This document shows positions 1 to 64,000 of a stretch of 64,000 nt of DNA, one piece after another. Every line of letters begins with the position of its first letter. Position 1 is the stretch's first letter. The stretch is from Trebouxia sp. TZW2008 (Eukaryota > Chlorophyta > Trebouxiophyceae > Trebouxiales > Trebouxiaceae): assembly GCA_002118135.1 (NCBI GenBank), contig BDIU01000269.1, positions 1 through 64,000 on the forward strand, in the 5' to 3' direction. Made by a program: the position numbers and the translations under genes. Below the pieces are notes generated by a model that saw nothing but the letters and a program-made list of their open reading frames with translations, had not been told where the DNA came from and searched no databases.

Positions 1-1317
1 TTGATGAAGGCCTGAAGTGGCTGAGGAACTTGAGGTCACAGGTGATGCACTGGCTTGTTGTGCAGTGATCATTGACCCACATCAAAATTGCAATGAAGGG
101 GTGGACTCAGTGACATTTTCAGCATGCATGCTGTTGGTGTTGGACCTGTCGCAATGATTCTGCTGGCTGCTTGACAAAAGTCTGTAGCACATTGTTATGC
201 AGGAACTTGCCAAGAGTGCTGTCATCAGATGCTTTGTGTTGGTGGACATGTGTGCATGTATAGCTTGTCAAAGTAGCAATGCCAAGCATTTTTAGCCTGT
301 TGATACCACCCAGCATCTGTGCAACTGCTGTCGTTGTACGTCGACGTGCTCACATCACCAAAACAGGGCCTCCAAGATTGCAAGATTGTGTACTTTGTGC
401 AAAAGTCAAGCAAAGGGCGCTCTTGCTTTCCCTGCCTTCCAATTGGCTATGGGGATATACATAGCTATGTAGCAACACCACATGTAATATGTGTGCATCG
501 CCAGCGTGACAAATCTAGGCACAGTCAAGAGTGTTCAGTGATACTGTCAATAAGGATGATGCATCAAATGTTGCTGTCTGAAAGTTACATGGGTAGTGCG
601 CTGAATAATCTCCTGTTGTTGGACGCGTGCACAGTTGTACCACAGCAATTGGCAAGGATTCTATGCAATTGGCTAGGATTGCATATTGGATTTTGTTCTA
701 ATTGCAACGCAATTTTCAAAGCCCAGTTGTCGGAATGAATACTATCCGGATTATATCCGGATATGTTGAGATAACATTCTTCAGCGAGTCTTAGTGAGCA
801 TCAGTGCAGAGTTTAGGTTCGGGTACCAAAGCATGCTGACCTCAGAGGTCACAGAGTCATGATGCAATGTCATGCTATTTGCTGACAAAGCGTAAATGCG
901 ACACAACATCATCATTTTTATAGATGTTTTAAAAATTAATATTAAAACAATTATAAATGTTTTAAAAATTTAAAAATCAAATAAAAATTCGAGGCTTTTG
1001 CAACTTATGCATGAACAGCTTAAAAGCTAGTTACAGCAGCAGATCCCTGATATTCTGAATGTTGTCTGCAATTGCAAAGAAATGCATGTGCCAAGCTACA
1101 CAGCAGCATCGATGACTTGGCTAGCTTGGAATGCAAACCGTTGTGGTTGCAGACCATGCTTCTGGTGTGAATAAGTTACAAAACCTTCAACCATTGCCAA
1201 AAAGAATTGGATCAGTGCATTTGTTCAAAACTGTAAGCATTGCATACATAGCAAACACAGGATGAGGGGTCCTAGCAAGCAAACTGCATGGCTCCTTTTC
1301 TGAGCGCATACTTCTCT
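1..1317. other. Intergenic, no gene recognised
   Basis: No reading frame here resembles a known family or joins to neighbouring exons. The segment lies downstream of the minus-strand MFS gene. It holds a short palindromic pair at 741-765 (two TATCCGGA units, the second within ATATCCGGATAT) and an AT-rich stretch at 918-990 with a direct repeat (ATGTTTTAAAAATT at 924 and 957). On the minus strand a TGTAA, the usual green-algal polyadenylation signal, lies about 140 nt past the MFS stop (plus-strand TTACA near 1175); assigning it to that gene is inference. Confidence 0.4.
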
Positions 1318-4300
1318 TCATGCTTGCGGACCGGGTTGCTTTGTTTCAGCCGCAACAAGACCAAAGTACAACATTGTCAAAACCAACAAACTTGCATTAA
1401 CAAGTAATGCGACTCTGACTGAGCTGAAATCTGCAACCCAACCTAGGAACATTGGACCAAGCATCAGACCTGCAAGGCACGCCAAGAAGAGGTCAGGCCA
1501 AGGTAGAAAAAGCAGTAGTGACAATATCAGCAGACGAATTACTGGTAGCTGTTGCTAAGCAAATGTTCATATCAAGCATGGTTTCAGGCTTGCTACACTA
1601 CCGTAATTATAATAATGTTTGTCGGATCCTAATGTTTGTCGGGCCATGCAATAATGAAGTAACATGCAATAGATCGTCGTTTGATTACTTGCGTATTTTC
1701 ATGGATTGTCGGGCCATGTTGGAATAAACTTTTAATGGATTTTAATGCACGTTGGGCACTTCTAAAGTCTGCAGTATTTCTGCATTGCAGCAGCAATATC
1801 ACTGCTACATCACATTAAGGTCATCATTTCACGACTTAAGGATGTATGTGGCCCTGCTTTCGATTGCAACAAGCCGTCGCTATCCCAGATCACACGCCAT
1901 GTTCGCTTTGGGCATTTGCGCAAATATTGTTTATTTCTTTAGAATGTCAGATCTATTTTACAGTTTATTTATTGTCTTTTTGGCATTGTCGGCGTTGAAA
2001 TAGTTGAATGTTAAACAAACGAAGATTATTACGGTAGTTGAAATCAAGAAAATCATGACATAAGGAAACATGCACAGCTTTTAAGCTTGGTCATCAGCTA
2101 GCTTGCAAAGCATGACCAGGAGTCATATGCGTGCTTTACCTAGATCACCGGCACACCTGTACATGCCCAAACCAAAACCGCCAAGATTGGCTGGGACCAC
2201 ATCAGCAGCATATGCCACTGGGCTGGCACCAATGCAAGCGTTGCCTATTGCATACAGCCCAGCACACATGAGGAAGCTGTGCCCGCCACCTGCATTTGTT
2301 ACACACTCACTTGATCGTGTTCATGTTGCTAATTGAATTGGTCCAAACTGTCAAAATTGTTGCACATCGTGAGCTATCAGCACTTAGAAAGCTAAAAATA
2401 GAAAGCTATAAGTACATCAAGCAACAGCTGCCATCAATGCATTGTGTGCAATGTCATTGCTGAGTGCTGAAGAATCCATTGTGACTGCAATTACGTGTCA
2501 CTGCTGTAACAAACATGCATGGGTTACTTTGCTGCGCCAGAGTATGTGCATGGCATTTGCTTTGTCGGTGATTTCGTGCATGGCAGAGGGCTCCTCAAGA
2601 TGCTGACCTGAGACTGCCATGAGGCTCAATGCTGCAGCCATACCAAGGCAACTTGGAATGATAGTCCATTTCCTACCCAAATGATCACAAGCCATAGACG
2701 CTGGCATGACGACCATCAAGCTCAAGACTGCCATAGCTGAGAGTGTCATGCCTGCACAAAATAAGAGACATGCTTAGCGACTCAAAAGCCTGTCACAAAA
2801 CAAGTGGAGTAGTTCAAGTGCATCGCGCACTTGACAGCTTCAGGCGCACGCTAGGCACGTGCTTTCAGAAGCCAGCAACCAAGCACACATGAGCCATTGA
2901 ATGCTGTCAGTCCAGTCATGCACAGCTGTGGCACAGTGTGAATTTGCAGATGTTTGCATTCTGCACTGAGCGCTGTCAAAAAGGCCTGTCACAACTTACC
3001 CAAGAGCTTTGCAGACAGGCCAAAGCCTTGCATGGCCAGCAACGGGAGCAGCACGCCTCGGGCGCCGTTTTGAGTCATGAACATGATTGCGCTGACCAGA
3101 GCTATGGATCCAAAATTTCGACACAGCAGCAGTTGTAACCATTTTGGACGTGACGATCTGCAATAACAGAAGTATGTAATCTTTGCTGAAAAGCAGCCAT
3201 GTTATCTAATGCCACAAGGCCTCAGCACTGACTTGTGTCACTCAATTGACTATCTCAAGACTGTCAGATTATCACACATGCATCAGCATCAATGACTCAA
3301 GTGTGGCCAGCGCTCTGCTGCAGGACATGAACCTATTGCAATGACCAACCGCGGTATCTCCGAGCATCTATCAAGACAAAGCGCCCAATTGCAGTTGCAT
3401 GCTGCGCGACACAGAGAATTGTATGCATGTCATGCCAATTCAGCTGATGCAATCTGCAAATCTGGGACTACTGCAAAATTGTACCAGTCCAAGGCCTATG
3501 GCAAGCTTACATTGTTTGAGAATCAGCTGAAACGGAAGCTTGTGCAGGTCCTTGGGACTGTTGTTGCTTGTTGACATTGCGCACAGGGCTTGTGCGCCTT
3601 GCTGGTGATTGGGGCAATCTCACAAGGACATACAAGGTGGCAAGCATGGCTGCTGCAGCAGTCAGGGTGAAAGGCGCCCTGCAATAGCGGTTGTCAATCA
3701 TTGGACAGTAAGACAGCAAACTTTATGACAGCTTAGTGTTGTCATGCTTGTACTATGCGTACTGACTTACACGTTCACATATAGCTTGTGAGAAGATGTT
3801 GTTTATCAAATAGTTTCACAGCTGCAGGAATGTCTGGTCACTCTGAAGCATGTTGAGGTTGCAGAATCGCTTAGCAATCAGATCACTTAGCAATCAGAAT
3901 CACAAAGCAAGACACGGCCTGTTACCTGAAGCCAGCCACATCGGCCACAACGCCACCCACAGCTGGGCCCATGAAGCTGCCTATCTGAGAGGCTGCCTGC
4001 AAGACGCATCCATTTACTGAGCGTCTATGGCATGCGTCTGCAAGGAGATTTGGTCGTAGACACAACTCATATCAAGTAGCGCATTTCTGAAGTGAAACCT
4101 TGATGCAACTTTGACATATACAACAGTGTGAACTGTCCTCAAGAGGTCAGCATGCATGTCGGGCGCAGACATTGGTACAAACAGCATCATATGTGCATAC
4201 TGGTACTGTGTAAAACGATAGCCACCAGATACAGCATATGGCTGCTGACAGCCACAGCAAAACACAGATGGACCAGAGACAAGCTGCACATTCACCTGAT

Positions 4301-5907
4301 TTGTGCCAAGGCAGCGGGCTCTGTTCTCTGCTGTGCTGATGTCTGCCAGGCAAAGCTGAGAGCCAGACATTTGCAATGCAGATCCCAGGCCAGTGACCCA
4401 TCTCCAAACCAAAAGCTGTCGAAAAGAGCCTGCCGTGCCACACCCCAACATACCTGCAATCATTACACATTTAATTGATGATTGCAGAGCAGCCAGAACA
4501 AGCCAAAGTGCAACAAGCGTGTTGTGTTCAATTGGTGCTCAACAGCCTAAGCAAACACGTGTCATAACGAAAGCAACAGCCAAAACGGTCCGAGCCAATA
4601 TGCTGCATAAGACTGATAAGCGACCAGTGTTAGGCCATTTTTTGGTTCAAAGAGCAGCTCTTACATTGCTTACAGGTGTTGTCAGAGACAGGTCTTGAAA
4701 GTTTGACAGACCGATTCATCGGTCCGTGCCTGTTGACAAATCCTGCTCTGAGCTGGCTTTGTTAATGCATGTGATTTCTGGATATGCTTGGCAAATGCGG
4801 CTGCACATCAAAACTGCAGATGAGCAATTTTCATACCTATGGCAGTGAGAGCAGGACCCCAAACAAGCAGCAACTTGCGGCCATGCTGATCAGCCAGTAT
4901 GCCAGCTGGCAAGTTCATCATCAGCCTTGCCAAGGCATAGACAGAGATTGTCATGCCCACAGCTGTGGTGCCAACCCCAAAGCCCTGCACGTGCAGCAAG
5001 GCTGCTCAGCCAGGTGTATGTAGTTTGCAGTCAATGCACAATAATAACATCAGTAGCTCCCCAGCATTGAGCTTCACAGGTGGCTGTCAAAGTTTAACAC
5101 ATGTACCACAGTCTCTGGCAAATGCAATGTTCAATGATGCACTCCAAAACCTGCACAGTGATTTAGGCTGACATCAGTCACAACGGCGCAAGTTGGACAT
5201 GACTCGCCTTGGCAAAGACAGGCAGAACTGGCCGCAAGGCTGAGTGGCTGAAGCTGCATAGCAAAGTGGATGCTGCTACTACCAGCAGTTCATCACGCTC
5301 AGTGACAAATGCCATTGCTTGTGCCAAAAGAAGTTGCAGCTTCTGAAAGCCAAGGTAGTGAGTCAGCACTAAATATGGTCTGACCAGTAGCGGTGAGCAT
5401 CAAGCAGTGCAGATTGATTCCTTTTGACCAACCTGGAGTGCATTGTGATGGTGCAGAGCAAATGGAGTCGTTGCTGCAGCAGCTCTGACATCTGATGCAG
5501 GCTGAGTTGATACTATAGGTGGGAGACGAGACCTGACGAATGGAGTAGCATCAGGGTCTGGAGATGATGCAGCCTGAACAAGTCGTCAGATGTCAATGAT
5601 ACAAGCACTTGGACCGACAATGCACGGAGATCAATCTCAAAAACAGGTCGCCTGATCACTGGCGCTAAGAGCAGCAGACTAAGCTCACCTGGCAGCGTGG
5701 TTGCCTTCGAACAGCCTTTGATGATGATCTAAGACTTTTGCTTGCAGAGAGGACAGTTGCACGCTGCTTAAGGAGCTGCGAACCGAGCGGTCTGGGCAGA
5801 GGGTTCGGCAGGGATGCTGTCGAGCTTGTCACGGCAAGCAAGTTTTGCATGTCGCAACAAACTCGATGCGCTCCTGTTGCATCACTTGCGCGACTCCTCC
5901 GCACCAC
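1318..5907 (-). CDS. Plastid-targeted MFS transporter, 11 exons
   Basis: A major facilitator superfamily carrier, about 547 residues. Exons in transcript order: 5689-5907, 5433-5573, 5208-5342, 4837-4984, 4296-4453, 3926-3996, 3511-3678, 3000-3157, 2608-2751, 2140-2289, 1318-1469. All phases agree and the stop closes in frame. The first about 110 residues are Ser/Ala/Arg-rich and lack membrane segments, as in a chloroplast transit peptide. Translation may start at 5907 or at a second Met at 5850. The N-terminal half carries the MFS loop motif (GILADQHGRKLLLVWGP) and FGVGTTAVGMTISVYALAR. The C-terminal half repeats it (DHLGRKWTIIPS) and has the late-helix motif YRCAGDLGLMLGP, split over the last intron. 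The intron after 5208 uses a GC donor (AAG then GCGAGT). The substrate cannot be told from sequence. Family and structure are secure; plastid location is inference. Confidence 0.88.
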
Positions 5908-6668
5908 TTTGCCCTGTGCAGTGGCGTTTCGAACGCCTCATAGGTGCGGCCTTCGGCTCAGATTGCGAAAGGAATATGCCAGTAGGCCCAAATGCTGTGA
6001 CCACGTGCGTCATGCTTCGCTGATTGCACGTGCAGGCATGTGAGGCAATTGGCCATGTGATCATACATAAAGTTGCTGGTCGGAAGGCCGAGCTGAGAGG
6101 AAATGATCTTAACTTGGTGTAGCACAAGGGCGTCAACATATGAAACAATCGCTGATGTCATGTACTAGGCATACAGTTGTGTAACACTGTAACAGCAGGG
6201 GTACTGTGTTGTGGTACAATAGAGCAATTTGACCTGCGCATGCATCAGCAATTTCACCCCAAGGCTTTCAACAGATCAAGTTGAGCTTTTGCTTCCAGAT
6301 TGACACATCAAAATGCTGTGCACTGGACATAGGTGTGCGCACTTGACGGCCTCAGTGAAGCAAAATAGATTCCAAACTGTAATGCTAGTCAAGTATATAA
6401 GTTCTACACCTCAACTCAAACACGCTGCAGCTAGTCTCATAGCTGTACGTACACATACGTTGTCTCAAAATTGAACTGTGACATCAATCGCAAAGGCATG
6501 AAATCAAAAACTGCATACAAGCACATAATATACTGTGTGGTGGCACCTTGTCAAGGCTTTGACACTGAATGAAGCCTCGCTGACATAGAACATACGCTGC
6601 TGTTGCTGCAGCTCATACATTGCATCATACATTGACTTATACTACAAGCGGGAGTACCCACGCTGTCA
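5908..6668. other. Intergenic between MFS and SQD2
   Basis: This lies between the 5' end of the MFS gene and the 3' end of SQD2, both on the minus strand. It presumably holds the MFS promoter and the SQD2 3' UTR. I see no convincing TATA box, coding segment or repeat. Confidence 0.4.
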
Positions 6669-9600
6669 TCAAGCTTTCTGCAGCTGAGGCTGCCATGTGC
6701 CTTCTACGGGCCTGCATGACGTAACAGAGTACAGGTGGGCACAAAAAGGCCACTGTCATGCTGTGCTTTACTGCAATGCATACATGTAGAACCTTTGACA
6801 ATGCCAATGTCACAATTGCTACATGTGCAAGGTCTCGCAACCTGTAGTGATGCAGAAGATGCAAGCGATGCAAAAATCTATGCCTCAATGCACTGCAAAC
6901 ACATGGGGCAGTCTGCTGTCACTTTGATCACATGCCATGTTGGATGAAATTTGAGAAGAGCACCTGAACTGGCGGGCATAGTCTAGCTTGTAAACAGCCC
7001 ACGCCAAAGTTCCCACAGCCTTGGCAAATATATATTGAAAGAATCGTGCTGTTCTCACACGCAATGCCAGAGTCCCAAACCTGTGGCATGCACTTGACTG
7101 GTGTGATCATCTTGCTTGCAACATTGAGTGGTGCTGTGCAGAAGTTGGCGCCAATTCAGATCACAATCAATATGCACAAACATGTCAATCTGAGACAGTT
7201 CTGGAGGTAAGTGTGAGCACATTGAAAAATACATTGTTATGTATGCAAGTGAACCAAGCATGCACGACACTTGCTTCACGTTCACCAACAGCACAGTATG
7301 TATGTGACTTTGGCGTCGGACTCAGTCAGCGCTTTACTGCTGCAGAGTCTGTCTATGCTGACTGATTTTAATTGCCAGTGATGCAGTGGCCGCATTGCAG
7401 CTGCAGCTTAATGCAGAGATGAATGGTGATGTACAAAGCATCTGACTGAGTAATCAAAACGGTATCACAACAAACAAGGAAGCAATATGATTGCAAGAAC
7501 GCACGCCACAGCATACACCCACAAAGCACAGGGATGCTGGCCTCAACATACCGTTTGTGCGCTCTATAAATGCGTATTGCCCGTTGATATTGCATGTTGC
7601 GGACTCTTGTAATAGCAGCATTCCAGCCAAATCTCTCCACCTCAGCTCTGGCTGCAGTTGCCATGGTTTCTCTAAAGGCTGGATCTGATACTAGCTTGTG
7701 TGTGCTCTGGATGGCTTGCTCGTAGTCACCAGGAGGGTACAGAAAGCCTACAGAAGCACAAAGAATTTGAACATAAGGGATGCAGCAGCAGCTCAGCATT
7801 TCTGAAGCTGCCTTGAGAGGGAGAAGAGGAAGAGGAAGAGGAAAAGAAGAAGAAGAAGAAGATGACCAGTAGAGAGCAGCACGTGGAATCCTGACACATC
7901 CAACTCATGAGTGTACAAGAAACAGCATTCTTGACTGTGCAATGAGACTGAACACAGGCTGGGTGATGACGCCAGTGAGTCACCAGTTGCCACTGGAAAT
8001 GCAGGAGCACTCATCACCAGTATACATGTGGAAATACAGCATGCTTCACAAGTTCTGTTGGCAATGAGGCTCAAAAGCACGCACACACAACTCTCAACTG
8101 GGCAGAGATGATGATGGCGCCACCAGCTGTCATTAGCAATGCAACCACGCTCAACACCTATCACTACACGGCCAGAAGTCAAGGTCACTGATAGTTTCAG
8201 TCGCAATCAGAGTCACCAAGGACTTGCTGGTGACCCCTGGCTGGGTGATGATGTCAGTGATAGAAGCAGCTGCCATTTGACAACACACATGCTTGAAGGT
8301 ATGCTTGACCGGGTCTGCTTACAGTCGGGTGCGACACCGTGACTTCAGTCGGGTTCATTTGGTACTGAATGCTGGGCCAGGCTCTGTTGTGATGGTGTGA
8401 GGCCACCAGCTACCACTCACAAAATATGTTTGAGTCATAGCATGCTTGACAAGTTCTGCTAGCAATCATATCAATCACATTGTCTGCGATCAGATTCATA
8501 ACACGCTTGCTGGTGACCGTGTTGTGCAATGATATTAGTGAGGTTGCCAGCTGGGGCTAACAATGCAAAACACACATGACATGTATGCATTTTGGAGTAC
8601 TTGTATACGTTATCAGATCAAGAAAGCGCTTACTGGTGACTCCTGGCTGGGTGATGATGTCAGTGAGGCCGCCGGCTGCCACCGCTACCACTGGCAGGCC
8701 TGAGGCCATGGCTTCTAGGGCTACAAAACCTAGAGTCTCCGTCTCGCTTGGCATCATGAAGATGTCAGCACTTGCATACGCTGCTGACAGGTCTGCGCCC
8801 TTGAGCATTCCCTGCGCAATACCACATGCTTGAGTGATCAGAATTGTACGCACGGCCCTCTGCATATGCAACGAATGTTTCTGCGTCTTGTCTGCAGCTT
8901 TGCAGTTGTCTGACGCCTCACTTGACAGCTGCAAAAAAACAATGATCTTCTGACTCGGCAAGTCTTTTCATGCTGCAATGACGAGTTCTACTCAGAATAC
9001 AAAGCCTGAAAAGGCATTCAAGCTGGTGCAAACAACATGAAGTCTTTGTGCATCATATTGCAATTGTGCTGAAAACTGACTGCGCAACAGCTAGCGCAGG
9101 GGACACGGGACCTGTGAGACATGTTATACCATTGTTCAAGCCTGACCAAATGCTTGCAAAATCTTGCTGACAGCTTGCATGCAAACTATTCCCTGCACAC
9201 AGAACAGTGCCAGCTAAAAGCAGTTCAATCTGTTTCATGCAGATGATGGGCAGGGAGGGTATCAGTGCAACATGAACCCAAGGTACCATACACTGCTGCC
9301 AAATGTGGCAACTGACAAATGTGGCAACTGAGGCCTGCAACTGGCAAATTACAGATGAGTTCACGATGAGGAAGACCTGCAAGCTGCAAACAAGACCATG
9401 TCTGAACGCCTATTCCAGCTGTGCGATGAGCATTGCTCTGAAGAGCTGCCCTGCTGCTTTGGCTGCAAGGAAAGCCATTCACAGTACGACTCAGAAAATC
9501 CTTGATATGCACACAGCATTTACCTCAGGCAGCATGTTTGACAGGCAGAGAGTCAAGTGATGGGCTGTGCTTACTGTGAAGGTGACAGGGGAGCCCTTGA

Positions 9601-11649
9601 AGTGGCGTTGTAGCTGCTCCATGTGAGGTCCTCCACCAACAAAGCACAGCCGTGTGTTTGGCGGAAGCCGTGGCAAGAAGTCCTTCAGTACCTCCAAATT
9701 CTTCTCTGCAGCAGACACATACAAACAGCTGTCGCTGAAATAGTGTGCAAATGCTGCAATGCATAGTCCTGCAGCAAGTCCATGCATTTCATTTGGCTGG
9801 ACAGAAGTGCTGTGATCATAGTAGGGAAGCACAACAACGCTTGAGAGGCCAGAACAGCAAAGGTGAATGCTCATTGAGACTGTTGCTCATGTGCTACCAT
9901 CTGTTGACAATTGCTAAGTTGTGTGCAGGGTTGTGAGCAAAGGGTGAGGAGGGATGCATGCTATGCTGCAAAGAAGCAGAATTATGTTGCGTGTCTGCAT
10001 CGTACAGAAAGAAAGACAATTTGCTACGTAAGGCAGCTTTTAGCATGGAACGTTTACCTGCACCAAGTCTGCCGACATATGTCAAGATGGTGGCCTCTGG
10101 GTGGCCATCTGTCATGCGTGTGCGCATTTCCTGTGATCTGTAGGAAGGGTTGAAGACAGTAGTGTCCACAGCCCTTGGCCACACATCAATGCGCTTGTCT
10201 CGGCATTTGTTGCGGCTCAGCTCTAGCTGCAGACCACCACAAGTCTATCGTCAGTGTGTCACAAGCATGCATGCAATTTCCTTTACTCAGTGTAACAAAT
10301 GCACAGCTTGGTTGTGCTGTGCTGCGCTGCGCTGCGATGTACTGTACGGTGCTGTGCTGTGATGCTCCGCGCTACAAAAACCCTTTTCTGATTGAATGAA
10401 TTTGCCTCCAGCACCTCTGCTCATGCAACTGATGACCAAAGGCAAGACTGCTGCACACCACTGTATTTCTGCAGTAACTGAAAAGCGCCCATGATTGTTG
10501 TCGATACCAGCAGCTCTTAGATATGCACATTACGATCAGCATGAAGACGAGCCTGACAGTGTTACCTGGCAATCCTTGCATTCAGCAAGATGCACTGCTT
10601 GTGACACTTGATAACACAAGCGTGGAGATATCACAGCATACCATATTGCATGATGACATTGCCAAAACTCCCTGCATGATGTTCTGTGCACATGGCGGGG
10701 TCAGCAATTGTAGACTGGACCTGCTTGGATGACCATCAGTTTGGGTCACTCACCTTCATAGCCTTTGAAGGTACAAGTGTGAGGTCTGCCATGAGAGTGC
10801 AGTAGCGGATGATGTTCCACATGGGCTCCACCAGTCCCCTCCAGGTGTATTTGGGTATGTACTCAGGAATGTGGGTGTGGTATGAGACCACCAAGGGAAT
10901 GGCCAGCAGCTTTGCATACATAATGGCTGAGAAGACTAACAGACCAGGAGATGACACATGGATCACATCTGGTCGTTTTGTGAGCAGGCACCACAACACC
11001 CGAATGGACAGGCCCAGGGACAGCAGCAAGGTTGGGGATCTGTAGAATGGCAGACTGAAGCCAAGAACTGTGACAACCTGCAGTGCCAATGCAAATCAAG
11101 GTCAGCGTATATGCAAATTGCAGCAGGTCACACAGCGCATAGACACAGACAAGCGTGATGTGTTGCGTCATGATGTGCTTCTCAGGAAAGACAATGAAAG
11201 GCAATCGAAGCAAACAGTTGCAGTATCAGCACTTACAGGAAGCAGATGTGCATGCATGCACAAGCAGACGATGTCACTGCTGCCCAGGTTCAGTGTTGTG
11301 TGCTTAGTTGTCTTGGGCACAAGAATGGACAGCTGACCTTTGCACCACAATATGACTTTGGTGGGTCAACACAGGGGGTGAATACAGTGACCTCGCTGCC
11401 TAGCTGCCGCAACTCCTTGATCAGGTTTGAAAACCGGATTTTCATTCCAGAAACATGGCTGAAAGGGCTCGGCTCCACAAAGACAGCGACTTTGGGATTT
11501 GCTGAAAACTGTCCGAACTGCCCAGGCCTTGCTAGAACACATCTGGCGCTTTGTCTCAAGGGTCTAGAGCGCGAAACTCGTTTTGCGGGCAAGTCTGGCT
11601 GTCCGCGGAGGCCAGGCAAGCCGGCTTGGTGCCTTGCTGCCAAGGCCAT
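6669..11649 (-). CDS. SQD2: Sulfoquinovosyltransferase SQD2 (sulfolipid synthase), 8 exons
   Basis: A GT4 glycosyltransferase that moves sulfoquinovose from UDP-sulfoquinovose to diacylglycerol, the last step of plastid sulfolipid synthesis. Exons: 11338-11649, 10754-11077, 10058-10226, 9575-9705, 8634-8811, 7552-7747, 6964-7053, 6669-6711; about 480 residues, all in phase. A basic, Ser/Ala-rich leader (about 50 residues) fits a transit peptide. Family landmarks in order are VAVFVEPSPFSHVSG at the start of the fold, the SSPG and SYHTHIPEYIPKYT segments, WPRAVDTTVFNP before the second Rossmann half, VGRLGAGKN-type linker, and the donor-sugar E-x7-E segment SETETLGFVALEAM. The last two exons (a hydrophobic LAWAVYK segment and a short tail) are less certain; reading through the 6963 donor would instead stop near 6889. 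The intron after 8634 holds decayed copies of the exon 5 donor end. Confidence 0.9.
7812..7862. repeat. Purine-rich GAAGAA microsatellite in SQD2 intron
   Basis: A run of GAG/GAAGAA units on the plus strand (poly-pyrimidine in the sense of SQD2), just upstream of the 7747 acceptor. It could act as an extended polypyrimidine tract or be a neutral microsatellite. Confidence 0.6.
7955..8560 (-). repeat. Ghost copies of SQD2 exon 5 donor end
   Basis: The intron between exons 8634-8811 and 7552-7747 contains at least four imperfect copies of the 3' edge of exon 8634-8811 (plus-strand core GGCTGGGTGATGATGTCAGTG). They lie at about 8222-8275 (closest), 8504-8560, 8366-8422 and 7957-7985. Each drags along some intron flank (a CAATCAGA..CTTGCTGGTGAC context). 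They are not needed for the protein and carry substitutions and indels. Confidence 0.75.
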
Positions 11650-13355
11650 CGTGATCGCTACGTCGAGTCCCGCTTTTCGCGGAAAGCAAGCGACTGCGGT
11701 CTGCAGTACGACTGCATGGGCAGCCGCTCAGCTGATGAGTTTGTGTCAAACCAAAATGACGACATCGGATCCGAGTGCAGCGCGCCGAACCGAATATGCT
11801 GTTTGCCCATGCTCGGGATGCCAATGGCATCATGCCATGCTGTGCATGCGCTGCGTGAACGAATGATGGTCAATATGCAAGTGATCGCTGGGACTCAAAG
11901 GACTGAGCCTTCGGGCCAATGCGTTCCGAGCGGTCAAGACCAAGGTCATCAGCTACAGACTTTCCATCGTGAATGCAGCTGAGCAAAGCTGGGCTGTCTT
12001 ATCTGCCTCTTCTCTCGCATACGATTGCTCCAGCAAGTGACATGCCATCCACGCTAGGAAGCCTGGCCTTCGTATGTGCATTGCAAGGCAATATTTTTCT
12101 CCTGTACATTTAGTGTCACACAAATGATGGCCTAGGAACATATTTCTGCATGTACACCAGCTGCGGTGACAGCAAAGCGATCAACCTTGACTGTCAGTAT
12201 GCTGTCGATACCAGCAAATGTCAAGAAACACTGCCTTTTGTTGTCCTGTTGCATTGATCGCTTGTGGTCTTCAGACAAAGTTGGCTAGTGTTCAGTGATC
12301 AGTGAGACTCACGCATAAGCTTGCAATCCAACAGACTCCAAAGCAATTTTCAAAGCTAGGTGGCCATCAGTCAGTAGACATTGACAATCAAGTGAGAGGC
12401 CACACTGGGTACAAGTAGAAAAGCTGGTTTGCGCCAGCAGGCTCCTCATTCAGGCGAGGAATCTGTGCAGCAATGACAACTTGATGTCAGGACACTCAAG
12501 GCATGTCTACAATGTCTGTGTTTGTCTTGCTCTGCATGATCAATTTGAACAATCATGATTATTGATGAACGCTGCGCAGGTTGTCTTGACTGACTTTCTG
12601 TGAGATAGAGAGGGCATGACTACAGCTGCAGCAAAGCAGCCAGTTCCTGCGGTTGTGATTGAAGTCTCATCAACAGAGGTGAGCACATCCCCCAAGTAGA
12701 CTTGAATTTGCTCACAGTCCTTTTGACATCTGCCATACATTGTGTACAGCATAGAATGTACACGATGACTATGTGAAGATCAAACGCAATGTAACAGGGT
12801 AGCGCATAAGCTAGTGAATCAAGCCTCGTGGCATCAATTGGTGACATTTCTTTTGTAACATTGGCTTCGCAGCTAGCGCTTGCAATTGCCACTCATTCCT
12901 GCAGCTGCCAGCATATATATGAGTAGTATCAAGGAGCTGAAGAACGACTTATACCAAAGCCTCCAAGGCACACAGGCGTGTTGCAATGTCTCAACACATG
13001 TGTGGACTTGATTTGAAGTAAAGATGTTTTGACATGCATGTGCAATATAATCAAGACTTTGGTAGAAAATTGAAGTGGTCACTATGTGTGCCAAAATGAT
13101 TGCAAAAATTGTGCCAGGGCGTCGTTAATTCTTTTTCTTACCGCGTTTAAAGGGGTGTCAAACAATGCACGTTGATGTATGTCGTGAAGCGCACGTGGAC
13201 ACTTGATGCTGACTAAACACGTGCAGGCTCGTGTTCAACGACTAGTGACGAGTCGCATTGTGAAGCTTATCTGTGCTGTGTGAAAGCGCAAAGTCCCACA
13301 GCCCGCGCGGGTGAACATCAAATTCAAGCAATTTATCCGCGACAAGATTGTTAAG
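11650..13355. other. Divergent intergenic region, SQD2 / DUF1254 gene
   Basis: This is the upstream region of two divergent genes (SQD2 on minus, DUF1254 protein on plus). The 12540-12752 minus frame looks faintly coding but matches no family I know and has no partner exons, so I do not call it. No clear promoter motif was identified. Confidence 0.35.
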
Positions 13356-16300
13356 ATGGGCGGTGCCTTTCAGTTCCGAGCAACTATGCTGACATACATG
13401 CTTGCAGCTTTGACCTTGCCTGCAGAGCTGCGGGCACAGTCGTCCGCCTCGGGCACGCCCGTCTCTACCAGCGCAAACGTGACCGGTAGTTTGGGAAACC
13501 TTTGCTCGAGCCAAGCTGGCATCCTCACCGCTCTGCAGAATGCGGCAGCAAACCAGGACACAGCCGGGTTAAACGTCACAATCCCTGCCAATCTGACCAA
13601 CTCTGCCGCCGTGTCACAGATCGCTCAGGTGAGCTTAAATGTAGTTTCCCATGACTGAAGGAGCGCGCATATCGTTCTCTGCAAGATCGATCGCCCTTGC
13701 AAGCACGTCAAATATATACAACAACGCGTTTTACGATGCATATGCTGGCCAGCTTGCCCTTTCGCCCGCTCACTGCATGTATTGCGCGAGCATGGAACGA
13801 CCTGACAGCATCATTTCGTGCGGCTCGACAGATCGCCTGGGAGTTCATCGTCACATACGCCCTCCCGGCCATTGAGAAGAGCGTGGCAGGCGGCAGTGCT
13901 AACGGCACTCAAGTCAACACCTTCTACCTCAAGAGCAACCACTTGTCTCTCCCTTCAGATGGCGGAGTCACTCCAAATCATGACACCATCTACAGTCAAC
14001 TCTGGCTAGACTTGTCACAGGTGTGCTCAAAAGTTGTTGCTTCAGCATCTCTAAAAATGTTGTTGATCAACAATCATCAGCATGCATGCCATCACTCCAT
14101 GCCATCACTGCATATCATGCTGCAGCACAGCCAAAATACACAATTTTGTCATCACAATCAATGGTTCCCTTGTCCCCTGCAGGGACCTCAAATCATCACA
14201 GTGCCGGTGTTTGACACTCCCAAGAGATACTGGATTGTGCCTTTTTTGGATGCTTACTACTACTGGGGAGCCATTGGCTCAAGCCACAACAGCTCATCAG
14301 GACAATACTTGGTTGTAGGCAGAAGTAAGTCTTCAAGACACCTGAGGATGAGATTTGTTGTCAGCACATATTGGTTCCATTTGCTATTGTTGAGACAACC
14401 TGTGTTGCTCTCCATGCATCAGGCTTCACAAGGGCAACTGCTTTCTGATTTGACCTTGCCTTGCGGCAGCCATAGCTGGCATTCTTGATAACAAGATTAT
14501 GGCAATGTTCACAGCTGACACATCATCTTTGTGATGCCACGTACGGCATGCAGCCGCTGCTGTTTGGAACCCTGAGTGCGGATTTTGCTGGCAACCCTGC
14601 TGTGCTTGTAACCAAAAGCAGCTGTCTGCTGTTTGTAACAAAGTCAAAGCTCAAATGAGTATTGCAGCTTGTTTTGTTGGTAACCGAATGTGCTTGGCAC
14701 TCAGTACATGAGCTGTCCATTGAGGTATTTTTTCTGTATGTCTTGCAGATGCTCCTGCAAACGCTACATATGCCAACTTCACCAGTGACCGCATCTTCCA
14801 TGCGCCTACAGACCTCAACTTTGTCATTGGCAGGGTGTTGGTCCTCAATGACAGTGACACTGCCACAGCAAATACCTTCACGCAAGCCATCAACGCTTTG
14901 CCATACAACCCAGCAGGTATCCCCGCATATCTATCAATGGCTGCCAAAACAATTTCTCTTGACAGAAGTCTGCTTGGCTGACATCACGTTGCTTGCATCT
15001 GGCTAGGATCTCGTGTCTGTTCAGCCTTTGTTTTCAATTTGGTCAGCAAATTCTGGCATTGGACAGGCTGCATGTCATCAGGCCGTCAAACAGCCTGTGA
15101 TACCCTGTTCTGTACTGTAAATGCTTGCAGTAGAAGTCATCACACAGTCAAATGCATTGCTGCCATCTGTGCACCGCATGCGCGTCATCAAACGTCGTTT
15201 CAGAGATCTGCTCACCCTCAAGGCACAAGCAGTAAGTCTTGCTTTCCTTCTGCCGTTTATTGTGGACCATGTCAAGCATTCTCAGCAGTCAAGGTATTAT
15301 ATCCGCGGCCAAAGTCTGAAGGACTGTTGAATGCACACGTGCTCAGTCGCAGCTGTAAGTAGACACTATTCCCTTGTGTGAATAGGGTATGGTCAGCTCT
15401 ACATGCTAAGAAAACATTCTGTGTTTTGCAGTCAACGGCTCTCTGAACGCCTCTTCCAAGGCAGCTCTTGCTTCAAAGGCTGTCAATGGCTCTGGCTACG
15501 CTCCCTATGGCTCCACCCCCACCGCCTTCCTCGACAACTTCCTCAAGCAGCCCTACAGCTGGTTCAACGCCTCCAATGCTTACTACGCCATTGACCCTCC
15601 AGGTGCACCACTTTGCTAACTGTTTGTTTTCTCTCTGTATGCGCAAGTGTCATGTGTTGTCAAAATCAGCTTTCGTACCTATGACTCACTGCATGCATCT
15701 GCTCTCTGCTCAGTCTGACTGTTCCCTAGACAAAGTTACTGTCTTGTTCGTTGTCCACAGCATGCATGAGCAGAACATGTCCTTAGTTTCCCATTCAGAG
15801 GTGTTTTAGCGATGCAGCTGTCAACCTGACTAAATTGTTAAAGGCTCTGAAACACACTGCATTGCTGATGATGCTTGTCTGTGTATTGCAGTGCTTGCCC
15901 CCAACTCAATCCTGGCTGCTGCTCCAAGTAGCTGCAGCCACAACGCTGCCAACAGCAGGTCGGGAGTGACCAACACGCTTTATTGACTCACCTGCATCAC
16001 ATGTCCATAAACCCAGTTTTGACACTGCTGACAGTGCTTGTCTATGCAATGCAGTGAATGGCACCAACGCAAACCTGACTACCACATTGGCTAGCCTGAG
16101 CTCAGCAGCTGCCAACAACGGGTCAGGGGTGACCAACCTGGCTTACTCACTGGCTCAGCAAGTGGCCAACAACTGCATCATCAGGGCAGCACCGCCATTG
16201 TGACAAACACTGGATGGAGCTTCCACAACACCTCTGGCGTCTACACTCGCTCTACTGGCACTGACTACCTTCTCAGAGCACGTAAGCCTCATCTGCAAGT

Positions 16301-17850
16301 CCTTCCTTCCTCTGCCCGGCTGCCTTTTGTTTCTTGTTGGTCGGTGTCCTTCTGCTCCTTTTGCTTTCAAGGCTGGCTGATGCTTCCACAACAACTTTGG
16401 CATCTACTAGCACTGACTCCCTCCTCAGAGCGTAAGCTTTACTTCATTTGCTCCTTGTTTCTTGCCTCCATGGCTGCTCTGCTGTTTGTTCGCCATTGAC
16501 CTTTGTTACTGACTGCAAATGTCAAGGCTAGCATTTGCAACAGCTCAAGCAGTCTGTGTGAATGACTGTGTTGGCCATGCGATACATCCCTACTACCTTG
16601 CCTTTCAAGCATTTTACTTGTTGGCTGTGGAACCTCCAATATGGCTATGTCCATTGTTTTGACTGCAGTGGTTCTTTGTGTGCAGAGGACACATGCTGCA
16701 ACCCTGCTGCCTTGCCTCCAAGGGGTCATATACCTCCTGATCATGTCAAGAAAACCGTTTTGTCTTTTGTGCAGAGGATACACGCTACATCCCTGCTGCT
16801 CTGCCCCCTCAAGAGGTCATCTACTTCCTGGCCACCACAGACTCCCAGAACCGCACTCTGGACGCCTCAACAGGCTACAACTACACCCTGACCTTCAACC
16901 TGCCTGTGCCAGCCAGCGCCTTCTGGTCTTTGACCCTGTACAACGCCACCACCCAGTACCTCATCAACAATCCTAGCACCGCTACACCATTGGTGACAGG
17001 GTGAGTGCTCATTTGATGAATGAAAGCACTGTGAATTATTTCACAGACTATGCTTTCTGGTCCTTGACCCTGTCAACCCAACGCCACCACCCAGTACCTC
17101 CTCAACAACCCAATGAACCGCTACACCATTGGCGACAGGGCAAGCTATCAGTTCATAAATAATTACATCATCAGTCATTTGACCACGTCTTCTTGTAGTG
17201 CGGCTGAATTGCATCTGTTACATGTTCACAATTATGTGTCTTACTTGTAACCCCTGCCAAGACCTGATCAAACAGTGAAATGTTGCATTTAAGGACAGCA
17301 GGTGCTGACCTGATATCTGCTTTTACCAGCAAAAGCACAGTGGCTGCAGTCTGTGCTTTGCGCAGAAGCTTTGCCTTCAGACCAAAACCTTCAAGCTCAA
17401 CAGCTGTATTTTAGCTGTTCTCTGCAATTTCCCTGCCTGCACTGTTGCATGCCTGTAACGTAAGCACCGTTTTGAAGCCATACATCTTGCTTGCACACTT
17501 GACAGATTTGACCTATTGACTTGCAACAGCATTAACACTCTGTTGGCATCAGCCTCTGTCTCAGCTCCATCTTGAGCACACTTCTGGACACCATTGTGTG
17601 CTTGCAGACTCCTGGGTTGAGCTACAGTGGCACCAACAATAACACACTGGTCCTTTTTGTTTCAGCCACAGCTCCAACCAACGGAACAGCCAACGCAGCC
17701 AACTGGTTGCCTGCTCCTCCTGATGCACCATTTGAGTTCATCCTCAGAACCTACGGCCCTCCTGCTTACGCCATTGCTGGTGGATATGCGCCCCCAGCCA
17801 TTGTGCGCAGTGCAGCCCCTACTCCTGCTGTCAGCACTGCTGGCAGATAA
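13356..17850 (+). CDS. Secreted DUF1254/DUF1214 protein, 9 exons, two apparent frameshifts
   Basis: Exons: 13356-13628, 13832-14020, 14183-14324, 14749-14916, 15432-15602, 15892-15927, 16055-16281, 16775-17000, 17608-17850. The ATG at 13356 opens a leader (TMLTYMLAALTLPAELRAQ) that fits a signal peptide. DUF1254 follows (IAWEFIVTYALPAIEKS, PNHDTIYSQLWLDLS, PKRYWIVPFLDAYY). The C-terminal DUF1214 part contains GTDYLLRA, AFWSLTLYNATTQYL and NWLPAPPDAPFEFILRTYGP. Many Asn-x-Ser/Thr sites suit a secreted glycoprotein. Two places break the frame by one base. Near 16174 the codon after VANN lacks a base, and near 16977 the Asn codon before RYTIGDR lacks one. Either the assembly has 1-nt errors or the gene is decaying. 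This domain pair is mainly known from bacteria; its biochemical role is not established. Confidence 0.8.
15940..17145 (+). repeat. Ghost exon copies within the DUF1254/1214 gene
   Basis: Introns hold partial copies of neighbouring exons. 15940-15992 resembles part of exon 16055-16281 (GCCAACA..GTGACCAAC). 16365-16438 copies that exon's end including its donor (CTCAGAGC then GTAAGC). 16565-16605 and 16676-16742 copy the start of exon 16775-17000. 17045-17145 copies that exon's end (TTCTGGTCCTTGACCCTG to ATTGGCGACAGGG). The 17045 copy keeps the Asn codon that the exon itself has lost. Confidence 0.8.
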
Positions 17851-19539
17851 GCGCAACCTGATACCGTATGAGTTTTGGCAATTTACCCAAACCTGCCATT
17901 CAGTGCAGTTTTGATATTTTGCTGTTTTATCCACCTTTTCTGGAGCCCAACTTGACTGGGCGATTCACTTGCTTGAAGGAGTAGGTCAGGGCACATGGCT
18001 TGCACACATTGTGTGTCAAGGGCGTAGAAAAACTATTCTGTACGGATGAAGAAGTCTGCAGGGTCAGCTGGTTAGGTGTTAAGTAATTGCTCAGGGTGGT
18101 TGCGGCAAATTGGTTTAGTGGGTTGCAGCTAAGCTGCATCAGTAGCAAGATAAGTCCTACAGAAAGCTGTCTGCAGTGCAGTTTATTGTTTTGGCCTTGA
18201 CAGTCTGACTTGTGTAGGCTGGTTACAACTGATTTGAGTTGGAGTTTGATTTCAGGTTCTGCTGAAGACTGTGTTGTTGTCATGCCTTGATGTTGCGGAG
18301 GGCATCGTAATGTCACCAGATGGTGTGATTGATGGCCTCATCTGACACACCATGCCCTAGGCATACCTGTATATACGTACACAGCGCGTTCTTTAGTTTG
18401 TGACTGACCATTTCTGAGTATTCTGTGATTTGATACTTTGTAACGCATGCAAACTTGGGACAGCAAGGAATACACCACAGCAATTCTGCACACCGAGATT
18501 GTACAAGCTGCTCAGCAAAATTATACACAGCCTATGTCCAGCAAAGCATTGCCATATCTGTTGTCTTGTGCTGCACAACGTGCTATGCTTACTGAAACCA
18601 TTCCTTATTCTGGGGCAGTGCGCTATCTGATTGTACCTCTTCCTTTGCAAGCAGAGCATTGTGACTGTGCAGACCATATCTTTTTCCAGGAATGAGTTGC
18701 TGAAAGGTTTGGTGTATGAGCTCATATATACACAGCTGCATAACCCTATACAGCTGCTTGACTTGGGTACACCGCTGGCACTGCACTCTTCAGCATGCCA
18801 GCGTTATGTTGGGCTAATCTGGTACTCTACCACACAGCAACATCAATGAATACGCCAGACTCTCTCACTCACTGCAGAACATAAGTGACTACTCAGAATG
18901 ACATGCTGTATTTTGTGTTCGCTAACACGTATGCCAAACAGAAGAAGAGTATGGCTCTGTTGAGCATGCAAGTGCTAGGTCACAGCCTTCTTTGACACAA
19001 AAGCCAGAATTGCTGTAAGCCACGGTGATTGCTGACTGAGCTCAAAGGAAAAGATGCTTTTGCCAGCCTCGCTATGCATTACTGTAACACTCATGTACAG
19101 TCCTTGGCAATTCATGGAAGTTGGCGCTTGACTTTGTACTCTAACATGGCTTGAGTGCCACCTGTGAACAGATCAATCTCTACTCTCTCTGTATTTCCAG
19201 AACAACTTTGCCCCTTGCATGGCCTGCCTCCAGATACTCAGTGCCTTCCCTGCATGCTCAACAAAGCAAATAGCCAACAGACTACAAGATGCTCTGAGTA
19301 ACTCTTGTAGCGCATGTCAGGCAATGTCTGCGAGTGCGTGCGTGAGCAAGGCAAAACTGGTGTCCAATGCTTGTCACGGCATAGCAAAATATGGTTGTTA
19401 TCACAACAATAACAGGGGTTGGAACTGTGCTTGTTGTGTGAACTGGGAGGAGAAAGTGTTTCTTTGCAATGGCCATGCTTGTGCACAGCGGTGTGTCAAG
19501 AACAGTCTGACTTGTAGCCATACACGCATCAAAGCGACT
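17851..19539. other. Intergenic between convergent genes
   Basis: This lies between the stops of the DUF1254 gene (plus) and the quinone oxidoreductase (minus). Long frames on both strands do not resemble proteins. The last exon(s) of the oxidoreductase could extend into the right part of this region, because its C-terminus looks short. Confidence 0.35.
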
Positions 19540-22500
19540 TCAGATGAGTGCGCAGCACCTGACTTGGGAGAAGAGGTCAAAGGTGCGGTCTGTGATCCAT
19601 CTCAGCTTGCCCTGCATGCAAGACAGGCCTTCAGTGGTGCAGGCTGTGTTGAAGAAGGAGAAGAAGCTGCCATAGAAATGAAGGAGAAGAAGAAGAATCA
19701 GTGAAGAAGCTTGCCACTGAAAAACGAAGCAGAAGAAGAAAAGAAGAAAGGAAGAAGAAGAAAAAGCAAAAGATGCGACGAAGAATAAGAAGTTGCCACA
19801 GGACATCAGCATGTGTTGGTCGTCTGCGTATGCAGAAGGTCGAGCATGGAAAGGAGGACCGTGCCAGCCACATTCAGGACACGTGCTTGAATGCTTGAGC
19901 TGCATGCTGTCTCCCCTTGGTTGAGCATCAGGCGAATGCAGTGCAGACCGTACTCATGACAGAGTCACAAGGGCTGGCAAGTAGCAGCTGCTGACCTGCT
20001 GTATTAAGTTAGAGATCTGCTGCAGTGCAGTGCCATCGGGCTGAACCCGCATGAACTTGTACTTGGGGCCTGCACCCTTCTTATTCTGCTCCAGACTGCA
20101 ACAGCAAAGTCCTGCCTGTGCAGCTGAATCAGTGTTGGATGCCTCAGCATGTGATGCAGTTTCATGAAGTGTGTAGCATTGACTGCTGGTCTCACAAAGC
20201 ACAGCTTTGTATCTGGGGCCTGCATCCTTCCCACTTTTCTCCAGACTGCAACAGCAAAATCATAGCTGATATCACTGAGAACAGTTCAGACTGTGCCTAG
20301 GGCCTGCACCCTTCTCACACTGCTCCAGGTTGCAACAGTAAGACTGCAGCTGATGTGACTGAGAAAGCTTCATCTTGTGCCTAGGCCCTCACCCTTGTCG
20401 CTCTGCTTCAGGCTGCAACAGTAAGACTACAGCTGCACATTGCAAAAACGTTGCATACTTCAGCATGCGCTGCAGATCTACAAAGCATAGCTTGCTTGAC
20501 TTGACACATGTCAGGTGCCAGTTCAACAACAAACACAGCCTCACTTTCTCTTGCCGCATGGGACAGCATGGGAGGAATTGTCAAGCCATGACACGACCAA
20601 GAGAAATTGCAAGAACAGAAGGGAGATGTATCTGTATTCAGGTAATGCAAGCAAAATGAAATGTATGCATTGTTGAGACATGTTGTTTTGCAATTCTGTG
20701 AGAGCCTCAGCAGCAGCCCAGCCTTGCATGATGTCAATGACACTGTGTACATGGACATGGCCTAGAGACATTATACTGTTGGTTGGCAGACAACATGGGT
20801 ATTAAGTTTTGTTTCTTTCAAGATTGTCACGCACAGCTTTCTTGCCACAGGTGATGCATTGGTGTCTGGAGAGCATGTGAATCTTGATCTTCTGCAAACT
20901 TAACAAGACAAACTCACTATGCCTTGGTGCGCTCTGGATCTGAACCAGTGTTGGAGATCTCAGTGTAGGCACCGCTCTTCTTCAGCAGTTTCTCATAACC
21001 CTTGACTGTGTTGTCTCCTGCATGTGTACATGTGGCACTCTTGAAGCTATGTCCTGTACAGTAAAACTGGCGTCTCAACACCAATCAGCAACCAAATGTT
21101 GCTAACCAAATTTACAGCAACTGACACCTCACTTGAGCATCGAGCAGTATATATGATGATGTGATGTTATGACACCAACAATGCATGCTTACGAGTACAA
21201 GAAAGCTCAAAACAGTGGATATTTGGCAGAGCAAAGCCTCCATTTTCTCTCTCTTCTCAGCATGAACATGCCTTTGTGAGTTGCAGTAGCAGACTCACCT
21301 CCCACAGAGTCAAAAATAAAGTCAAACATGGCGTCTTTGTAGAGCTGTGCAAAATCTTGTGACTTATAATCTACAGCTTCATCAGCACCAAGCTCCTGCA
21401 GACAACAGTGTCTGAAGGCACCACCACATTGCAGCGTGAAGCAGAACAGTGTTCAAATTTTGCCCTGCAGTCTGCTTCAAAATTCAGCCAGCATTGTGAA
21501 TGCGCTTGATCCTGATGCTCTTGGTCCTGTTGCATGCTTATGATCCAGCCCGCTCCAGCAAAGACATTGCATGCTCAATCAAGATACTGTATGGACCATG
21601 GGCAGCATGTGAGTTACAGCAATGACAACCCTAGAGCAGACTGAGTTTCTGAAAGTTCTCTATCACACGGAAAATCATAATGCATAAGCAAAGCAAGCGC
21701 CTGACACGTGTGGAGCAGAGCGGCGTGTGAATAGACAGAGGCAGACATACCTTGAGGAACTGCTGGTTGCTGGGCCCAGCGGTGGCCACCACATGTGCAC
21801 CCCTCACCTGCATGCATCATGTGTACATTATTGGTTGCAGCATGCAGCAAACAATGCAGCATCTTTTCAGCCTTTGCTACCCGGCACGCAACTGATGTCA
21901 AGTCAGCAGGTCCAATAGGGACAGCATGAGGGCCAGCAGTTGCCACCAAATGCGAACCCTTCACCTGCATGTGTTTATTGTTGGCTGACAAGCATGCAGC
22001 ATCCCATTCAGCGTATGCTGAGAGTCATGCAGTATATTGTCATCACTTGGTGGCAGGCATACAGGCATACAGGTGGAGGGTGTGCATATGGTGTATGTGT
22101 TCAATGCTGGCTGATAGGCACGCAGCGTGTTTGCAGCCTGTGCTGACAGGCATGCAAGATTGATGCCGAGTCAGCAGTTTGAGAAAGTGACAACGTGGGG
22201 CTCAGCAGCAGCCACCATGTGAGCACCCCTCACCTGCATCATGCAACCGTCGCCTGATGACAGGCATGCAGCATTCATTTGTCGTTTGCTGAAAGGCATG
22301 CAACATTCCTTTACCACAGGCATGCAGCACCCGTTCTACTCCTAACGACATCGTGCAGCACTCATGCATTGTTTGCTTACAGACATGCAGGTGAATTGTC
22401 AAGTCAACTCTTATCACTGCCGTCTATATGTCTTTGCCATGCTGCAGGAGCCGCATACAATGTCATATCTCATGCCCCTTTTGACAGCAATAGAGCTCCT

Positions 22501-23695
22501 TATACCATGCACAGTGCCTCATACTTTGATCCAGAACTTTGTGCCAGGCATGGCTGTTAGTACCTTGGCTAGCTGCACAACCCAATTGCCAACACCGCTG
22601 GAGCCAGCATGCACCAGCACCCTGCTGCCAGGCTGGATATCCCAGTCAGACATGGCCTGCGTCCGAGACAGGACTTGAGCCATACACACGTGCTGTGCTG
22701 GAATAGGTAGTCTGTACATGTCATTAACATCAGTCTTGGACAAACTGCATTGGCGTTTATGCATTCAGCTAAGCTAGTCTGGCCATGCCCTGGCACCCAG
22801 TGCCCTGAGCATAGCCCTGTCTTATGCAGTTCACACATGCTGTATGACAATTAAAGTTGAAAGTCATAAAACGCCCGCATGCAGGTCTAACAGAAACATC
22901 ACCAGTGCCGTTGAAGCTGCCCTTGCTCGTGTTAGCTGAGGCTGCAGCACAGTCAGAAGACACCATCTGTGTACACACCGGGAATTTTTGTAGAATGTGT
23001 GAACAGTATGTGATTAGGACAATCACGCAATTGCACTGACAAGAAGTGTTGCAGCGCTTGATCGCAGCAGGCCACAAAACGAAGCGGATGTGTACGCAGC
23101 AGGGTGGTACCTGCCAAGCTGTCAGGGACACCAAGGGCACTTGGCCAGCCTCATGAAGAGGCAAATTGCTGGGTACTGAAGCCAGCCAGTCTTCTTTTGC
23201 GCTCACAAACTCAGCATATGTGCCCTCAGGGAACGGCAACGAATACCAAGGAGCAAGCCCAAACACGCGATCGCCTGTTTTGAACTGCGGACACTCCAAA
23301 ACATGCGAAGGCCTGACGAACAACGCATAGCGGAGCCTATTAGCGGGATCAACGCCGCTGCAAGCGATTCAGTCCTGCTGAACGAAATGTGGCTGACCTT
23401 GCCCTTGGATTCAGCTTCGATGACAAGACCCGCAATGTCTCCACCGGGGATCTGCGCAATGCCTTGGTCAGCGACAGCTTGACAGTATGCACTTCAGTGA
23501 TCAGTATGAAACCTTGGACACGCCGTCCTTGTTTCTTTGCCGCATCTTAACATCGACAGGGTTGACGCTTGTGCTATACTGCTTCACCAATACTTCATCT
23601 TTTGCTCGCTGTGGAACAGGACGCCTCTGGACCTGCAAGACCGAGGCTTTCCCAGGCAAGTTGTGTACAACCACGCGCTGCAGTGGTGCGACCAT
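19540..23695 (-). CDS. Zinc-less NAD(P)H quinone oxidoreductase (MDR family), 9 exons
   Basis: A medium-chain dehydrogenase/reductase of the zinc-independent quinone oxidoreductase group, like RTN4IP1 and the plant envelope ceQORH. Exons: 23513-23695, 23398-23451, 23111-23284, 22564-22656, 21751-21807, 21299-21395, 20918-21017, 19996-20095, 19540-19611; about 309 residues, in phase. Motifs in order are VKQYSTSVNPVDVKMRQ, IPGGDIAGLVIE, FKTGDRVFGLAPW, the cofactor-binding loop VLVHAGSSGVGNWVVQLAK (Rossmann GxxGxG type), GAHVVATAG, LGADEAVDYKSQDF, FDFIFDSVGG and DRTFDL near the end. No zinc-ligand Cys cluster is seen. Start chosen at MVAPL; an in-frame Met at 23845 would add about 50 residues that could be a targeting leader. 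The usual C-terminal GRxRGKxVL motif is missing, so the tail may be mis-spliced in my model or altered. Confidence 0.85.
19665..19785. repeat. GAAGAA-rich purine tract
   Basis: Plus-strand GAAGAA/GAAGAAAG units lie within the last intron of the minus-strand oxidoreductase, upstream (in its sense) of the 19611 acceptor. In gene sense this is a long pyrimidine tract. It creates spurious Lys/Glu-rich frames. Confidence 0.65.
20196..20432 (-). repeat. Three ghost copies of the oxidoreductase exon 8 start
   Basis: Plus-strand copies at about 20196-20262, 20291-20340 and 20371-20430 each repeat the GGCCTGCACCCTTC..CTCCAGACTGCAACAG segment. In gene sense that is the acceptor and first codons of exon 19996-20095. 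The exon nearest the next intron keeps the frame; the upstream copies carry substitutions and short indels. Confidence 0.8.
21925..22242 (-). repeat. Ghost copies of the 19-residue oxidoreductase exon
   Basis: Exon 21751-21807 (VRGAHVVATAGPSNQQFLK) has two decayed relatives upstream in its intron. One is at about 21925-21970 (reads VKGSHLVATAGP then diverges) and one at about 22195-22240 (VRGAHMVAAAEP then diverges). Both keep the acceptor-like CAGGTGA context but lose the donor end. Confidence 0.8.
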
Positions 23696-24089
23696 CTGCT
23701 TAAGTTGTCGACGTCGAACGTGCAAAGTGGGCAGCGGCGCACGCTTGCAGTCAACACTCGAGGCCTCGCACAACGATGCGCATGTGCGCGCAGTGTGCGC
23801 TCGATTGCCGATAAGCGAGTCGCGACACATGGCCTCAGCACGCACGTGTGCATGCTATGACTGTCCAGCGTGCGTTGCAAAGGCCGACAGCGCTCAATGA
23901 TCGCGACCCGCAGTTCTGGAATGCAATGGCCAATGCAGCTTTGAAAGCCGCTGTCGCAGCCACCAATCTCAGCTTGTGTTGCAGGTGTCACACCCGTGTC
24001 GGGTCCGCCAGATTGAGCCCTTGCAGCTTGGTAAGACACGACGCTGCGTGTTGACTGGAGCTCTGCATGTTTCACAGGACCCGAATGCA
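23696..24089. promoter_or_regulatory. Divergent promoter region
   Basis: About 394 nt separate the start codons of the minus-strand oxidoreductase and the plus-strand exonuclease, so both promoters must lie here or overlap 5' exons. The stretch is more GC-rich and has CG dinucleotides, unlike the surrounding introns. No specific factor site could be named. Confidence 0.45.
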
Positions 24090-27000
24090 ATGCAGGTCGC
24101 CCAAAGGCCGTTGCGTGTCGCTACGTTCGGGTTCGCCTGTGCGCCTTCTGTGCTTCGTTGTCGAAACCTCAGCTGGTGCAGAGCTGATCAGGTCTCGTTT
24201 GTGACATCATCGTCCCAGCAGGATGAGGTGGCCGCTAATCCTGGGGGAAGGTCAGCCTGGATAGCATTATGATCTCAGCAATCTTGCTCCTTGTGGTGTG
24301 CATTCTCATAACAGCTTGATGCGCTCCGTTGCAGACTTGTTCTCCTGGACGCTTTTGCGCTGCTTTTCCGAGCACATTTTGCCCTCAAAGACATCAAGAT
24401 GACCACAAAGACAGGACAAGACACTTCAATCCTGTTTGCCTTCATCCGGACCTTGCTAGATCTGCTGGAAATGCAGCCTGTGCCCACCCACTTTGCTGTT
24501 GTGTTTGATGCTGCTGGAATGACCTTCAGGCACGCCTCACCTGCTGTGTCTGCTTTGCATTGTGCTACCTTGACAAATCTTGCATTCCAGTGCACAGCTC
24601 CAACATACTGTTGGCTGTGTACACTCAAGTGGCACTTGAGGAAACAAGATTGCTTACAGACTAGTGCAAACAGTGAATGTGGTTGCTTCTTTCTTGTAAA
24701 TTGTGGTGCCCATCTGTTGTTGCATGCAGTGTGGCTGAAACAACATCACCTGATGATCCATCTGAAGAGTTTGTTGATGAGTCTGATTTTGTTCACACTA
24801 CCCCTTTGGCAAGACCTGCCCGCTTAGAGCACAAAAGCTTGAGGTATGCTGTTTTTCAGCAGATTAGACAAACAGTCCAAGCCCTTTCACACATTGGATC
24901 TTAGGCCTGTCATTTGCAATAGGATTTTTGCCCTGTGAACTTGTGCCATGTACTTTTTCTTCTGGCGCCAGAGTGTCACACTCAACAAACATCAATTGAC
25001 ACAGTGTCTGAACTCATGTGCACATTTCTTTTGGCACCCCATATAGGCGTGCTCGTGTGGCAAATATGGCTTACACAGTGGCTGTTACCCGACACCTCTG
25101 CTGTTGTTTTGTGCAGCATCATTGTTGCTTGGAGTGTGACAAAAGCTGTATTAGCATGCGCAATGTGGAGGCTGTTGTTGACAGGATGATGCTATGAACA
25201 TATCTTGAGATGAATATCAACCCACAAATTTCCGATTAGCCAAGATTTGTGGAATGATGTTGACCTCAGGATTTGCCCATAGTGTCATCGTGTCAACGAT
25301 GGTGACCGCACTGCTAATGCTGATACAGCTTTTGTCAAGAAGGTAGCTTGAGACAGCTCAGAAGGTACCTTGCCTCGCAAGCTCTGCAGATTTTGTCAAT
25401 TTTGTCACTGTGGTATTGTGCAGGCATGAGCTGTTTTCTGCGTACAAGGGTTAGAGGCTACCCACACCAGAGCCTGTCAGCATAGCCTTGAAGCAAGCGA
25501 GAGACCTGCTGCGCGTGTTGGTCATCCCATTTGTCAGAGCATACACCCTGAAGGGATGGGGCGGGGATAACTTGTCCCCAGCATTGCAACAGCGGATTGT
25601 TAGGTTGTGATGTTGCGTGCAGACATGAGCTGTTTTCTGGGTACAAGGGTCAGAGGCCACCCACACCAGAGCCCATCAGCATAGCCTTGAAGCAAGTGAG
25701 GGACCTGCTGCGCGTCATGGCAATACCGGAAATTGTTGTACCTGGTCTGGAAGCTGATGACGTGATCGGCACACTCTCCAAACGGGCTGTAAAACAGGGC
25801 TTTGACGTGGCCATTGTATCTCCTGATAAGGTTTGTGCTTGCTGACTGCTCTGTGTTTGACCCAAAAAAGCAGAACATCTTTGCCTTGTGGCACCACAGC
25901 AGGATGAAGTTCATGCTCTATGATATCACTCTGCGTTTGACAAAGAGAGCAAAAGCTGTGCTTGCTATTCCAGTCATCATTAAACCTGAACTGGAAGCTG
26001 AATGAAACGGTTGGACAGCGTTCCAATCAACAAGGTTTGTGCTCCCTCAGTTCCCTCTGTGCTTCACAAAAGGGGTGCTGTGGGGCCCACTACCTCAGCA
26101 TGACTTGCTGTGTCCTTGTATCACACTCATGTGCTACAAACCTTTGTATCTCTGTATTAGGCCGTGTATGCACTGGCAGAATTCGACCCAGTTGCTGCAC
26201 TCGCCCAAGAAGGGATACAAGGGGGCAATGCAGGAGCTCATGCTCCCCCATTGTTCCTCTGCGCTGCTGCAGGGCTGCTTTCACAGGCTGCACAAAGGTC
26301 ACCTGCGCGTTCACAGCTGAGGCCGCATTAGCACTTTCCTACCATGCTGAGTGACAAGTGTCTGCGTGCTGGTGCAGGACTTCTTCCAGTTGCTGCAGCG
26401 AGGCATTCAACTGCTGCCGCAGCCAAAGGAGGGGTGAAAGGACCCCTCAGCTTGTCTACATGACATCTCCTGTGCTCCAGTTTTGCTTCACTCCTGTTGT
26501 AGTCCTGTGACAGATCTGTGTTCTGGTGCAGGACTTCTTTCAGTTGCTGCAGCCAGGCATTGAGCTGCTGCGGCCGCCCAAGAAGGGGTACAAATGTGCG
26601 CTGCGGGGAGACTTGCTGCCCTACAATACAGTGTCCGTTCAAGCAGACTTCTGCACCACATTTCAACAGCCCATCCTGTACATACTGCCTAGACTGAATT
26701 GCTGTCCTAATGCAGGACTTCTTCCAGTTGCTGCAGCCAGGCATTGAGCTGCTGCGGCCGCCCAAGAAGGGGTACAAGGGGCCGCTGCAGGGGGGCATGC
26801 TGCCTTACGATTCACAATCTTTCCAGGAGGAGTGGAATCTGCAACCCATCCAGGTGTGATCAGCATACTGAGACACATGTGTTTATTATGTAGTGTTGGG
26901 AGGACAATTTTGATTGAAGCGGGACTTTGTTGTGTATGTGTTGTGGTGTGGCACTGCACAGTTAGGCGTGCAAAGTTTGACATCAGGCAGCCAACTTTGT

Positions 27001-28255
27001 ATATCACAGCTGGCTCCTGCTTTCCTCAATTCATCTTCATCTTTCAGCAGTTTTGTTTCCCAGTCCCTCTTGCTTTTTGCATGTCTCATGCTTTTGCAAG
27101 TTTGTCTTGAGATGCTGTCATTGCAGTCTTGGCGATGCTTGCTCCAGTGCATGCCATGACCTTGCAGGAATGAACATCTGATACAGGATGTGCAGCCCAG
27201 TCAGGAAACATCAGCATGCAATGTCTATACCTTGTATACCACAAGCGCGTTGATATAATATCTGGGGTCTGCAAGAATGTGGCAGGACCAGAGTTTACAG
27301 CCAATCCAGGTGCCATAAGCATGCGCCGCTTGCTTGCAATTTGGCAACATGCAGTGCTGCACCTAGTGCATTAGTTAGTCCTTACAGTCTGCAAACTTGT
27401 TGGCGCTGAGTGGGTCCCCTGCAGACAACATACCAGGAGGGCACAAAGCACTTGTGAAACCACGCCAGAATCATGTTGTGTGTTTGCTGAAGTTTGCAGT
27501 CTAAGTCTCGCCTCAAAGTTGCCTACAGTTTGCAGATTTGCTGGCTCTAGCTGGGGACTCTGCAGACAACATTCCTGGAGTGCGCGGCATCGGCCCCAAA
27601 CGAGCGCAAGCCCTGGTAAAATCTCACCAAGATCTGGAAGGCGTCTTGGCAAATGCAGACACAGAGAAGGCAAAGGTAGGCACTTGTGGCGTTCGCCATT
27701 CTTTGTAATACTGAATTTTGAGGCATGCGTGCCGTGGGGCATAAGGCTTAGCGTTTCAGAACCAGGATTTGATCCGCCTTGTTTGCTCAGCATCATACTG
27801 CAGCCTTGCTTGTTTGGCCTTGATGCTGTTGATTATTGGACGCAAATTGAGGGCGTGTTGCTCTTTTGTATGTACAGTCTGAGAAGTTGTACGCACATAT
27901 TGAGAGTTACTGCGATTTCCGTGTATTCCTACATTTACAGACGGCATGTGTCAAGCTGCTCCGAGCATGGTCACTGGGGTGCCTTGATGCAAGCAATGGT
28001 GTATGTGCTGTGCAGGCCACAAGAGCCGCCCTCACAAGCGAAGAAGGTGTGCAGGCAGCTCGCCTCAGCAAGAAATTAGTCACCATACAGACAGATGTTC
28101 AGTTGCCCCCATTGACATTTCCGTTCAGTCAGTTGTCGCTGCAGTCGCCCTCAGATACCACAAGGGCTGCTGTCAAAGCGGCCTTTGCTGCGCTGGAATT
28201 CAGGCAGCATGAGAAACGCTTGGATAGCATCTGGGAAAACATGACGCACAATTGA
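24090..28255 (+). CDS. Organellar 5'-3' exonuclease (Pol I N-terminal type), 6 exons
   Basis: A stand-alone 5'-3' exonuclease/flap nuclease like the N-terminal domain of bacterial DNA polymerase I and the plant organellar exonucleases. Exons: 24090-24250, 24335-24529, 25623-25830, 26716-26853, 27529-27675, 28016-28255; 362 residues, fully in phase. The leader (MQVAQRPLRVATFGFA..) is basic and Ser-rich, fitting an organelle transit peptide. Catalytic-type motifs are LVLLDAFALLFRAHFA (first metal Asp), FAVVFDAAGMTFR, GLEADDVIGTL (acidic pair) and AIVSPDK, then the helix-hairpin-helix region GDSADNIPGVRGIGPKRA. No polymerase domain follows. Exon 2 appears to end at a GC donor (TTCAG then GCACGC). 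Likely role is primer removal or repair in plastid or mitochondrion. The gene is divergent from the oxidoreductase. Confidence 0.9.
25420..25565 (+). repeat. Ghost copy of exonuclease exon 3
   Basis: A copy of the first part of exon 25623-25830 (GCATGAGCTGTTTTCTG.. through ..GACCTGCTGCGCGT) with its acceptor CAG, about 200 nt upstream. It has an in-frame TAG where the exon has CAG (GGTTAGAGGC versus GGTCAGAGGC), so it cannot substitute for the exon. A weaker copy of the exon's end lies at about 25960-26040. Confidence 0.85.
26165..26660 (+). repeat. Three ghost copies of exonuclease exon 4
   Basis: Exon 26716-26853 (DFFQLLQPGIELLRPPKKGY) is preceded in the same intron by copies at about 26165-26245, 26374-26440 and 26528-26640. 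The third is near-identical over its first 60 nt, including GCAGGACTTCTTTCAGTTGC. The middle copy has GGGTGA where the exon has GGGTAC, so it stops. Downstream, 27283-27312 and 27165-27200 resemble the exon's end. Confidence 0.88.
27380..27445 (+). repeat. Ghost copy of exonuclease exon 5 start
   Basis: The segment TTACAGTCTGCAAACTTGTT..GCAGACAACATACCAGGAG matches the acceptor and first 60 nt of exon 27529-27675 with scattered changes. It lies 150 nt upstream in the same intron. Confidence 0.75.
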
Positions 28256-29725
28256 ACCGCAGCAGACAATGGGTAGAGCACTCGGTGGGGCGCTGCTAAT
28301 GCACCGGCAGAGTCAATTGGAAACGGCAATCAGCCTGTGCCTTCAATTGCACAGCCTGCTGATGAGACTCAGTGAACATCAAGCATCATTGCTGTGGAGT
28401 CAGGTGCCATGGAAAGCTTGGGAGCTATTTTGGCTGCTCAAAAGTCATTTCAGCTGGTTGTCAGCAGAAATGAAAAGTCTACGTCAACGGCGTCGTAGCC
28501 GGAGCCTCTTTGTGAAGAGGCAGCAATGGGAAGGTTGTTGTTTGATTTCAACAGATCCAGTCATGCACAAAACGCTGCAGATGACCGCATGCAGACCCCA
28601 GTCGAACACAACATTGATCAGTTTGAAACTCAACCAAGGCTGAACAACAGCATGTAAAAGCAAGACAGCTGCTGTCAACAGGAGTTGTCTGCAATAGCTA
28701 GAATGGCTCAGGCGTAGCGTGATTACCGCTAGCAATCAGATCGCAAAGCTAGTAATGTTATTGTAAACAACACGTGGCCTTTGTCCTGGCCATGCAGCAC
28801 GTGTTCAGTGTGGAAATGCTTCATAGCTGATGAGATTCACTCCAGCCTCATCAGCATAAGAATGCTTACGCATCTGAATGTTGCAGACTGCAAAGACTAG
28901 CAGTTACAGTGGCATCAGTCTGATGGCTGTACAGATCAAAGGCCTTTGAGGTTGCATAAACCCTTGGTTTGTGATATTTTCGTGGTCAGCTCTGGTGCAA
29001 GTCACAGTGGCATCATGGCAAAGGTTGCTCGATGGCATTGATGCAGTAGAGGGAAAGGTGGCTGCATATTGCCAAGCGCACATGCAATACAAGTTGAGGT
29101 GAACACTGGTGCAACGACCTCTGAATTTATGCATGCAAATGGGACCAGCACTTGCCAGTGTGACCTGTGTAGGCCCACATACATTGCCATCATTGACAAC
29201 AAAGCTTTGTGTACAGCAATCCTTCAGCTGCAACAATGCAGTGATCACTCCTGCAACCTGGCACACGCCACATTGTGAGTCTCTAATCATCTCGAACTAC
29301 ACTATCAACTCTGCTGACTCTATCTCATTTCGCTACAGAACTCTCATACAGAAGTGAAAAGGAAGTGCAACATAAACATCAGAGGAAACATCAAAAATGG
29401 AAAGTCTTCAAGGCACTACAAAAGCATCATGAGTCGGACAGTATGCAAACAAAGTAAGAGAAGCAGCTACAAGCAATGAGCAACAGTCTACAACTAGAGT
29501 TATGATACATGGCGGGCACAAGGGGGCATCATTCTACTGCCCTACGCAGTGCTGACAGAGAGCGCATTTGACCAGCTGCACCTCAAGGCCTCAGATCTAT
29601 AATCAATATTAGTGCATCAACCTTGGTGCTGATCAAATTGGCTTATTGGCTGGGAGTGGCCTGAATGTGGGCAATCTGATAATTAGATGGTCAAGCCTTG
29701 GTTTTGTAGTTGTGCAAGGCAACCA
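28256..29725. other. Intergenic, no gene recognised
   Basis: This lies between convergent genes (exonuclease on plus, ankyrin protein on minus). Apart from the two-hairpin element at 28468-28528 I see nothing recognisable; the frames present do not resemble proteins. Confidence 0.4.
28468..28528 (+). repeat. Two-hairpin dispersed element, copy 1
   Basis: GAAAAGTCTACG is followed by a stem-loop closed by CTACG/CGTAG (28479-28498) and then a perfect 7-bp hairpin (GCCTCTT TGTG AAGAGGC, 28504-28521). The same order of parts recurs at 35893-35962 and 44060-44114. Confidence 0.65.
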
Positions 29726-31312
29726 TCAGGGTCTTCTTTTCCTGCTGCTTTTGTTGGGTAGGGCAACATCTATTGGCTTGGGGACGTCACACCATTGACT
29801 GACAGGATATGCAAGCCTGGCTATGACCTCTTGCAAAGTGTCCCAATCAAGTGGAAGCGCGCTTGCCGTTTGTTTGTTGGCTTCATTTGACTTTGCACTG
29901 GCTTTTGAGGAGCGCCTGGTCAGAGAGAAGCTGGAGAAGGGGCAATACTGGACTACGCTCTCATTCTCTTTATTGCTGTGCTTGTGTCTTGCCAAAATGA
30001 ACAGCAACAGCTGTATAGCAGCCTGCAGCAGAGAAGCATGAACATGAGGGGACGTAACAGGCTGAAACTTTGCCACCACACAGCAACATACACACTGTGG
30101 AGTCAGTCATCCGAGACCCAGCTTTGCACATTGACCCTGTGACATACAGTCAACTGCTGCGCAGAATTGCCATGCTTTGCATGAAGAATCAAAGGCTCAG
30201 TTTGACGCAGACGAAACAGTTTTAAGGCTGCCTTTGCATACCGACCCAAAGGTTTTCTTTCACTGTTTGCATGGTATGACATAAGCACAAGCAAAATCAC
30301 CAGATGGCATGTTTTGCATGAAGAACGTCAGGATGAAGAAACTGCACCTTAAACCTGCTGGGCCACATGGCATGGTTGGCTGGTGACCAGTTGGGCTGCT
30401 CCAATGCCAACCTGTAACATCACAAACTCTGTGGGTGCAATTGTTCACAAGGCACCACCTATTCAAGGCCAGTGATGCCATCTGACAATACCTGACAATG
30501 CTGCTCTTGCAGAAGTCACTAGCTGATTTGACTTTCGGGACAGAAGAGATGGCTGCTGGCTGATGACATAGAGCTATTCTACACCTGCGTCCTGGCCTTG
30601 CCTGCAAGCATTGCACATCAACAATGCTAAATGCAAAAAGTGGTTCTTAACAAAAGCAAGCATTCTAGTTGACGACATCAAGTTTGCACGTCCAGCCTTG
30701 CAAAGGACAGGAAAGTACCTGCTTCTGCAGAGCGCAGGTGGCAGCACACAGCTGCGTGTTGGCTCCAGCTGCTACAAGTGCCTCAACAACCTCAACATGG
30801 CCCTATGCAAACATTCTGTGTCAGAGAGGCGTGAGAAGGCGGTATGATCACATCCGGCCAGAAAGCAGTTGTTCTCACCTCCTCGCATGCTCTATGCAAG
30901 GCTGTTCTGCCTTGTGCATAAAGTGCATCTGGTAGTCTGTCCTGCAAAAGACAATGACAAGGCTGCAGACTGGTGGAGGGACTCAACAGGCTCTAATCAA
31001 GTCAGCAGACTGCCAGTCAAGTCATCAAAACTCGCCGAAGCTCACGTCTAAGCTAGCACCACGCTTGATCAGCTCGCGCACGACCAGCACTTGGCCTGCG
31101 CCGGCTGCAAGATGCAACAAGCTGAATTGGAAGACGTCCCTGGCGTCCACAGGACCTGCCTCGTTGAGCCACTTGCAGACCCGAGCTAGCTGCCCTTCTT
31201 GCGCTGCTTGTGCGACTTCTGCTGTCAAGAATGTGGGCACCAGCTGGCCGCGCATGCTGTAGGCCGCGGCGGGATCATGATTCGCAAGATCGTTCTGGAC
31301 TGCTAGGGTCAT
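29726..31312 (-). CDS. Ankyrin-repeat protein (partial exon model)
   Basis: Exons I can support: 31046-31312, 30879-30941, 30719-30802, and a last exon near 29726-29915; exons between 30719 and 29915 are not resolved. The first exon starts with MTLAVQND (an upstream in-frame Met at 31474 would add 54 residues). It carries an incomplete ankyrin unit (FSLLHLAAGAGQVLVVRELI, then KRGASLD). The next exons continue the repeats (ALYAQGRTALHRACEE and GHVEVVEALVAAGANTQL), all phase 0. The last exon ends in a basic tail (KSSRKRRP) that could be a nuclear signal. Ankyrin repeats bind partners; the partner cannot be guessed. The candidate middle segments at 30480-30600 and 30340-30410 look degenerate. 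Confidence 0.65.
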
Positions 31313-32466
31313 TTGAGTTGCTCCACTTTCTACTGAACCACTTCTCGAGCAACTTTGGGCGGCAAAGCCAATTTGGCGATGAGTGTTGGCCCTGAGCCCT
31401 GGCAGAGGAGTGACACTGCTCGAGACGCTGCTCCAAGAAGTCGCTAAGCATTGCACAGTTGCATTGCCGTGCACGCAAAACAGCTCTGCTCGTTCTGATG
31501 TGCTGTTTCCAAGCCAGCTTGCGTGCCTTGTTCCTTGCGAAGCAATGCGTTTATGTGTACAAAGTCGCTGGTTGTACTAGAAGCCTCTTGCACATCGACC
31601 ACACAAAAGTAAGCCCCGCTGATCTCTTTTCTGCGATCTGGAGAGTGTTGTTTTGGCTTGGCTCCTGACTGCCCCCTGTGACTGACTAATCAGCTGTTTA
31701 GCTACCTCGTGACCACGTGGACTCCTGACAAAACAATCTGCTGTGTGCCTTCCACCACAACTCCATTTTCGCGCTGCAAAACGTAGCGTCAGACCAGATA
31801 CGATTTTATCATCTAATGGCGCTGTACACTGCTAAATTAGCGGCAATAAGCATTAAACACTTGGATGGATTACTTTCGACCTGTCTGGCGCTTGCATTTG
31901 CCTGCCCCTAGCGTCGACACTGCTCTCTGGCATTGAAGGTGTGCTATTTACCAATCCTTTTTTGGATTATTAGGAATGTGCTAGTACTGCCAGCACAGTA
32001 TCAGGCTACTTGCTGCAGTGTTTGATGCCTTACTGTTTGAAACCAACGATTGCAGCATAGCGTTGTGGTCACCAGTGGTACCAGACAAATGATGAGCTCA
32101 AATGTTCAGACAAGCTGTCCTGTTGCACATCCTGATACACCATGGAAGCATCTATGCTGTCACGGCAATGCATGAGCAAGCAGCGCTGTGCACATCCACA
32201 GTGCATGCGAATCTTTGAGCTGTAGAAGCTGTTCCATGCACTCTTGGGGAGCTGGCGCTTTGAATGAATTCATTGTACATTGTCAAGCAAAGAAGACATG
32301 AATCAAATGGCAAAAACAGGACACATCCTGCCATATGGTACTGCACGCCACTGCACATTTGTGATGCCAAGCTGCTGCAGCATGCGGTATGCTGTGTTCC
32401 CCATGAGTGTTGCTGTCTTATGTAGGTCCCTTAATGGTTCGGCTGCAGCTTCAGCATGCATTGTCC
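31313..32466. other. Intergenic, no gene recognised
   Basis: This is the upstream region of the ankyrin gene and the 3' flank of the small hydrophilic gene, both on minus. No family-like frame, repeat or RNA gene was seen. Confidence 0.35.
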
Positions 32467-33023
32467 TCATGCGCGGTTGGAAGCAGAGTTGGGGTTGTCC
32501 TTCAGCACCTCCTGCAATGACATAGAGCATGACTATCAGAATAAGTCACAAGATCTGCTTCTGTAACTCATCTGCAAAGCCTGATGGCGGGGCAAGGGAA
32601 TTTTGCTATGTTAGGGCTCCATGTGCATGCACGCAGTTTGAAGATGATATGCAGGCACAGAGCCCTGGGGCCTGGCAAGTTGACCTGTTTGAGCTCAGCC
32701 GCGCCCTTTGGCAACTGCTGCTTGTTCAAGTCGCTGTCCAAATGCTTCTCGCCTGATGCCTCTCCCTCAACCTTACCCTTGGTGAATGCCTTGCCGGTCT
32801 CTTTGGTCAAATCAGCGTTGTGATCAATCTCTCGGTTTGTTCCCTCCACTGCGCGGTCTGGCTGAACGGTCTTGGGAATCGGGTACCCGCTGGATTCTGT
32901 TGGGTGATTGCCTGCCTGTGTGTTGGCTTTGCTGATGACGGGACCGGGGTTCATACTACCTGACAATGGCTGGTTGCCGGCCTGAGGAGCTGCTGCATCG
33001 CCGGCATTTGTGTTCGACACCAT
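32467..33023 (-). CDS. Small hydrophilic, disordered protein (127 aa), 2 exons
   Basis: Exons 32685-33023 and 32467-32511 join in phase 0 to give 127 residues. The protein starts MVSNTNAGDAAAPQAG and is rich in Asn, Gln, Gly, Ser, Lys and Glu. It has no Cys or Trp and no hydrophobic segment. It contains a KETGKAFTKGKVEGEASGEK stretch that recalls stress-related LEA-like hydrophilins, but I cannot place it in a named family. The second exon adds only EVLKDNPNSASNRA. Composition suggests an intrinsically disordered protein. The clean exon border and the codon structure support a real gene; function is unknown. Confidence 0.6.
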
Positions 33024-33672
33024 GTTTGCAAAACTATCAGCGACGTGCGGGAAGTTCTGGTTGTAATGAAATGTTGTGTCTCACAGCTGGCTGCTGTGTG
33101 ATAAATTGCAGTAGTCGCACTGACGTTCAGACAGATCTCTAGAGCAGTTTCCTCCAGTTTGCTTGACTCAAGCTTCCTGACATCTACGATCAGAGAGGGT
33201 GGTGAGCCACAGATTTTTTACCTCCCCCATATGTTCTGTTCAGCTTTGCTCTTACATGAATTACATTTTGTCCCTGCATCTGCGGCAGAAACAGCCTGAA
33301 CCCCTATATCAAACGTCTTGTGTTTGACCCCAAAAGTTGACTTGATCAAGATTATAACATGATTGTTTTGCAACAATGCTATGCACGCACAAGGCTACTT
33401 GGCTACCTGCAAATTGCCACTATACACATACCTTACTTAAGTGGATACATGTTAAACATGGTCATTGATAACATTGATCATTATTGGACAGAGACTTTCG
33501 GTAGGTATGACTCATGACACCATTGACATGGAGCAGCACTTTTGGGCGTAGATAGACGGCTGATGCAGACACCACCGTCAGTCAGGAATACTTCAACTGA
33601 TGTTGCTGCACTGCGGGCTATGTGCATGGTTGGCAGCTACAAATGGCATAAGCAACTGGCTGTACAGAAGCA
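33024..33672. other. Intergenic
   Basis: This lies between the small hydrophilic gene's start and the LITAF gene's stop, both on minus. It presumably holds the promoter of the former. Plus-strand TTACA (minus TGTAA) occurs near 33252 and 33261 and could serve as a polyadenylation signal for the LITAF gene. Nothing else is recognisable. Confidence 0.35.
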
Positions 33673-34448
33673 TCACATCAGCTTTGCTACAGCCACGTGT
33701 TTGCCACACTGCGGACAAAAGTGATTGCTGTCCATGGCCACAGGAAACAAGTATCCTATACCAAGTGTCATAATTGTCCACATGCCATGCGCCCAGCCTC
33801 TTGTATGTCTGCATGAGCATGTATGTCTGCATGAGCATGTATGTTGTGGCTGTCACAAGATAGAAGCAATAAGCAAGATCTGTCCCGATGCATGTTGCTT
33901 TCATCATCATGTGCATGCATGGCTGTTGAAGCTCAAGTAAATCCAGAAAGCAGATACAAAGCAATGGCGTGCCAAGCATCCCTGAAGTTTACCTTATAAC
34001 AGACATGCCCTGATAGTTACAGCTTCCACAGTGCAGTAATATAGGATCATGACCAACTCTAGCGCCAAGGAATACTGGATAGACCTGCATTGCATTTGAG
34101 CACGTGGTGCCTCGAAGGAAGACAGTAAGAGAAATTTTGGAGAGCTGAAGACAGCAAGCAAATGTGTCCACGGACCTGCTGTGCTGGACAATACAACGGC
34201 TGTGTGGTATTTATGGCACCAACAGAAAAGCCATGAGCTATCGGCGCGGGCCCAGCCCATGCAGGTGGAGGGGGTGCCGGGTCAAAAAAAGTTTGCGTAG
34301 CCTGTATTCCGGGTTGTGGCGGAATGTATGCTTGCGACGTCTGGGCGAGGCTGGTGTCAGGCTGTGCGCTTTGTCTGACACGATACAAGTCCTCAAGCTG
34401 AGCCTGGTCAGGACTTGGCTTTGTGGCTTGTGGGTTTGAGGCGCCCAT
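33673..34448 (-). CDS. LITAF-domain protein with Pro-rich N-terminus, 3 exons
   Basis: Exons 34176-34448, 33993-34084 and 33673-33799 give 163 residues in phase. The N-terminal about 80 residues are rich in Pro, Gln and Ala (IPPQPGIQATQTFFDPAPPP, then PPAWAGPAP). The C-terminal LITAF domain has a first CxxC knuckle (LLHCGSCNYQGMSVIR), a central membrane-inserting hydrophobic segment (WTIMTLGIGYLFPVAM) and a second knuckle (HFCPQCGKHVAV). In the family the two knuckles bind one zinc ion and the hydrophobic part anchors the protein to the cytosolic face of endosomal or plasma membranes. The start is taken at MGASNPQ; MRALLLA ten codons upstream is possible. The acceptor of the last exon is AAG rather than CAG. 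Confidence 0.82.
33799..33850. repeat. Tandem 19-nt duplication in LITAF intron
   Basis: ATGTCTGCATGAGCATGT occurs twice head to tail (about 33805-33842), immediately upstream, in gene sense, of the 33799 acceptor. A small local tandem duplication. Confidence 0.7.
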
Positions 34449-34829
34449 TGGGGCCCTTGCAAGCAGCAGAGCTCGCACTGCTGCCGATTTTGCAACAAAT
34501 ATGAACCAGCCCTACTCGCTAGGAGCGACGATCAAAAGATGCTTGCGCAAGGGTCGATTGTCGAGCAGGACCAGGTTTGCACCGGAAGCTGAAGGAATGT
34601 CAAATGAGGCATGTGCACACTTTTGGGACAATAGCATGACATGCAGCTTCTTTGTGCGATGTTGGATACATCTGATGGTGATTGATGTCCTTTGATCAAG
34701 AGTAGAAGCTTGAAGGTAGGAGGCTCAAAGGTCTTTTAAGCATGCAAGTCTCTGGCATGCATCAACTTGAATGTAACTTTGTTTTGCAGAGGCTTGAGCT
34801 TGAGGGCGTGTCTGTGTTTGCCCTGTTAC

Positions 34830-34928
34830 TTGCAGCAAACGCCAGTTTCGGCCCTTGTAAACAGCAGCACGTGCCCTCAGCTGTGCCCGCGCAACTTGAT
34901 GCGGGCTAGGTCTCTGTCTCAGCATGCA
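34830..34928 (-). other. Candidate orphan exon (99 nt, phase 0/0)
   Basis: Bounded by a CAG acceptor and a CAA/GTAACA donor, this frame reads CMLRQRPSPHQVARAQ and on to VYKGRNWRLLQ, basic and open throughout. Phase 0 on both sides would let it follow the STPGR exon at 36052-36201, or it may belong to a 5' leader of the LITAF gene. No family match is recognised. Confidence 0.3.
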
Positions 34929-36051
34929 CTGTATTGGCAAAGTCAAACACTGTCCTGCAATGCACTATATGTCAATATGACATGCAGTGCCATACTTGCT
35001 GGAACCACTGATTGTGTGCGTCTGATTAGTGAAACTTGCACTTGTCATAGCGTTCATGTAGATGGGTTGCTGTAGCTGATGTGGTGAGTAGACAGCAGTG
35101 AGACGCTGACAAACTGTGAGGCAATGTGAGCAACTCTGCACAACCTGACAGTCTTTGCATTGAGGTAATGGCTCAAGTGTAGATTGCACTCTGCACAGGT
35201 GTTTGGGTGCATATTTAGCGTCACTGTACATCTGCCACAGGTGGCCTATCCGCTCTCAGAGTCTAGGCGTAAGTCGACGCCTCGCTCGCACTGTTGGTGA
35301 GTGATTGTAGAAACACTGCATGTGACACACTTGTGCACACTACCATACAGCAGGGCAGGAAGACAGGAAGACTGCCTATTTACTCATGTATGCTGCAAGA
35401 AAAAGGGTTGTACATGTACGGTGAGGAAGACGCGAGCAGCAAAAACACTGACTATGTGGTGCACAACAGCAAGACCATCTGTTGTTTGATATATATGTAT
35501 AGTCACGTGGATATTTATGGGGCACGCTCTATACACAATATGTTCCAGGTCCTGGTGTATCCTCTCCATTGGCAGGGCCCATACGCTGCAATTAAAAGCT
35601 TGTCAGCAACATCTCTGTGACTGATCATTGACACAATATATTGATTAGTCACGACCAAAACATCAAAAATAAACAACAAAGCAGGCAAGAACAATGAATT
35701 GTAGGCAAGATTGTTCAAGAGAGCTCAGTAAGGACTTTCAACCGTTATGTAGGCAATGCCTAGGAGCAATTTGTTGTTTGTGAGCCGAATGAGCAGCAGG
35801 TGACACCAGGCAAGATGACAATGCCCTTCAAATGCATACAGTAGAGTCTTGCACCCTGCTGAAAATAGGCACTGTTTCCACACGTCATGAAAGACAGAAA
35901 AGAAAAGAAGAGTCTATGCCTCCAGGGGTCATAGCGTGAGCCTCTGTCACAACAGCAGAGCACGACGCAGTAACAATCACCACAGCAGAGTGTTTTCTTA
36001 AATACCACAACACGATTGGCGAATAGACAAACACCATTGAGCAAGACACAC
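34929..36051. other. 3' part of STPGR gene or intergenic
   Basis: The STPGR protein has no stop after exon 36052-36201, so its terminal exon(s) should lie here or further left (34500-34928). I could not identify them. The two-hairpin element copy 3 lies at 35893-35962. Confidence 0.35.
35893..35962 (+). repeat. Two-hairpin dispersed element, copy 3
   Basis: AGAAAAGAAAAGAAGAGT leads into a hairpin closed by CTATG/CATAG (35914-35934) and a second hairpin closed by CTCTG/CAGAG (35942-35960). Compared with copy 1, the first stem's C-G pair is a T-A pair on both sides, a compensatory change. Confidence 0.6.
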
Positions 36052-39000
36052 CTTGCTTTGACTAAAGCTCCATCGGGATCCTGAGGTGTGGAGTGAAGCC
36101 CTTTGAGGTCCCAGGCTGCTGCGGGGAACTGCAGTGTGGGGGCCAGGCCCCACAAGCCCCCCCAACACCCCTGTCTTCTCATGCCTGTGGGTCAAGAAGG
36201 CCTGCAGACAGAAATCACAATGATTTTGTTTGTATGGTAAGTATCTTTATTGGGGAAAGACCTTTGGGGTCCCCCGCTGCGGAGCGAAATGCAGTGTGGG
36301 TACCAAGAGCCACCAAGCCCCCTCAACATCCCTGTCTTCTCATGCCTTTGGGTCAAAAATGCCAGCAGATAGCAACAACCCTGTCATTGCTTGTAGTCTA
36401 GTGAGTCCGTTGAGGGGGAAATTTTCTGAAATACACCATTGTTGACGATTGTCAACTAGGTGTGGGGGTCAGGACCCATGAGTCCCTTCAATGGTTCTGG
36501 CAGTTCATGCTTGTGGGTCTGAAATGCCTGCAAGGAGAAATGACAATGTCTAGATGCATGACTCAAGGATGGTATGACTTCGTGCGCTGAATGAATAATC
36601 AGTGTTGTGGGCGCATGCAGCAACAGCACCTTAGATACATCACCTAAGTTGTTGACATGACAGGCAATCGCATCCTACCTTGTACATCTGCTCCCTGGTT
36701 GAGGCTGCACCCAGCCCTGAGTCAATGATCAGTAATGCGGGTTCATGCAGCAACAGCACCTTCAGTGAATTGCCTTTCTCATGGACACGAGATGCAATTG
36801 GAAGTTGTTCTACTTGATCTATCAAGGCTGTAGCAGGGCAAGAAGGGCTTTGTCAACACCTCTCGGGGCCCTATGTGCTTCAGTTGATACATGACTCATG
36901 ACAGTCACGGGCATATAGTCACAATTTTGATTTCACCTTGTACATCTGATCCCTAGTTGATGCGCCAAGGCTATACGAAGGCAAGGAGGGCTTTGTGGAC
37001 ACTTCCTGGGACCCTACGCTGCCTCTGCCCTTGAACAGGGCTGTGCCAAACTCCCCTTCACGCAGCTTCTTGAAGCGGCCTGCTGACCCAATGCGGCACT
37101 CTGGTGCATTGCTTCTTGCTGAAAGTGCCTACAAAAAATCAAAAAATCATTATCACCATGATTGACGTACTTGCTACTTTGGTTCTACAGGTGCTTGCAG
37201 CTCAAAACTGAAAGGCTGTAAACCTCTGGCCTTCATACAGCATAATCAAACATCCAGAGCTCTGACACATCACCTCTTGATGACAGTGCCTGCAGCTCAT
37301 GGCTCAAGAGGTCTAAGCTATCTAGCGTTTGATCAGCATCCTCACAAAGCCTAGTGAGCGCTGCTAAGGTCTAAATTTTGATTGTCTGCCACAATATGAC
37401 CATGCCTGTTTAAGCTGAACACACCCCGAACCCACAAATTGGCGTATTTTGACTGGATCGATTGCGTACAAGGCAGAGGGCATGCTGCGTAGGCAAACAG
37501 CAAGTGGACTGACCTGTCTGCCCATTGCTGAGCCGTGCTGGTCGTATGCCTGAGGCCCAGGGGACTCCTTTCCAATAAAGGCTGCCTCTGATGCCAGCCC
37601 TGAATAGACCTGCAGTGCATCACTTACCAAATCAAAGATGCTGTTTGCTGACATCTTTGAGTTTGCATTGTTTTCAATGCCCTTATGCTGAAGCATAATG
37701 ACGCTAATGTTTTTCATCAGACCCCTATCACTGCTTCCATGTATAAGACATGTCTAGACCTGCTGGCTTGTTTGGGCGTCAAATGGATTACAGTCAGGCG
37801 GCAGTGCAAGGCAGCAAAATGATGATGCTGCTGTGGTACAACGGTGCTGTCAAGGTGCAGGAAATGTGCAGACAGTCTGCAGTCACTGGTCCTCAGGAAT
37901 CTTGACAAAGCTGATTACTACTGCTGCACAAGACTGTCCTGCTCAGTCACTACAAATCAGCATATTCACCTTGTCTGATTTGCCCTTGGGCACAAGAATC
38001 TGATTAGGATTGCCACACAATGCTACCATGCAGTGTTGCAATGCTGCATGATGCAGACAGACCACATCACTGTTTTGCTCCATGATCAAAATTCACCTTG
38101 TCTGACTGGTCCTTGGGCGCAATAGGAAAGCTGATGTGTGGCGCACTCAGCTTGCTGCTGTTGAATTGAGGCCCCAGGTCGTTTTTGAGGCGGTATGCGC
38201 CTGGACCAGGGCTCTTGCCCTTGCCTGATTTTGGTCTCTGTATCTGCTTTGGGAAACTGCATGCAAATAAACGGAGCGTCAGGGTCGAATGGCGATCCAA
38301 CAAAACCATGCCATCCTCTAGCCCAAAAAATGTATTTCTGCTGGCCTGCCCTTGCTATGTAAATTTGCAGGATGTGTGTGGACTTTCTGATCAGAATCAC
38401 AAGCAGATTGCTCCCTCAGCAAGTCAGCCTGTCCACAGATCATTTGTTTGGCAGCTGAGTGGTCCTGCACAAAATTCCCTAAGGTGTTGTGAGCTCCGCG
38501 TTGAGGTTGCAAAGCTGCCCATAATACCACTGAAGCTTTCGCACCTCTAGCGCAAGTCTTTCCAGCTTGCAGTTGCGCCTGTCTTGTGCCTATGCTTTTG
38601 AAAGGCACTCTATGTTGATCTGGCGCAAGCTACATTGACACCCTTTGTTGTGAAACAACACAAGACAGAATTGCACAATAGTGCACCCAGAGTTGCACAA
38701 TGCTGCACCCTCCTGAAAACAAGCTGCGCCTCCTGCCTAGAAGCAGCTTCTGTATGTGTTTGGGAAAGCTGTGCTTCACATACTACTTTTCAAGGCTGAG
38801 GCTGTTTTGAGTTCTGCCTTGATCGGATTGACATCTGTGTGTCTGCATGAGTGACCTGCACAGCCCTAGACCTGAAAGCCTTGATGGCTGAAGCATATAC
38901 AGGTACATGCTGCTGCATCAGCACTGGCTCATAAGTCCCTTACAGGTAGCTGTTGTTCCTCCCGCATTGCTGATAGCGGCAGGCGATCAACAGCATGTTG

Positions 39001-40523
39001 AGCTGCATGTACTGAGCTTATGTTGCCAGACTTTGCAGTGAAGCTGACAAGGCTGTTGCGGCAATGTTGTTTGCCCTGGCCTGCTATCTTCTGCTCAAGA
39101 TGTGGCTCATGGCGCTCAGTGGAACGAATCACTAAATGGCAGTGAGTAGCAGAGACCACAGCCAATGTAGCGTGATGACGACAGAAATCGATGCAGCTGG
39201 TCTCAAAAAGGAAAGCTGCAAAGCTGCAAATTGTGGTCGTGGATGGTCAGCAGTGTAAAGGGCTGACTGTCCTGAAATCTTGTTTTAGCTGACAAACCAG
39301 GAAAATGAGATGCACAACAAGTTGCCCAGTACGCCCATCAAGTGACGAGCACCTGGGCCCCTGACTTTGCAAGACTGCAGAGCTGCACAGCATCTTGGCT
39401 TCATAAGCTGCATGCTTCCATGATTGATTGATTGAGTGCACCCACAACTAATGCGCTTGCTGGAGCACTGACTATGCACGGCTGCAGTGCTGAACAGCAT
39501 GTTATGTTTTCCGGCTGCAAGCTTGCAAGATTAGCTGACTGAGTTGCTGCAACATCCACTTTCAGCTGGCTGTTATCGTTTTGGCGACTCTTGACAAAAG
39601 TCGGCCAGATAGCATTGAATGCTGCTGTCAAGAGGCCTGCTGTTGACTTCAAGCAGGCTTGCTTCACACCTCATGTACATTTTGTAATGAGGTATATGCA
39701 TCAAGCATAGAAACAGTAGCCACCTCTGTTGTTCCAGCCTTTGCCTACCCATGCTACTACTTAGAATTATGCTGCTGCTGCTGCTGTGATGTTTTGCAGA
39801 CGCTGAGGCAGCTGACATTTGTGAAATGTCTCAGCAAAAGAGATGAGAAGGAAGGTCAGGCAAGCATGCAGAACATCAAGATGGCTCAAGAAGGCGCACG
39901 GAACAGAAACAACGCAATCTAGCAGCTTACCTAAAACTGGCAGAGTTTGGCCGCATGGACTGTCGCTGCATCCCAAATGATCCCTGCATGGCATGCCCAT
40001 GCACTAGACTGCTTAAAAAGAGAAACTGACACAGGTGACAGGTCTCACAGATCTGCAACTGGCTTCTAGTATGCAGCATAAACGTCGAGTAGCAGATGCC
40101 AGAAGCATTGGTCTATGGCATCATGAGTCAGAGGAGAAGCATGATGAGATGAGCTCACCTCCAGGTTGTAGACAGGGCCTCTGGAATTATTGCCTCCAAG
40201 GGCATTGGAATGTATCGCAGATATGTATTGCTGCAGCAACAAAAGACGCTCAAAATATGCAATGCAGCTGCATAGAATGTTTGCTTCGATGGTTGTTTGG
40301 TCATGGAGCTGATTTCGAGGGACTGTAGGCGTCGCAGCCGTCTGCAAGCAGGAAACTTCGAGGCACAGAGATATACCTTTGCGCTGTCTTCACGTAGACT
40401 GCTGCCAATCAACGCGGTTGGCTCAGTGCGCTGATCAGACGGCACTTGTCTGCCAAAACCAGTGCAGATGCGGCAGTTCCGGCAACGATCTTTGCTGATG
40501 GCAGCATACGGGCTGACCCCCAT
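36052..40523 (-). CDS. STPGR (SHIPPO/ODF3-like) protein, 7 exons found, 3' end open
   Basis: Exons: 40377-40523, 40159-40230, 39931-39983, 38097-38256, 37514-37609, 36937-37128, 36052-36201; 290 residues so far, all in phase. It opens MGVSPYAAISKD and carries sperm-tail PG-rich repeats. Typical units are FGRQ..P.., SSLREDSAK, NSRGPVYNLE, GKSPGPGAYRL, APHISFPIAPKD, GKESPGPQAYDQHG, GSAGRFKKL, PSYSLGASTRDQMYK and GLVGPGPHTAVP. Such proteins line or bind axonemal microtubules in flagellated cells, so the organism probably makes motile cells. The intron between 39931 and 38256 is 1.7 kb and could hide an exon; the direct join is phase-consistent. The final exon is not identified. Confidence 0.8.
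36245..36540 (-). repeat. Two ghost copies of STPGR exon 36052-36201
   Basis: Copies at about 36245-36368 and 36405-36536 repeat the exon (TGTCTTCTCATGCCT..GGGTC on the plus strand) with the acceptor side best preserved. The first is about 80% similar by eye; the second is more decayed. Confidence 0.8.
36655..36885 (-). repeat. Ghost copies of STPGR exon 36937-37128 donor end
   Basis: 36673-36720 repeats CCTTGTACATCTG..TCCCTGGTTGA, the end of exon 36937-37128 with its donor. 36826-36880 repeats GGCAAG..GGGCTTTGT..ACAC from the same exon. 37965-38010 similarly repeats the donor end of exon 38097-38256 (TTCACCTTGTCTGA). Confidence 0.75.
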
Positions 40524-41046
40524 CGGCGCGGCGTGCGGCCTAAGTGTCCCTGACGTCTCGTGTCTGGCAATACTCGCCAGCCTTTGCTAGCCCAAACGCC
40601 ACCACCAAGCGCAAATGACGAGTTGACGTTCTGAAGAGAGACTCAGATTTTCGCGCTCCAGAGCAGATGACTATACCTTGCAGGATGAGTCAGGGCACGC
40701 TCCGAGACCATCAACACGAAATGCTGTCTGTGCGTGCGTTCCGCAAAAGTGCCTTCATCGCGAGTGTCGCAACCGCGCGCATGAGCTATACGATGCAAGC
40801 GATCAACCGGCAGAGGAGACCAGGTCTCTTTCAGCAATCCTTGGAGAATCGGTGTGCGTTGACTTGCCCGCGCACTGACAAGACTATGGCCCGCTCGACG
40901 TTCGAGACAGCAAACTCTACGCAGCTGCATTAGCCCGGCAGACGCGGCATTAATCGCTTCTTGAGCGCATCTTTATAGATTCATTTGCTTGTCCTGAGGT
41001 GACAAAGCTAGCTCACAGACGGTGAACGAACGAAAAGAGCCTGTCA
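40524..41046. promoter_or_regulatory. Divergent promoter region, STPGR / LPA1
   Basis: About 520 nt lie between the start codons of the minus-strand STPGR gene and the plus-strand LPA1 gene. The region is CG-richer than the introns. Open frames on both strands here look fortuitous. No named motif was found. Confidence 0.4.
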
Positions 41047-44000
41047 ATGGCAGATACGTCCAAGCCTTCAAGCTCGGACGCTGTCAATGTCGCGGTGCTC
41101 CTAGTCACGGATGGTGGAAGTCCACCCGCGGTGCAGGCTGGCAGCAACTACAAACCCCACAGAGCTAGATATACCAAAAGCATGCTGCGCAGTACACTCC
41201 AGCTCATGGGCTGCAAGTCACGTACAGCTCACAAGGTCTGTAGCACAGCCTGTCACCTCTGTCACCTTTCTGACAGCCCTACAAAATCACCAACACTGCA
41301 AAGCCTGTCACTTGTGTCATCTCCTTGCTGAACATGTAAGCTTCCCACAAGTGCATCGTCCATCACCTATGTCACTGCTCTTTTAGCACTGCAACATCCC
41401 TGCTGCACAGCCTGTCATCTCTATCAATTCCCCAGTGGTTTTACAATAAAAACACAACTGCCTGGCTCTCTAGGTGAGTGAGCGCACATATAGAGCTTTG
41501 GATGATGAGCTCAATGGAACAGGTCATCAGGCTCTACCTCAGTCTATGCATCCATTGCAGTCAAGGCTGCAACAAGGTCAGATGCTGCTGGGCACACCCA
41601 CACGGAATCTTTTTGTTTCTGGCTTGAGTGCTGACCTCATTTTGCATTGCATCGCATTGCATTACAGTGATATGCCATAAATCAATTTGCTTTCACATCA
41701 TCATGTTTGCTTTCACTTCATCACGTCCTCCACGAAAGCAATTGCTGCTAAGCCCAAATGCAGCTCCATGCTCGTGTCAGCAGGACAATTTGTAACGACA
41801 CAATCAGCGCTTCATTCAGGAGCACTCCGCCAAGTTGTTGTAGGCAGGGAAACCCACATGAATTTTGGCTGGCAGGGGCAAAGATTTTGCAGCCGGTACT
41901 GCCTGAGGCTGTTTGCAGGACTGCTGAGTAATGAACTCCTACAAACTGTCTAACTGCAAGTTCAAATGGATGCAGGTACAGGTGGGGCTACAGCGCTGTG
42001 CTGGCAGGAGTTTGAGCAGCTGGTGGTGAAAGCAGCTGGAAGCCTACACTGTGAAGCCTGCAGAGATCAAAGTGACCTTTGTAGCTGTTTATGTCACCAA
42101 TTCATGATCTTGACAAGAGCTCATAATGGCTGGGTGCAGGTACAGCTGGGGCTATAGCCCTGTGCCGGCAGGAGTTTGAGCAGCTGGTGGTGCAACAGCT
42201 TGAGGCCTACACAGAGAAACCTGCAGAGGTCCAAGATCTCAGGAATGCCTGCAGGTAACTAGGTCACCCCTGTTCTCAGGTTCCAACTTCCATATGCATG
42301 GCAGTGATGGCTTACACAGAGATGCCCACAGGGTGCAAGACCTCAGGAATGCCTGCAATTAGTCAGGTCACCCTGTGCTCAAATCATCACACTCACATGC
42401 TGGCAGGCTTGCTAGCTGCCCGCTTGGGCATCACAGCCTGCTCAGAACAAGTCATGAGTCCAAAGCCTGCTCACTCCTGCCTTTTGCCTGCTGCAGTATT
42501 CAGGAGCAGAGAAGCAGCACGGCAATCTTGTTAGCTGGCATCAGTGGCGCAGGCATACGCATTCTGGCAGGCTTGCTGGCTGCCTGCTTGGGCATCACAG
42601 CGCTTTCAACAGACACCATGATCAAAGGGCTGCTTGCGTAAATGCGACCAGTACTTTTGCCTGCTGCAGCAATCAGGAGCAGTGTAGCAGTGTTGCTGGC
42701 TGGCACAAGCGGCACAGGCAAAAGCACTCTGGCAGGCTTGCTGGCTGCCCGCTTGGGCATCACAGCTTGTTCAGAGCAAGTCATGTGTCAAAGCCTGCCT
42801 GCACACACTTCAATTTCATCTTTACCTGTTGCAGCAAGAGCAGAGGAGCAGTGTGGCAGTGTGGCAGTGTTGCTGGCTGGCACAAGTGGGATAGGCGAAA
42901 GCATTTTCAGCAGAGGTCGTGAGTTCAAAGCCTGCCTGCTCAGTCACTGACAAAACGAAACAAGTGTTGCCTGCTGCAGCATTCAAGAGCAGAGGAATCG
43001 TGTGGCAGTGTTGCTGGCTGGAAGCAGCGGCACAGGCACACACAGCCTGGCAGGCTTGGCCACAGCCCGCTTGAGCATCACGCCGCTTTCAACAGAGGTC
43101 ATGGGTTCCAAACTTGCTTACTCATTTCTATCTCTGCCTGCTGCAGCATTCAGGAGCAGAGGAGCAGTGTAGCAGTATTGTTGGCTGGCACAAGTGGCAC
43201 AGGCAAAAGCACGCTGGCAGGGTTGCTGGCTGCCCGTCTGGGCATCACAACCGTGCTGAGCACAGACAACATCCGCCACATGCTGCGCAGCTTTGCAGAG
43301 GAGGACAAGAATCCCCTGCTGTGGGCCTCTACCTATCAGGTGAGCAAAACTGATCGCAAGACCCTTCCAAACCCTCAGCGCCCCTGCTCGCACTACCACA
43401 TCTTTGCTTGTTCCTTGATCTTGCTCGCTGTTTGTGATAATGCAACATTTCTTTATCATCTTTGCTGAGGAGGATAGTAACCCCCTGCTGTAGGCCTCCA
43501 CCCACCAGGGGACTTATTGTCTGTCACTCCATATGTGCTGATGATCAAGTCTAGACCTGTGTAAACACACCCTGTTTTGTATCGTGACGTCTGTGTCAGC
43601 TCTTCACAAGATAACAAGCTTGTTGTAGATAAGTCACGCAACAATATTGTGCTGTTTAGCCGTTTCGAATCAGCAGTCCTGTCTGCAACTGCTGCACGCG
43701 TTGCTCACTGACTTTCACACCACAACAGATAAAACCAATAATGTGTTACAGGCAGGCGACCATATTCAGGTGTCAAGCTCAGGACAGGACAGCATGCCTT
43801 CAACAAGCTATGGCAGCTCAACAACTGAGTCCAGCACCCGCTGGGATGCCAAAAAGAGGGCTGTCAAGGTGATGCTTCTTGCTTCGAGCCTTGCAGAGTA
43901 TGGTCCCCAAAAGTGAACATTGATGTCCGCTTTATGATCTTGATTGCGAACATTACACATGTGTACCTGGAACAACTTCCTCGAAAAGCAGTGAACCTTG

Positions 44001-47000
44001 AGGTGTGTAGTTTCCAAGACAATGTCAACGTCTGGCCATCAGTACATAAATGCAAAAGAAAAGAAAAGTCTACGCCGTTAGGCGTCAAAAATGAGCCTCT
44101 GTCTAGAGAGGCAGCCCAGGAGTCAGTGCACTTCTGCAGTCCTGCAAATGCAAAACTGGTGATGAATGGGACAAGTGGCATGCTGCTGCAGATCCCGCTT
44201 CTGTCTTATGATGTTACAAAGCAAAAAAGGAGATGCTGATGGAGTCCCCATACCGGCTGGTCAGCAAATGCGCAGCACATCACAATCGCCTTTGCCTGGC
44301 AATTTGTGTTTCAGCCAATCGTTGTCCTATGGCAATCAGATTTGCAAAGCACAGAGCAAGACAAAAGCATACGCTTTGACAGCGTGCAACTGGAGCAGGG
44401 GTCTGCTTGTGGTTCTCAGGGTTACAAAGCGCAAATTGAGATGGTTAAAGCCTTGGAACGGCTGATCAGCAGCTGCACAATGCATTTTAAGCGCCTTCTC
44501 CCTTGGCAGTGTGCATCTGAGCTGGAAGTTGCCTTACTGTGTTCAGGGTCACAAAGTACAGAAGGACATGGTGATGAAGTCCTTGGACCGGCTGATCAGC
44601 AGCTGCGCAGCACACCACCAGAGCCTGGTCTGTGGGGGTGTGCATCCGTCCCGACATTGTCTGATAGTTTTCAGTATTACAGAGCACAGGGCAACACATG
44701 AGCCTATGCTGTGACAGAATGCGATTGAGATGACTGCTGTCTTGTGGCATATAGGGTTACAAAGCACAGAGTAGATGGAGATGGAATCCTTGGACCGGCT
44801 GATCAGCAGCTGTGCAGCAGGGCATGGGATCCTGGTCTGTGAGGTTGTGCATCTGAGTTTGGTGTTGTCTGGTAGCCTGCAGGTCAGGTCGTGAAAGCCT
44901 CTGCCGTGACAGCGTGTGTCTGATCCAAGTTTTATCTGGTGACTTGCAGGGTTACAAAGCACAGAGTGAGATGGTGATGGAGTCCTTGGACCGGCTGATC
45001 AGCAGCTGCGCAGCTCGCCATGAGAGCCTGGTCTGTGAGGGTGTGCATCTGAGCCTCAACTTTGTGGTGCAACTGATGCAGCGCCATCCAACCATTGTAC
45101 CATTCCTCATCTACATCTCCAATGAAGATAAGCACAAAGAGCGCTTTGCGGTCAGTCCACAACTGAAACTTTCAGTGCACCTGACTGTCAACCTTGCCAC
45201 TGACTGCTCTCCAAACTCTGACAGTTGATTTGAAGCGCCATGCAGTCAAGCCCTGTGTGCAGTAGAGTGCTGCGCTGTGTAGTAATGATGTGGCAAAGTA
45301 CTGCTCACTTTGTTCTTCAGCTTCTTGGTTTACTCAGGTGACAAACAAAGAGGATACAATGCAGCTAGGCTTGCATGATATACATCCAAAGAATAGCATA
45401 TAGACATGCATATACATAAGAATTATAGTTATAGCATGTACATATATAGATATTGATGTAGAGATAGATACAGATATACAGATATATACAGATATAGAGA
45501 TGTACAGCTATACAGCTATATATACAGATGTCCAGATGTATACAGATATGTATATATACAGATATACAGATATATTTAGATATAGATATAGCATAGATAT
45601 ACTGATATATAAATATACAGATAAATAAATACAGCATATATATAGATACGTGCAAAGATTTCATGCCCGAGGCGCTCATGCATCAATGACCAACCACAAG
45701 GCTCATCAAGTGCAATATACCAGTCGCACTGGCATGGTAAACCTTGGCCTGCTTTGAATATGCAGGAAATCAAGAGGAATGCCTGCTTGAGCCAGACAAC
45801 AGGCTGATTGCATGCGCTATGACAGTAGCTGCCATGACCATCGTCAATATGGCACAACATACTGACAGTCTAGTTGCTGGTGCAGGTGAGAGCCAAGTAC
45901 ATGACCCTGGATCCTGCAGCCAACAGATACGTCAAGTACATACGCAACATACGGACGATACAAGTAAGCCTCAGCTTCTTTGCGCGTGAGCTGCTATGCT
46001 ACTATGCATCAAGGCTTCAGTTCAATCTGTTTTCTGCAAATAGCACAATCCAGAACATAGGACAAGGGTGCGGTGTGCGACGGCTGCAAATGCACTAGGC
46101 AGCTGCCTCATCAGCAGTGGTTGGGCCATGACAGCTGTTACAAAACAGTCCTGTAAGATGATCGTCTGGCACAGTCAGCACTCAGCATGATGTAGTCATG
46201 CATCTGCTCCGTTTCATGCACAAAACAGCGTTACTCCTGCAATATCACTTTTTCTCAGAGTGATGCAAATGACCATCCTCTGAGCACAACAGGCAAGATG
46301 TGCGTGGGGTACAGGACTACTTGTGTCGCCGAGCAGACAAGCACCTGATTCCTAAAGTGGACAACACCAATGTGGACCGCAGTGTGGCCACCATACATGC
46401 CACTGTCCTTGCCTGCTTGCGTCACACCTCAAAGGTAACCCCTGTCCCTTCCTCTTGCTGCCTTTGTTTCACTCTACAGCGCACAGTCTTAAGGCACAGA
46501 TCTGCCCTGCATCTAGAACCTGTCTGCTTCTTACACAGCATAGGAAACAGGTTATGTAACACCAATGTGGACCGCAGTGTGGCCACCATACGTGCCACTG
46601 TCCTTGCCTGCTCACACCACATCTCAACAATATCCCCTGCCTGTTCACCCTGTCTTCCCTATTAAAAGACAGTACAAGTCAAGCCTCCTGTCAAAAGGCC
46701 AATACGGAAAGACTACGTGTGCCATAGTTCCCAATAACGGCCTGCCTGTTCACCCTGATGGTATAGGCCAGGCCAGTGCCCTTTCATATGTCAAAGCATG
46801 GTCCCCCTCCGTACCACCGTCTTGGCCTGCTCGCGCTACTGACTCAAGGTACAGTTACTGTATCCCAATGTATGCAATGCTGCAGAGTCATTTTGCTTGT
46901 CAATGTTGCCAAGCAGCTGTCAGCACTGTCTGTGGTGCATGAAAGGTTGAGCATTTGCTGGATGAAAGCAGCAGAACCTCTAAGCAATTGCCATTGCTGC

Positions 47001-47883
47001 ATGGGTGTTGCAGGGTGACCATTCACTGGGGTGAAAATGAAAACCGCTGGACCACCAAGCAGATGTCAGTGCTGTGGTTTTGCGTTGCTCACTGAACTTT
47101 TGCAACACAGAAGTGCATGGACCACCAAGCAAATGTTAGTGCTGTGTATTTGTCTTGTAGGGTGAACGACTGCTGGATGAGAGCAGCAGGACAACTAAGC
47201 TATTGGCTGCTGAGTATCTCTCCGTCAAAGGCAGCATGTGGAGCAGCAAAAGCATGCTACAGGTGACTCATCATGCACCCTGATGCAGATCAGTCAAAAC
47301 ATCAATTCACCCTGGAATGGCATTTCTACTTTTACCGGTTAGCAGATCTGCAGTGACCACTTCAGTGTACTCAAGAAGCTCAGTGCAGTTGTATCAAGTC
47401 TGTGTTCCTGGATCTAAAAATGTCAGCATCACACCATCAAGCAATCAGACTCATTTGCTGTTGTATGGCACATGTTTGTCGGCTGGCAAAAGCAGGCAGA
47501 GTTCTTCCTCCTTGTGCTCTCCAAAACACAAAAGCAAATTCATGCACCATGGCCGCAGGTGATTCGCAGCAAGGCCCTGGCTAACGCCGCCATCTCCACC
47601 ACTGACTCTGACTACCCATCCACATCCGCCTCTAGCCCAAAAGGTAAAAATTTTGGATTCTCCTCAACTAGTACCTGCATCAGTTGCATTATCAAACAAT
47701 AACAAATTGCTGAGTTTGTCACCTGCTATATTCAGTGAGTGCAATCACTGGACTCTTCAGCTCTCAAACAGGCCTCAGGGCAGCACAAGTGGGCTGCTTG
47801 AGCTAGGGGAATTTGCTCAATGCCCTTAATGCTCGCATCACTTTGTCTCCACAGTCTTGTGCAGGGCTGGGGCTAGGATGCAA

Positions 47884-47944
<61 letters not shown>

Positions 47945-49279
47945 CGCTGTCGTTGGTGCTGGTGCTGGTCCTGGTGCTGGTGCTGGTGCTGGTGCTGGTG
48001 CTGGTGCTGGTGCAGGGCTCTGCAAGTGCCGAAGCACTGCAGACAAGGCTGCTGAATTCGAGCTGCAGAGTGCCAATTGTTCATTTTGCCGTCTTCTTCT
48101 TCTTCTTGTCCGATCTCTTCTAGTCTTGACTGTTCATCTCTGACTGTAAGGCCAGCATGCGGTGCAGGCCCCTTGTCAGTGCCAGAACGATGGGCACAGG
48201 ATCTAATCTACCAAGGGCCCTTTAGTTGTGACTTCCTCTCCTTCTTCTACTTTTTCTTCTTTCTCTTCTTGCTTCTTCTTGTGCGTATGCTTCTTCTTCT
48301 TCTTCTGTGCATGCTGTCAATTGGGGCTTTTTGCACTGCATGGCCTTCGCCAGTGCCAGAGTGCTGGACAGAGGACCCTGCCAAAGGGCTCTTTCAGGAG
48401 AAGAGGCCGATTGCCTAATCTTCATCATGCCCTTTGTTTCTACTCCCCTTCCTCCTCTTCTTTGCCAATCGCAATCCCTTTGAGCGCTGTGTGCCGATGC
48501 AGGCCCCTTGCCAGTGCCAGAACGATGGGCAGAGGAAGCTGCCAAAGGGCCCTTTCAGCTAGAAGACACAGACCCCACATCTACTGATCAGGTGTTCGTC
48601 TCCCCCCTTATTCTTAACTTTTCACCTCTGACACTGCATTTTGGATACCTTCTGTAAGGACTCTCAAGGTCTGTCTTGCGACTGCACAAAGCAATTCATT
48701 TGTGCTTCTGTATTTGTGAGCAATTTCTTGGCTTTTTAAAATTGAAAGATCCCTGTTTCAAGCCTTTGACTGCTGCACGTCTTGACGGCAGCCAGAAAGT
48801 TGGCTGGACTTGTAATGCGCACAATGCAGCAGCAGCAGTAGACCAGACGTTAGATTACAGCAAAGGTTTTGCCCGGTGTTTGCCTCAATATATGCAGGAC
48901 AAGACATGGTGAGACAAGGCTTGAGCCATACACCGCCAGCACTTCATGCCAGCACTTCGCGCCAGCACATTGAAATGGCATGTTGATGGTTTCCAGCGTC
49001 CTGTTGTCATTACTATTGTGACTCACGGAGGTTACTGAGATCACTGTCATCATGCAGGAAGTTGGCTCGACCAGTAGTGCAGACAATGCAGCAGCAGCCG
49101 ACCCAGATGCTGAGGAAACTGGCAGCGTTGATGAAGAATCTGTTGCGTTAGAACATGATGAGGAAACGTCCATAGGCAGTCAAGACGAGCAGACAGCAGC
49201 ATCGACACATGACGAGGATGAAGCGTCAACTGCTCCAGGGTCTGGACTGATGATGAGTAGTGGGCTCACTAATGCGTGA
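41047..49279 (+). CDS. LPA1: LPA1-type P-loop protein (2-phosphoglycerate kinase-like), 12 exons
   Basis: Exons: 41047-41235, 41474-41576, 42140-42254, 43147-43339, 43752-43868, 44950-45150, 45886-45963, 46315-46434, 47161-47262, 47559-47643, 48503-48591, 49058-49279; 537 residues, in phase to the stop. The N-terminal part has [23 protein letters not shown], typical of LPA1 proteins (written here in one piece only as far as [16 protein letters not shown] matters). The Walker A loop is GTSGTGKST, followed by [20 protein letters not shown] and WASTYQ. The middle part has [13 protein letters not shown] and [15 protein letters not shown], then IRNIRTIQ and [19 protein letters not shown]. The tail is acidic and low-complexity. 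Plant LPA1 affects seed phytate; its archaeal relatives make 2,3-bisphosphoglycerate. Catalysis in algae is not proven. Introns are full of ghost exon copies. Confidence 0.9.
41968..42060 (+). repeat. Ghost copy of LPA1 exon 3 start
   Basis: GCAGGTACAGGTGGGGCTACAG..GGCAGGAGTTTGAGCAGCTGG copies the acceptor and first about 80 nt of exon 42140-42254. After the exon, 42305-42378 copies its 3' end (GGCTTACACAGAGA..AGGAATGCCTGCA), with the donor GT lost. Confidence 0.85.
42393..43115 (+). repeat. Five ghost copies of the LPA1 Walker A exon
   Basis: Upstream of exon 43147-43339 lie partial copies at about 42393-42440, 42490-42640, 42658-42790, 42828-42925 and 42968-43110. The unit is CTGCTGCAGCATTCAGGAGCAG..TGTTGCTGGCTGGCAC..GGCTTGCTGGCTGCCCGC..GGCATCAC. 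The third keeps a complete Walker A codon string (GTSGTGKST). Deletions near the acceptor and loss of the donor shift each copy out of phase. Confidence 0.9.
44060..44114 (+). repeat. Two-hairpin dispersed element, copy 2
   Basis: AGAAAAGAAAAGTCT is followed by hairpin ACGCC GTTA GGCGT (44072-44085) and hairpin GCCTCT..AGAGGC (44094-44112). It lies in LPA1 intron 5. Confidence 0.65.
44205..44870 (+). repeat. Four ghost copies of LPA1 exon 6 start
   Basis: Exon 44950-45150 begins with GGTTACAAAGCACAGAGTGAG..TCCTTGGACCGGCTGATCAGCAGCTG. Decayed copies lie at about 44212-44272, 44415-44485, 44545-44650 and 44753-44865. The fourth has an indel that brings TAG into the reading phase. Spacing is about 130-200 nt, suggesting a tandem unit of exon edge plus intron. 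Confidence 0.9.
45362..45652. repeat. ATAGATATACA-type AT microsatellite
   Basis: A 290-nt run of degenerate ATAGATATACAGATAT units in LPA1 intron 6. Simple-sequence DNA with no coding value. Confidence 0.9.
46555..47125 (+). repeat. Ghost copies of LPA1 exons 8 and 9
   Basis: 46555-46645 repeats the end of exon 46315-46434 (AACACCAATGTGGACCGCAG..GTCCTTGCCTGCT..CAC). 46800-46858 is a weaker copy. 46938-46990, 47012-47062 and 47110-47130 resemble the start of exon 47161-47262 (GCTGGATGA.AGCAGCAG and ACCAAGCA). Confidence 0.8.
47881..48012. repeat. (TTGCTG)n then (CTGGTG)n microsatellite
   Basis: About ten TTGCTG units followed by about nine GGTGCT/CTGGTG units in LPA1 intron 10. Translated on the minus strand this gives a spurious polyglutamine then Gln-His frame. 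Confidence 0.9.
48160..48412 (+). repeat. Two ghost copies of LPA1 exon 11
   Basis: 48164-48222 (GCAGGCCCCTTGTCAGTGCCAGAACGATGGGC) and 48348-48412 (GCCAGTGCCAGAGTGCTGGACAGAGGA..CTGCCAAAGGGC) are copies of exon 48503-48591. The first keeps the acceptor but lacks several codons. The tract between them is TTCTTC-rich. Confidence 0.85.
48783..48885 (+). repeat. Ghost copy of LPA1 exon 12 start
   Basis: CCAGAAAGTTGGCTGGAC..GTAATGCGCACAATGCAGCAGCAGCAG is a decayed copy of the exon 12 start (GAAGTTGGCTCGACCAGTAG), 250 nt upstream. Confidence 0.7.
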
Positions 49280-49284
49280 GCAGA

Positions 49285-49835
49285 GACAGCACATGCCTAT
49301 AGGCAGCAAAGATGGGCTGTCAGCAACATTGAGACATGATGAAAATGAAGCGTCAACCGCTTGAGGGTCTGGACTGATGATGAGTAGCCCTGCTGATGCT
49401 TGATCAGACAGCAAAGTCAACCAATGTTGAGGTTCAATCCAATGCCAGCCAGTCGAGCATACAGGCGTTGACGTATGATGAGGCTGTGTCATTTGATCCA
49501 GGATCTGGACTGATGATGAGTAGTGGCCCTGCTAATGCTTGAGCTCAGTCAGTATATACAAAACGTATTGAGGAATCATTCATTGCCAGTCAAGACGAGC
49601 AGACAGCAGCGATGCCACATGAGCATCCACTGCTCCAGGGTCTGGACTGTGAAGATTAGTGGCCCAGCCAATGTTTGGATCTGGACAGCTCAGCTGCTGC
49701 TTGTGATGAAAAGTCAATTGGCAGCTCAAGTGCGCAGGCGGCAACGCTCAAGTGGGCAGGCGGCAGCGCTGTCAAACAATGAAGATGCATCGTCCACTGC
49801 TCCAGGGTCTGGGCTGGCTGGCCGGAAACGCAGCA
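49285..49835 (+). repeat. Four tandem copies of the LPA1 last-exon end
   Basis: After the stop at 49279, about 110-140 nt units recur (about 49290-49405, 49425-49545, 49570-49670, 49705-49830). They repeat AGGCAG..CAAGACGAGCAGACAGCAG..TCCACTGCTCCAGGGTCTGGACTGATGATGAGTAG with indels and stops. They form either the 3' UTR or downstream spacer. Confidence 0.85.
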
Positions 49836-51035
49836 ACAACTGCTTCAGCATCATTTACAACTGGTGGCTGGAACTCTGCTGAAGCAAGGCATTGGTCCTG
49901 AATCATTTGATGTTATTGGCTCAATATTTGCTGGTGGCATCATCATTGCCATTATGGTCATGCCGTCTTCTACATGCATGCTAGTGAGATTCCATGGCCC
50001 TTGTCAAGTGCAAACAGCAGTCAACTGCTGGTGGCAGGCTAGAGCAGAGTTACAGGCGGTTTTAGGCTAGAGTTTGAGATGTTTCAAAGTATCATTCATT
50101 GATGCAAAACCCCCGCTGCAACAGGATGGAGCTGAGTGATCATTGCTGAGTGTATGTGCAATCAGTAGAGCCTGGTTCAACCTTGAGCAGCAGCCCTTTT
50201 ACCAAGACTGTTGACATGTATTATCAACGTTCTGTTTTTTTCAAGCTGTTGCCACCTGCAGCATAAATGCTTAGCAAGACAAGTTGGCGCATTCAGTTGT
50301 CACTGTGATCAGCAGCTGTTTGATAGCAAGCTTGCTCAGAGCAAGCCACTGCACAATGTATTGTATTGTTAGCTGCTAATTTGCACGGCTTGGTGTCATA
50401 CTTGAAATTTGCGTACAACTTCGCAGCAGCTCTCTGCAACTAGCCTTCCTTTGCTGCATTGTATTGCAAGCAGGTGACATCAAATCTCATATGGCATATT
50501 GCACTGTGAGCGCTAGAGAGCTTGATATTGATAAGAGTCAAAACTAACAGTCAAGCCAGACAACTTTACCTCAGCTCTGTAGTACAGCTGCACAGAACAG
50601 ATGACAGCTTAGGTCAGAGCTCTTTTGTCTCAATGACAATACTGAAAGTCACAGCCCACCAATCAAAGCGACGTTGGTCATGTACAGTTGGCACAAAAAG
50701 TTTGCAAGCGCTTCTTGTACTGACAGCATTGACTTAGCTGAAAGGTGATCTCTCAAAGCAGCGAAGCATTTGGGCTCTCGTGTGTGCAGCTGTAAACCGG
50801 AGCCATACCCAGCCCCTGTCATCAGCTTGCGCTCATGATCATGCACCCACAAAGATCAACAGCAACTTTGTCAACATAGCTGTGTCACTACTCAAGGCCT
50901 GCAGTAGTCATGACAGCTGCACACAGATACCAGCGGTGACTGTCTAGACATGCTGACAATACTGCTGTGACGCTGCTCTTATCATACTACTTGCAGCTGT
51001 GTCCCGATGATACATATCTGAAAGTGACAGCAACA
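49836..51035. other. Intergenic between convergent LPA1 and trehalase
   Basis: No gene is seen. 50885-50960 resembles the end of the trehalase last exon (CTGCAG..GTCATG..AGCTGCA), a further ghost copy past the stop. A frame at 50649-50852 (minus) with GAGYGSGLQL is open but unsupported. Confidence 0.4.
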
Positions 51036-54000
51036 CTATTCTGAGACTGCAGTTGTCATGTTAGCTGCAGCTGGGTTCCAGCCATAAGTGTCTAAGAACG
51101 ATAGCATCACACCATTTGTCCATCCAAAACCAGTCTGCACAGTGTACTCTCCGCCAGCACCAGGGATGCCGGGAGTGATTGCGTCATACTTTTCCACCAT
51201 GTGACCAGTTTCTTGGAACCCCAAGTAGTTTGAATTGAGCCAAATTTGGACTAGCTTTTCCGCTTCTTGCTGTCCCTGATCCCCTCCATAAGTCATCAGG
51301 GCTTCAACCATAATGTCCTGTAAGCAAACGAGAAAATAGATGAGAGCACCTTTCATTTTCTGTTTGTTTGGTGAAGCTTTTCAGCCTCTTGCTGTCCCTG
51401 ATAACTTGCATATGTCATTACAGCTTCACTCATGATGTCCTGTTAGTAAGTAAAGGAAAACATAAGGGCAAATTTCCTTCTTTGATTTCAGCCTCTTGTT
51501 GTCCCTGATTATCATGCACATGTCGTTACAGCTTCAGTCATGGTGTCCTGCTCAGGAAAGCTCAGCACAACAGGACACAGACAGAATGTGTATCAAAGTT
51601 GCAAAACAATGTACAACAGGAATGCATGCCAGAATCTCACATCAACAGGACAATACTAAGAGGATCAGAGAGCGCCAGGCTACCTTTGCTCCCAAAAGCT
51701 GAAAACCCAGCAACTTACACTATGCTTTTCTTTTCTGTAACATGACAGACTTGCCCGTAATGCGGTAAGTACAACTGTTGAGAGCTGTTACAGGGTGAGA
51801 TAACAATGCCTGCCAGCTGATTCAAGCATGTTGTTTCTGTTTTGCTTTGGTTCACAGACTTGCCTGCAGAGGTGCCCAACAATTGGGAAGATCCCTCTGT
51901 TGTGAGCTGTCACAGGTGGCAATAGCAATGCCTGCTAAATAGGTCAGTGCAATGCTTTTGGTTGACATTCACTTGATTTGATTTGGATTTCTTCTTTTCC
52001 GCAGCAAACTTGCCTGTGTTGGCGCCCAACAATTTGGAAAGTCCCACTGTTGAGAGCTGTTGCATGGGGAGATAGCAACGCCTGCTCACATGAATGACCC
52101 ATATCTTTCTGTTGACATTCTTTTAATTTGTTTTGGTTTGTTTTCGTTTTTGTAGCAAACTTGCCTGTAATGGCGCCCAACAATTGGGAAAATCCCACTG
52201 TTGTGAGCTGTTGTAAGTGGAGGTAGCAATGCCTGCCGGTTGAATCAAGCCTGACTGGAAGAATGATTGTGTAACAGTCTCGGCTTGAGCGCTCCCCGCG
52301 TCGGCAATCCCAACCCACAATGGGATGTACTGCGACACATAGCTGATGCTATTGTTGTGCTGGCTTGCTGTCACTGGGCTCTGTGTTGTGTCTGCCATGA
52401 TTAGGTCAAACCACCTTCCTGTGACAATGCAGCAAACATGTCAGCGTGAGAAGCGATTGGATGTATTGCAACACATAGCTGATGCTGTTGTTGTGCTGGC
52501 TTGCTGTGACTGGGCTTTGTGTCGTGTCTGCAATGATCAGGTCAAACCATCCTCCTGTGACAACACAGCAAGCATGTCAGCTCAGCACAAATGTCAACGC
52601 AGCATAGGACAAAAAACAATGAATTGAGACAGCACAGCCAATGCTGTTTTTGGGCTGGCTGGCTGGCTGGCTAGCTGGCTGGCTGGCTGGCTGGCTTTGA
52701 CTGAGCTTTGTGTTATGTCTGCAATCATCAAGTCAAACCATCTTCCATCTGCCTGTAACAAAACTGTACACAAATCAGGTCAGTAAGCAGGTCAATGTGG
52801 CAAAAAAAACGCTGTGCTGTATTGCAATGCATCCGTGCCATAGCATAGATAAGCACAATCCCCTATTGCCAAGCGTCAGATATGGTGTAATTTGTACAAT
52901 TTATGAGCTACGGTATGTCTGCTGAATTCGCATGGAACTGGATTGAATGACTTCAGTTTACAAAATATGTGACTTCTCATGAGAAACAAAAAAGCAAATT
53001 GCCAATATCTCACCTGCTGTTTCATTGTACATCAGTGTGTTGATGGCCTCTTTCCTAGCTGCCGCGTAGCTTCTGAAGCTGCCTGCTAGGCTAGAATTCC
53101 CCATCTGATCAGCCAAATCTGCCACATTTGATTCCATTTGGTACAGGAAGGCATTGAGATCAGCCGGGATGATCTTGGTGGTTTGGATGGTTGTGATGTT
53201 GTCTGGGTTACTGAACCACCGAGATGAAAAATCCATTCCAGATTCTGCTCCAGATGCTAGGTTGTGCCACAGATTTGTCTGGTCAGGCTGTGACATCCCT
53301 TGTGCATTCATATAGTCTTCCCTGCATCATACAGTAAATTCTCTTTGAAAGGACACTCAATGTAAAGACAAATTCAAATGAATTTAAATGTATATTGAAC
53401 ATTTGACGTTTGAACATTGCAAACAGACGTACTGCAAGGATCAAATGCAGACATGCTGTGAAGGAAAAGAGGCTCACAGGTATGACTCTGGGCGTGGCGC
53501 AAACCAGTTTGCATAGTATCGGGAAAGGTTGTAATCCCCGCCAGCAGTGGCCACCGTCACCTGCTTGGGGGCAGCTGTCCAGTAGCTGTGCTCTGAAACC
53601 AGGAGGGGCAGGGCATAAGCCAGGAAGTCATCATCTTGTGTTGCTTCGTAAATGGCAAGCACCATGTTGCTCAGCATAGGCGGCTGACTGCACAAACAGC
53701 CAATGAGTCAGCACTTTCTGGAGACGTAAAGACCTCGATTGTCCTGACAAACGTCAAGCACTCAAATGTCTGGCACCGTCAGCAGCATGACCAAGAGTCT
53801 CATGCATGTTAAGAGTCACAATCTGTGAGCGCCTGCAGGGGACCCCAAGAACCTGCAAGATGAACACATAGAAGTCACTTCCTACTGGCACCGTTTGGAA
53901 CATGGCCGTGAGTCTTATGCATTTGTAAGCTGACACTTGTGAGCGCCTACAGGCTCTTTGTACACTCCTAAAAAAGAAAAGTCAACACATGCAAGAAAGC

Positions 54001-57000
54001 ACGTTCTACCAAGGTAGTAGACTCTGGCACCGTTTGGAACATGGCCATGAGTCCTATGCATTTGTAATCTGACACTTGTGAGCGCCTGCAGCCTCTTTCT
54101 ACACTCCTAAAAAAAGTAAAGTCAACACATGCCAGAAATCACCTTCTGTTGAGGTAGTACACCCTGGCACCGTTTGGAACATGGCCATAGGTCTCCACCA
54201 GAGAAAGAAGATTTCTGACTTCACTTGTGGCAGTGTCAGTCATGCCACTGACCAACAGACCCTTGACCACCCAGTAGCTGTCCCAGTAGTACAGCTCTCT
54301 GAATCTGTCTCCTGGCACTGCAGTGATTCCTGGTAGTGGCAGCAGGCTGTGCAGCTGTGGCTGAGTCAAGACGCTGTCATTCACCTGCAGGTAGAACATG
54401 ACTGGTTGCATGCTTCAGTTAATGTGTGTTTCTGATTGCTGCAAACAGACCCTGGACCTTTAAGCAGCTGCCTCAGCAGTACAGCTCTATCTCCTGACAA
54501 AGAATGTGCATCTGCGGCTCAGTCATCACTGCGTGATGTTTCTGAACAAGGCCACCTCATGGGAACAAACAGAGTCATGACATCCAGGCGGAACTCATGA
54601 CAAAGGTCTCCGCAAGTCATCGACAGCCAAAGCTCGTTCCTGAATAGCAGGGTCAGTTTATTGGGTTGAACGGGCTTGGGTTTTAGGGTTTGTTGTTGCT
54701 CACGGCTAGGAACTGAAAATTCAGCATCAAGTCATTTTGAAGACTTGCATGCCTCAAAATACAGGTCTTGCCATAGATCTTTGACAGCCAAGGCCCGTCG
54801 CTGAACAGCAGAATCAGTGCATTGGGGACAATGTGATCAGCGTCGCATATGGCCAGGGCTCAGAAAACAGCAAAAACGCAAAAGTCTTACGTACCTGACG
54901 ACATAAGTCTTGCCACAGATCAACATTTACAGCCAAAGCCCATTGTCTGATGTCAGGATCTGTCACGTTGGGCTGGATGCAATTGGTGTTGCGCATGGCT
55001 AAAGCTGAGGAAACAGCATCAAGTCATTCTGAAGAGTTGCATACCTCGCGATAAGTGTTGCCATAGATCATTGACAGCCAAGGCCCATTGCTGAACAGCA
55101 GGGTCAGAATACTGAAGTGAATATGGTCAGATTTACAAATGGTCATGGCTCAGAAAACAGCAAAAACGCAAAAGACTTACACACCTCATGACATGGATCT
55201 TGCAGCAGATTATCGACAGCCAAAGCCTACTGTCTGATGGCAGGATCTGTCACACTGGGCTGGATGCGTTTAGGAATGCACATTGCTAGGGCTGAGGAAA
55301 CTACATCAAGTCATTCTGCATACTTGCATACCTCACGACACAAGTCTTGCCACAGATCATTAACAGCCAAAGCCCATTGTCTGATGGCGGGATCTGTCAC
55401 ATTGGGTAGAAAATCCTCAGGCTCTGAAGAGAAGTCATCTGGCACAGCGTTTTCAAAATCGCTTCCCGCTGTTCCAAAATTGGCGGCAAGGAAGGCCTGT
55501 AGGGTCTGGTTGGCAGGAAACCCATTGGCCTCTTTTGGCAACGCATTGAAGCTAGCGTTGACCACAGCTGGGTCAAACAGCAAGGGCAAATCTCTACACA
55601 GCGCATTCCTGTTTGCATTGTGATATCTGTACACGGCGGAACAAAGACCAAATTTGGCATCAAAGACAGCGTTGGCCACAGCTGGATGAAACAGCAGGGG
55701 CAGATGCCTGCGTAACGCAGTCTTGTTTGTACTGTGGATCTTCTACACAGCAAATTACACACCAACTTTGGCATTGAAGCTGGCGTTGGCCACAGCTGGA
55801 TCAAACAGCAGGGGCAGATCTCTGGTCAGGAGCTGCTTTTTACTGTGAAACAAAGAAACCATCAAGACACATGTGGATAAACAACAACAGGAAGCAGGAA
55901 TGGAACAAATAAAGGAACTGAAAGAACAAAAAGGGAAGGAAAGACAGGACATACATGAAAGGGAATGAAAGAGAGGTTTACGATGTTTGGCAGCGTGATG
56001 GAACACAGCATATCAAAGGCCAACTGTGTGATGCATGCATTACAAACTGGCTGTTATTGACGGCAATCAGTTCTAATTGACAACAGCATGACACCTGTTG
56101 AAGCATGCGCATTCTGCTTGATAGCGTACAGGCAGGCCATAAGGGCTTTTGCATTTGCACACAGTATACATAGGTACATCCAATAAGCCTTAACGAAAAC
56201 TTGCATTTTTGCATGCAGCATGGCAGAACTGGCTGTGCTACCATTTCGAACTTCTTGCTTCTGTGCATCACAATGGACACGAGGTTTTAGAATGTTAACA
56301 GCGTAGCAAACTTGCGCTAAACAGGTGCTGAGTGCAGACACAGGTCATACAGGGATCGGACGAACTCACACAAAAGTCTTGGAATCGTTGAAGACAGCCA
56401 AAATTTCTACGGCCTGCTGCAGAGGCCCAGAGGTCCATATTGTGTCGCTGCCGTTGATGCTGCAACGACAACATGCAGGTCAGCATAATCTGTATCGTCA
56501 CTGGCAACGATGCTGCTGTGAGCAGATGCGACAGAGCATTGCCTACATGCCTGCTGTGCGCTAACATGACTGTGCGATGTGTCTTGCAGGCGCACGGCCA
56601 AAATGCAGCAGGTTCGACCATGGTTCAACAATGATGCGAGAAGACACGAATGATAGACGACGAACGCAGCGACCAAAGGGCCGGGCGGGGCGTAGCGCGC
56701 AGAGGGCCAAAGCAACAAGTATCCGAGCGAAACAAGCATATGCTTGTCAAGCGCTGCTCATGCAGTGAGACAGGTCCCAGCAATCTTTGTTATCATATTT
56801 GGCCCTGATACTAGACCGACAAGCTGCATTGCCTTCGGAGGCTTTGCAGTTCTTTGCACAGTGGCGTAAGACTGCCGATATTGCGACAACTCGGCTTCGT
56901 ATGAATACACGTGTTGAATGCATCCCTGAGCTGTAGTCACCTTGGTTGCGCCAGCACAACCGACGCCGGTAGCAGCAAACAGGCACTGCAGATCCAGAAG

Positions 57001-57014
57001 TGCTGCCACTTCAT
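51036..57014 (-). CDS. Secreted GH37 trehalase, 8 exons
   Basis: An alpha,alpha-trehalase that would split trehalose into two glucoses outside the cell. Exons: 56941-57014, 56370-56459, 55332-55593, 54143-54384, 53478-53687, 53014-53321, 52165-52418, 51036-51317; 573 residues, all in phase. The start (ATG at 57014) gives a clear signal peptide, MKWQHFWICSACLLLPASVV. Family landmarks are SGPLQQAVEILAVFNDSKTF, DLPLLFDP, PGDRFRELYYWDSYW, SQPPML, GAESGMDFSSRW, QQWDFPNCWAPLQ, HMVEKYDA and QTGFGWTNGV. Three family-invariant positions differ: Gly to Asp in PGGRF, Trp to Met in GAESGWDF, and Gly to Cys in DFPNGWAP. The intron after 52165 has a GC donor (CAG then GCAAGT). Introns are packed with ghost exon edges. 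Confidence 0.92.
51370..52108 (-). repeat. Ghost copies of trehalase exons 7 (donor end) and 8 (acceptor end)
   Basis: 51372-51442 and 51485-51552 copy the start of exon 51036-51317 (plus strand CAGCCTCTTG.TGTCCCTGAT..CATGATGTCCTG). 51738-51832, 51856-51936 and 51998-52105 copy the donor end of exon 52165-52418 (ACTTGCCTG..GGCGCCCAACAATT..GAGCTGT). All lie in the last intron. Confidence 0.88.
52440..52765 (-). repeat. Two ghost copies of trehalase exon 7 start
   Basis: 52462-52565 is nearly identical to the first part of exon 52165-52418 (TGTTGTGCTGGCTTGCTGT..GGTCAAACCA), including the acceptor. 52640-52758 is a second copy into which a (GGCT)n run (52656-52698) has expanded. Confidence 0.9.
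53760..54130 (-). repeat. Three ghost copies of trehalase exon 4 donor end
   Basis: The unit CTGGCACCGTTTGGAACATGGCC..GAGTC..ATGCAT recurs at about 53772-53840, 53883-53955 and 54025-54095. It derives from the donor side of exon 54143-54384, together with 50-60 nt of intron. Confidence 0.88.
54590..55275 (-). repeat. Five ghost copies of trehalase exon 3 donor end
   Basis: Plus-strand unit CTTGCCA.AGATC.TTGACAGCCAA.GCCC.TTG.CTGA..GCAG.ATC at about 54590-54655, 54765-54830, 54893-54985, 55045-55110 and 55188-55275. All copy the donor edge of exon 55332-55593. Copy four lies within 90 nt of copy five; spacing is 120-170 nt. Confidence 0.9.
55670..55845 (-). repeat. Two ghost copies of trehalase exon 3 acceptor end
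   Basis: GTTGG.CACAGCTGGATGAAACAGCAGGGGCAGAT at about 55670-55738 and again at 55788-55845 copy the start of exon 55332-55593. The second has lost the TAG acceptor. Confidence 0.88.
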
Positions 57015-58342
57015 GGCACAGGTTGATTCGCGCGTGACGGGCTGCGGTCAGTCAGGGCAATCTCCTGCAGTAATGCTCTTCTGCCCGCACCTCCCTTCCG
57101 TGTATCAGAGCGACGTTGTGACTTTCCGCACAGAGTGAATCTTGAGCTGCAATTGCTGATCTGGATCGTGAAGAATCGTGCGCATTAGGTGAGTTTTACT
57201 AATTGCGCTATCCACAAAACCACAAATTATCCGACTTCATGCCAGACTGCATGCTGAAGGGTCAGCTTGTCTGCTGAAAGTCTTGCCTAGTTTGTTCAAC
57301 GCGGACGTCTACTCCGCTGATGCCAATCCATCACTGTCAGACCAGCTAGGACAGATTGCTTGACCAACGACGCGATGTCACAGCCAACAGCAGCTGCAGC
57401 ATGGACTCAACAGTAAAACTATGCCAAGCTAGCTGTGGCTTGAACAGCTATAGTGAAGCTATTCATGCCATGGTGATGGGTCTGCAGCACACAAATTGTT
57501 GAACAACACATTGCAAAGACCATATGTGAATTGCATGCTGCAAGTTTTGGTACGCTGCAATAAAACACCGTGCCATACCAATATGATGCTGCATCATGAT
57601 CAGCTCAGGCTGCTGTAGGACTGTCGCTGAAGCATGACGTGCTCAGGAATCAAGTTTCAGGGATCAGGGTCAAGTTGGCTAAATCATTGCTGTACAACAT
57701 GTTGAGGCATTTGGTATACCTTCAGCACACCTTTTGCACAGTCTGTAGAAGTTGCGTCATTTTCTTTGACAGCAAATCCCAAGGGTAAAGGAGTGCAAGC
57801 TGGCATAGTGACAAGAATGCCATCAAATTCACACTCAAACTTTGCAGAAAGCCACAGCCACTGTGGCGTCAGAGGACCTGCTCATGTTGCAAAACTTGTT
57901 TGTGTGAAACCGCTAGCAAAATCAGCTAAAGCCAGAAAAGAAGCCAACTCTGCAGCTCGAACTGCAGCTGTGAGCTGTGGTGCCCTGCTTGAGCTGAGCA
58001 GCCAGCACCTTTGTCAATTACACGTCCAGCAGAGTATTGTCAGCTGAGCTCTTGCCAAAGGATCTGGCATGACGACGGGATATTGCATTGGCATGCTGCA
58101 GAATAAGTTGGCTTGGTCGTCCCAGAGACAAATGACAAGGCTGTGGGTGATCAGTTGGGTGTACCAAATGAATGCTGGCTGGAGGCTGTGATGACAAGAA
58201 CAGAGTGAACAGTTCCGCACAACTGCCAGCTGGGTGAGGCCCCAGGCCTGTCTTGGGTCTAGTCAAGCTGGCTGGTGTTGAGTACTAGGCTAAGTGGTGT
58301 CGCATGGTCAACCCCTGACGACCACACGTGACAAGTATGCTG
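57015..58342. other. Intergenic, no gene recognised
   Basis: This is the trehalase promoter side and the 3' flank of the CBS gene. The frame at 57766-58047 on plus is open but matches no family and has no exon partners. Confidence 0.4.
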
Positions 58343-61300
58343 TCAAGCCTTCCTGGCCTCTTCTGTAACACGCCGAAGAAGGTCTGTCAAGGTGACTACT
58401 CCCACAGCTTGGCCCTGGTTGTTCACCACATACACTCTGTGTAGGTGATGCTCCACAATCTTGTCAATGATCTGCATTTAACAAAGAGCAGCTTTTCATT
58501 GATACGCATGCAGTAAAGAGCCGCTTGTCTGTGTCCAATGAAAACAGCCTCAGGTAATGACTGCTGTCTTATGAATGACCTGCATGCAACATGATTGACA
58601 ACATACACTCGGTGTAGATGGTGCTCCACAATCTTGTTACTGATCTGCAGCAACAAAAGCATTGATGTGATGGCAGATAGTTTGTGTGTCTCATGGCTTT
58701 TGTTGTCATGTGTCTAGCTTGGAAGCAAATTGTGAGCGTACCGTGGTTAAGGCTTGTACCTGACTGCATCGCGTAATCTCATGCGCATGGTCATATACAT
58801 GCAATGTGTAGCGTACCGTGACAAAAGTGTCCTGAGGGGTACATGTGACTAGGCTCTGCCCTACCATGTCACCTGGTCCAGGGTCCCTTTCTTGCCGCCT
58901 CTTGTGAGCAAATTGGGCAGCAGCGCTTGCCTGCAATAAAGTGAGCAGGTTGTGAGCATACTGTGGCAACTGTCTCTTGAAGGGAAGCCCTTGCCCCACC
59001 ATATCATTGGGGCTAGAGTGTCTCTCCTGCGGCCTCTTGTGAGCAAACTCAGCAGCAGCGCTTGCCAGCAGAACACCAAGCAAACTGAGAGTACAAACGG
59101 ACGAGAGCTTCTCCTGGGGATGAGGGGGGGGGGAGAAGGTGGGGAGAGGCAGGAAGGTGGGTGGTGTCTTGCACCAGCATATCACTTGGGCCAGGGTCCG
59201 GTTCTTGCTGCCTGATGCGAGAAAACCCGGCAGCAGCATGTGCCTGCAGAATGCTGGGCACATTGGGTGGTAGCAGAAGTTGTCTTGACAACATTGAGGC
59301 AGCAAAGCGGCAGCACATGCATGCAATGCACCAAGCACATATCAGGTAGCTGCACTTGCTGACAAAACAGCGACGCATGCTGCTCTTCCTGCCAAACAAT
59401 TGAGCGCATGGACTTGCAAAAGTGATGAATGGCTGCTTTTTGACAGCAAGGCAGCTTGATCTATACATTTGCCAGTTGACATGCTGGATCAAGAAAAACC
59501 ACCTTGACTTGCTCATGGTCTGCAATGCCCCAAAGTGTCAGCCCGTGCTCAAGCGCCAGGAATTGTCCAACAGACAATGCCAAACTGCCAACATTTCTTG
59601 CTGTTTGGGGGCCAAAATCTTGCTTTGACCAGTGCAGACTGGGCTCAACTTGACTTGCTGTAGAGCCACAAGTAGGCTGACTTAGGCTAGGGTCAGGGGT
59701 ATCGGGGCAATTTGGCTCACCTTGACTTGCTCATGATCTGCAATGCCCCAAAACTCTAGCCCATGTTCCAGGGCCAGAAACTCCCCAACAGGCAGCGCCA
59801 GACTGCCAAAATGCTCTGATTGTATGGATCTGAGGTCTGATGCGCTGAAGTTCCCTATGAGCTTTTGGCTGTCTGAGCCGTCTGTGATGGCGATTGCTGA
59901 GAGGCCTGACTGCCGCATGAGATCCAGGCACTGCAATCAAGAACCGATGTAAGGCAACAAATTTTCTGACTGTGTGCATCTGAGGGCTGGAACACTGAAG
60001 TAATAAGTGGGGTTGGGCTGTCTGAGCCGTCTGTGATGGCAATGGCTGAGATGCCAGACTGTCGCATGAGGTCTGGACACTGCAATCAAGGCAAAGACAG
60101 ATTTGAGGCCAAGGTGCTCTGACTGTATGAATGCAACGTCTAAATTGCTGAAGTTGCCAATGAGCTTCTGGCTGTCTAAGCCGTCTGTGATGGCAATGGC
60201 TGAGAGGCCAGACTGCCGCATGAGATCCCAGCACTGCAGTGCAGGCAAGGAACAACATCAGATCTGTGGAATCAGTAACCAGCGGAAAAGTGACAAAGGT
60301 CTATGTGATGACATGGCAAATTTTTGTGACTGCATTCTCATGAGTTTCAAAGCGCTGAGGTTACCAGTGAGCTTTTGGCTGTCTGAACTGTCTGTGATGG
60401 CTATTGCGGAGAGGCCAGACTGTCGCATGAGGTCCAGGCATGCAAGCATAAATCTCAACAGGGCATCACTGTATCCTTGAAATTTGATTTTCGTCATGCC
60501 AACAATGCTAGTTGTGTGCAGCACATGGCTGGTCTTGCTAGGCTGGCTTATGCTGGTTGGTACTACATGCATTACACCACAAAAAAATCAGCTCAAGCGG
60601 CAGAAACTAGTGACAACTGTCAGGACAGTAGCATGACTGTGCACCTCAACTGCAGGCGTTCTGGGCGGTACAGGGTTGACTTGTTTGCTCCGCCTATCAT
60701 AACTCGGCAGGAGCGCCATGTAGCAGCAGTGTAACTGATCTGACAAGGGTTTGCACAGGTGAGCAGAGTTGATACCTCAATTGCAGGCGTTTTGGCAACC
60801 ACTGACTTGATCTGCTTGTTTGCCCATCCTAGCTGTTGGGCAATCATAACTTTCAAGGCACCGTGGCTGTGCCGCTCAGTCATCACGTCGCCTTTCAGGC
60901 ACAGTTGCTTTGCCTCAGAGCCACAGTAACGGTGGCACTGGAGTTTTGCGATGCCGACAGAGCAGTTTCTTACCTCAATGGCAGGCGTTTTGGCAGGCAC
61001 AGACTTGATCTGCTTGTTTGCCCATCCTAGCTGTTGGGCAGTCATGCCTTTCAAGGCACCCAAGCTGTGCTGTTGGCGCTGTAGCCATCGCACCACATCT
61101 GATTGGCTGATGATTGTGGTGATGTGGCCGGATTTACTGAAGAGGCCAACTCTGTGGACCACGGTGCGGCTGTTTTCACCGCTGTGCACCTGCCATACCA
61201 GTTTCTTTTGTCATTCAGATGATGCTTAAACCATAAACAAATGGACAACAGATACAAACAGCTTTTATCATATCAGCTGCATTCCAAAGCATCTCTGTCA

Positions 61301-63716
61301 CGCTAGCTGTTGTTATCTGTGCACCTGACTGTGCGGCTGATATGTTTACTATGTATGTGCAAATGCAACTGTACTTGGTTTGGCCATTCTGAAAACCTAC
61401 AGACACTTCACCTCTCTGTTTTCTGGAACGCCATACAATTAAAAGAATGCTTCTCGGCATGAAGGCATGTATGACAGATGTATAGGACAGGCATGGCTAT
61501 GCTGACAATCAGGACATCCTGTTCTGCAAGACACGCTGCCCTGACTGCTTCTAAGCAGCGTTTAGAGTGAAGTGCATGTATAAGCATGAGCAGCATGTAT
61601 GAACATGAGCACAGGCATGGCTGCACCAACACAAGGTCTTAAGGGCCTCCTGCTCTGTAAGACAGGCCGGCATGATGGCTTCTGACCAGCATCTGAAGTG
61701 AGCTGTACAAACAAGCATGAGCACTATGTAGGGGCAATATGAGCATGAGCACTGTGGGCACAAGCGCTATATACAAGCATGTCTACAGAGTATGGCATTG
61801 CCGCGAGGTGGGCATACACACTGCTTTGGTTTCTCGAGGGTAGAGAAAGCCGTTATGCACCAGCTCCAGGACAGACACCTTGGACAGGCCAGTGTCCAGC
61901 AGAAAGGTTCCATCACCTCCTACACGTCAACGCTGACAGTCATTGCCCATGCCTCAGAGGATGCACAGGGTTTGCAACGTCTACTTTGCATGCGGATATG
62001 TGACACATGTGCTCTTCTGCACCATCACCTCCTACACAACCACAATGATATTTGCTGGACATATCCCCAGGTCTCTCAAGGTTGGAACCTGAATGGCATT
62101 GGTGATCTCTGTGTTCAACATGTATGCAGGCATTTTACAAGTTCAGCTTTGACGTTAAACCAGCACGTGTATGTTTTTAGCAGACAGGGCGATGTGCAGG
62201 GTTTGGGTTCAAGGGCATGCAACTCAAGCAAATCTTAGGCCCAGTGCGCTACCCAGAGCGCCGAGTTTCAAAATCCGAAACCAAATGTAACAAAAGGATG
62301 ACCGATGTAAGCAAGCTAATTGCAGAGCACATCATACAACCAGTCGCTAAAGTCAAGACTAGCTTAGCTGAATGCATAAAGGTCAGATGCAGTTTCTCCA
62401 TGATTGATGGACACTGGACCATGGGCATTGACAAAGCACAAGACATGTGTGTTACATGCCGTGACATAGTGCCTCAAACAGGGGCCTACTTAGCAACTGT
62501 GCCAGGATTCCAAATTGTAGACTGCTGCCAGATTGTAGCAGCTGACATAACTTGATGGAATCATGCAAATGCTTCAGACTTGACGTGTAGAGACTGTGGT
62601 ATCCAGCTGTTGAAATGGAAAGAGTGAGCTATGGTTCTCATGTACGTTTCGGCACAAGCAAGACCTGTTTGCAACATAATTCAGCTGTGAGGGGACATTG
62701 ACTTGTGCACCATGCTTGAGGCAGGATCAGGACCCCAAGTTGATGGCAAGGAACAATCGCATGAATCATGGGAGAGGATTACGCAAACAGACAACTCCAC
62801 AGCTTCTGCAGGCAAGTCAGCCATGTGGCCATACCTAACCCAGAAAGCTCTTCCAGCCTTTTGCTTCCAAAGGCTTTGCCCGCGTCCTCTAAGACATGCA
62901 TACATTGCAGCATATGCTGGCTGTGTAACTTTTGAACATCCAACCCTGCAGCTCAGAGTAGCGTCTTGTGAAGGCTGACGTAAGATTGGGCTGATTGCCT
63001 TGTGATGTGCTGACTGATCAGCTGCCTGCTGTTCACCTGAAAGAAAACTGACTAAGATGTCGCGTATGTCGACAAACCCGATGATGTCTGTGCATTCATC
63101 TGGCGCATCGGACTCTGAGCAGGCCAGCACTGGAGCGCTCAATATCTTTTGAGCTGACAGCACCTAAACAAGGCGACTCCGATTAAGTACTCGTCAGTCT
63201 GTGGATGAATGCTGGACTAGCTGTGGATTGAGCTCGCCTTCAGAACGTGGTCTACTGTGCATTCAAATCGCAGCGTCACGGGAGTCTGCGGCTCGGGGCG
63301 TATCGCGTTGAGCTTCGTTGATGTCAACAAGGTCCGTGGGGACGACGCCACACGGCCTGTTCCTGAGGCGCCGTCTGCCGACATTGTATATCACCGATGT
63401 CGGTCCGCCAGCATTAAGACTATCCGCAGATAACAGATCGGCTGCAAGCTGATGCGGTATCGCTGAAAGCGCTGTGACACATTCCAGCCTTATTGAAACT
63501 GTATACGATAGGTCAAAATGTACGCAGCGCGTCAGTTCCGCCTGTGCACCGCGCTAGCAGCTTCAGGAACACCTTCCCGTGCAAGCTTGCGAGCGATTTG
63601 CTGTTATTCGGACTGGCAGTGCTCTTCGTTGCATAGGTGTTGGGTGTAAGCTTGCCTACATTGTCTGACGGTGTTTTTTCCGACAAACTTGTAGCAGGGC
63701 GAGGGTCCTGCACCAT
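58343..63716 (-). CDS. CBS-domain protein, PV42/SNF4-gamma-like
   Basis: Well-supported exons: 63037-63163, 61822-61919, 60974-61189, 59721-59930, 58817-58930, 58343-58471, all in phase. The likely first exon (63573-63716, MVQDPRPATSLSEK) and a second near 63250-63390 (LRNRPCGVVPTDLVD) fit the fold but do not join cleanly. Four CBS motifs appear as two pairs: KILSAPVLA..IIGFVDIRDILVSFL, VHRVGLFSKSGHITTIISQS, SGLSAIAITDGSD..LIGNFSASDLR and HLHRVYVVNNQGQAVGVVTL. This layout resembles the plant PV42/CBSX group and AMPK/SnRK1 gamma subunits, which sense adenine nucleotides and bind kinase partners; function here is inference. The second exon ends with AADSRDAAI then TGA; deleting one T would lead into VLSAQKIL, so a frameshift is possible. 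Confidence 0.82.
58590..59250 (-). repeat. Ghost copies of the last two CBS exons
   Basis: 58592-58650 copies the start of exon 58343-58471 (ACATACACTC.GTGTAG.TG.TGCTCCACAATCTTGT). 58983-59075 and 59165-59250 copy exon 58817-58930 (CACC.TATCA..TGGGGC.AG.GT and CTCTTGTGAGCAAA). Confidence 0.82.
59105..59152 (+). repeat. G-rich run, possible quadruplex
   Basis: GGGG-rich stretch with several G runs (GGGGGGGGG, GGTGGGG, GGTGGG) within a CBS-gene intron, C-rich in gene sense. It could fold as a G-quadruplex on the plus strand. Confidence 0.5.
59505..60446 (-). repeat. Ghost copies of CBS exon 59721-59930 on both sides
   Basis: Downstream, 59505-59595 copies the donor end (TTGACTTGCTCATGGTCTGC). 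Upstream, 59968-60082, 60112-60240 and 60333-60440 copy the acceptor end (GGCTGTCTGA.CCGTCTGTGATGGC). The functional exon sits inside the array. Confidence 0.92.
60640..60900 (-). repeat. Ghost copies of CBS exon 60974-61189 donor end
   Basis: 60640-60712 and 60770-60890 repeat ACCTCAA.TGCAGGCGTT.TGG..GACTTG.T..TTTGCCCATCCTAGCTG, the donor side of the exon. The nearer copy keeps a GT donor. Confidence 0.88.
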
Positions 63717-64000
63717 GGACTACGTTGATAGGCTTCGAGGCAGGACGCAAGCCTTCACTCTGAATAGCGCTCTCAAGTTCACAGACATGTACGTCAAAAG
63801 TGCTCCTCTCGCAATTTGTTGTTGAATCACGTCTTGACCGTTCTGTCGCTGACTGCGTCCAAACCTGCAGATCTCCATATGTTCAGAGTCATCTGGAGAA
63901 GGTGATTGCCGTTTTAATATTGTGTGCACTAGCGCCATTGGTCCGCGAGCGTCATTGAGCTGACAGCGGTTCAGACAAAATGTCGCGTCGTGTTCTGCGT
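63717..64000. other. Upstream flank of CBS gene
   Basis: Short GC-richer stretch at the window edge. It probably holds the CBS gene promoter; no coding feature can be supported. Confidence 0.35.

Follow-up and report, generated by a model that had tools for sequence, protein, structure and literature searches.

Short local direct duplications as the probable source of decaying exon-edge copies in introns of Trebouxia sp. TZW2008

Introns of the alga Trebouxia sp. TZW2008 commonly hold imperfect copies of the edges of neighbouring exons (here called ghosts). We analyzed a 64,000-nt stretch of contig BDIU01000269.1 (the window) together with 20 further 10-kb stretches, which gave a sample of 264 kb, or 0.4% of the 68.5-Mb genome. 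The best explanation, to which we assign a probability of roughly 0.72, is that the genome has undergone many short local direct duplications and that those crossing an exon-intron junction leave ghost exon edges that decay. In the mechanism that we propose, the genome has acquired such duplications in exons, introns and intergenic DNA alike, and a duplication across a junction would double the exon edge. The copy contiguous with the remainder of the exon would stay in use, and the other would become intron and decay. The most plausible origin of the duplications would be slippage, or else fill-in where breaks are staggered or nicks paired, and they may then expand into small arrays.

Excess, orientation and placement of local repeats

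Self-BLAST of the window (E ≤ 1e-3) returned 80 same-strand repeat pairs and 2 inverted pairs, with 79 of the 80 same-strand pairs and neither inverted pair within 1 kb. No pairs were found at the same threshold in five Markov-3 shuffles of the window. Hence, the window holds the excess of local matches over shuffled sequence that a preliminary description of this DNA had led us to expect. For the 264-kb sample, we found 278 direct and 11 inverted pairs within 1.2 kb after low-complexity pairs had been removed, and 10 of the 11 inverted pairs were confined to two loci. Direct orientation and close range are what is expected of short local or tandem duplication, and the tendency to local direct duplication is widespread in the sample, as had been proposed.

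Pair offsets were mostly about 70-400 nt, commonest near 150 nt, and peaked at 125-175 nt (59 of 242 pairs), in agreement with the spacing of 100-200 nt described earlier; the peak near 150 nt might reflect nucleosome-sized units. The length of the match was 0.85-1.3 times the offset in 26 of 278 pairs, and many matches were shorter than the offset. Identity of the 242 pairs ranged from 65 to 100%, mostly 70-90%. Only 18 of the 242 pairs reach 90% identity, which lends little support to ongoing duplication.

Duplications were not limited to genes or exons; they also lay within introns and between genes, and covered 17.6% of exonic, 15.0% of intronic and 9.0% of intergenic bases. Exon-to-intron columns made up 0.290 of aligned bases vs 0.268 in randomly placed pairs (intron-intron columns, 0.374 vs 0.377). 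Hence, exon-targeted duplication is ruled out at the base level, and a preference for exon edges as targets likewise finds no support there.

Of the 48 genes that we modelled in the sample, 29 had exon-edge copies in their introns; 89 of 466 introns held such copies, and 93 of 498 exons had them alongside. They are common, but not a feature of nearly every gene as first claimed. About 4.9% (4.85%) of exonic bases had a non-exonic copy of at least 80% identity within 1.2 kb. Ghost-bearing introns were longer by these models (median 365 vs 207 nt), which agrees with the suggested route of intron growth, though longer introns also give more room for matches. Several ghosts were present at 35 of 116 junctions; there, the farther ghost was more similar in 46 comparisons and the nearer in 24, and a simple outward conveyor of ghosts is therefore unsupported. 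The suggestion that AG|GT-carrying duplications create new introns did not hold up either: requiring a donor in one copy and an acceptor at the same position in the other, we found 2 candidates among 466 introns vs 1.1 expected, where one of the two is a gene-model error and decayed old cases would escape.

Exon-edge copies in the genes of the window

Such copies were found in 8 of 9 gene models of the window, including all eight genes for which they had been described. We checked trehalase and the exonuclease by tblastn with Trebouxia proteins independent of gene-model building (matches of at least 22 bits). With the T. lynnae trehalase protein, 11 partial matches came in addition to the 6 exon matches, and with the C0010 exonuclease protein, 4 in addition to 5. 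Each of the 15 extra matches copies an exon edge or begins no more than about 7 residues from one, and each is found in the neighbouring intron with the orientation of its parent, as described. Some contain stops, and each exon edge in these two genes has one to three copies.

Trehalase (minus strand) has ghosts at 51864-51932 and 52014-52082 (51864..52082; unit about 150 nt) from the 3' edge of exon 52165-52419, and at 52460-52555 and 52687-52755 (52460..52755; 89% over 126 nt, the unit of the nearer ghost being 136 nt) from the 5' edge of the same exon. Exon 54145-54387 has two ghosts of its 3' edge at 53887..54085 (90% over 165 nt), in 139-nt units that include intron flank; full tandem units with intron flank are thus present in this gene (139 and 136 nt). 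The exon at about 55332-55592 has three ghosts of its 3' edge at 54753..55108 (self-BLAST and tblastn), a ghost of its 5' edge at 55770..55880 (91% over 53 nt, offset 228) and a second, weaker 5'-edge copy at about 55657-55706 (77%, offset 114). The last exon, 51039-51323, has a ghost of its 5' edge at 51368..51442 (tblastn).

In the PolA-type 5'-3' exonuclease (plus strand), the ghost at 25418..25516 copies the 5' edge of exon 25617-25715, which was confirmed with Trebouxia and Elliptochloris proteins; it matches at 92% over 99 nt (offset 199) with unaligned flanks, and has a stop inside. Three further ghosts within 26177..26651 (26177-26263, 26375-26446 and 26529-26651; tblastn, Trebouxia homologues) derive from the 5' edge of exon 26713-26853, and our gene finder called 26532-26630, within the last of them, an exon.

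The SQD2-like gene (minus strand; glycosyltransferase Pfam match nearby) has a ghost of an exon 3' edge at 8223..8260 (parent 8629-8666; 95% over 38 nt, offset 406) in which GC stands in place of the donor GT. In the DUF1254 gene (plus strand; DUF1254 Pfam, E 1e-26), 17052..17140 copies the exon 3' edge 16918-17001 at 85% with two frameshifting indels. The zinc-type dehydrogenase/quinone oxidoreductase gene (minus strand; ADH_zinc_N_2) carries an 84-nt tandem array plus copies of 20057-20111 at 20207..20435, and the STPGR gene (minus strand; SHIPPO-rpt, E 2e-4) has ghosts of exon 3' edges at 36677..36705 (parent 36935-36963; 90% over 29 nt) and 37964..37995 (parent 38091-38122; 88% over 32 nt).

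The gene first described as LPA1 is a P-loop kinase gene (plus strand; AAA_33). It holds an array of about 164-nt units with exon-edge copies at 42390..43264 (pairs at offsets 164, 329, 483 and 647); the exon that ends near 43339 is taken to be the functional one. The gene also holds, at 46558..46639, a ghost that matches the 3' part of exon 46315-46434 at 88% over 82 nt (offset 195). The end of this exon was read by eye, the gene model being wrong there. In the CBS gene (minus strand; gene model with a CBS Pfam match, E 3e-11), ghosts lie at 59500..59594 (parent 59718-59812; 80% over 95 nt) and within 60108..60448 (60108-60238 and 60352-60448, from the exon 5' edge 59805-59939; 84% and 87%). 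The same gene has a copy of an exon 3' edge at 60773..60872 (parent 60971-61070; 90% over 100 nt, offset 198); the gene finder called both members exons, and the ghost counts therefore leave this pair out.

Which copy is kept, where copies end and how they decay

For the sample, comparison rows whose second copy was at least 20% exonic by the gene models were dropped (450 to 175), and then those that spanned multiple boundaries (175 to 77); young ghosts taken for exons by the gene finder are also lost through these filters. We found that 74 of the 77 remaining single-boundary edge copies lie on the predicted side vs about 62% for shifted pairs, and all 15 protein-anchored ghosts in trehalase and the exonuclease follow the same rule. 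In exon-ghost alignments, 132 of 145 indels were frameshifting. Hence, the claims that one copy is kept by selection while the other decays, and that copies carry stops or indels, are borne out. By eye, several filtered-out pairs of at least 85% identity (e.g. L004 6478, L008 8998 and L014 9217) likewise stop no more than 10 nt from the splice site.

Duplication and decay leave one feature outside what they explain, namely exon parts that stay more alike than the intron flanks. At 85-90% identity, 13 of 17 copies were exon-limited vs about 10% in simulated simple duplication plus decay, and the observed trend of the exon-limited share with identity was opposite to that in the simulation (two indel rates, one age range, ghosts labelled by truth rather than by gene finder). 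Hence, simple duplication plus decay is ruled out as the whole account. From 8 nt before to 10 nt past the splice site was where 14 of 22 rows at 85-90% identity ended, as did 3 of 4 rows at 90% or above. The preliminary description had copies holding the splice site and some intron; this is right in that copies straddle the junction and wrong for many of the best-preserved ones, which hold almost no intron, and its duplication idea leaves their stop at the splice site unaccounted for.

The stop at the splice site could reflect recurrent homogenisation or splice-bounded copying. Our leading guess is that exon and ghost were repeatedly homogenised, through conversion or unequal exchange, once their flanks had diverged. 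Against it we count that no residual similarity is left past the inner edge of the ghosts (1 of 43 above the random 95th percentile, vs 6 of 43 on the intron side), and exon-ghost pairs lacked the mismatch gradient from junction to interior that conversion predicts. More speculatively, a process linked to splice boundaries, possibly RNA-templated, might copy exon edges into the intron or keep rewriting old ghosts.

An improbable account of the ghosts is splice-bounded copying, in which the adjoining intron received an exon-edge fragment plus about 5 nt of splice motif but no flank, perhaps through RNA-templated or splicing-coupled repair. Such copying would fit the failure of the simple model in simulation, the clustering of exon-side edges close to predicted splice sites (127 of 1112 within 12 nt, vs 45.7 ± 6.8) and the overhang of 0-10 nt past the splice site across all identities (40 of 175 rows vs 10.8 of 121.7 per shifted-pair replicate), as well as the exonuclease ghost whose spacer and flank gave no second match in a genome search that skips very common words. 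However, it sits poorly with the strict side rule and with the trehalase units that include flank. Moreover, flank similarity past the splice motif was weak but significant in exon-limited ghosts (mean z 0.79, se 0.21, n = 22 at 83% identity or above; 0.63, se 0.24, n = 18 below), and the motif past the junction, partly common to exon and ghost, would be absent from spliced RNA.

It is very unlikely that the ghosts serve, or served until recently, as alternative or mutually exclusive exons. Some high-identity ghosts are rich in synonymous changes (7 to 1 in L005 4086, 6 to 3 in L012 2186), and exon-limited ghosts of at least 83% identity had 75 synonymous vs 78 nonsynonymous codons, but those of 75-83% had 77 vs 122. 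Moreover, the inner edges of 37 exon-limited ghosts, taken as a set, were no more splice-like than random places, and the stops in some ghosts and the mostly frameshifting indels speak against coding use. Hence, the inner edges and codon positions rule out alternative exons as a general account; the 37 ghosts as a set lack the two splice sites of mutually exclusive exons, and coding constraint is missing overall. For all exon-limited ghosts of at least 75% identity, the ratio of 152 synonymous to 200 nonsynonymous codons roughly matches, by our own estimate, one constrained plus one free copy. Overall, ghosts decay like neutral DNA with few exceptions.

An assembly artefact (haplotype stacking or read errors) could give a pair such as L018 1211/1307, identical over 100 nt, but is highly improbable given the spread of identities with indels and multiple copies, a window free of N and parent exons that match proteins of other Trebouxia. 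Just as improbable are introner-like or other mobile elements, which might place copies, some spaced, in introns; nearly all direct pairs in the window are local, the only genome-wide matches of a 514-nt array segment are to itself and to its neighbour, and a genome-wide search of three segments, which skips very common words, found no dispersed copies.

Related systems and significance

New sequence is known to arise by local duplication. Short local duplications have been described as 'doublets' (Thomas et al. 2004, via PMC2671141), and repair-mediated proximal duplications in human average 162 bp with a median of 147 bp (Pace et al. 2009, PMC2671141). Like the Trebouxia copies, these are short copies of nearby DNA; by comparison, the Trebouxia copies are almost only direct at short range, often fall on exon edges and are apparently denser, though by a different measuring method. 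CST/Pol alpha-primase fill-in at staggered breaks yields small tandem duplications in mouse and human cells (PMC8355091), a known route to direct tandem duplication at breaks that was shown by cell experiments.

Tandem exon duplication includes unannotated or degenerate intronic copies (PMC9013439), and Exonize also counts partial and intronic exon copies (PMC12343006). Exon copies in introns of their own gene are shared with Trebouxia, where they are mostly exon edges adjoining the parent. At 80% identity, the share of exonic nucleotides with homologues is given in these sources as about 2% for human, 0.08% for fly and 0.06% for worm, vs our 4.85% within 1.2 kb, by different methods. Intron gain by tandem duplication (PMC4974935; PMC2891723; Gao and Lynch 2009 as cited there) likewise starts from exonic duplication with one copy becoming intronic, whereas in Trebouxia existing introns grow without an excess of new AG|GT introns. 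The ghost-exon pattern was unreported among the best-ranked titles in the open-licence literature.

Annotation of such genomes may call ghosts exons, as our own gene finder did. The splice-bounded edges offer a test of sequence exchange between exons and their dead copies; if a process linked to splice boundaries were at work, ghosts would be bounded by the splice site and fresher than the surrounding intron. If the density holds genome-wide, this alga would offer a natural laboratory in which to study how introns grow, with thousands of direction-marked duplications in which parent and copy stand side by side.

Local direct repeats and gene models

Comparing the window with itself (E<=1e-3), we found 80 direct repeat pairs versus 2 inverted pairs; 79 of the 80 direct pairs and 0 of the 2 inverted pairs lay within 1 kb, and five Markov-3 shuffles of the window yielded zero repeat pairs at the same threshold. 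The two inverted pairs join 22728-22912 to 62092-62409, 39 kb apart (89% over 54 nt and 69% over 131 nt), and are possibly a dispersed element. On other contigs, 19 of 20 stretches of 10 kb held at least one local direct pair. With a low-complexity filter, a pair distance <=1.2 kb and a score >=36 bits, the window and these stretches together gave 278 direct versus 11 inverted pairs, and 10 of the 11 were confined to two stretches, L005 and L013. Offsets peaked at 125-175 nt (59/242 pairs). In a further stretch, L018, a 96-nt unit is duplicated at 1211-1406 with 100% identity over 100 nt, which is either a very recent event or an assembly effect. Separately, a TTGCTG hexanucleotide array (47884-48013; 21.7 copies, 94%) lies within the P-loop kinase gene model, in an intron according to the model.

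The sample covers 0.4% of the 68.5-Mb genome (527 contigs). Window GC is ~49%; the Trebouxia 'A48' genome is given as 69.1 Mb with 49.68% GC (PMC12712428).

Genes were predicted with a self-trained hidden Markov gene finder, which was initialised with generic consensus sequences for donors and acceptors, required GT and AG, and sharpened the acceptor consensus to TGCAG during training. We obtained 48 gene models, comprising 498 exons with a median length of 105 nt and 466 introns with a median of 233.5 nt. Pfam matches back the identities of the DUF1254, zinc dehydrogenase, CBS, P-loop kinase domain and SHIPPO/STPGR genes. The names SQD2 and LPA1 come from the preliminary description; the SQD2 gene matches a glycosyltransferase, and its model (2491-10921) is probably fused to an adjoining gene, which from its residues we take to be transporter-like. 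The gene finder took some ghosts (decayed same-strand copies of an exon edge in the adjoining intron) as exons and ended exon 46315-46434 too early, and counts of ghosts that stop at the splice site depend on predicted exons. Trehalase and exonuclease exons were checked against proteins of Trebouxia and other green algae. The trehalase is 82% identical to that of Trebouxia lynnae (77% of query covered) and the exonuclease 60% identical to a Trebouxia sp. C0010 protein. In the Trebouxia sp. C0004 trehalase record (P0004), low-complexity residues immediately past the exon ending CWAPLQ are probably intron read-through of the annotation.

Position and decay of ghosts

Introns containing at least 20 nt of ghost sequence numbered 89 of 466 and occurred in 29 of 48 gene models, with 93 of 498 exons copied; in the window, 8 of 9 gene models held one. 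When a tandem duplication crosses a donor, the first copy alone can keep the exon intact, which requires the ghost to be downstream; when it crosses an acceptor, the ghost has to be upstream. This side rule was obeyed by 74 of the 77 alignments crossing a single splice site, versus ~62% of randomly shifted pairs, and by 15/15 protein-anchored ghosts in trehalase and exonuclease. Among all 175 exon-anchored alignments, including those crossing several boundaries, 123 obeyed it and 52 broke it.

Exon-ghost indels were mostly frameshifting (132/145), and 42% of mismatches fell at third codon positions, close to the 0.45 expected, by our own estimate, when one copy is constrained and the other free. 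Splice-limited ghosts of at least 75% identity had 152 synonymous versus 200 nonsynonymous codons. Hence, ghosts decay essentially as neutral DNA. As exceptions, a few look more constrained than neutral. In stretch L012 (2186-2635), a histone-like exon (Pfam Histone, slightly under cut-off) has two 3'-edge ghosts in the following intron, with synonymous:nonsynonymous changed codons of 6:3 and 6:5.

Placement and matches ending at splice sites

Across the 264-kb sample, the share of bases covered by duplications was 17.6% in exons, 15.0% in introns and 9.0% between genes. Of all aligned columns, 29.0% paired exon with intron, versus 26.8% for pairs randomly shifted within their own locus; hence, exon edges are not targeted at base level. 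Exon-to-exon columns reached 14.8% versus 10.2% for shifted pairs. By pairs, 165 spanned a splice site (126.4+-8.2 expected) and 44 were purely intronic (62.3+-6.5 expected), which is partly expected since constraint on one of the two copies prolongs the time over which a pair can be recognised.

Match edges within 12 nt of a splice site numbered 127 of 1112 on the exon side (45.7+-6.8 expected) and 17 on the intron side (45.4 expected), and 40 of 175 alignments overhung the intron by 0-10 nt, versus 10.8 per shifted replicate. Splice-site limitation rises with identity: among the 77 single-boundary alignments, those extending <=12 nt into the intron were 15% of 13 below 75% identity, 13/17 at 85-90% and 4/4 above 90%. 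In simulations of tandem duplication at two indel rates, in which the parent was constrained while ghost and intron evolved freely, ~10% of pairs at 85-90% identity did so (31 and 40 detected pairs in the bin). Flanks of the splice-limited ghosts look nearly random, with 6/43 exceeding the random 95th percentile; on average they keep weak but significant similarity beyond the splice motif, which favours an original duplication including flank.

We found no splice signal at the inner edges of ghosts. Their own splice dinucleotide was retained in 10/18 acceptors and 11/20 donors of splice-limited ghosts, fewer than ghost exon identity would predict; live splice sites in ghosts may have been selected away. 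The donor after trehalase exon 52165-52419 (site 52159-52170) is CAG|GCAAGT, i.e. a GC-AG intron, and both ghosts of this 3' edge likewise carry GCAAG.

Origin of the copies and comparison with other genomes

The data show the excess of local copies, their orientation, the side rule and their decay. As to how the duplications are made, we infer that they may arise by fill-in at staggered breaks, as described in PMC8355091, or by repair capture of proximal DNA, for which PMC2671141 gives a median of 147 bp for human proximal events. Arrays could subsequently enlarge through unequal exchange. Trehalase units of 139 nt and 136 nt extend into the intron flank and resemble simple tandem duplications. 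The exonuclease ghost (99 nt, 92% identity) begins with 6 nt from the end of the intron, followed by 93 nt of exon; its flank similarity is weak or absent, and a genome-wide search with spacer and flank, in which very common words are skipped, found no further match. Hence, both flank-including and flank-poor copies exist. Exonuclease-type copies would be accounted for if the exon homogenised old ghosts; the mismatch gradient expected under homogenisation was absent.

Local non-exonic direct copies of at least 80% identity correspond to 4.85% of exonic bases (3597/74215), with 46 bases in the inverted-copy control. Exonize is reported to find full-exon duplications in ~4-7% of vertebrate genes, and partial or intronic ones in more genes (PMC12343006). 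For exonic homologues, the survey in PMC9013439 gives ~2% in human, 0.08% in fly and 0.06% in worm; in a rough comparison between different methods, fly and worm lie far below the Trebouxia value.
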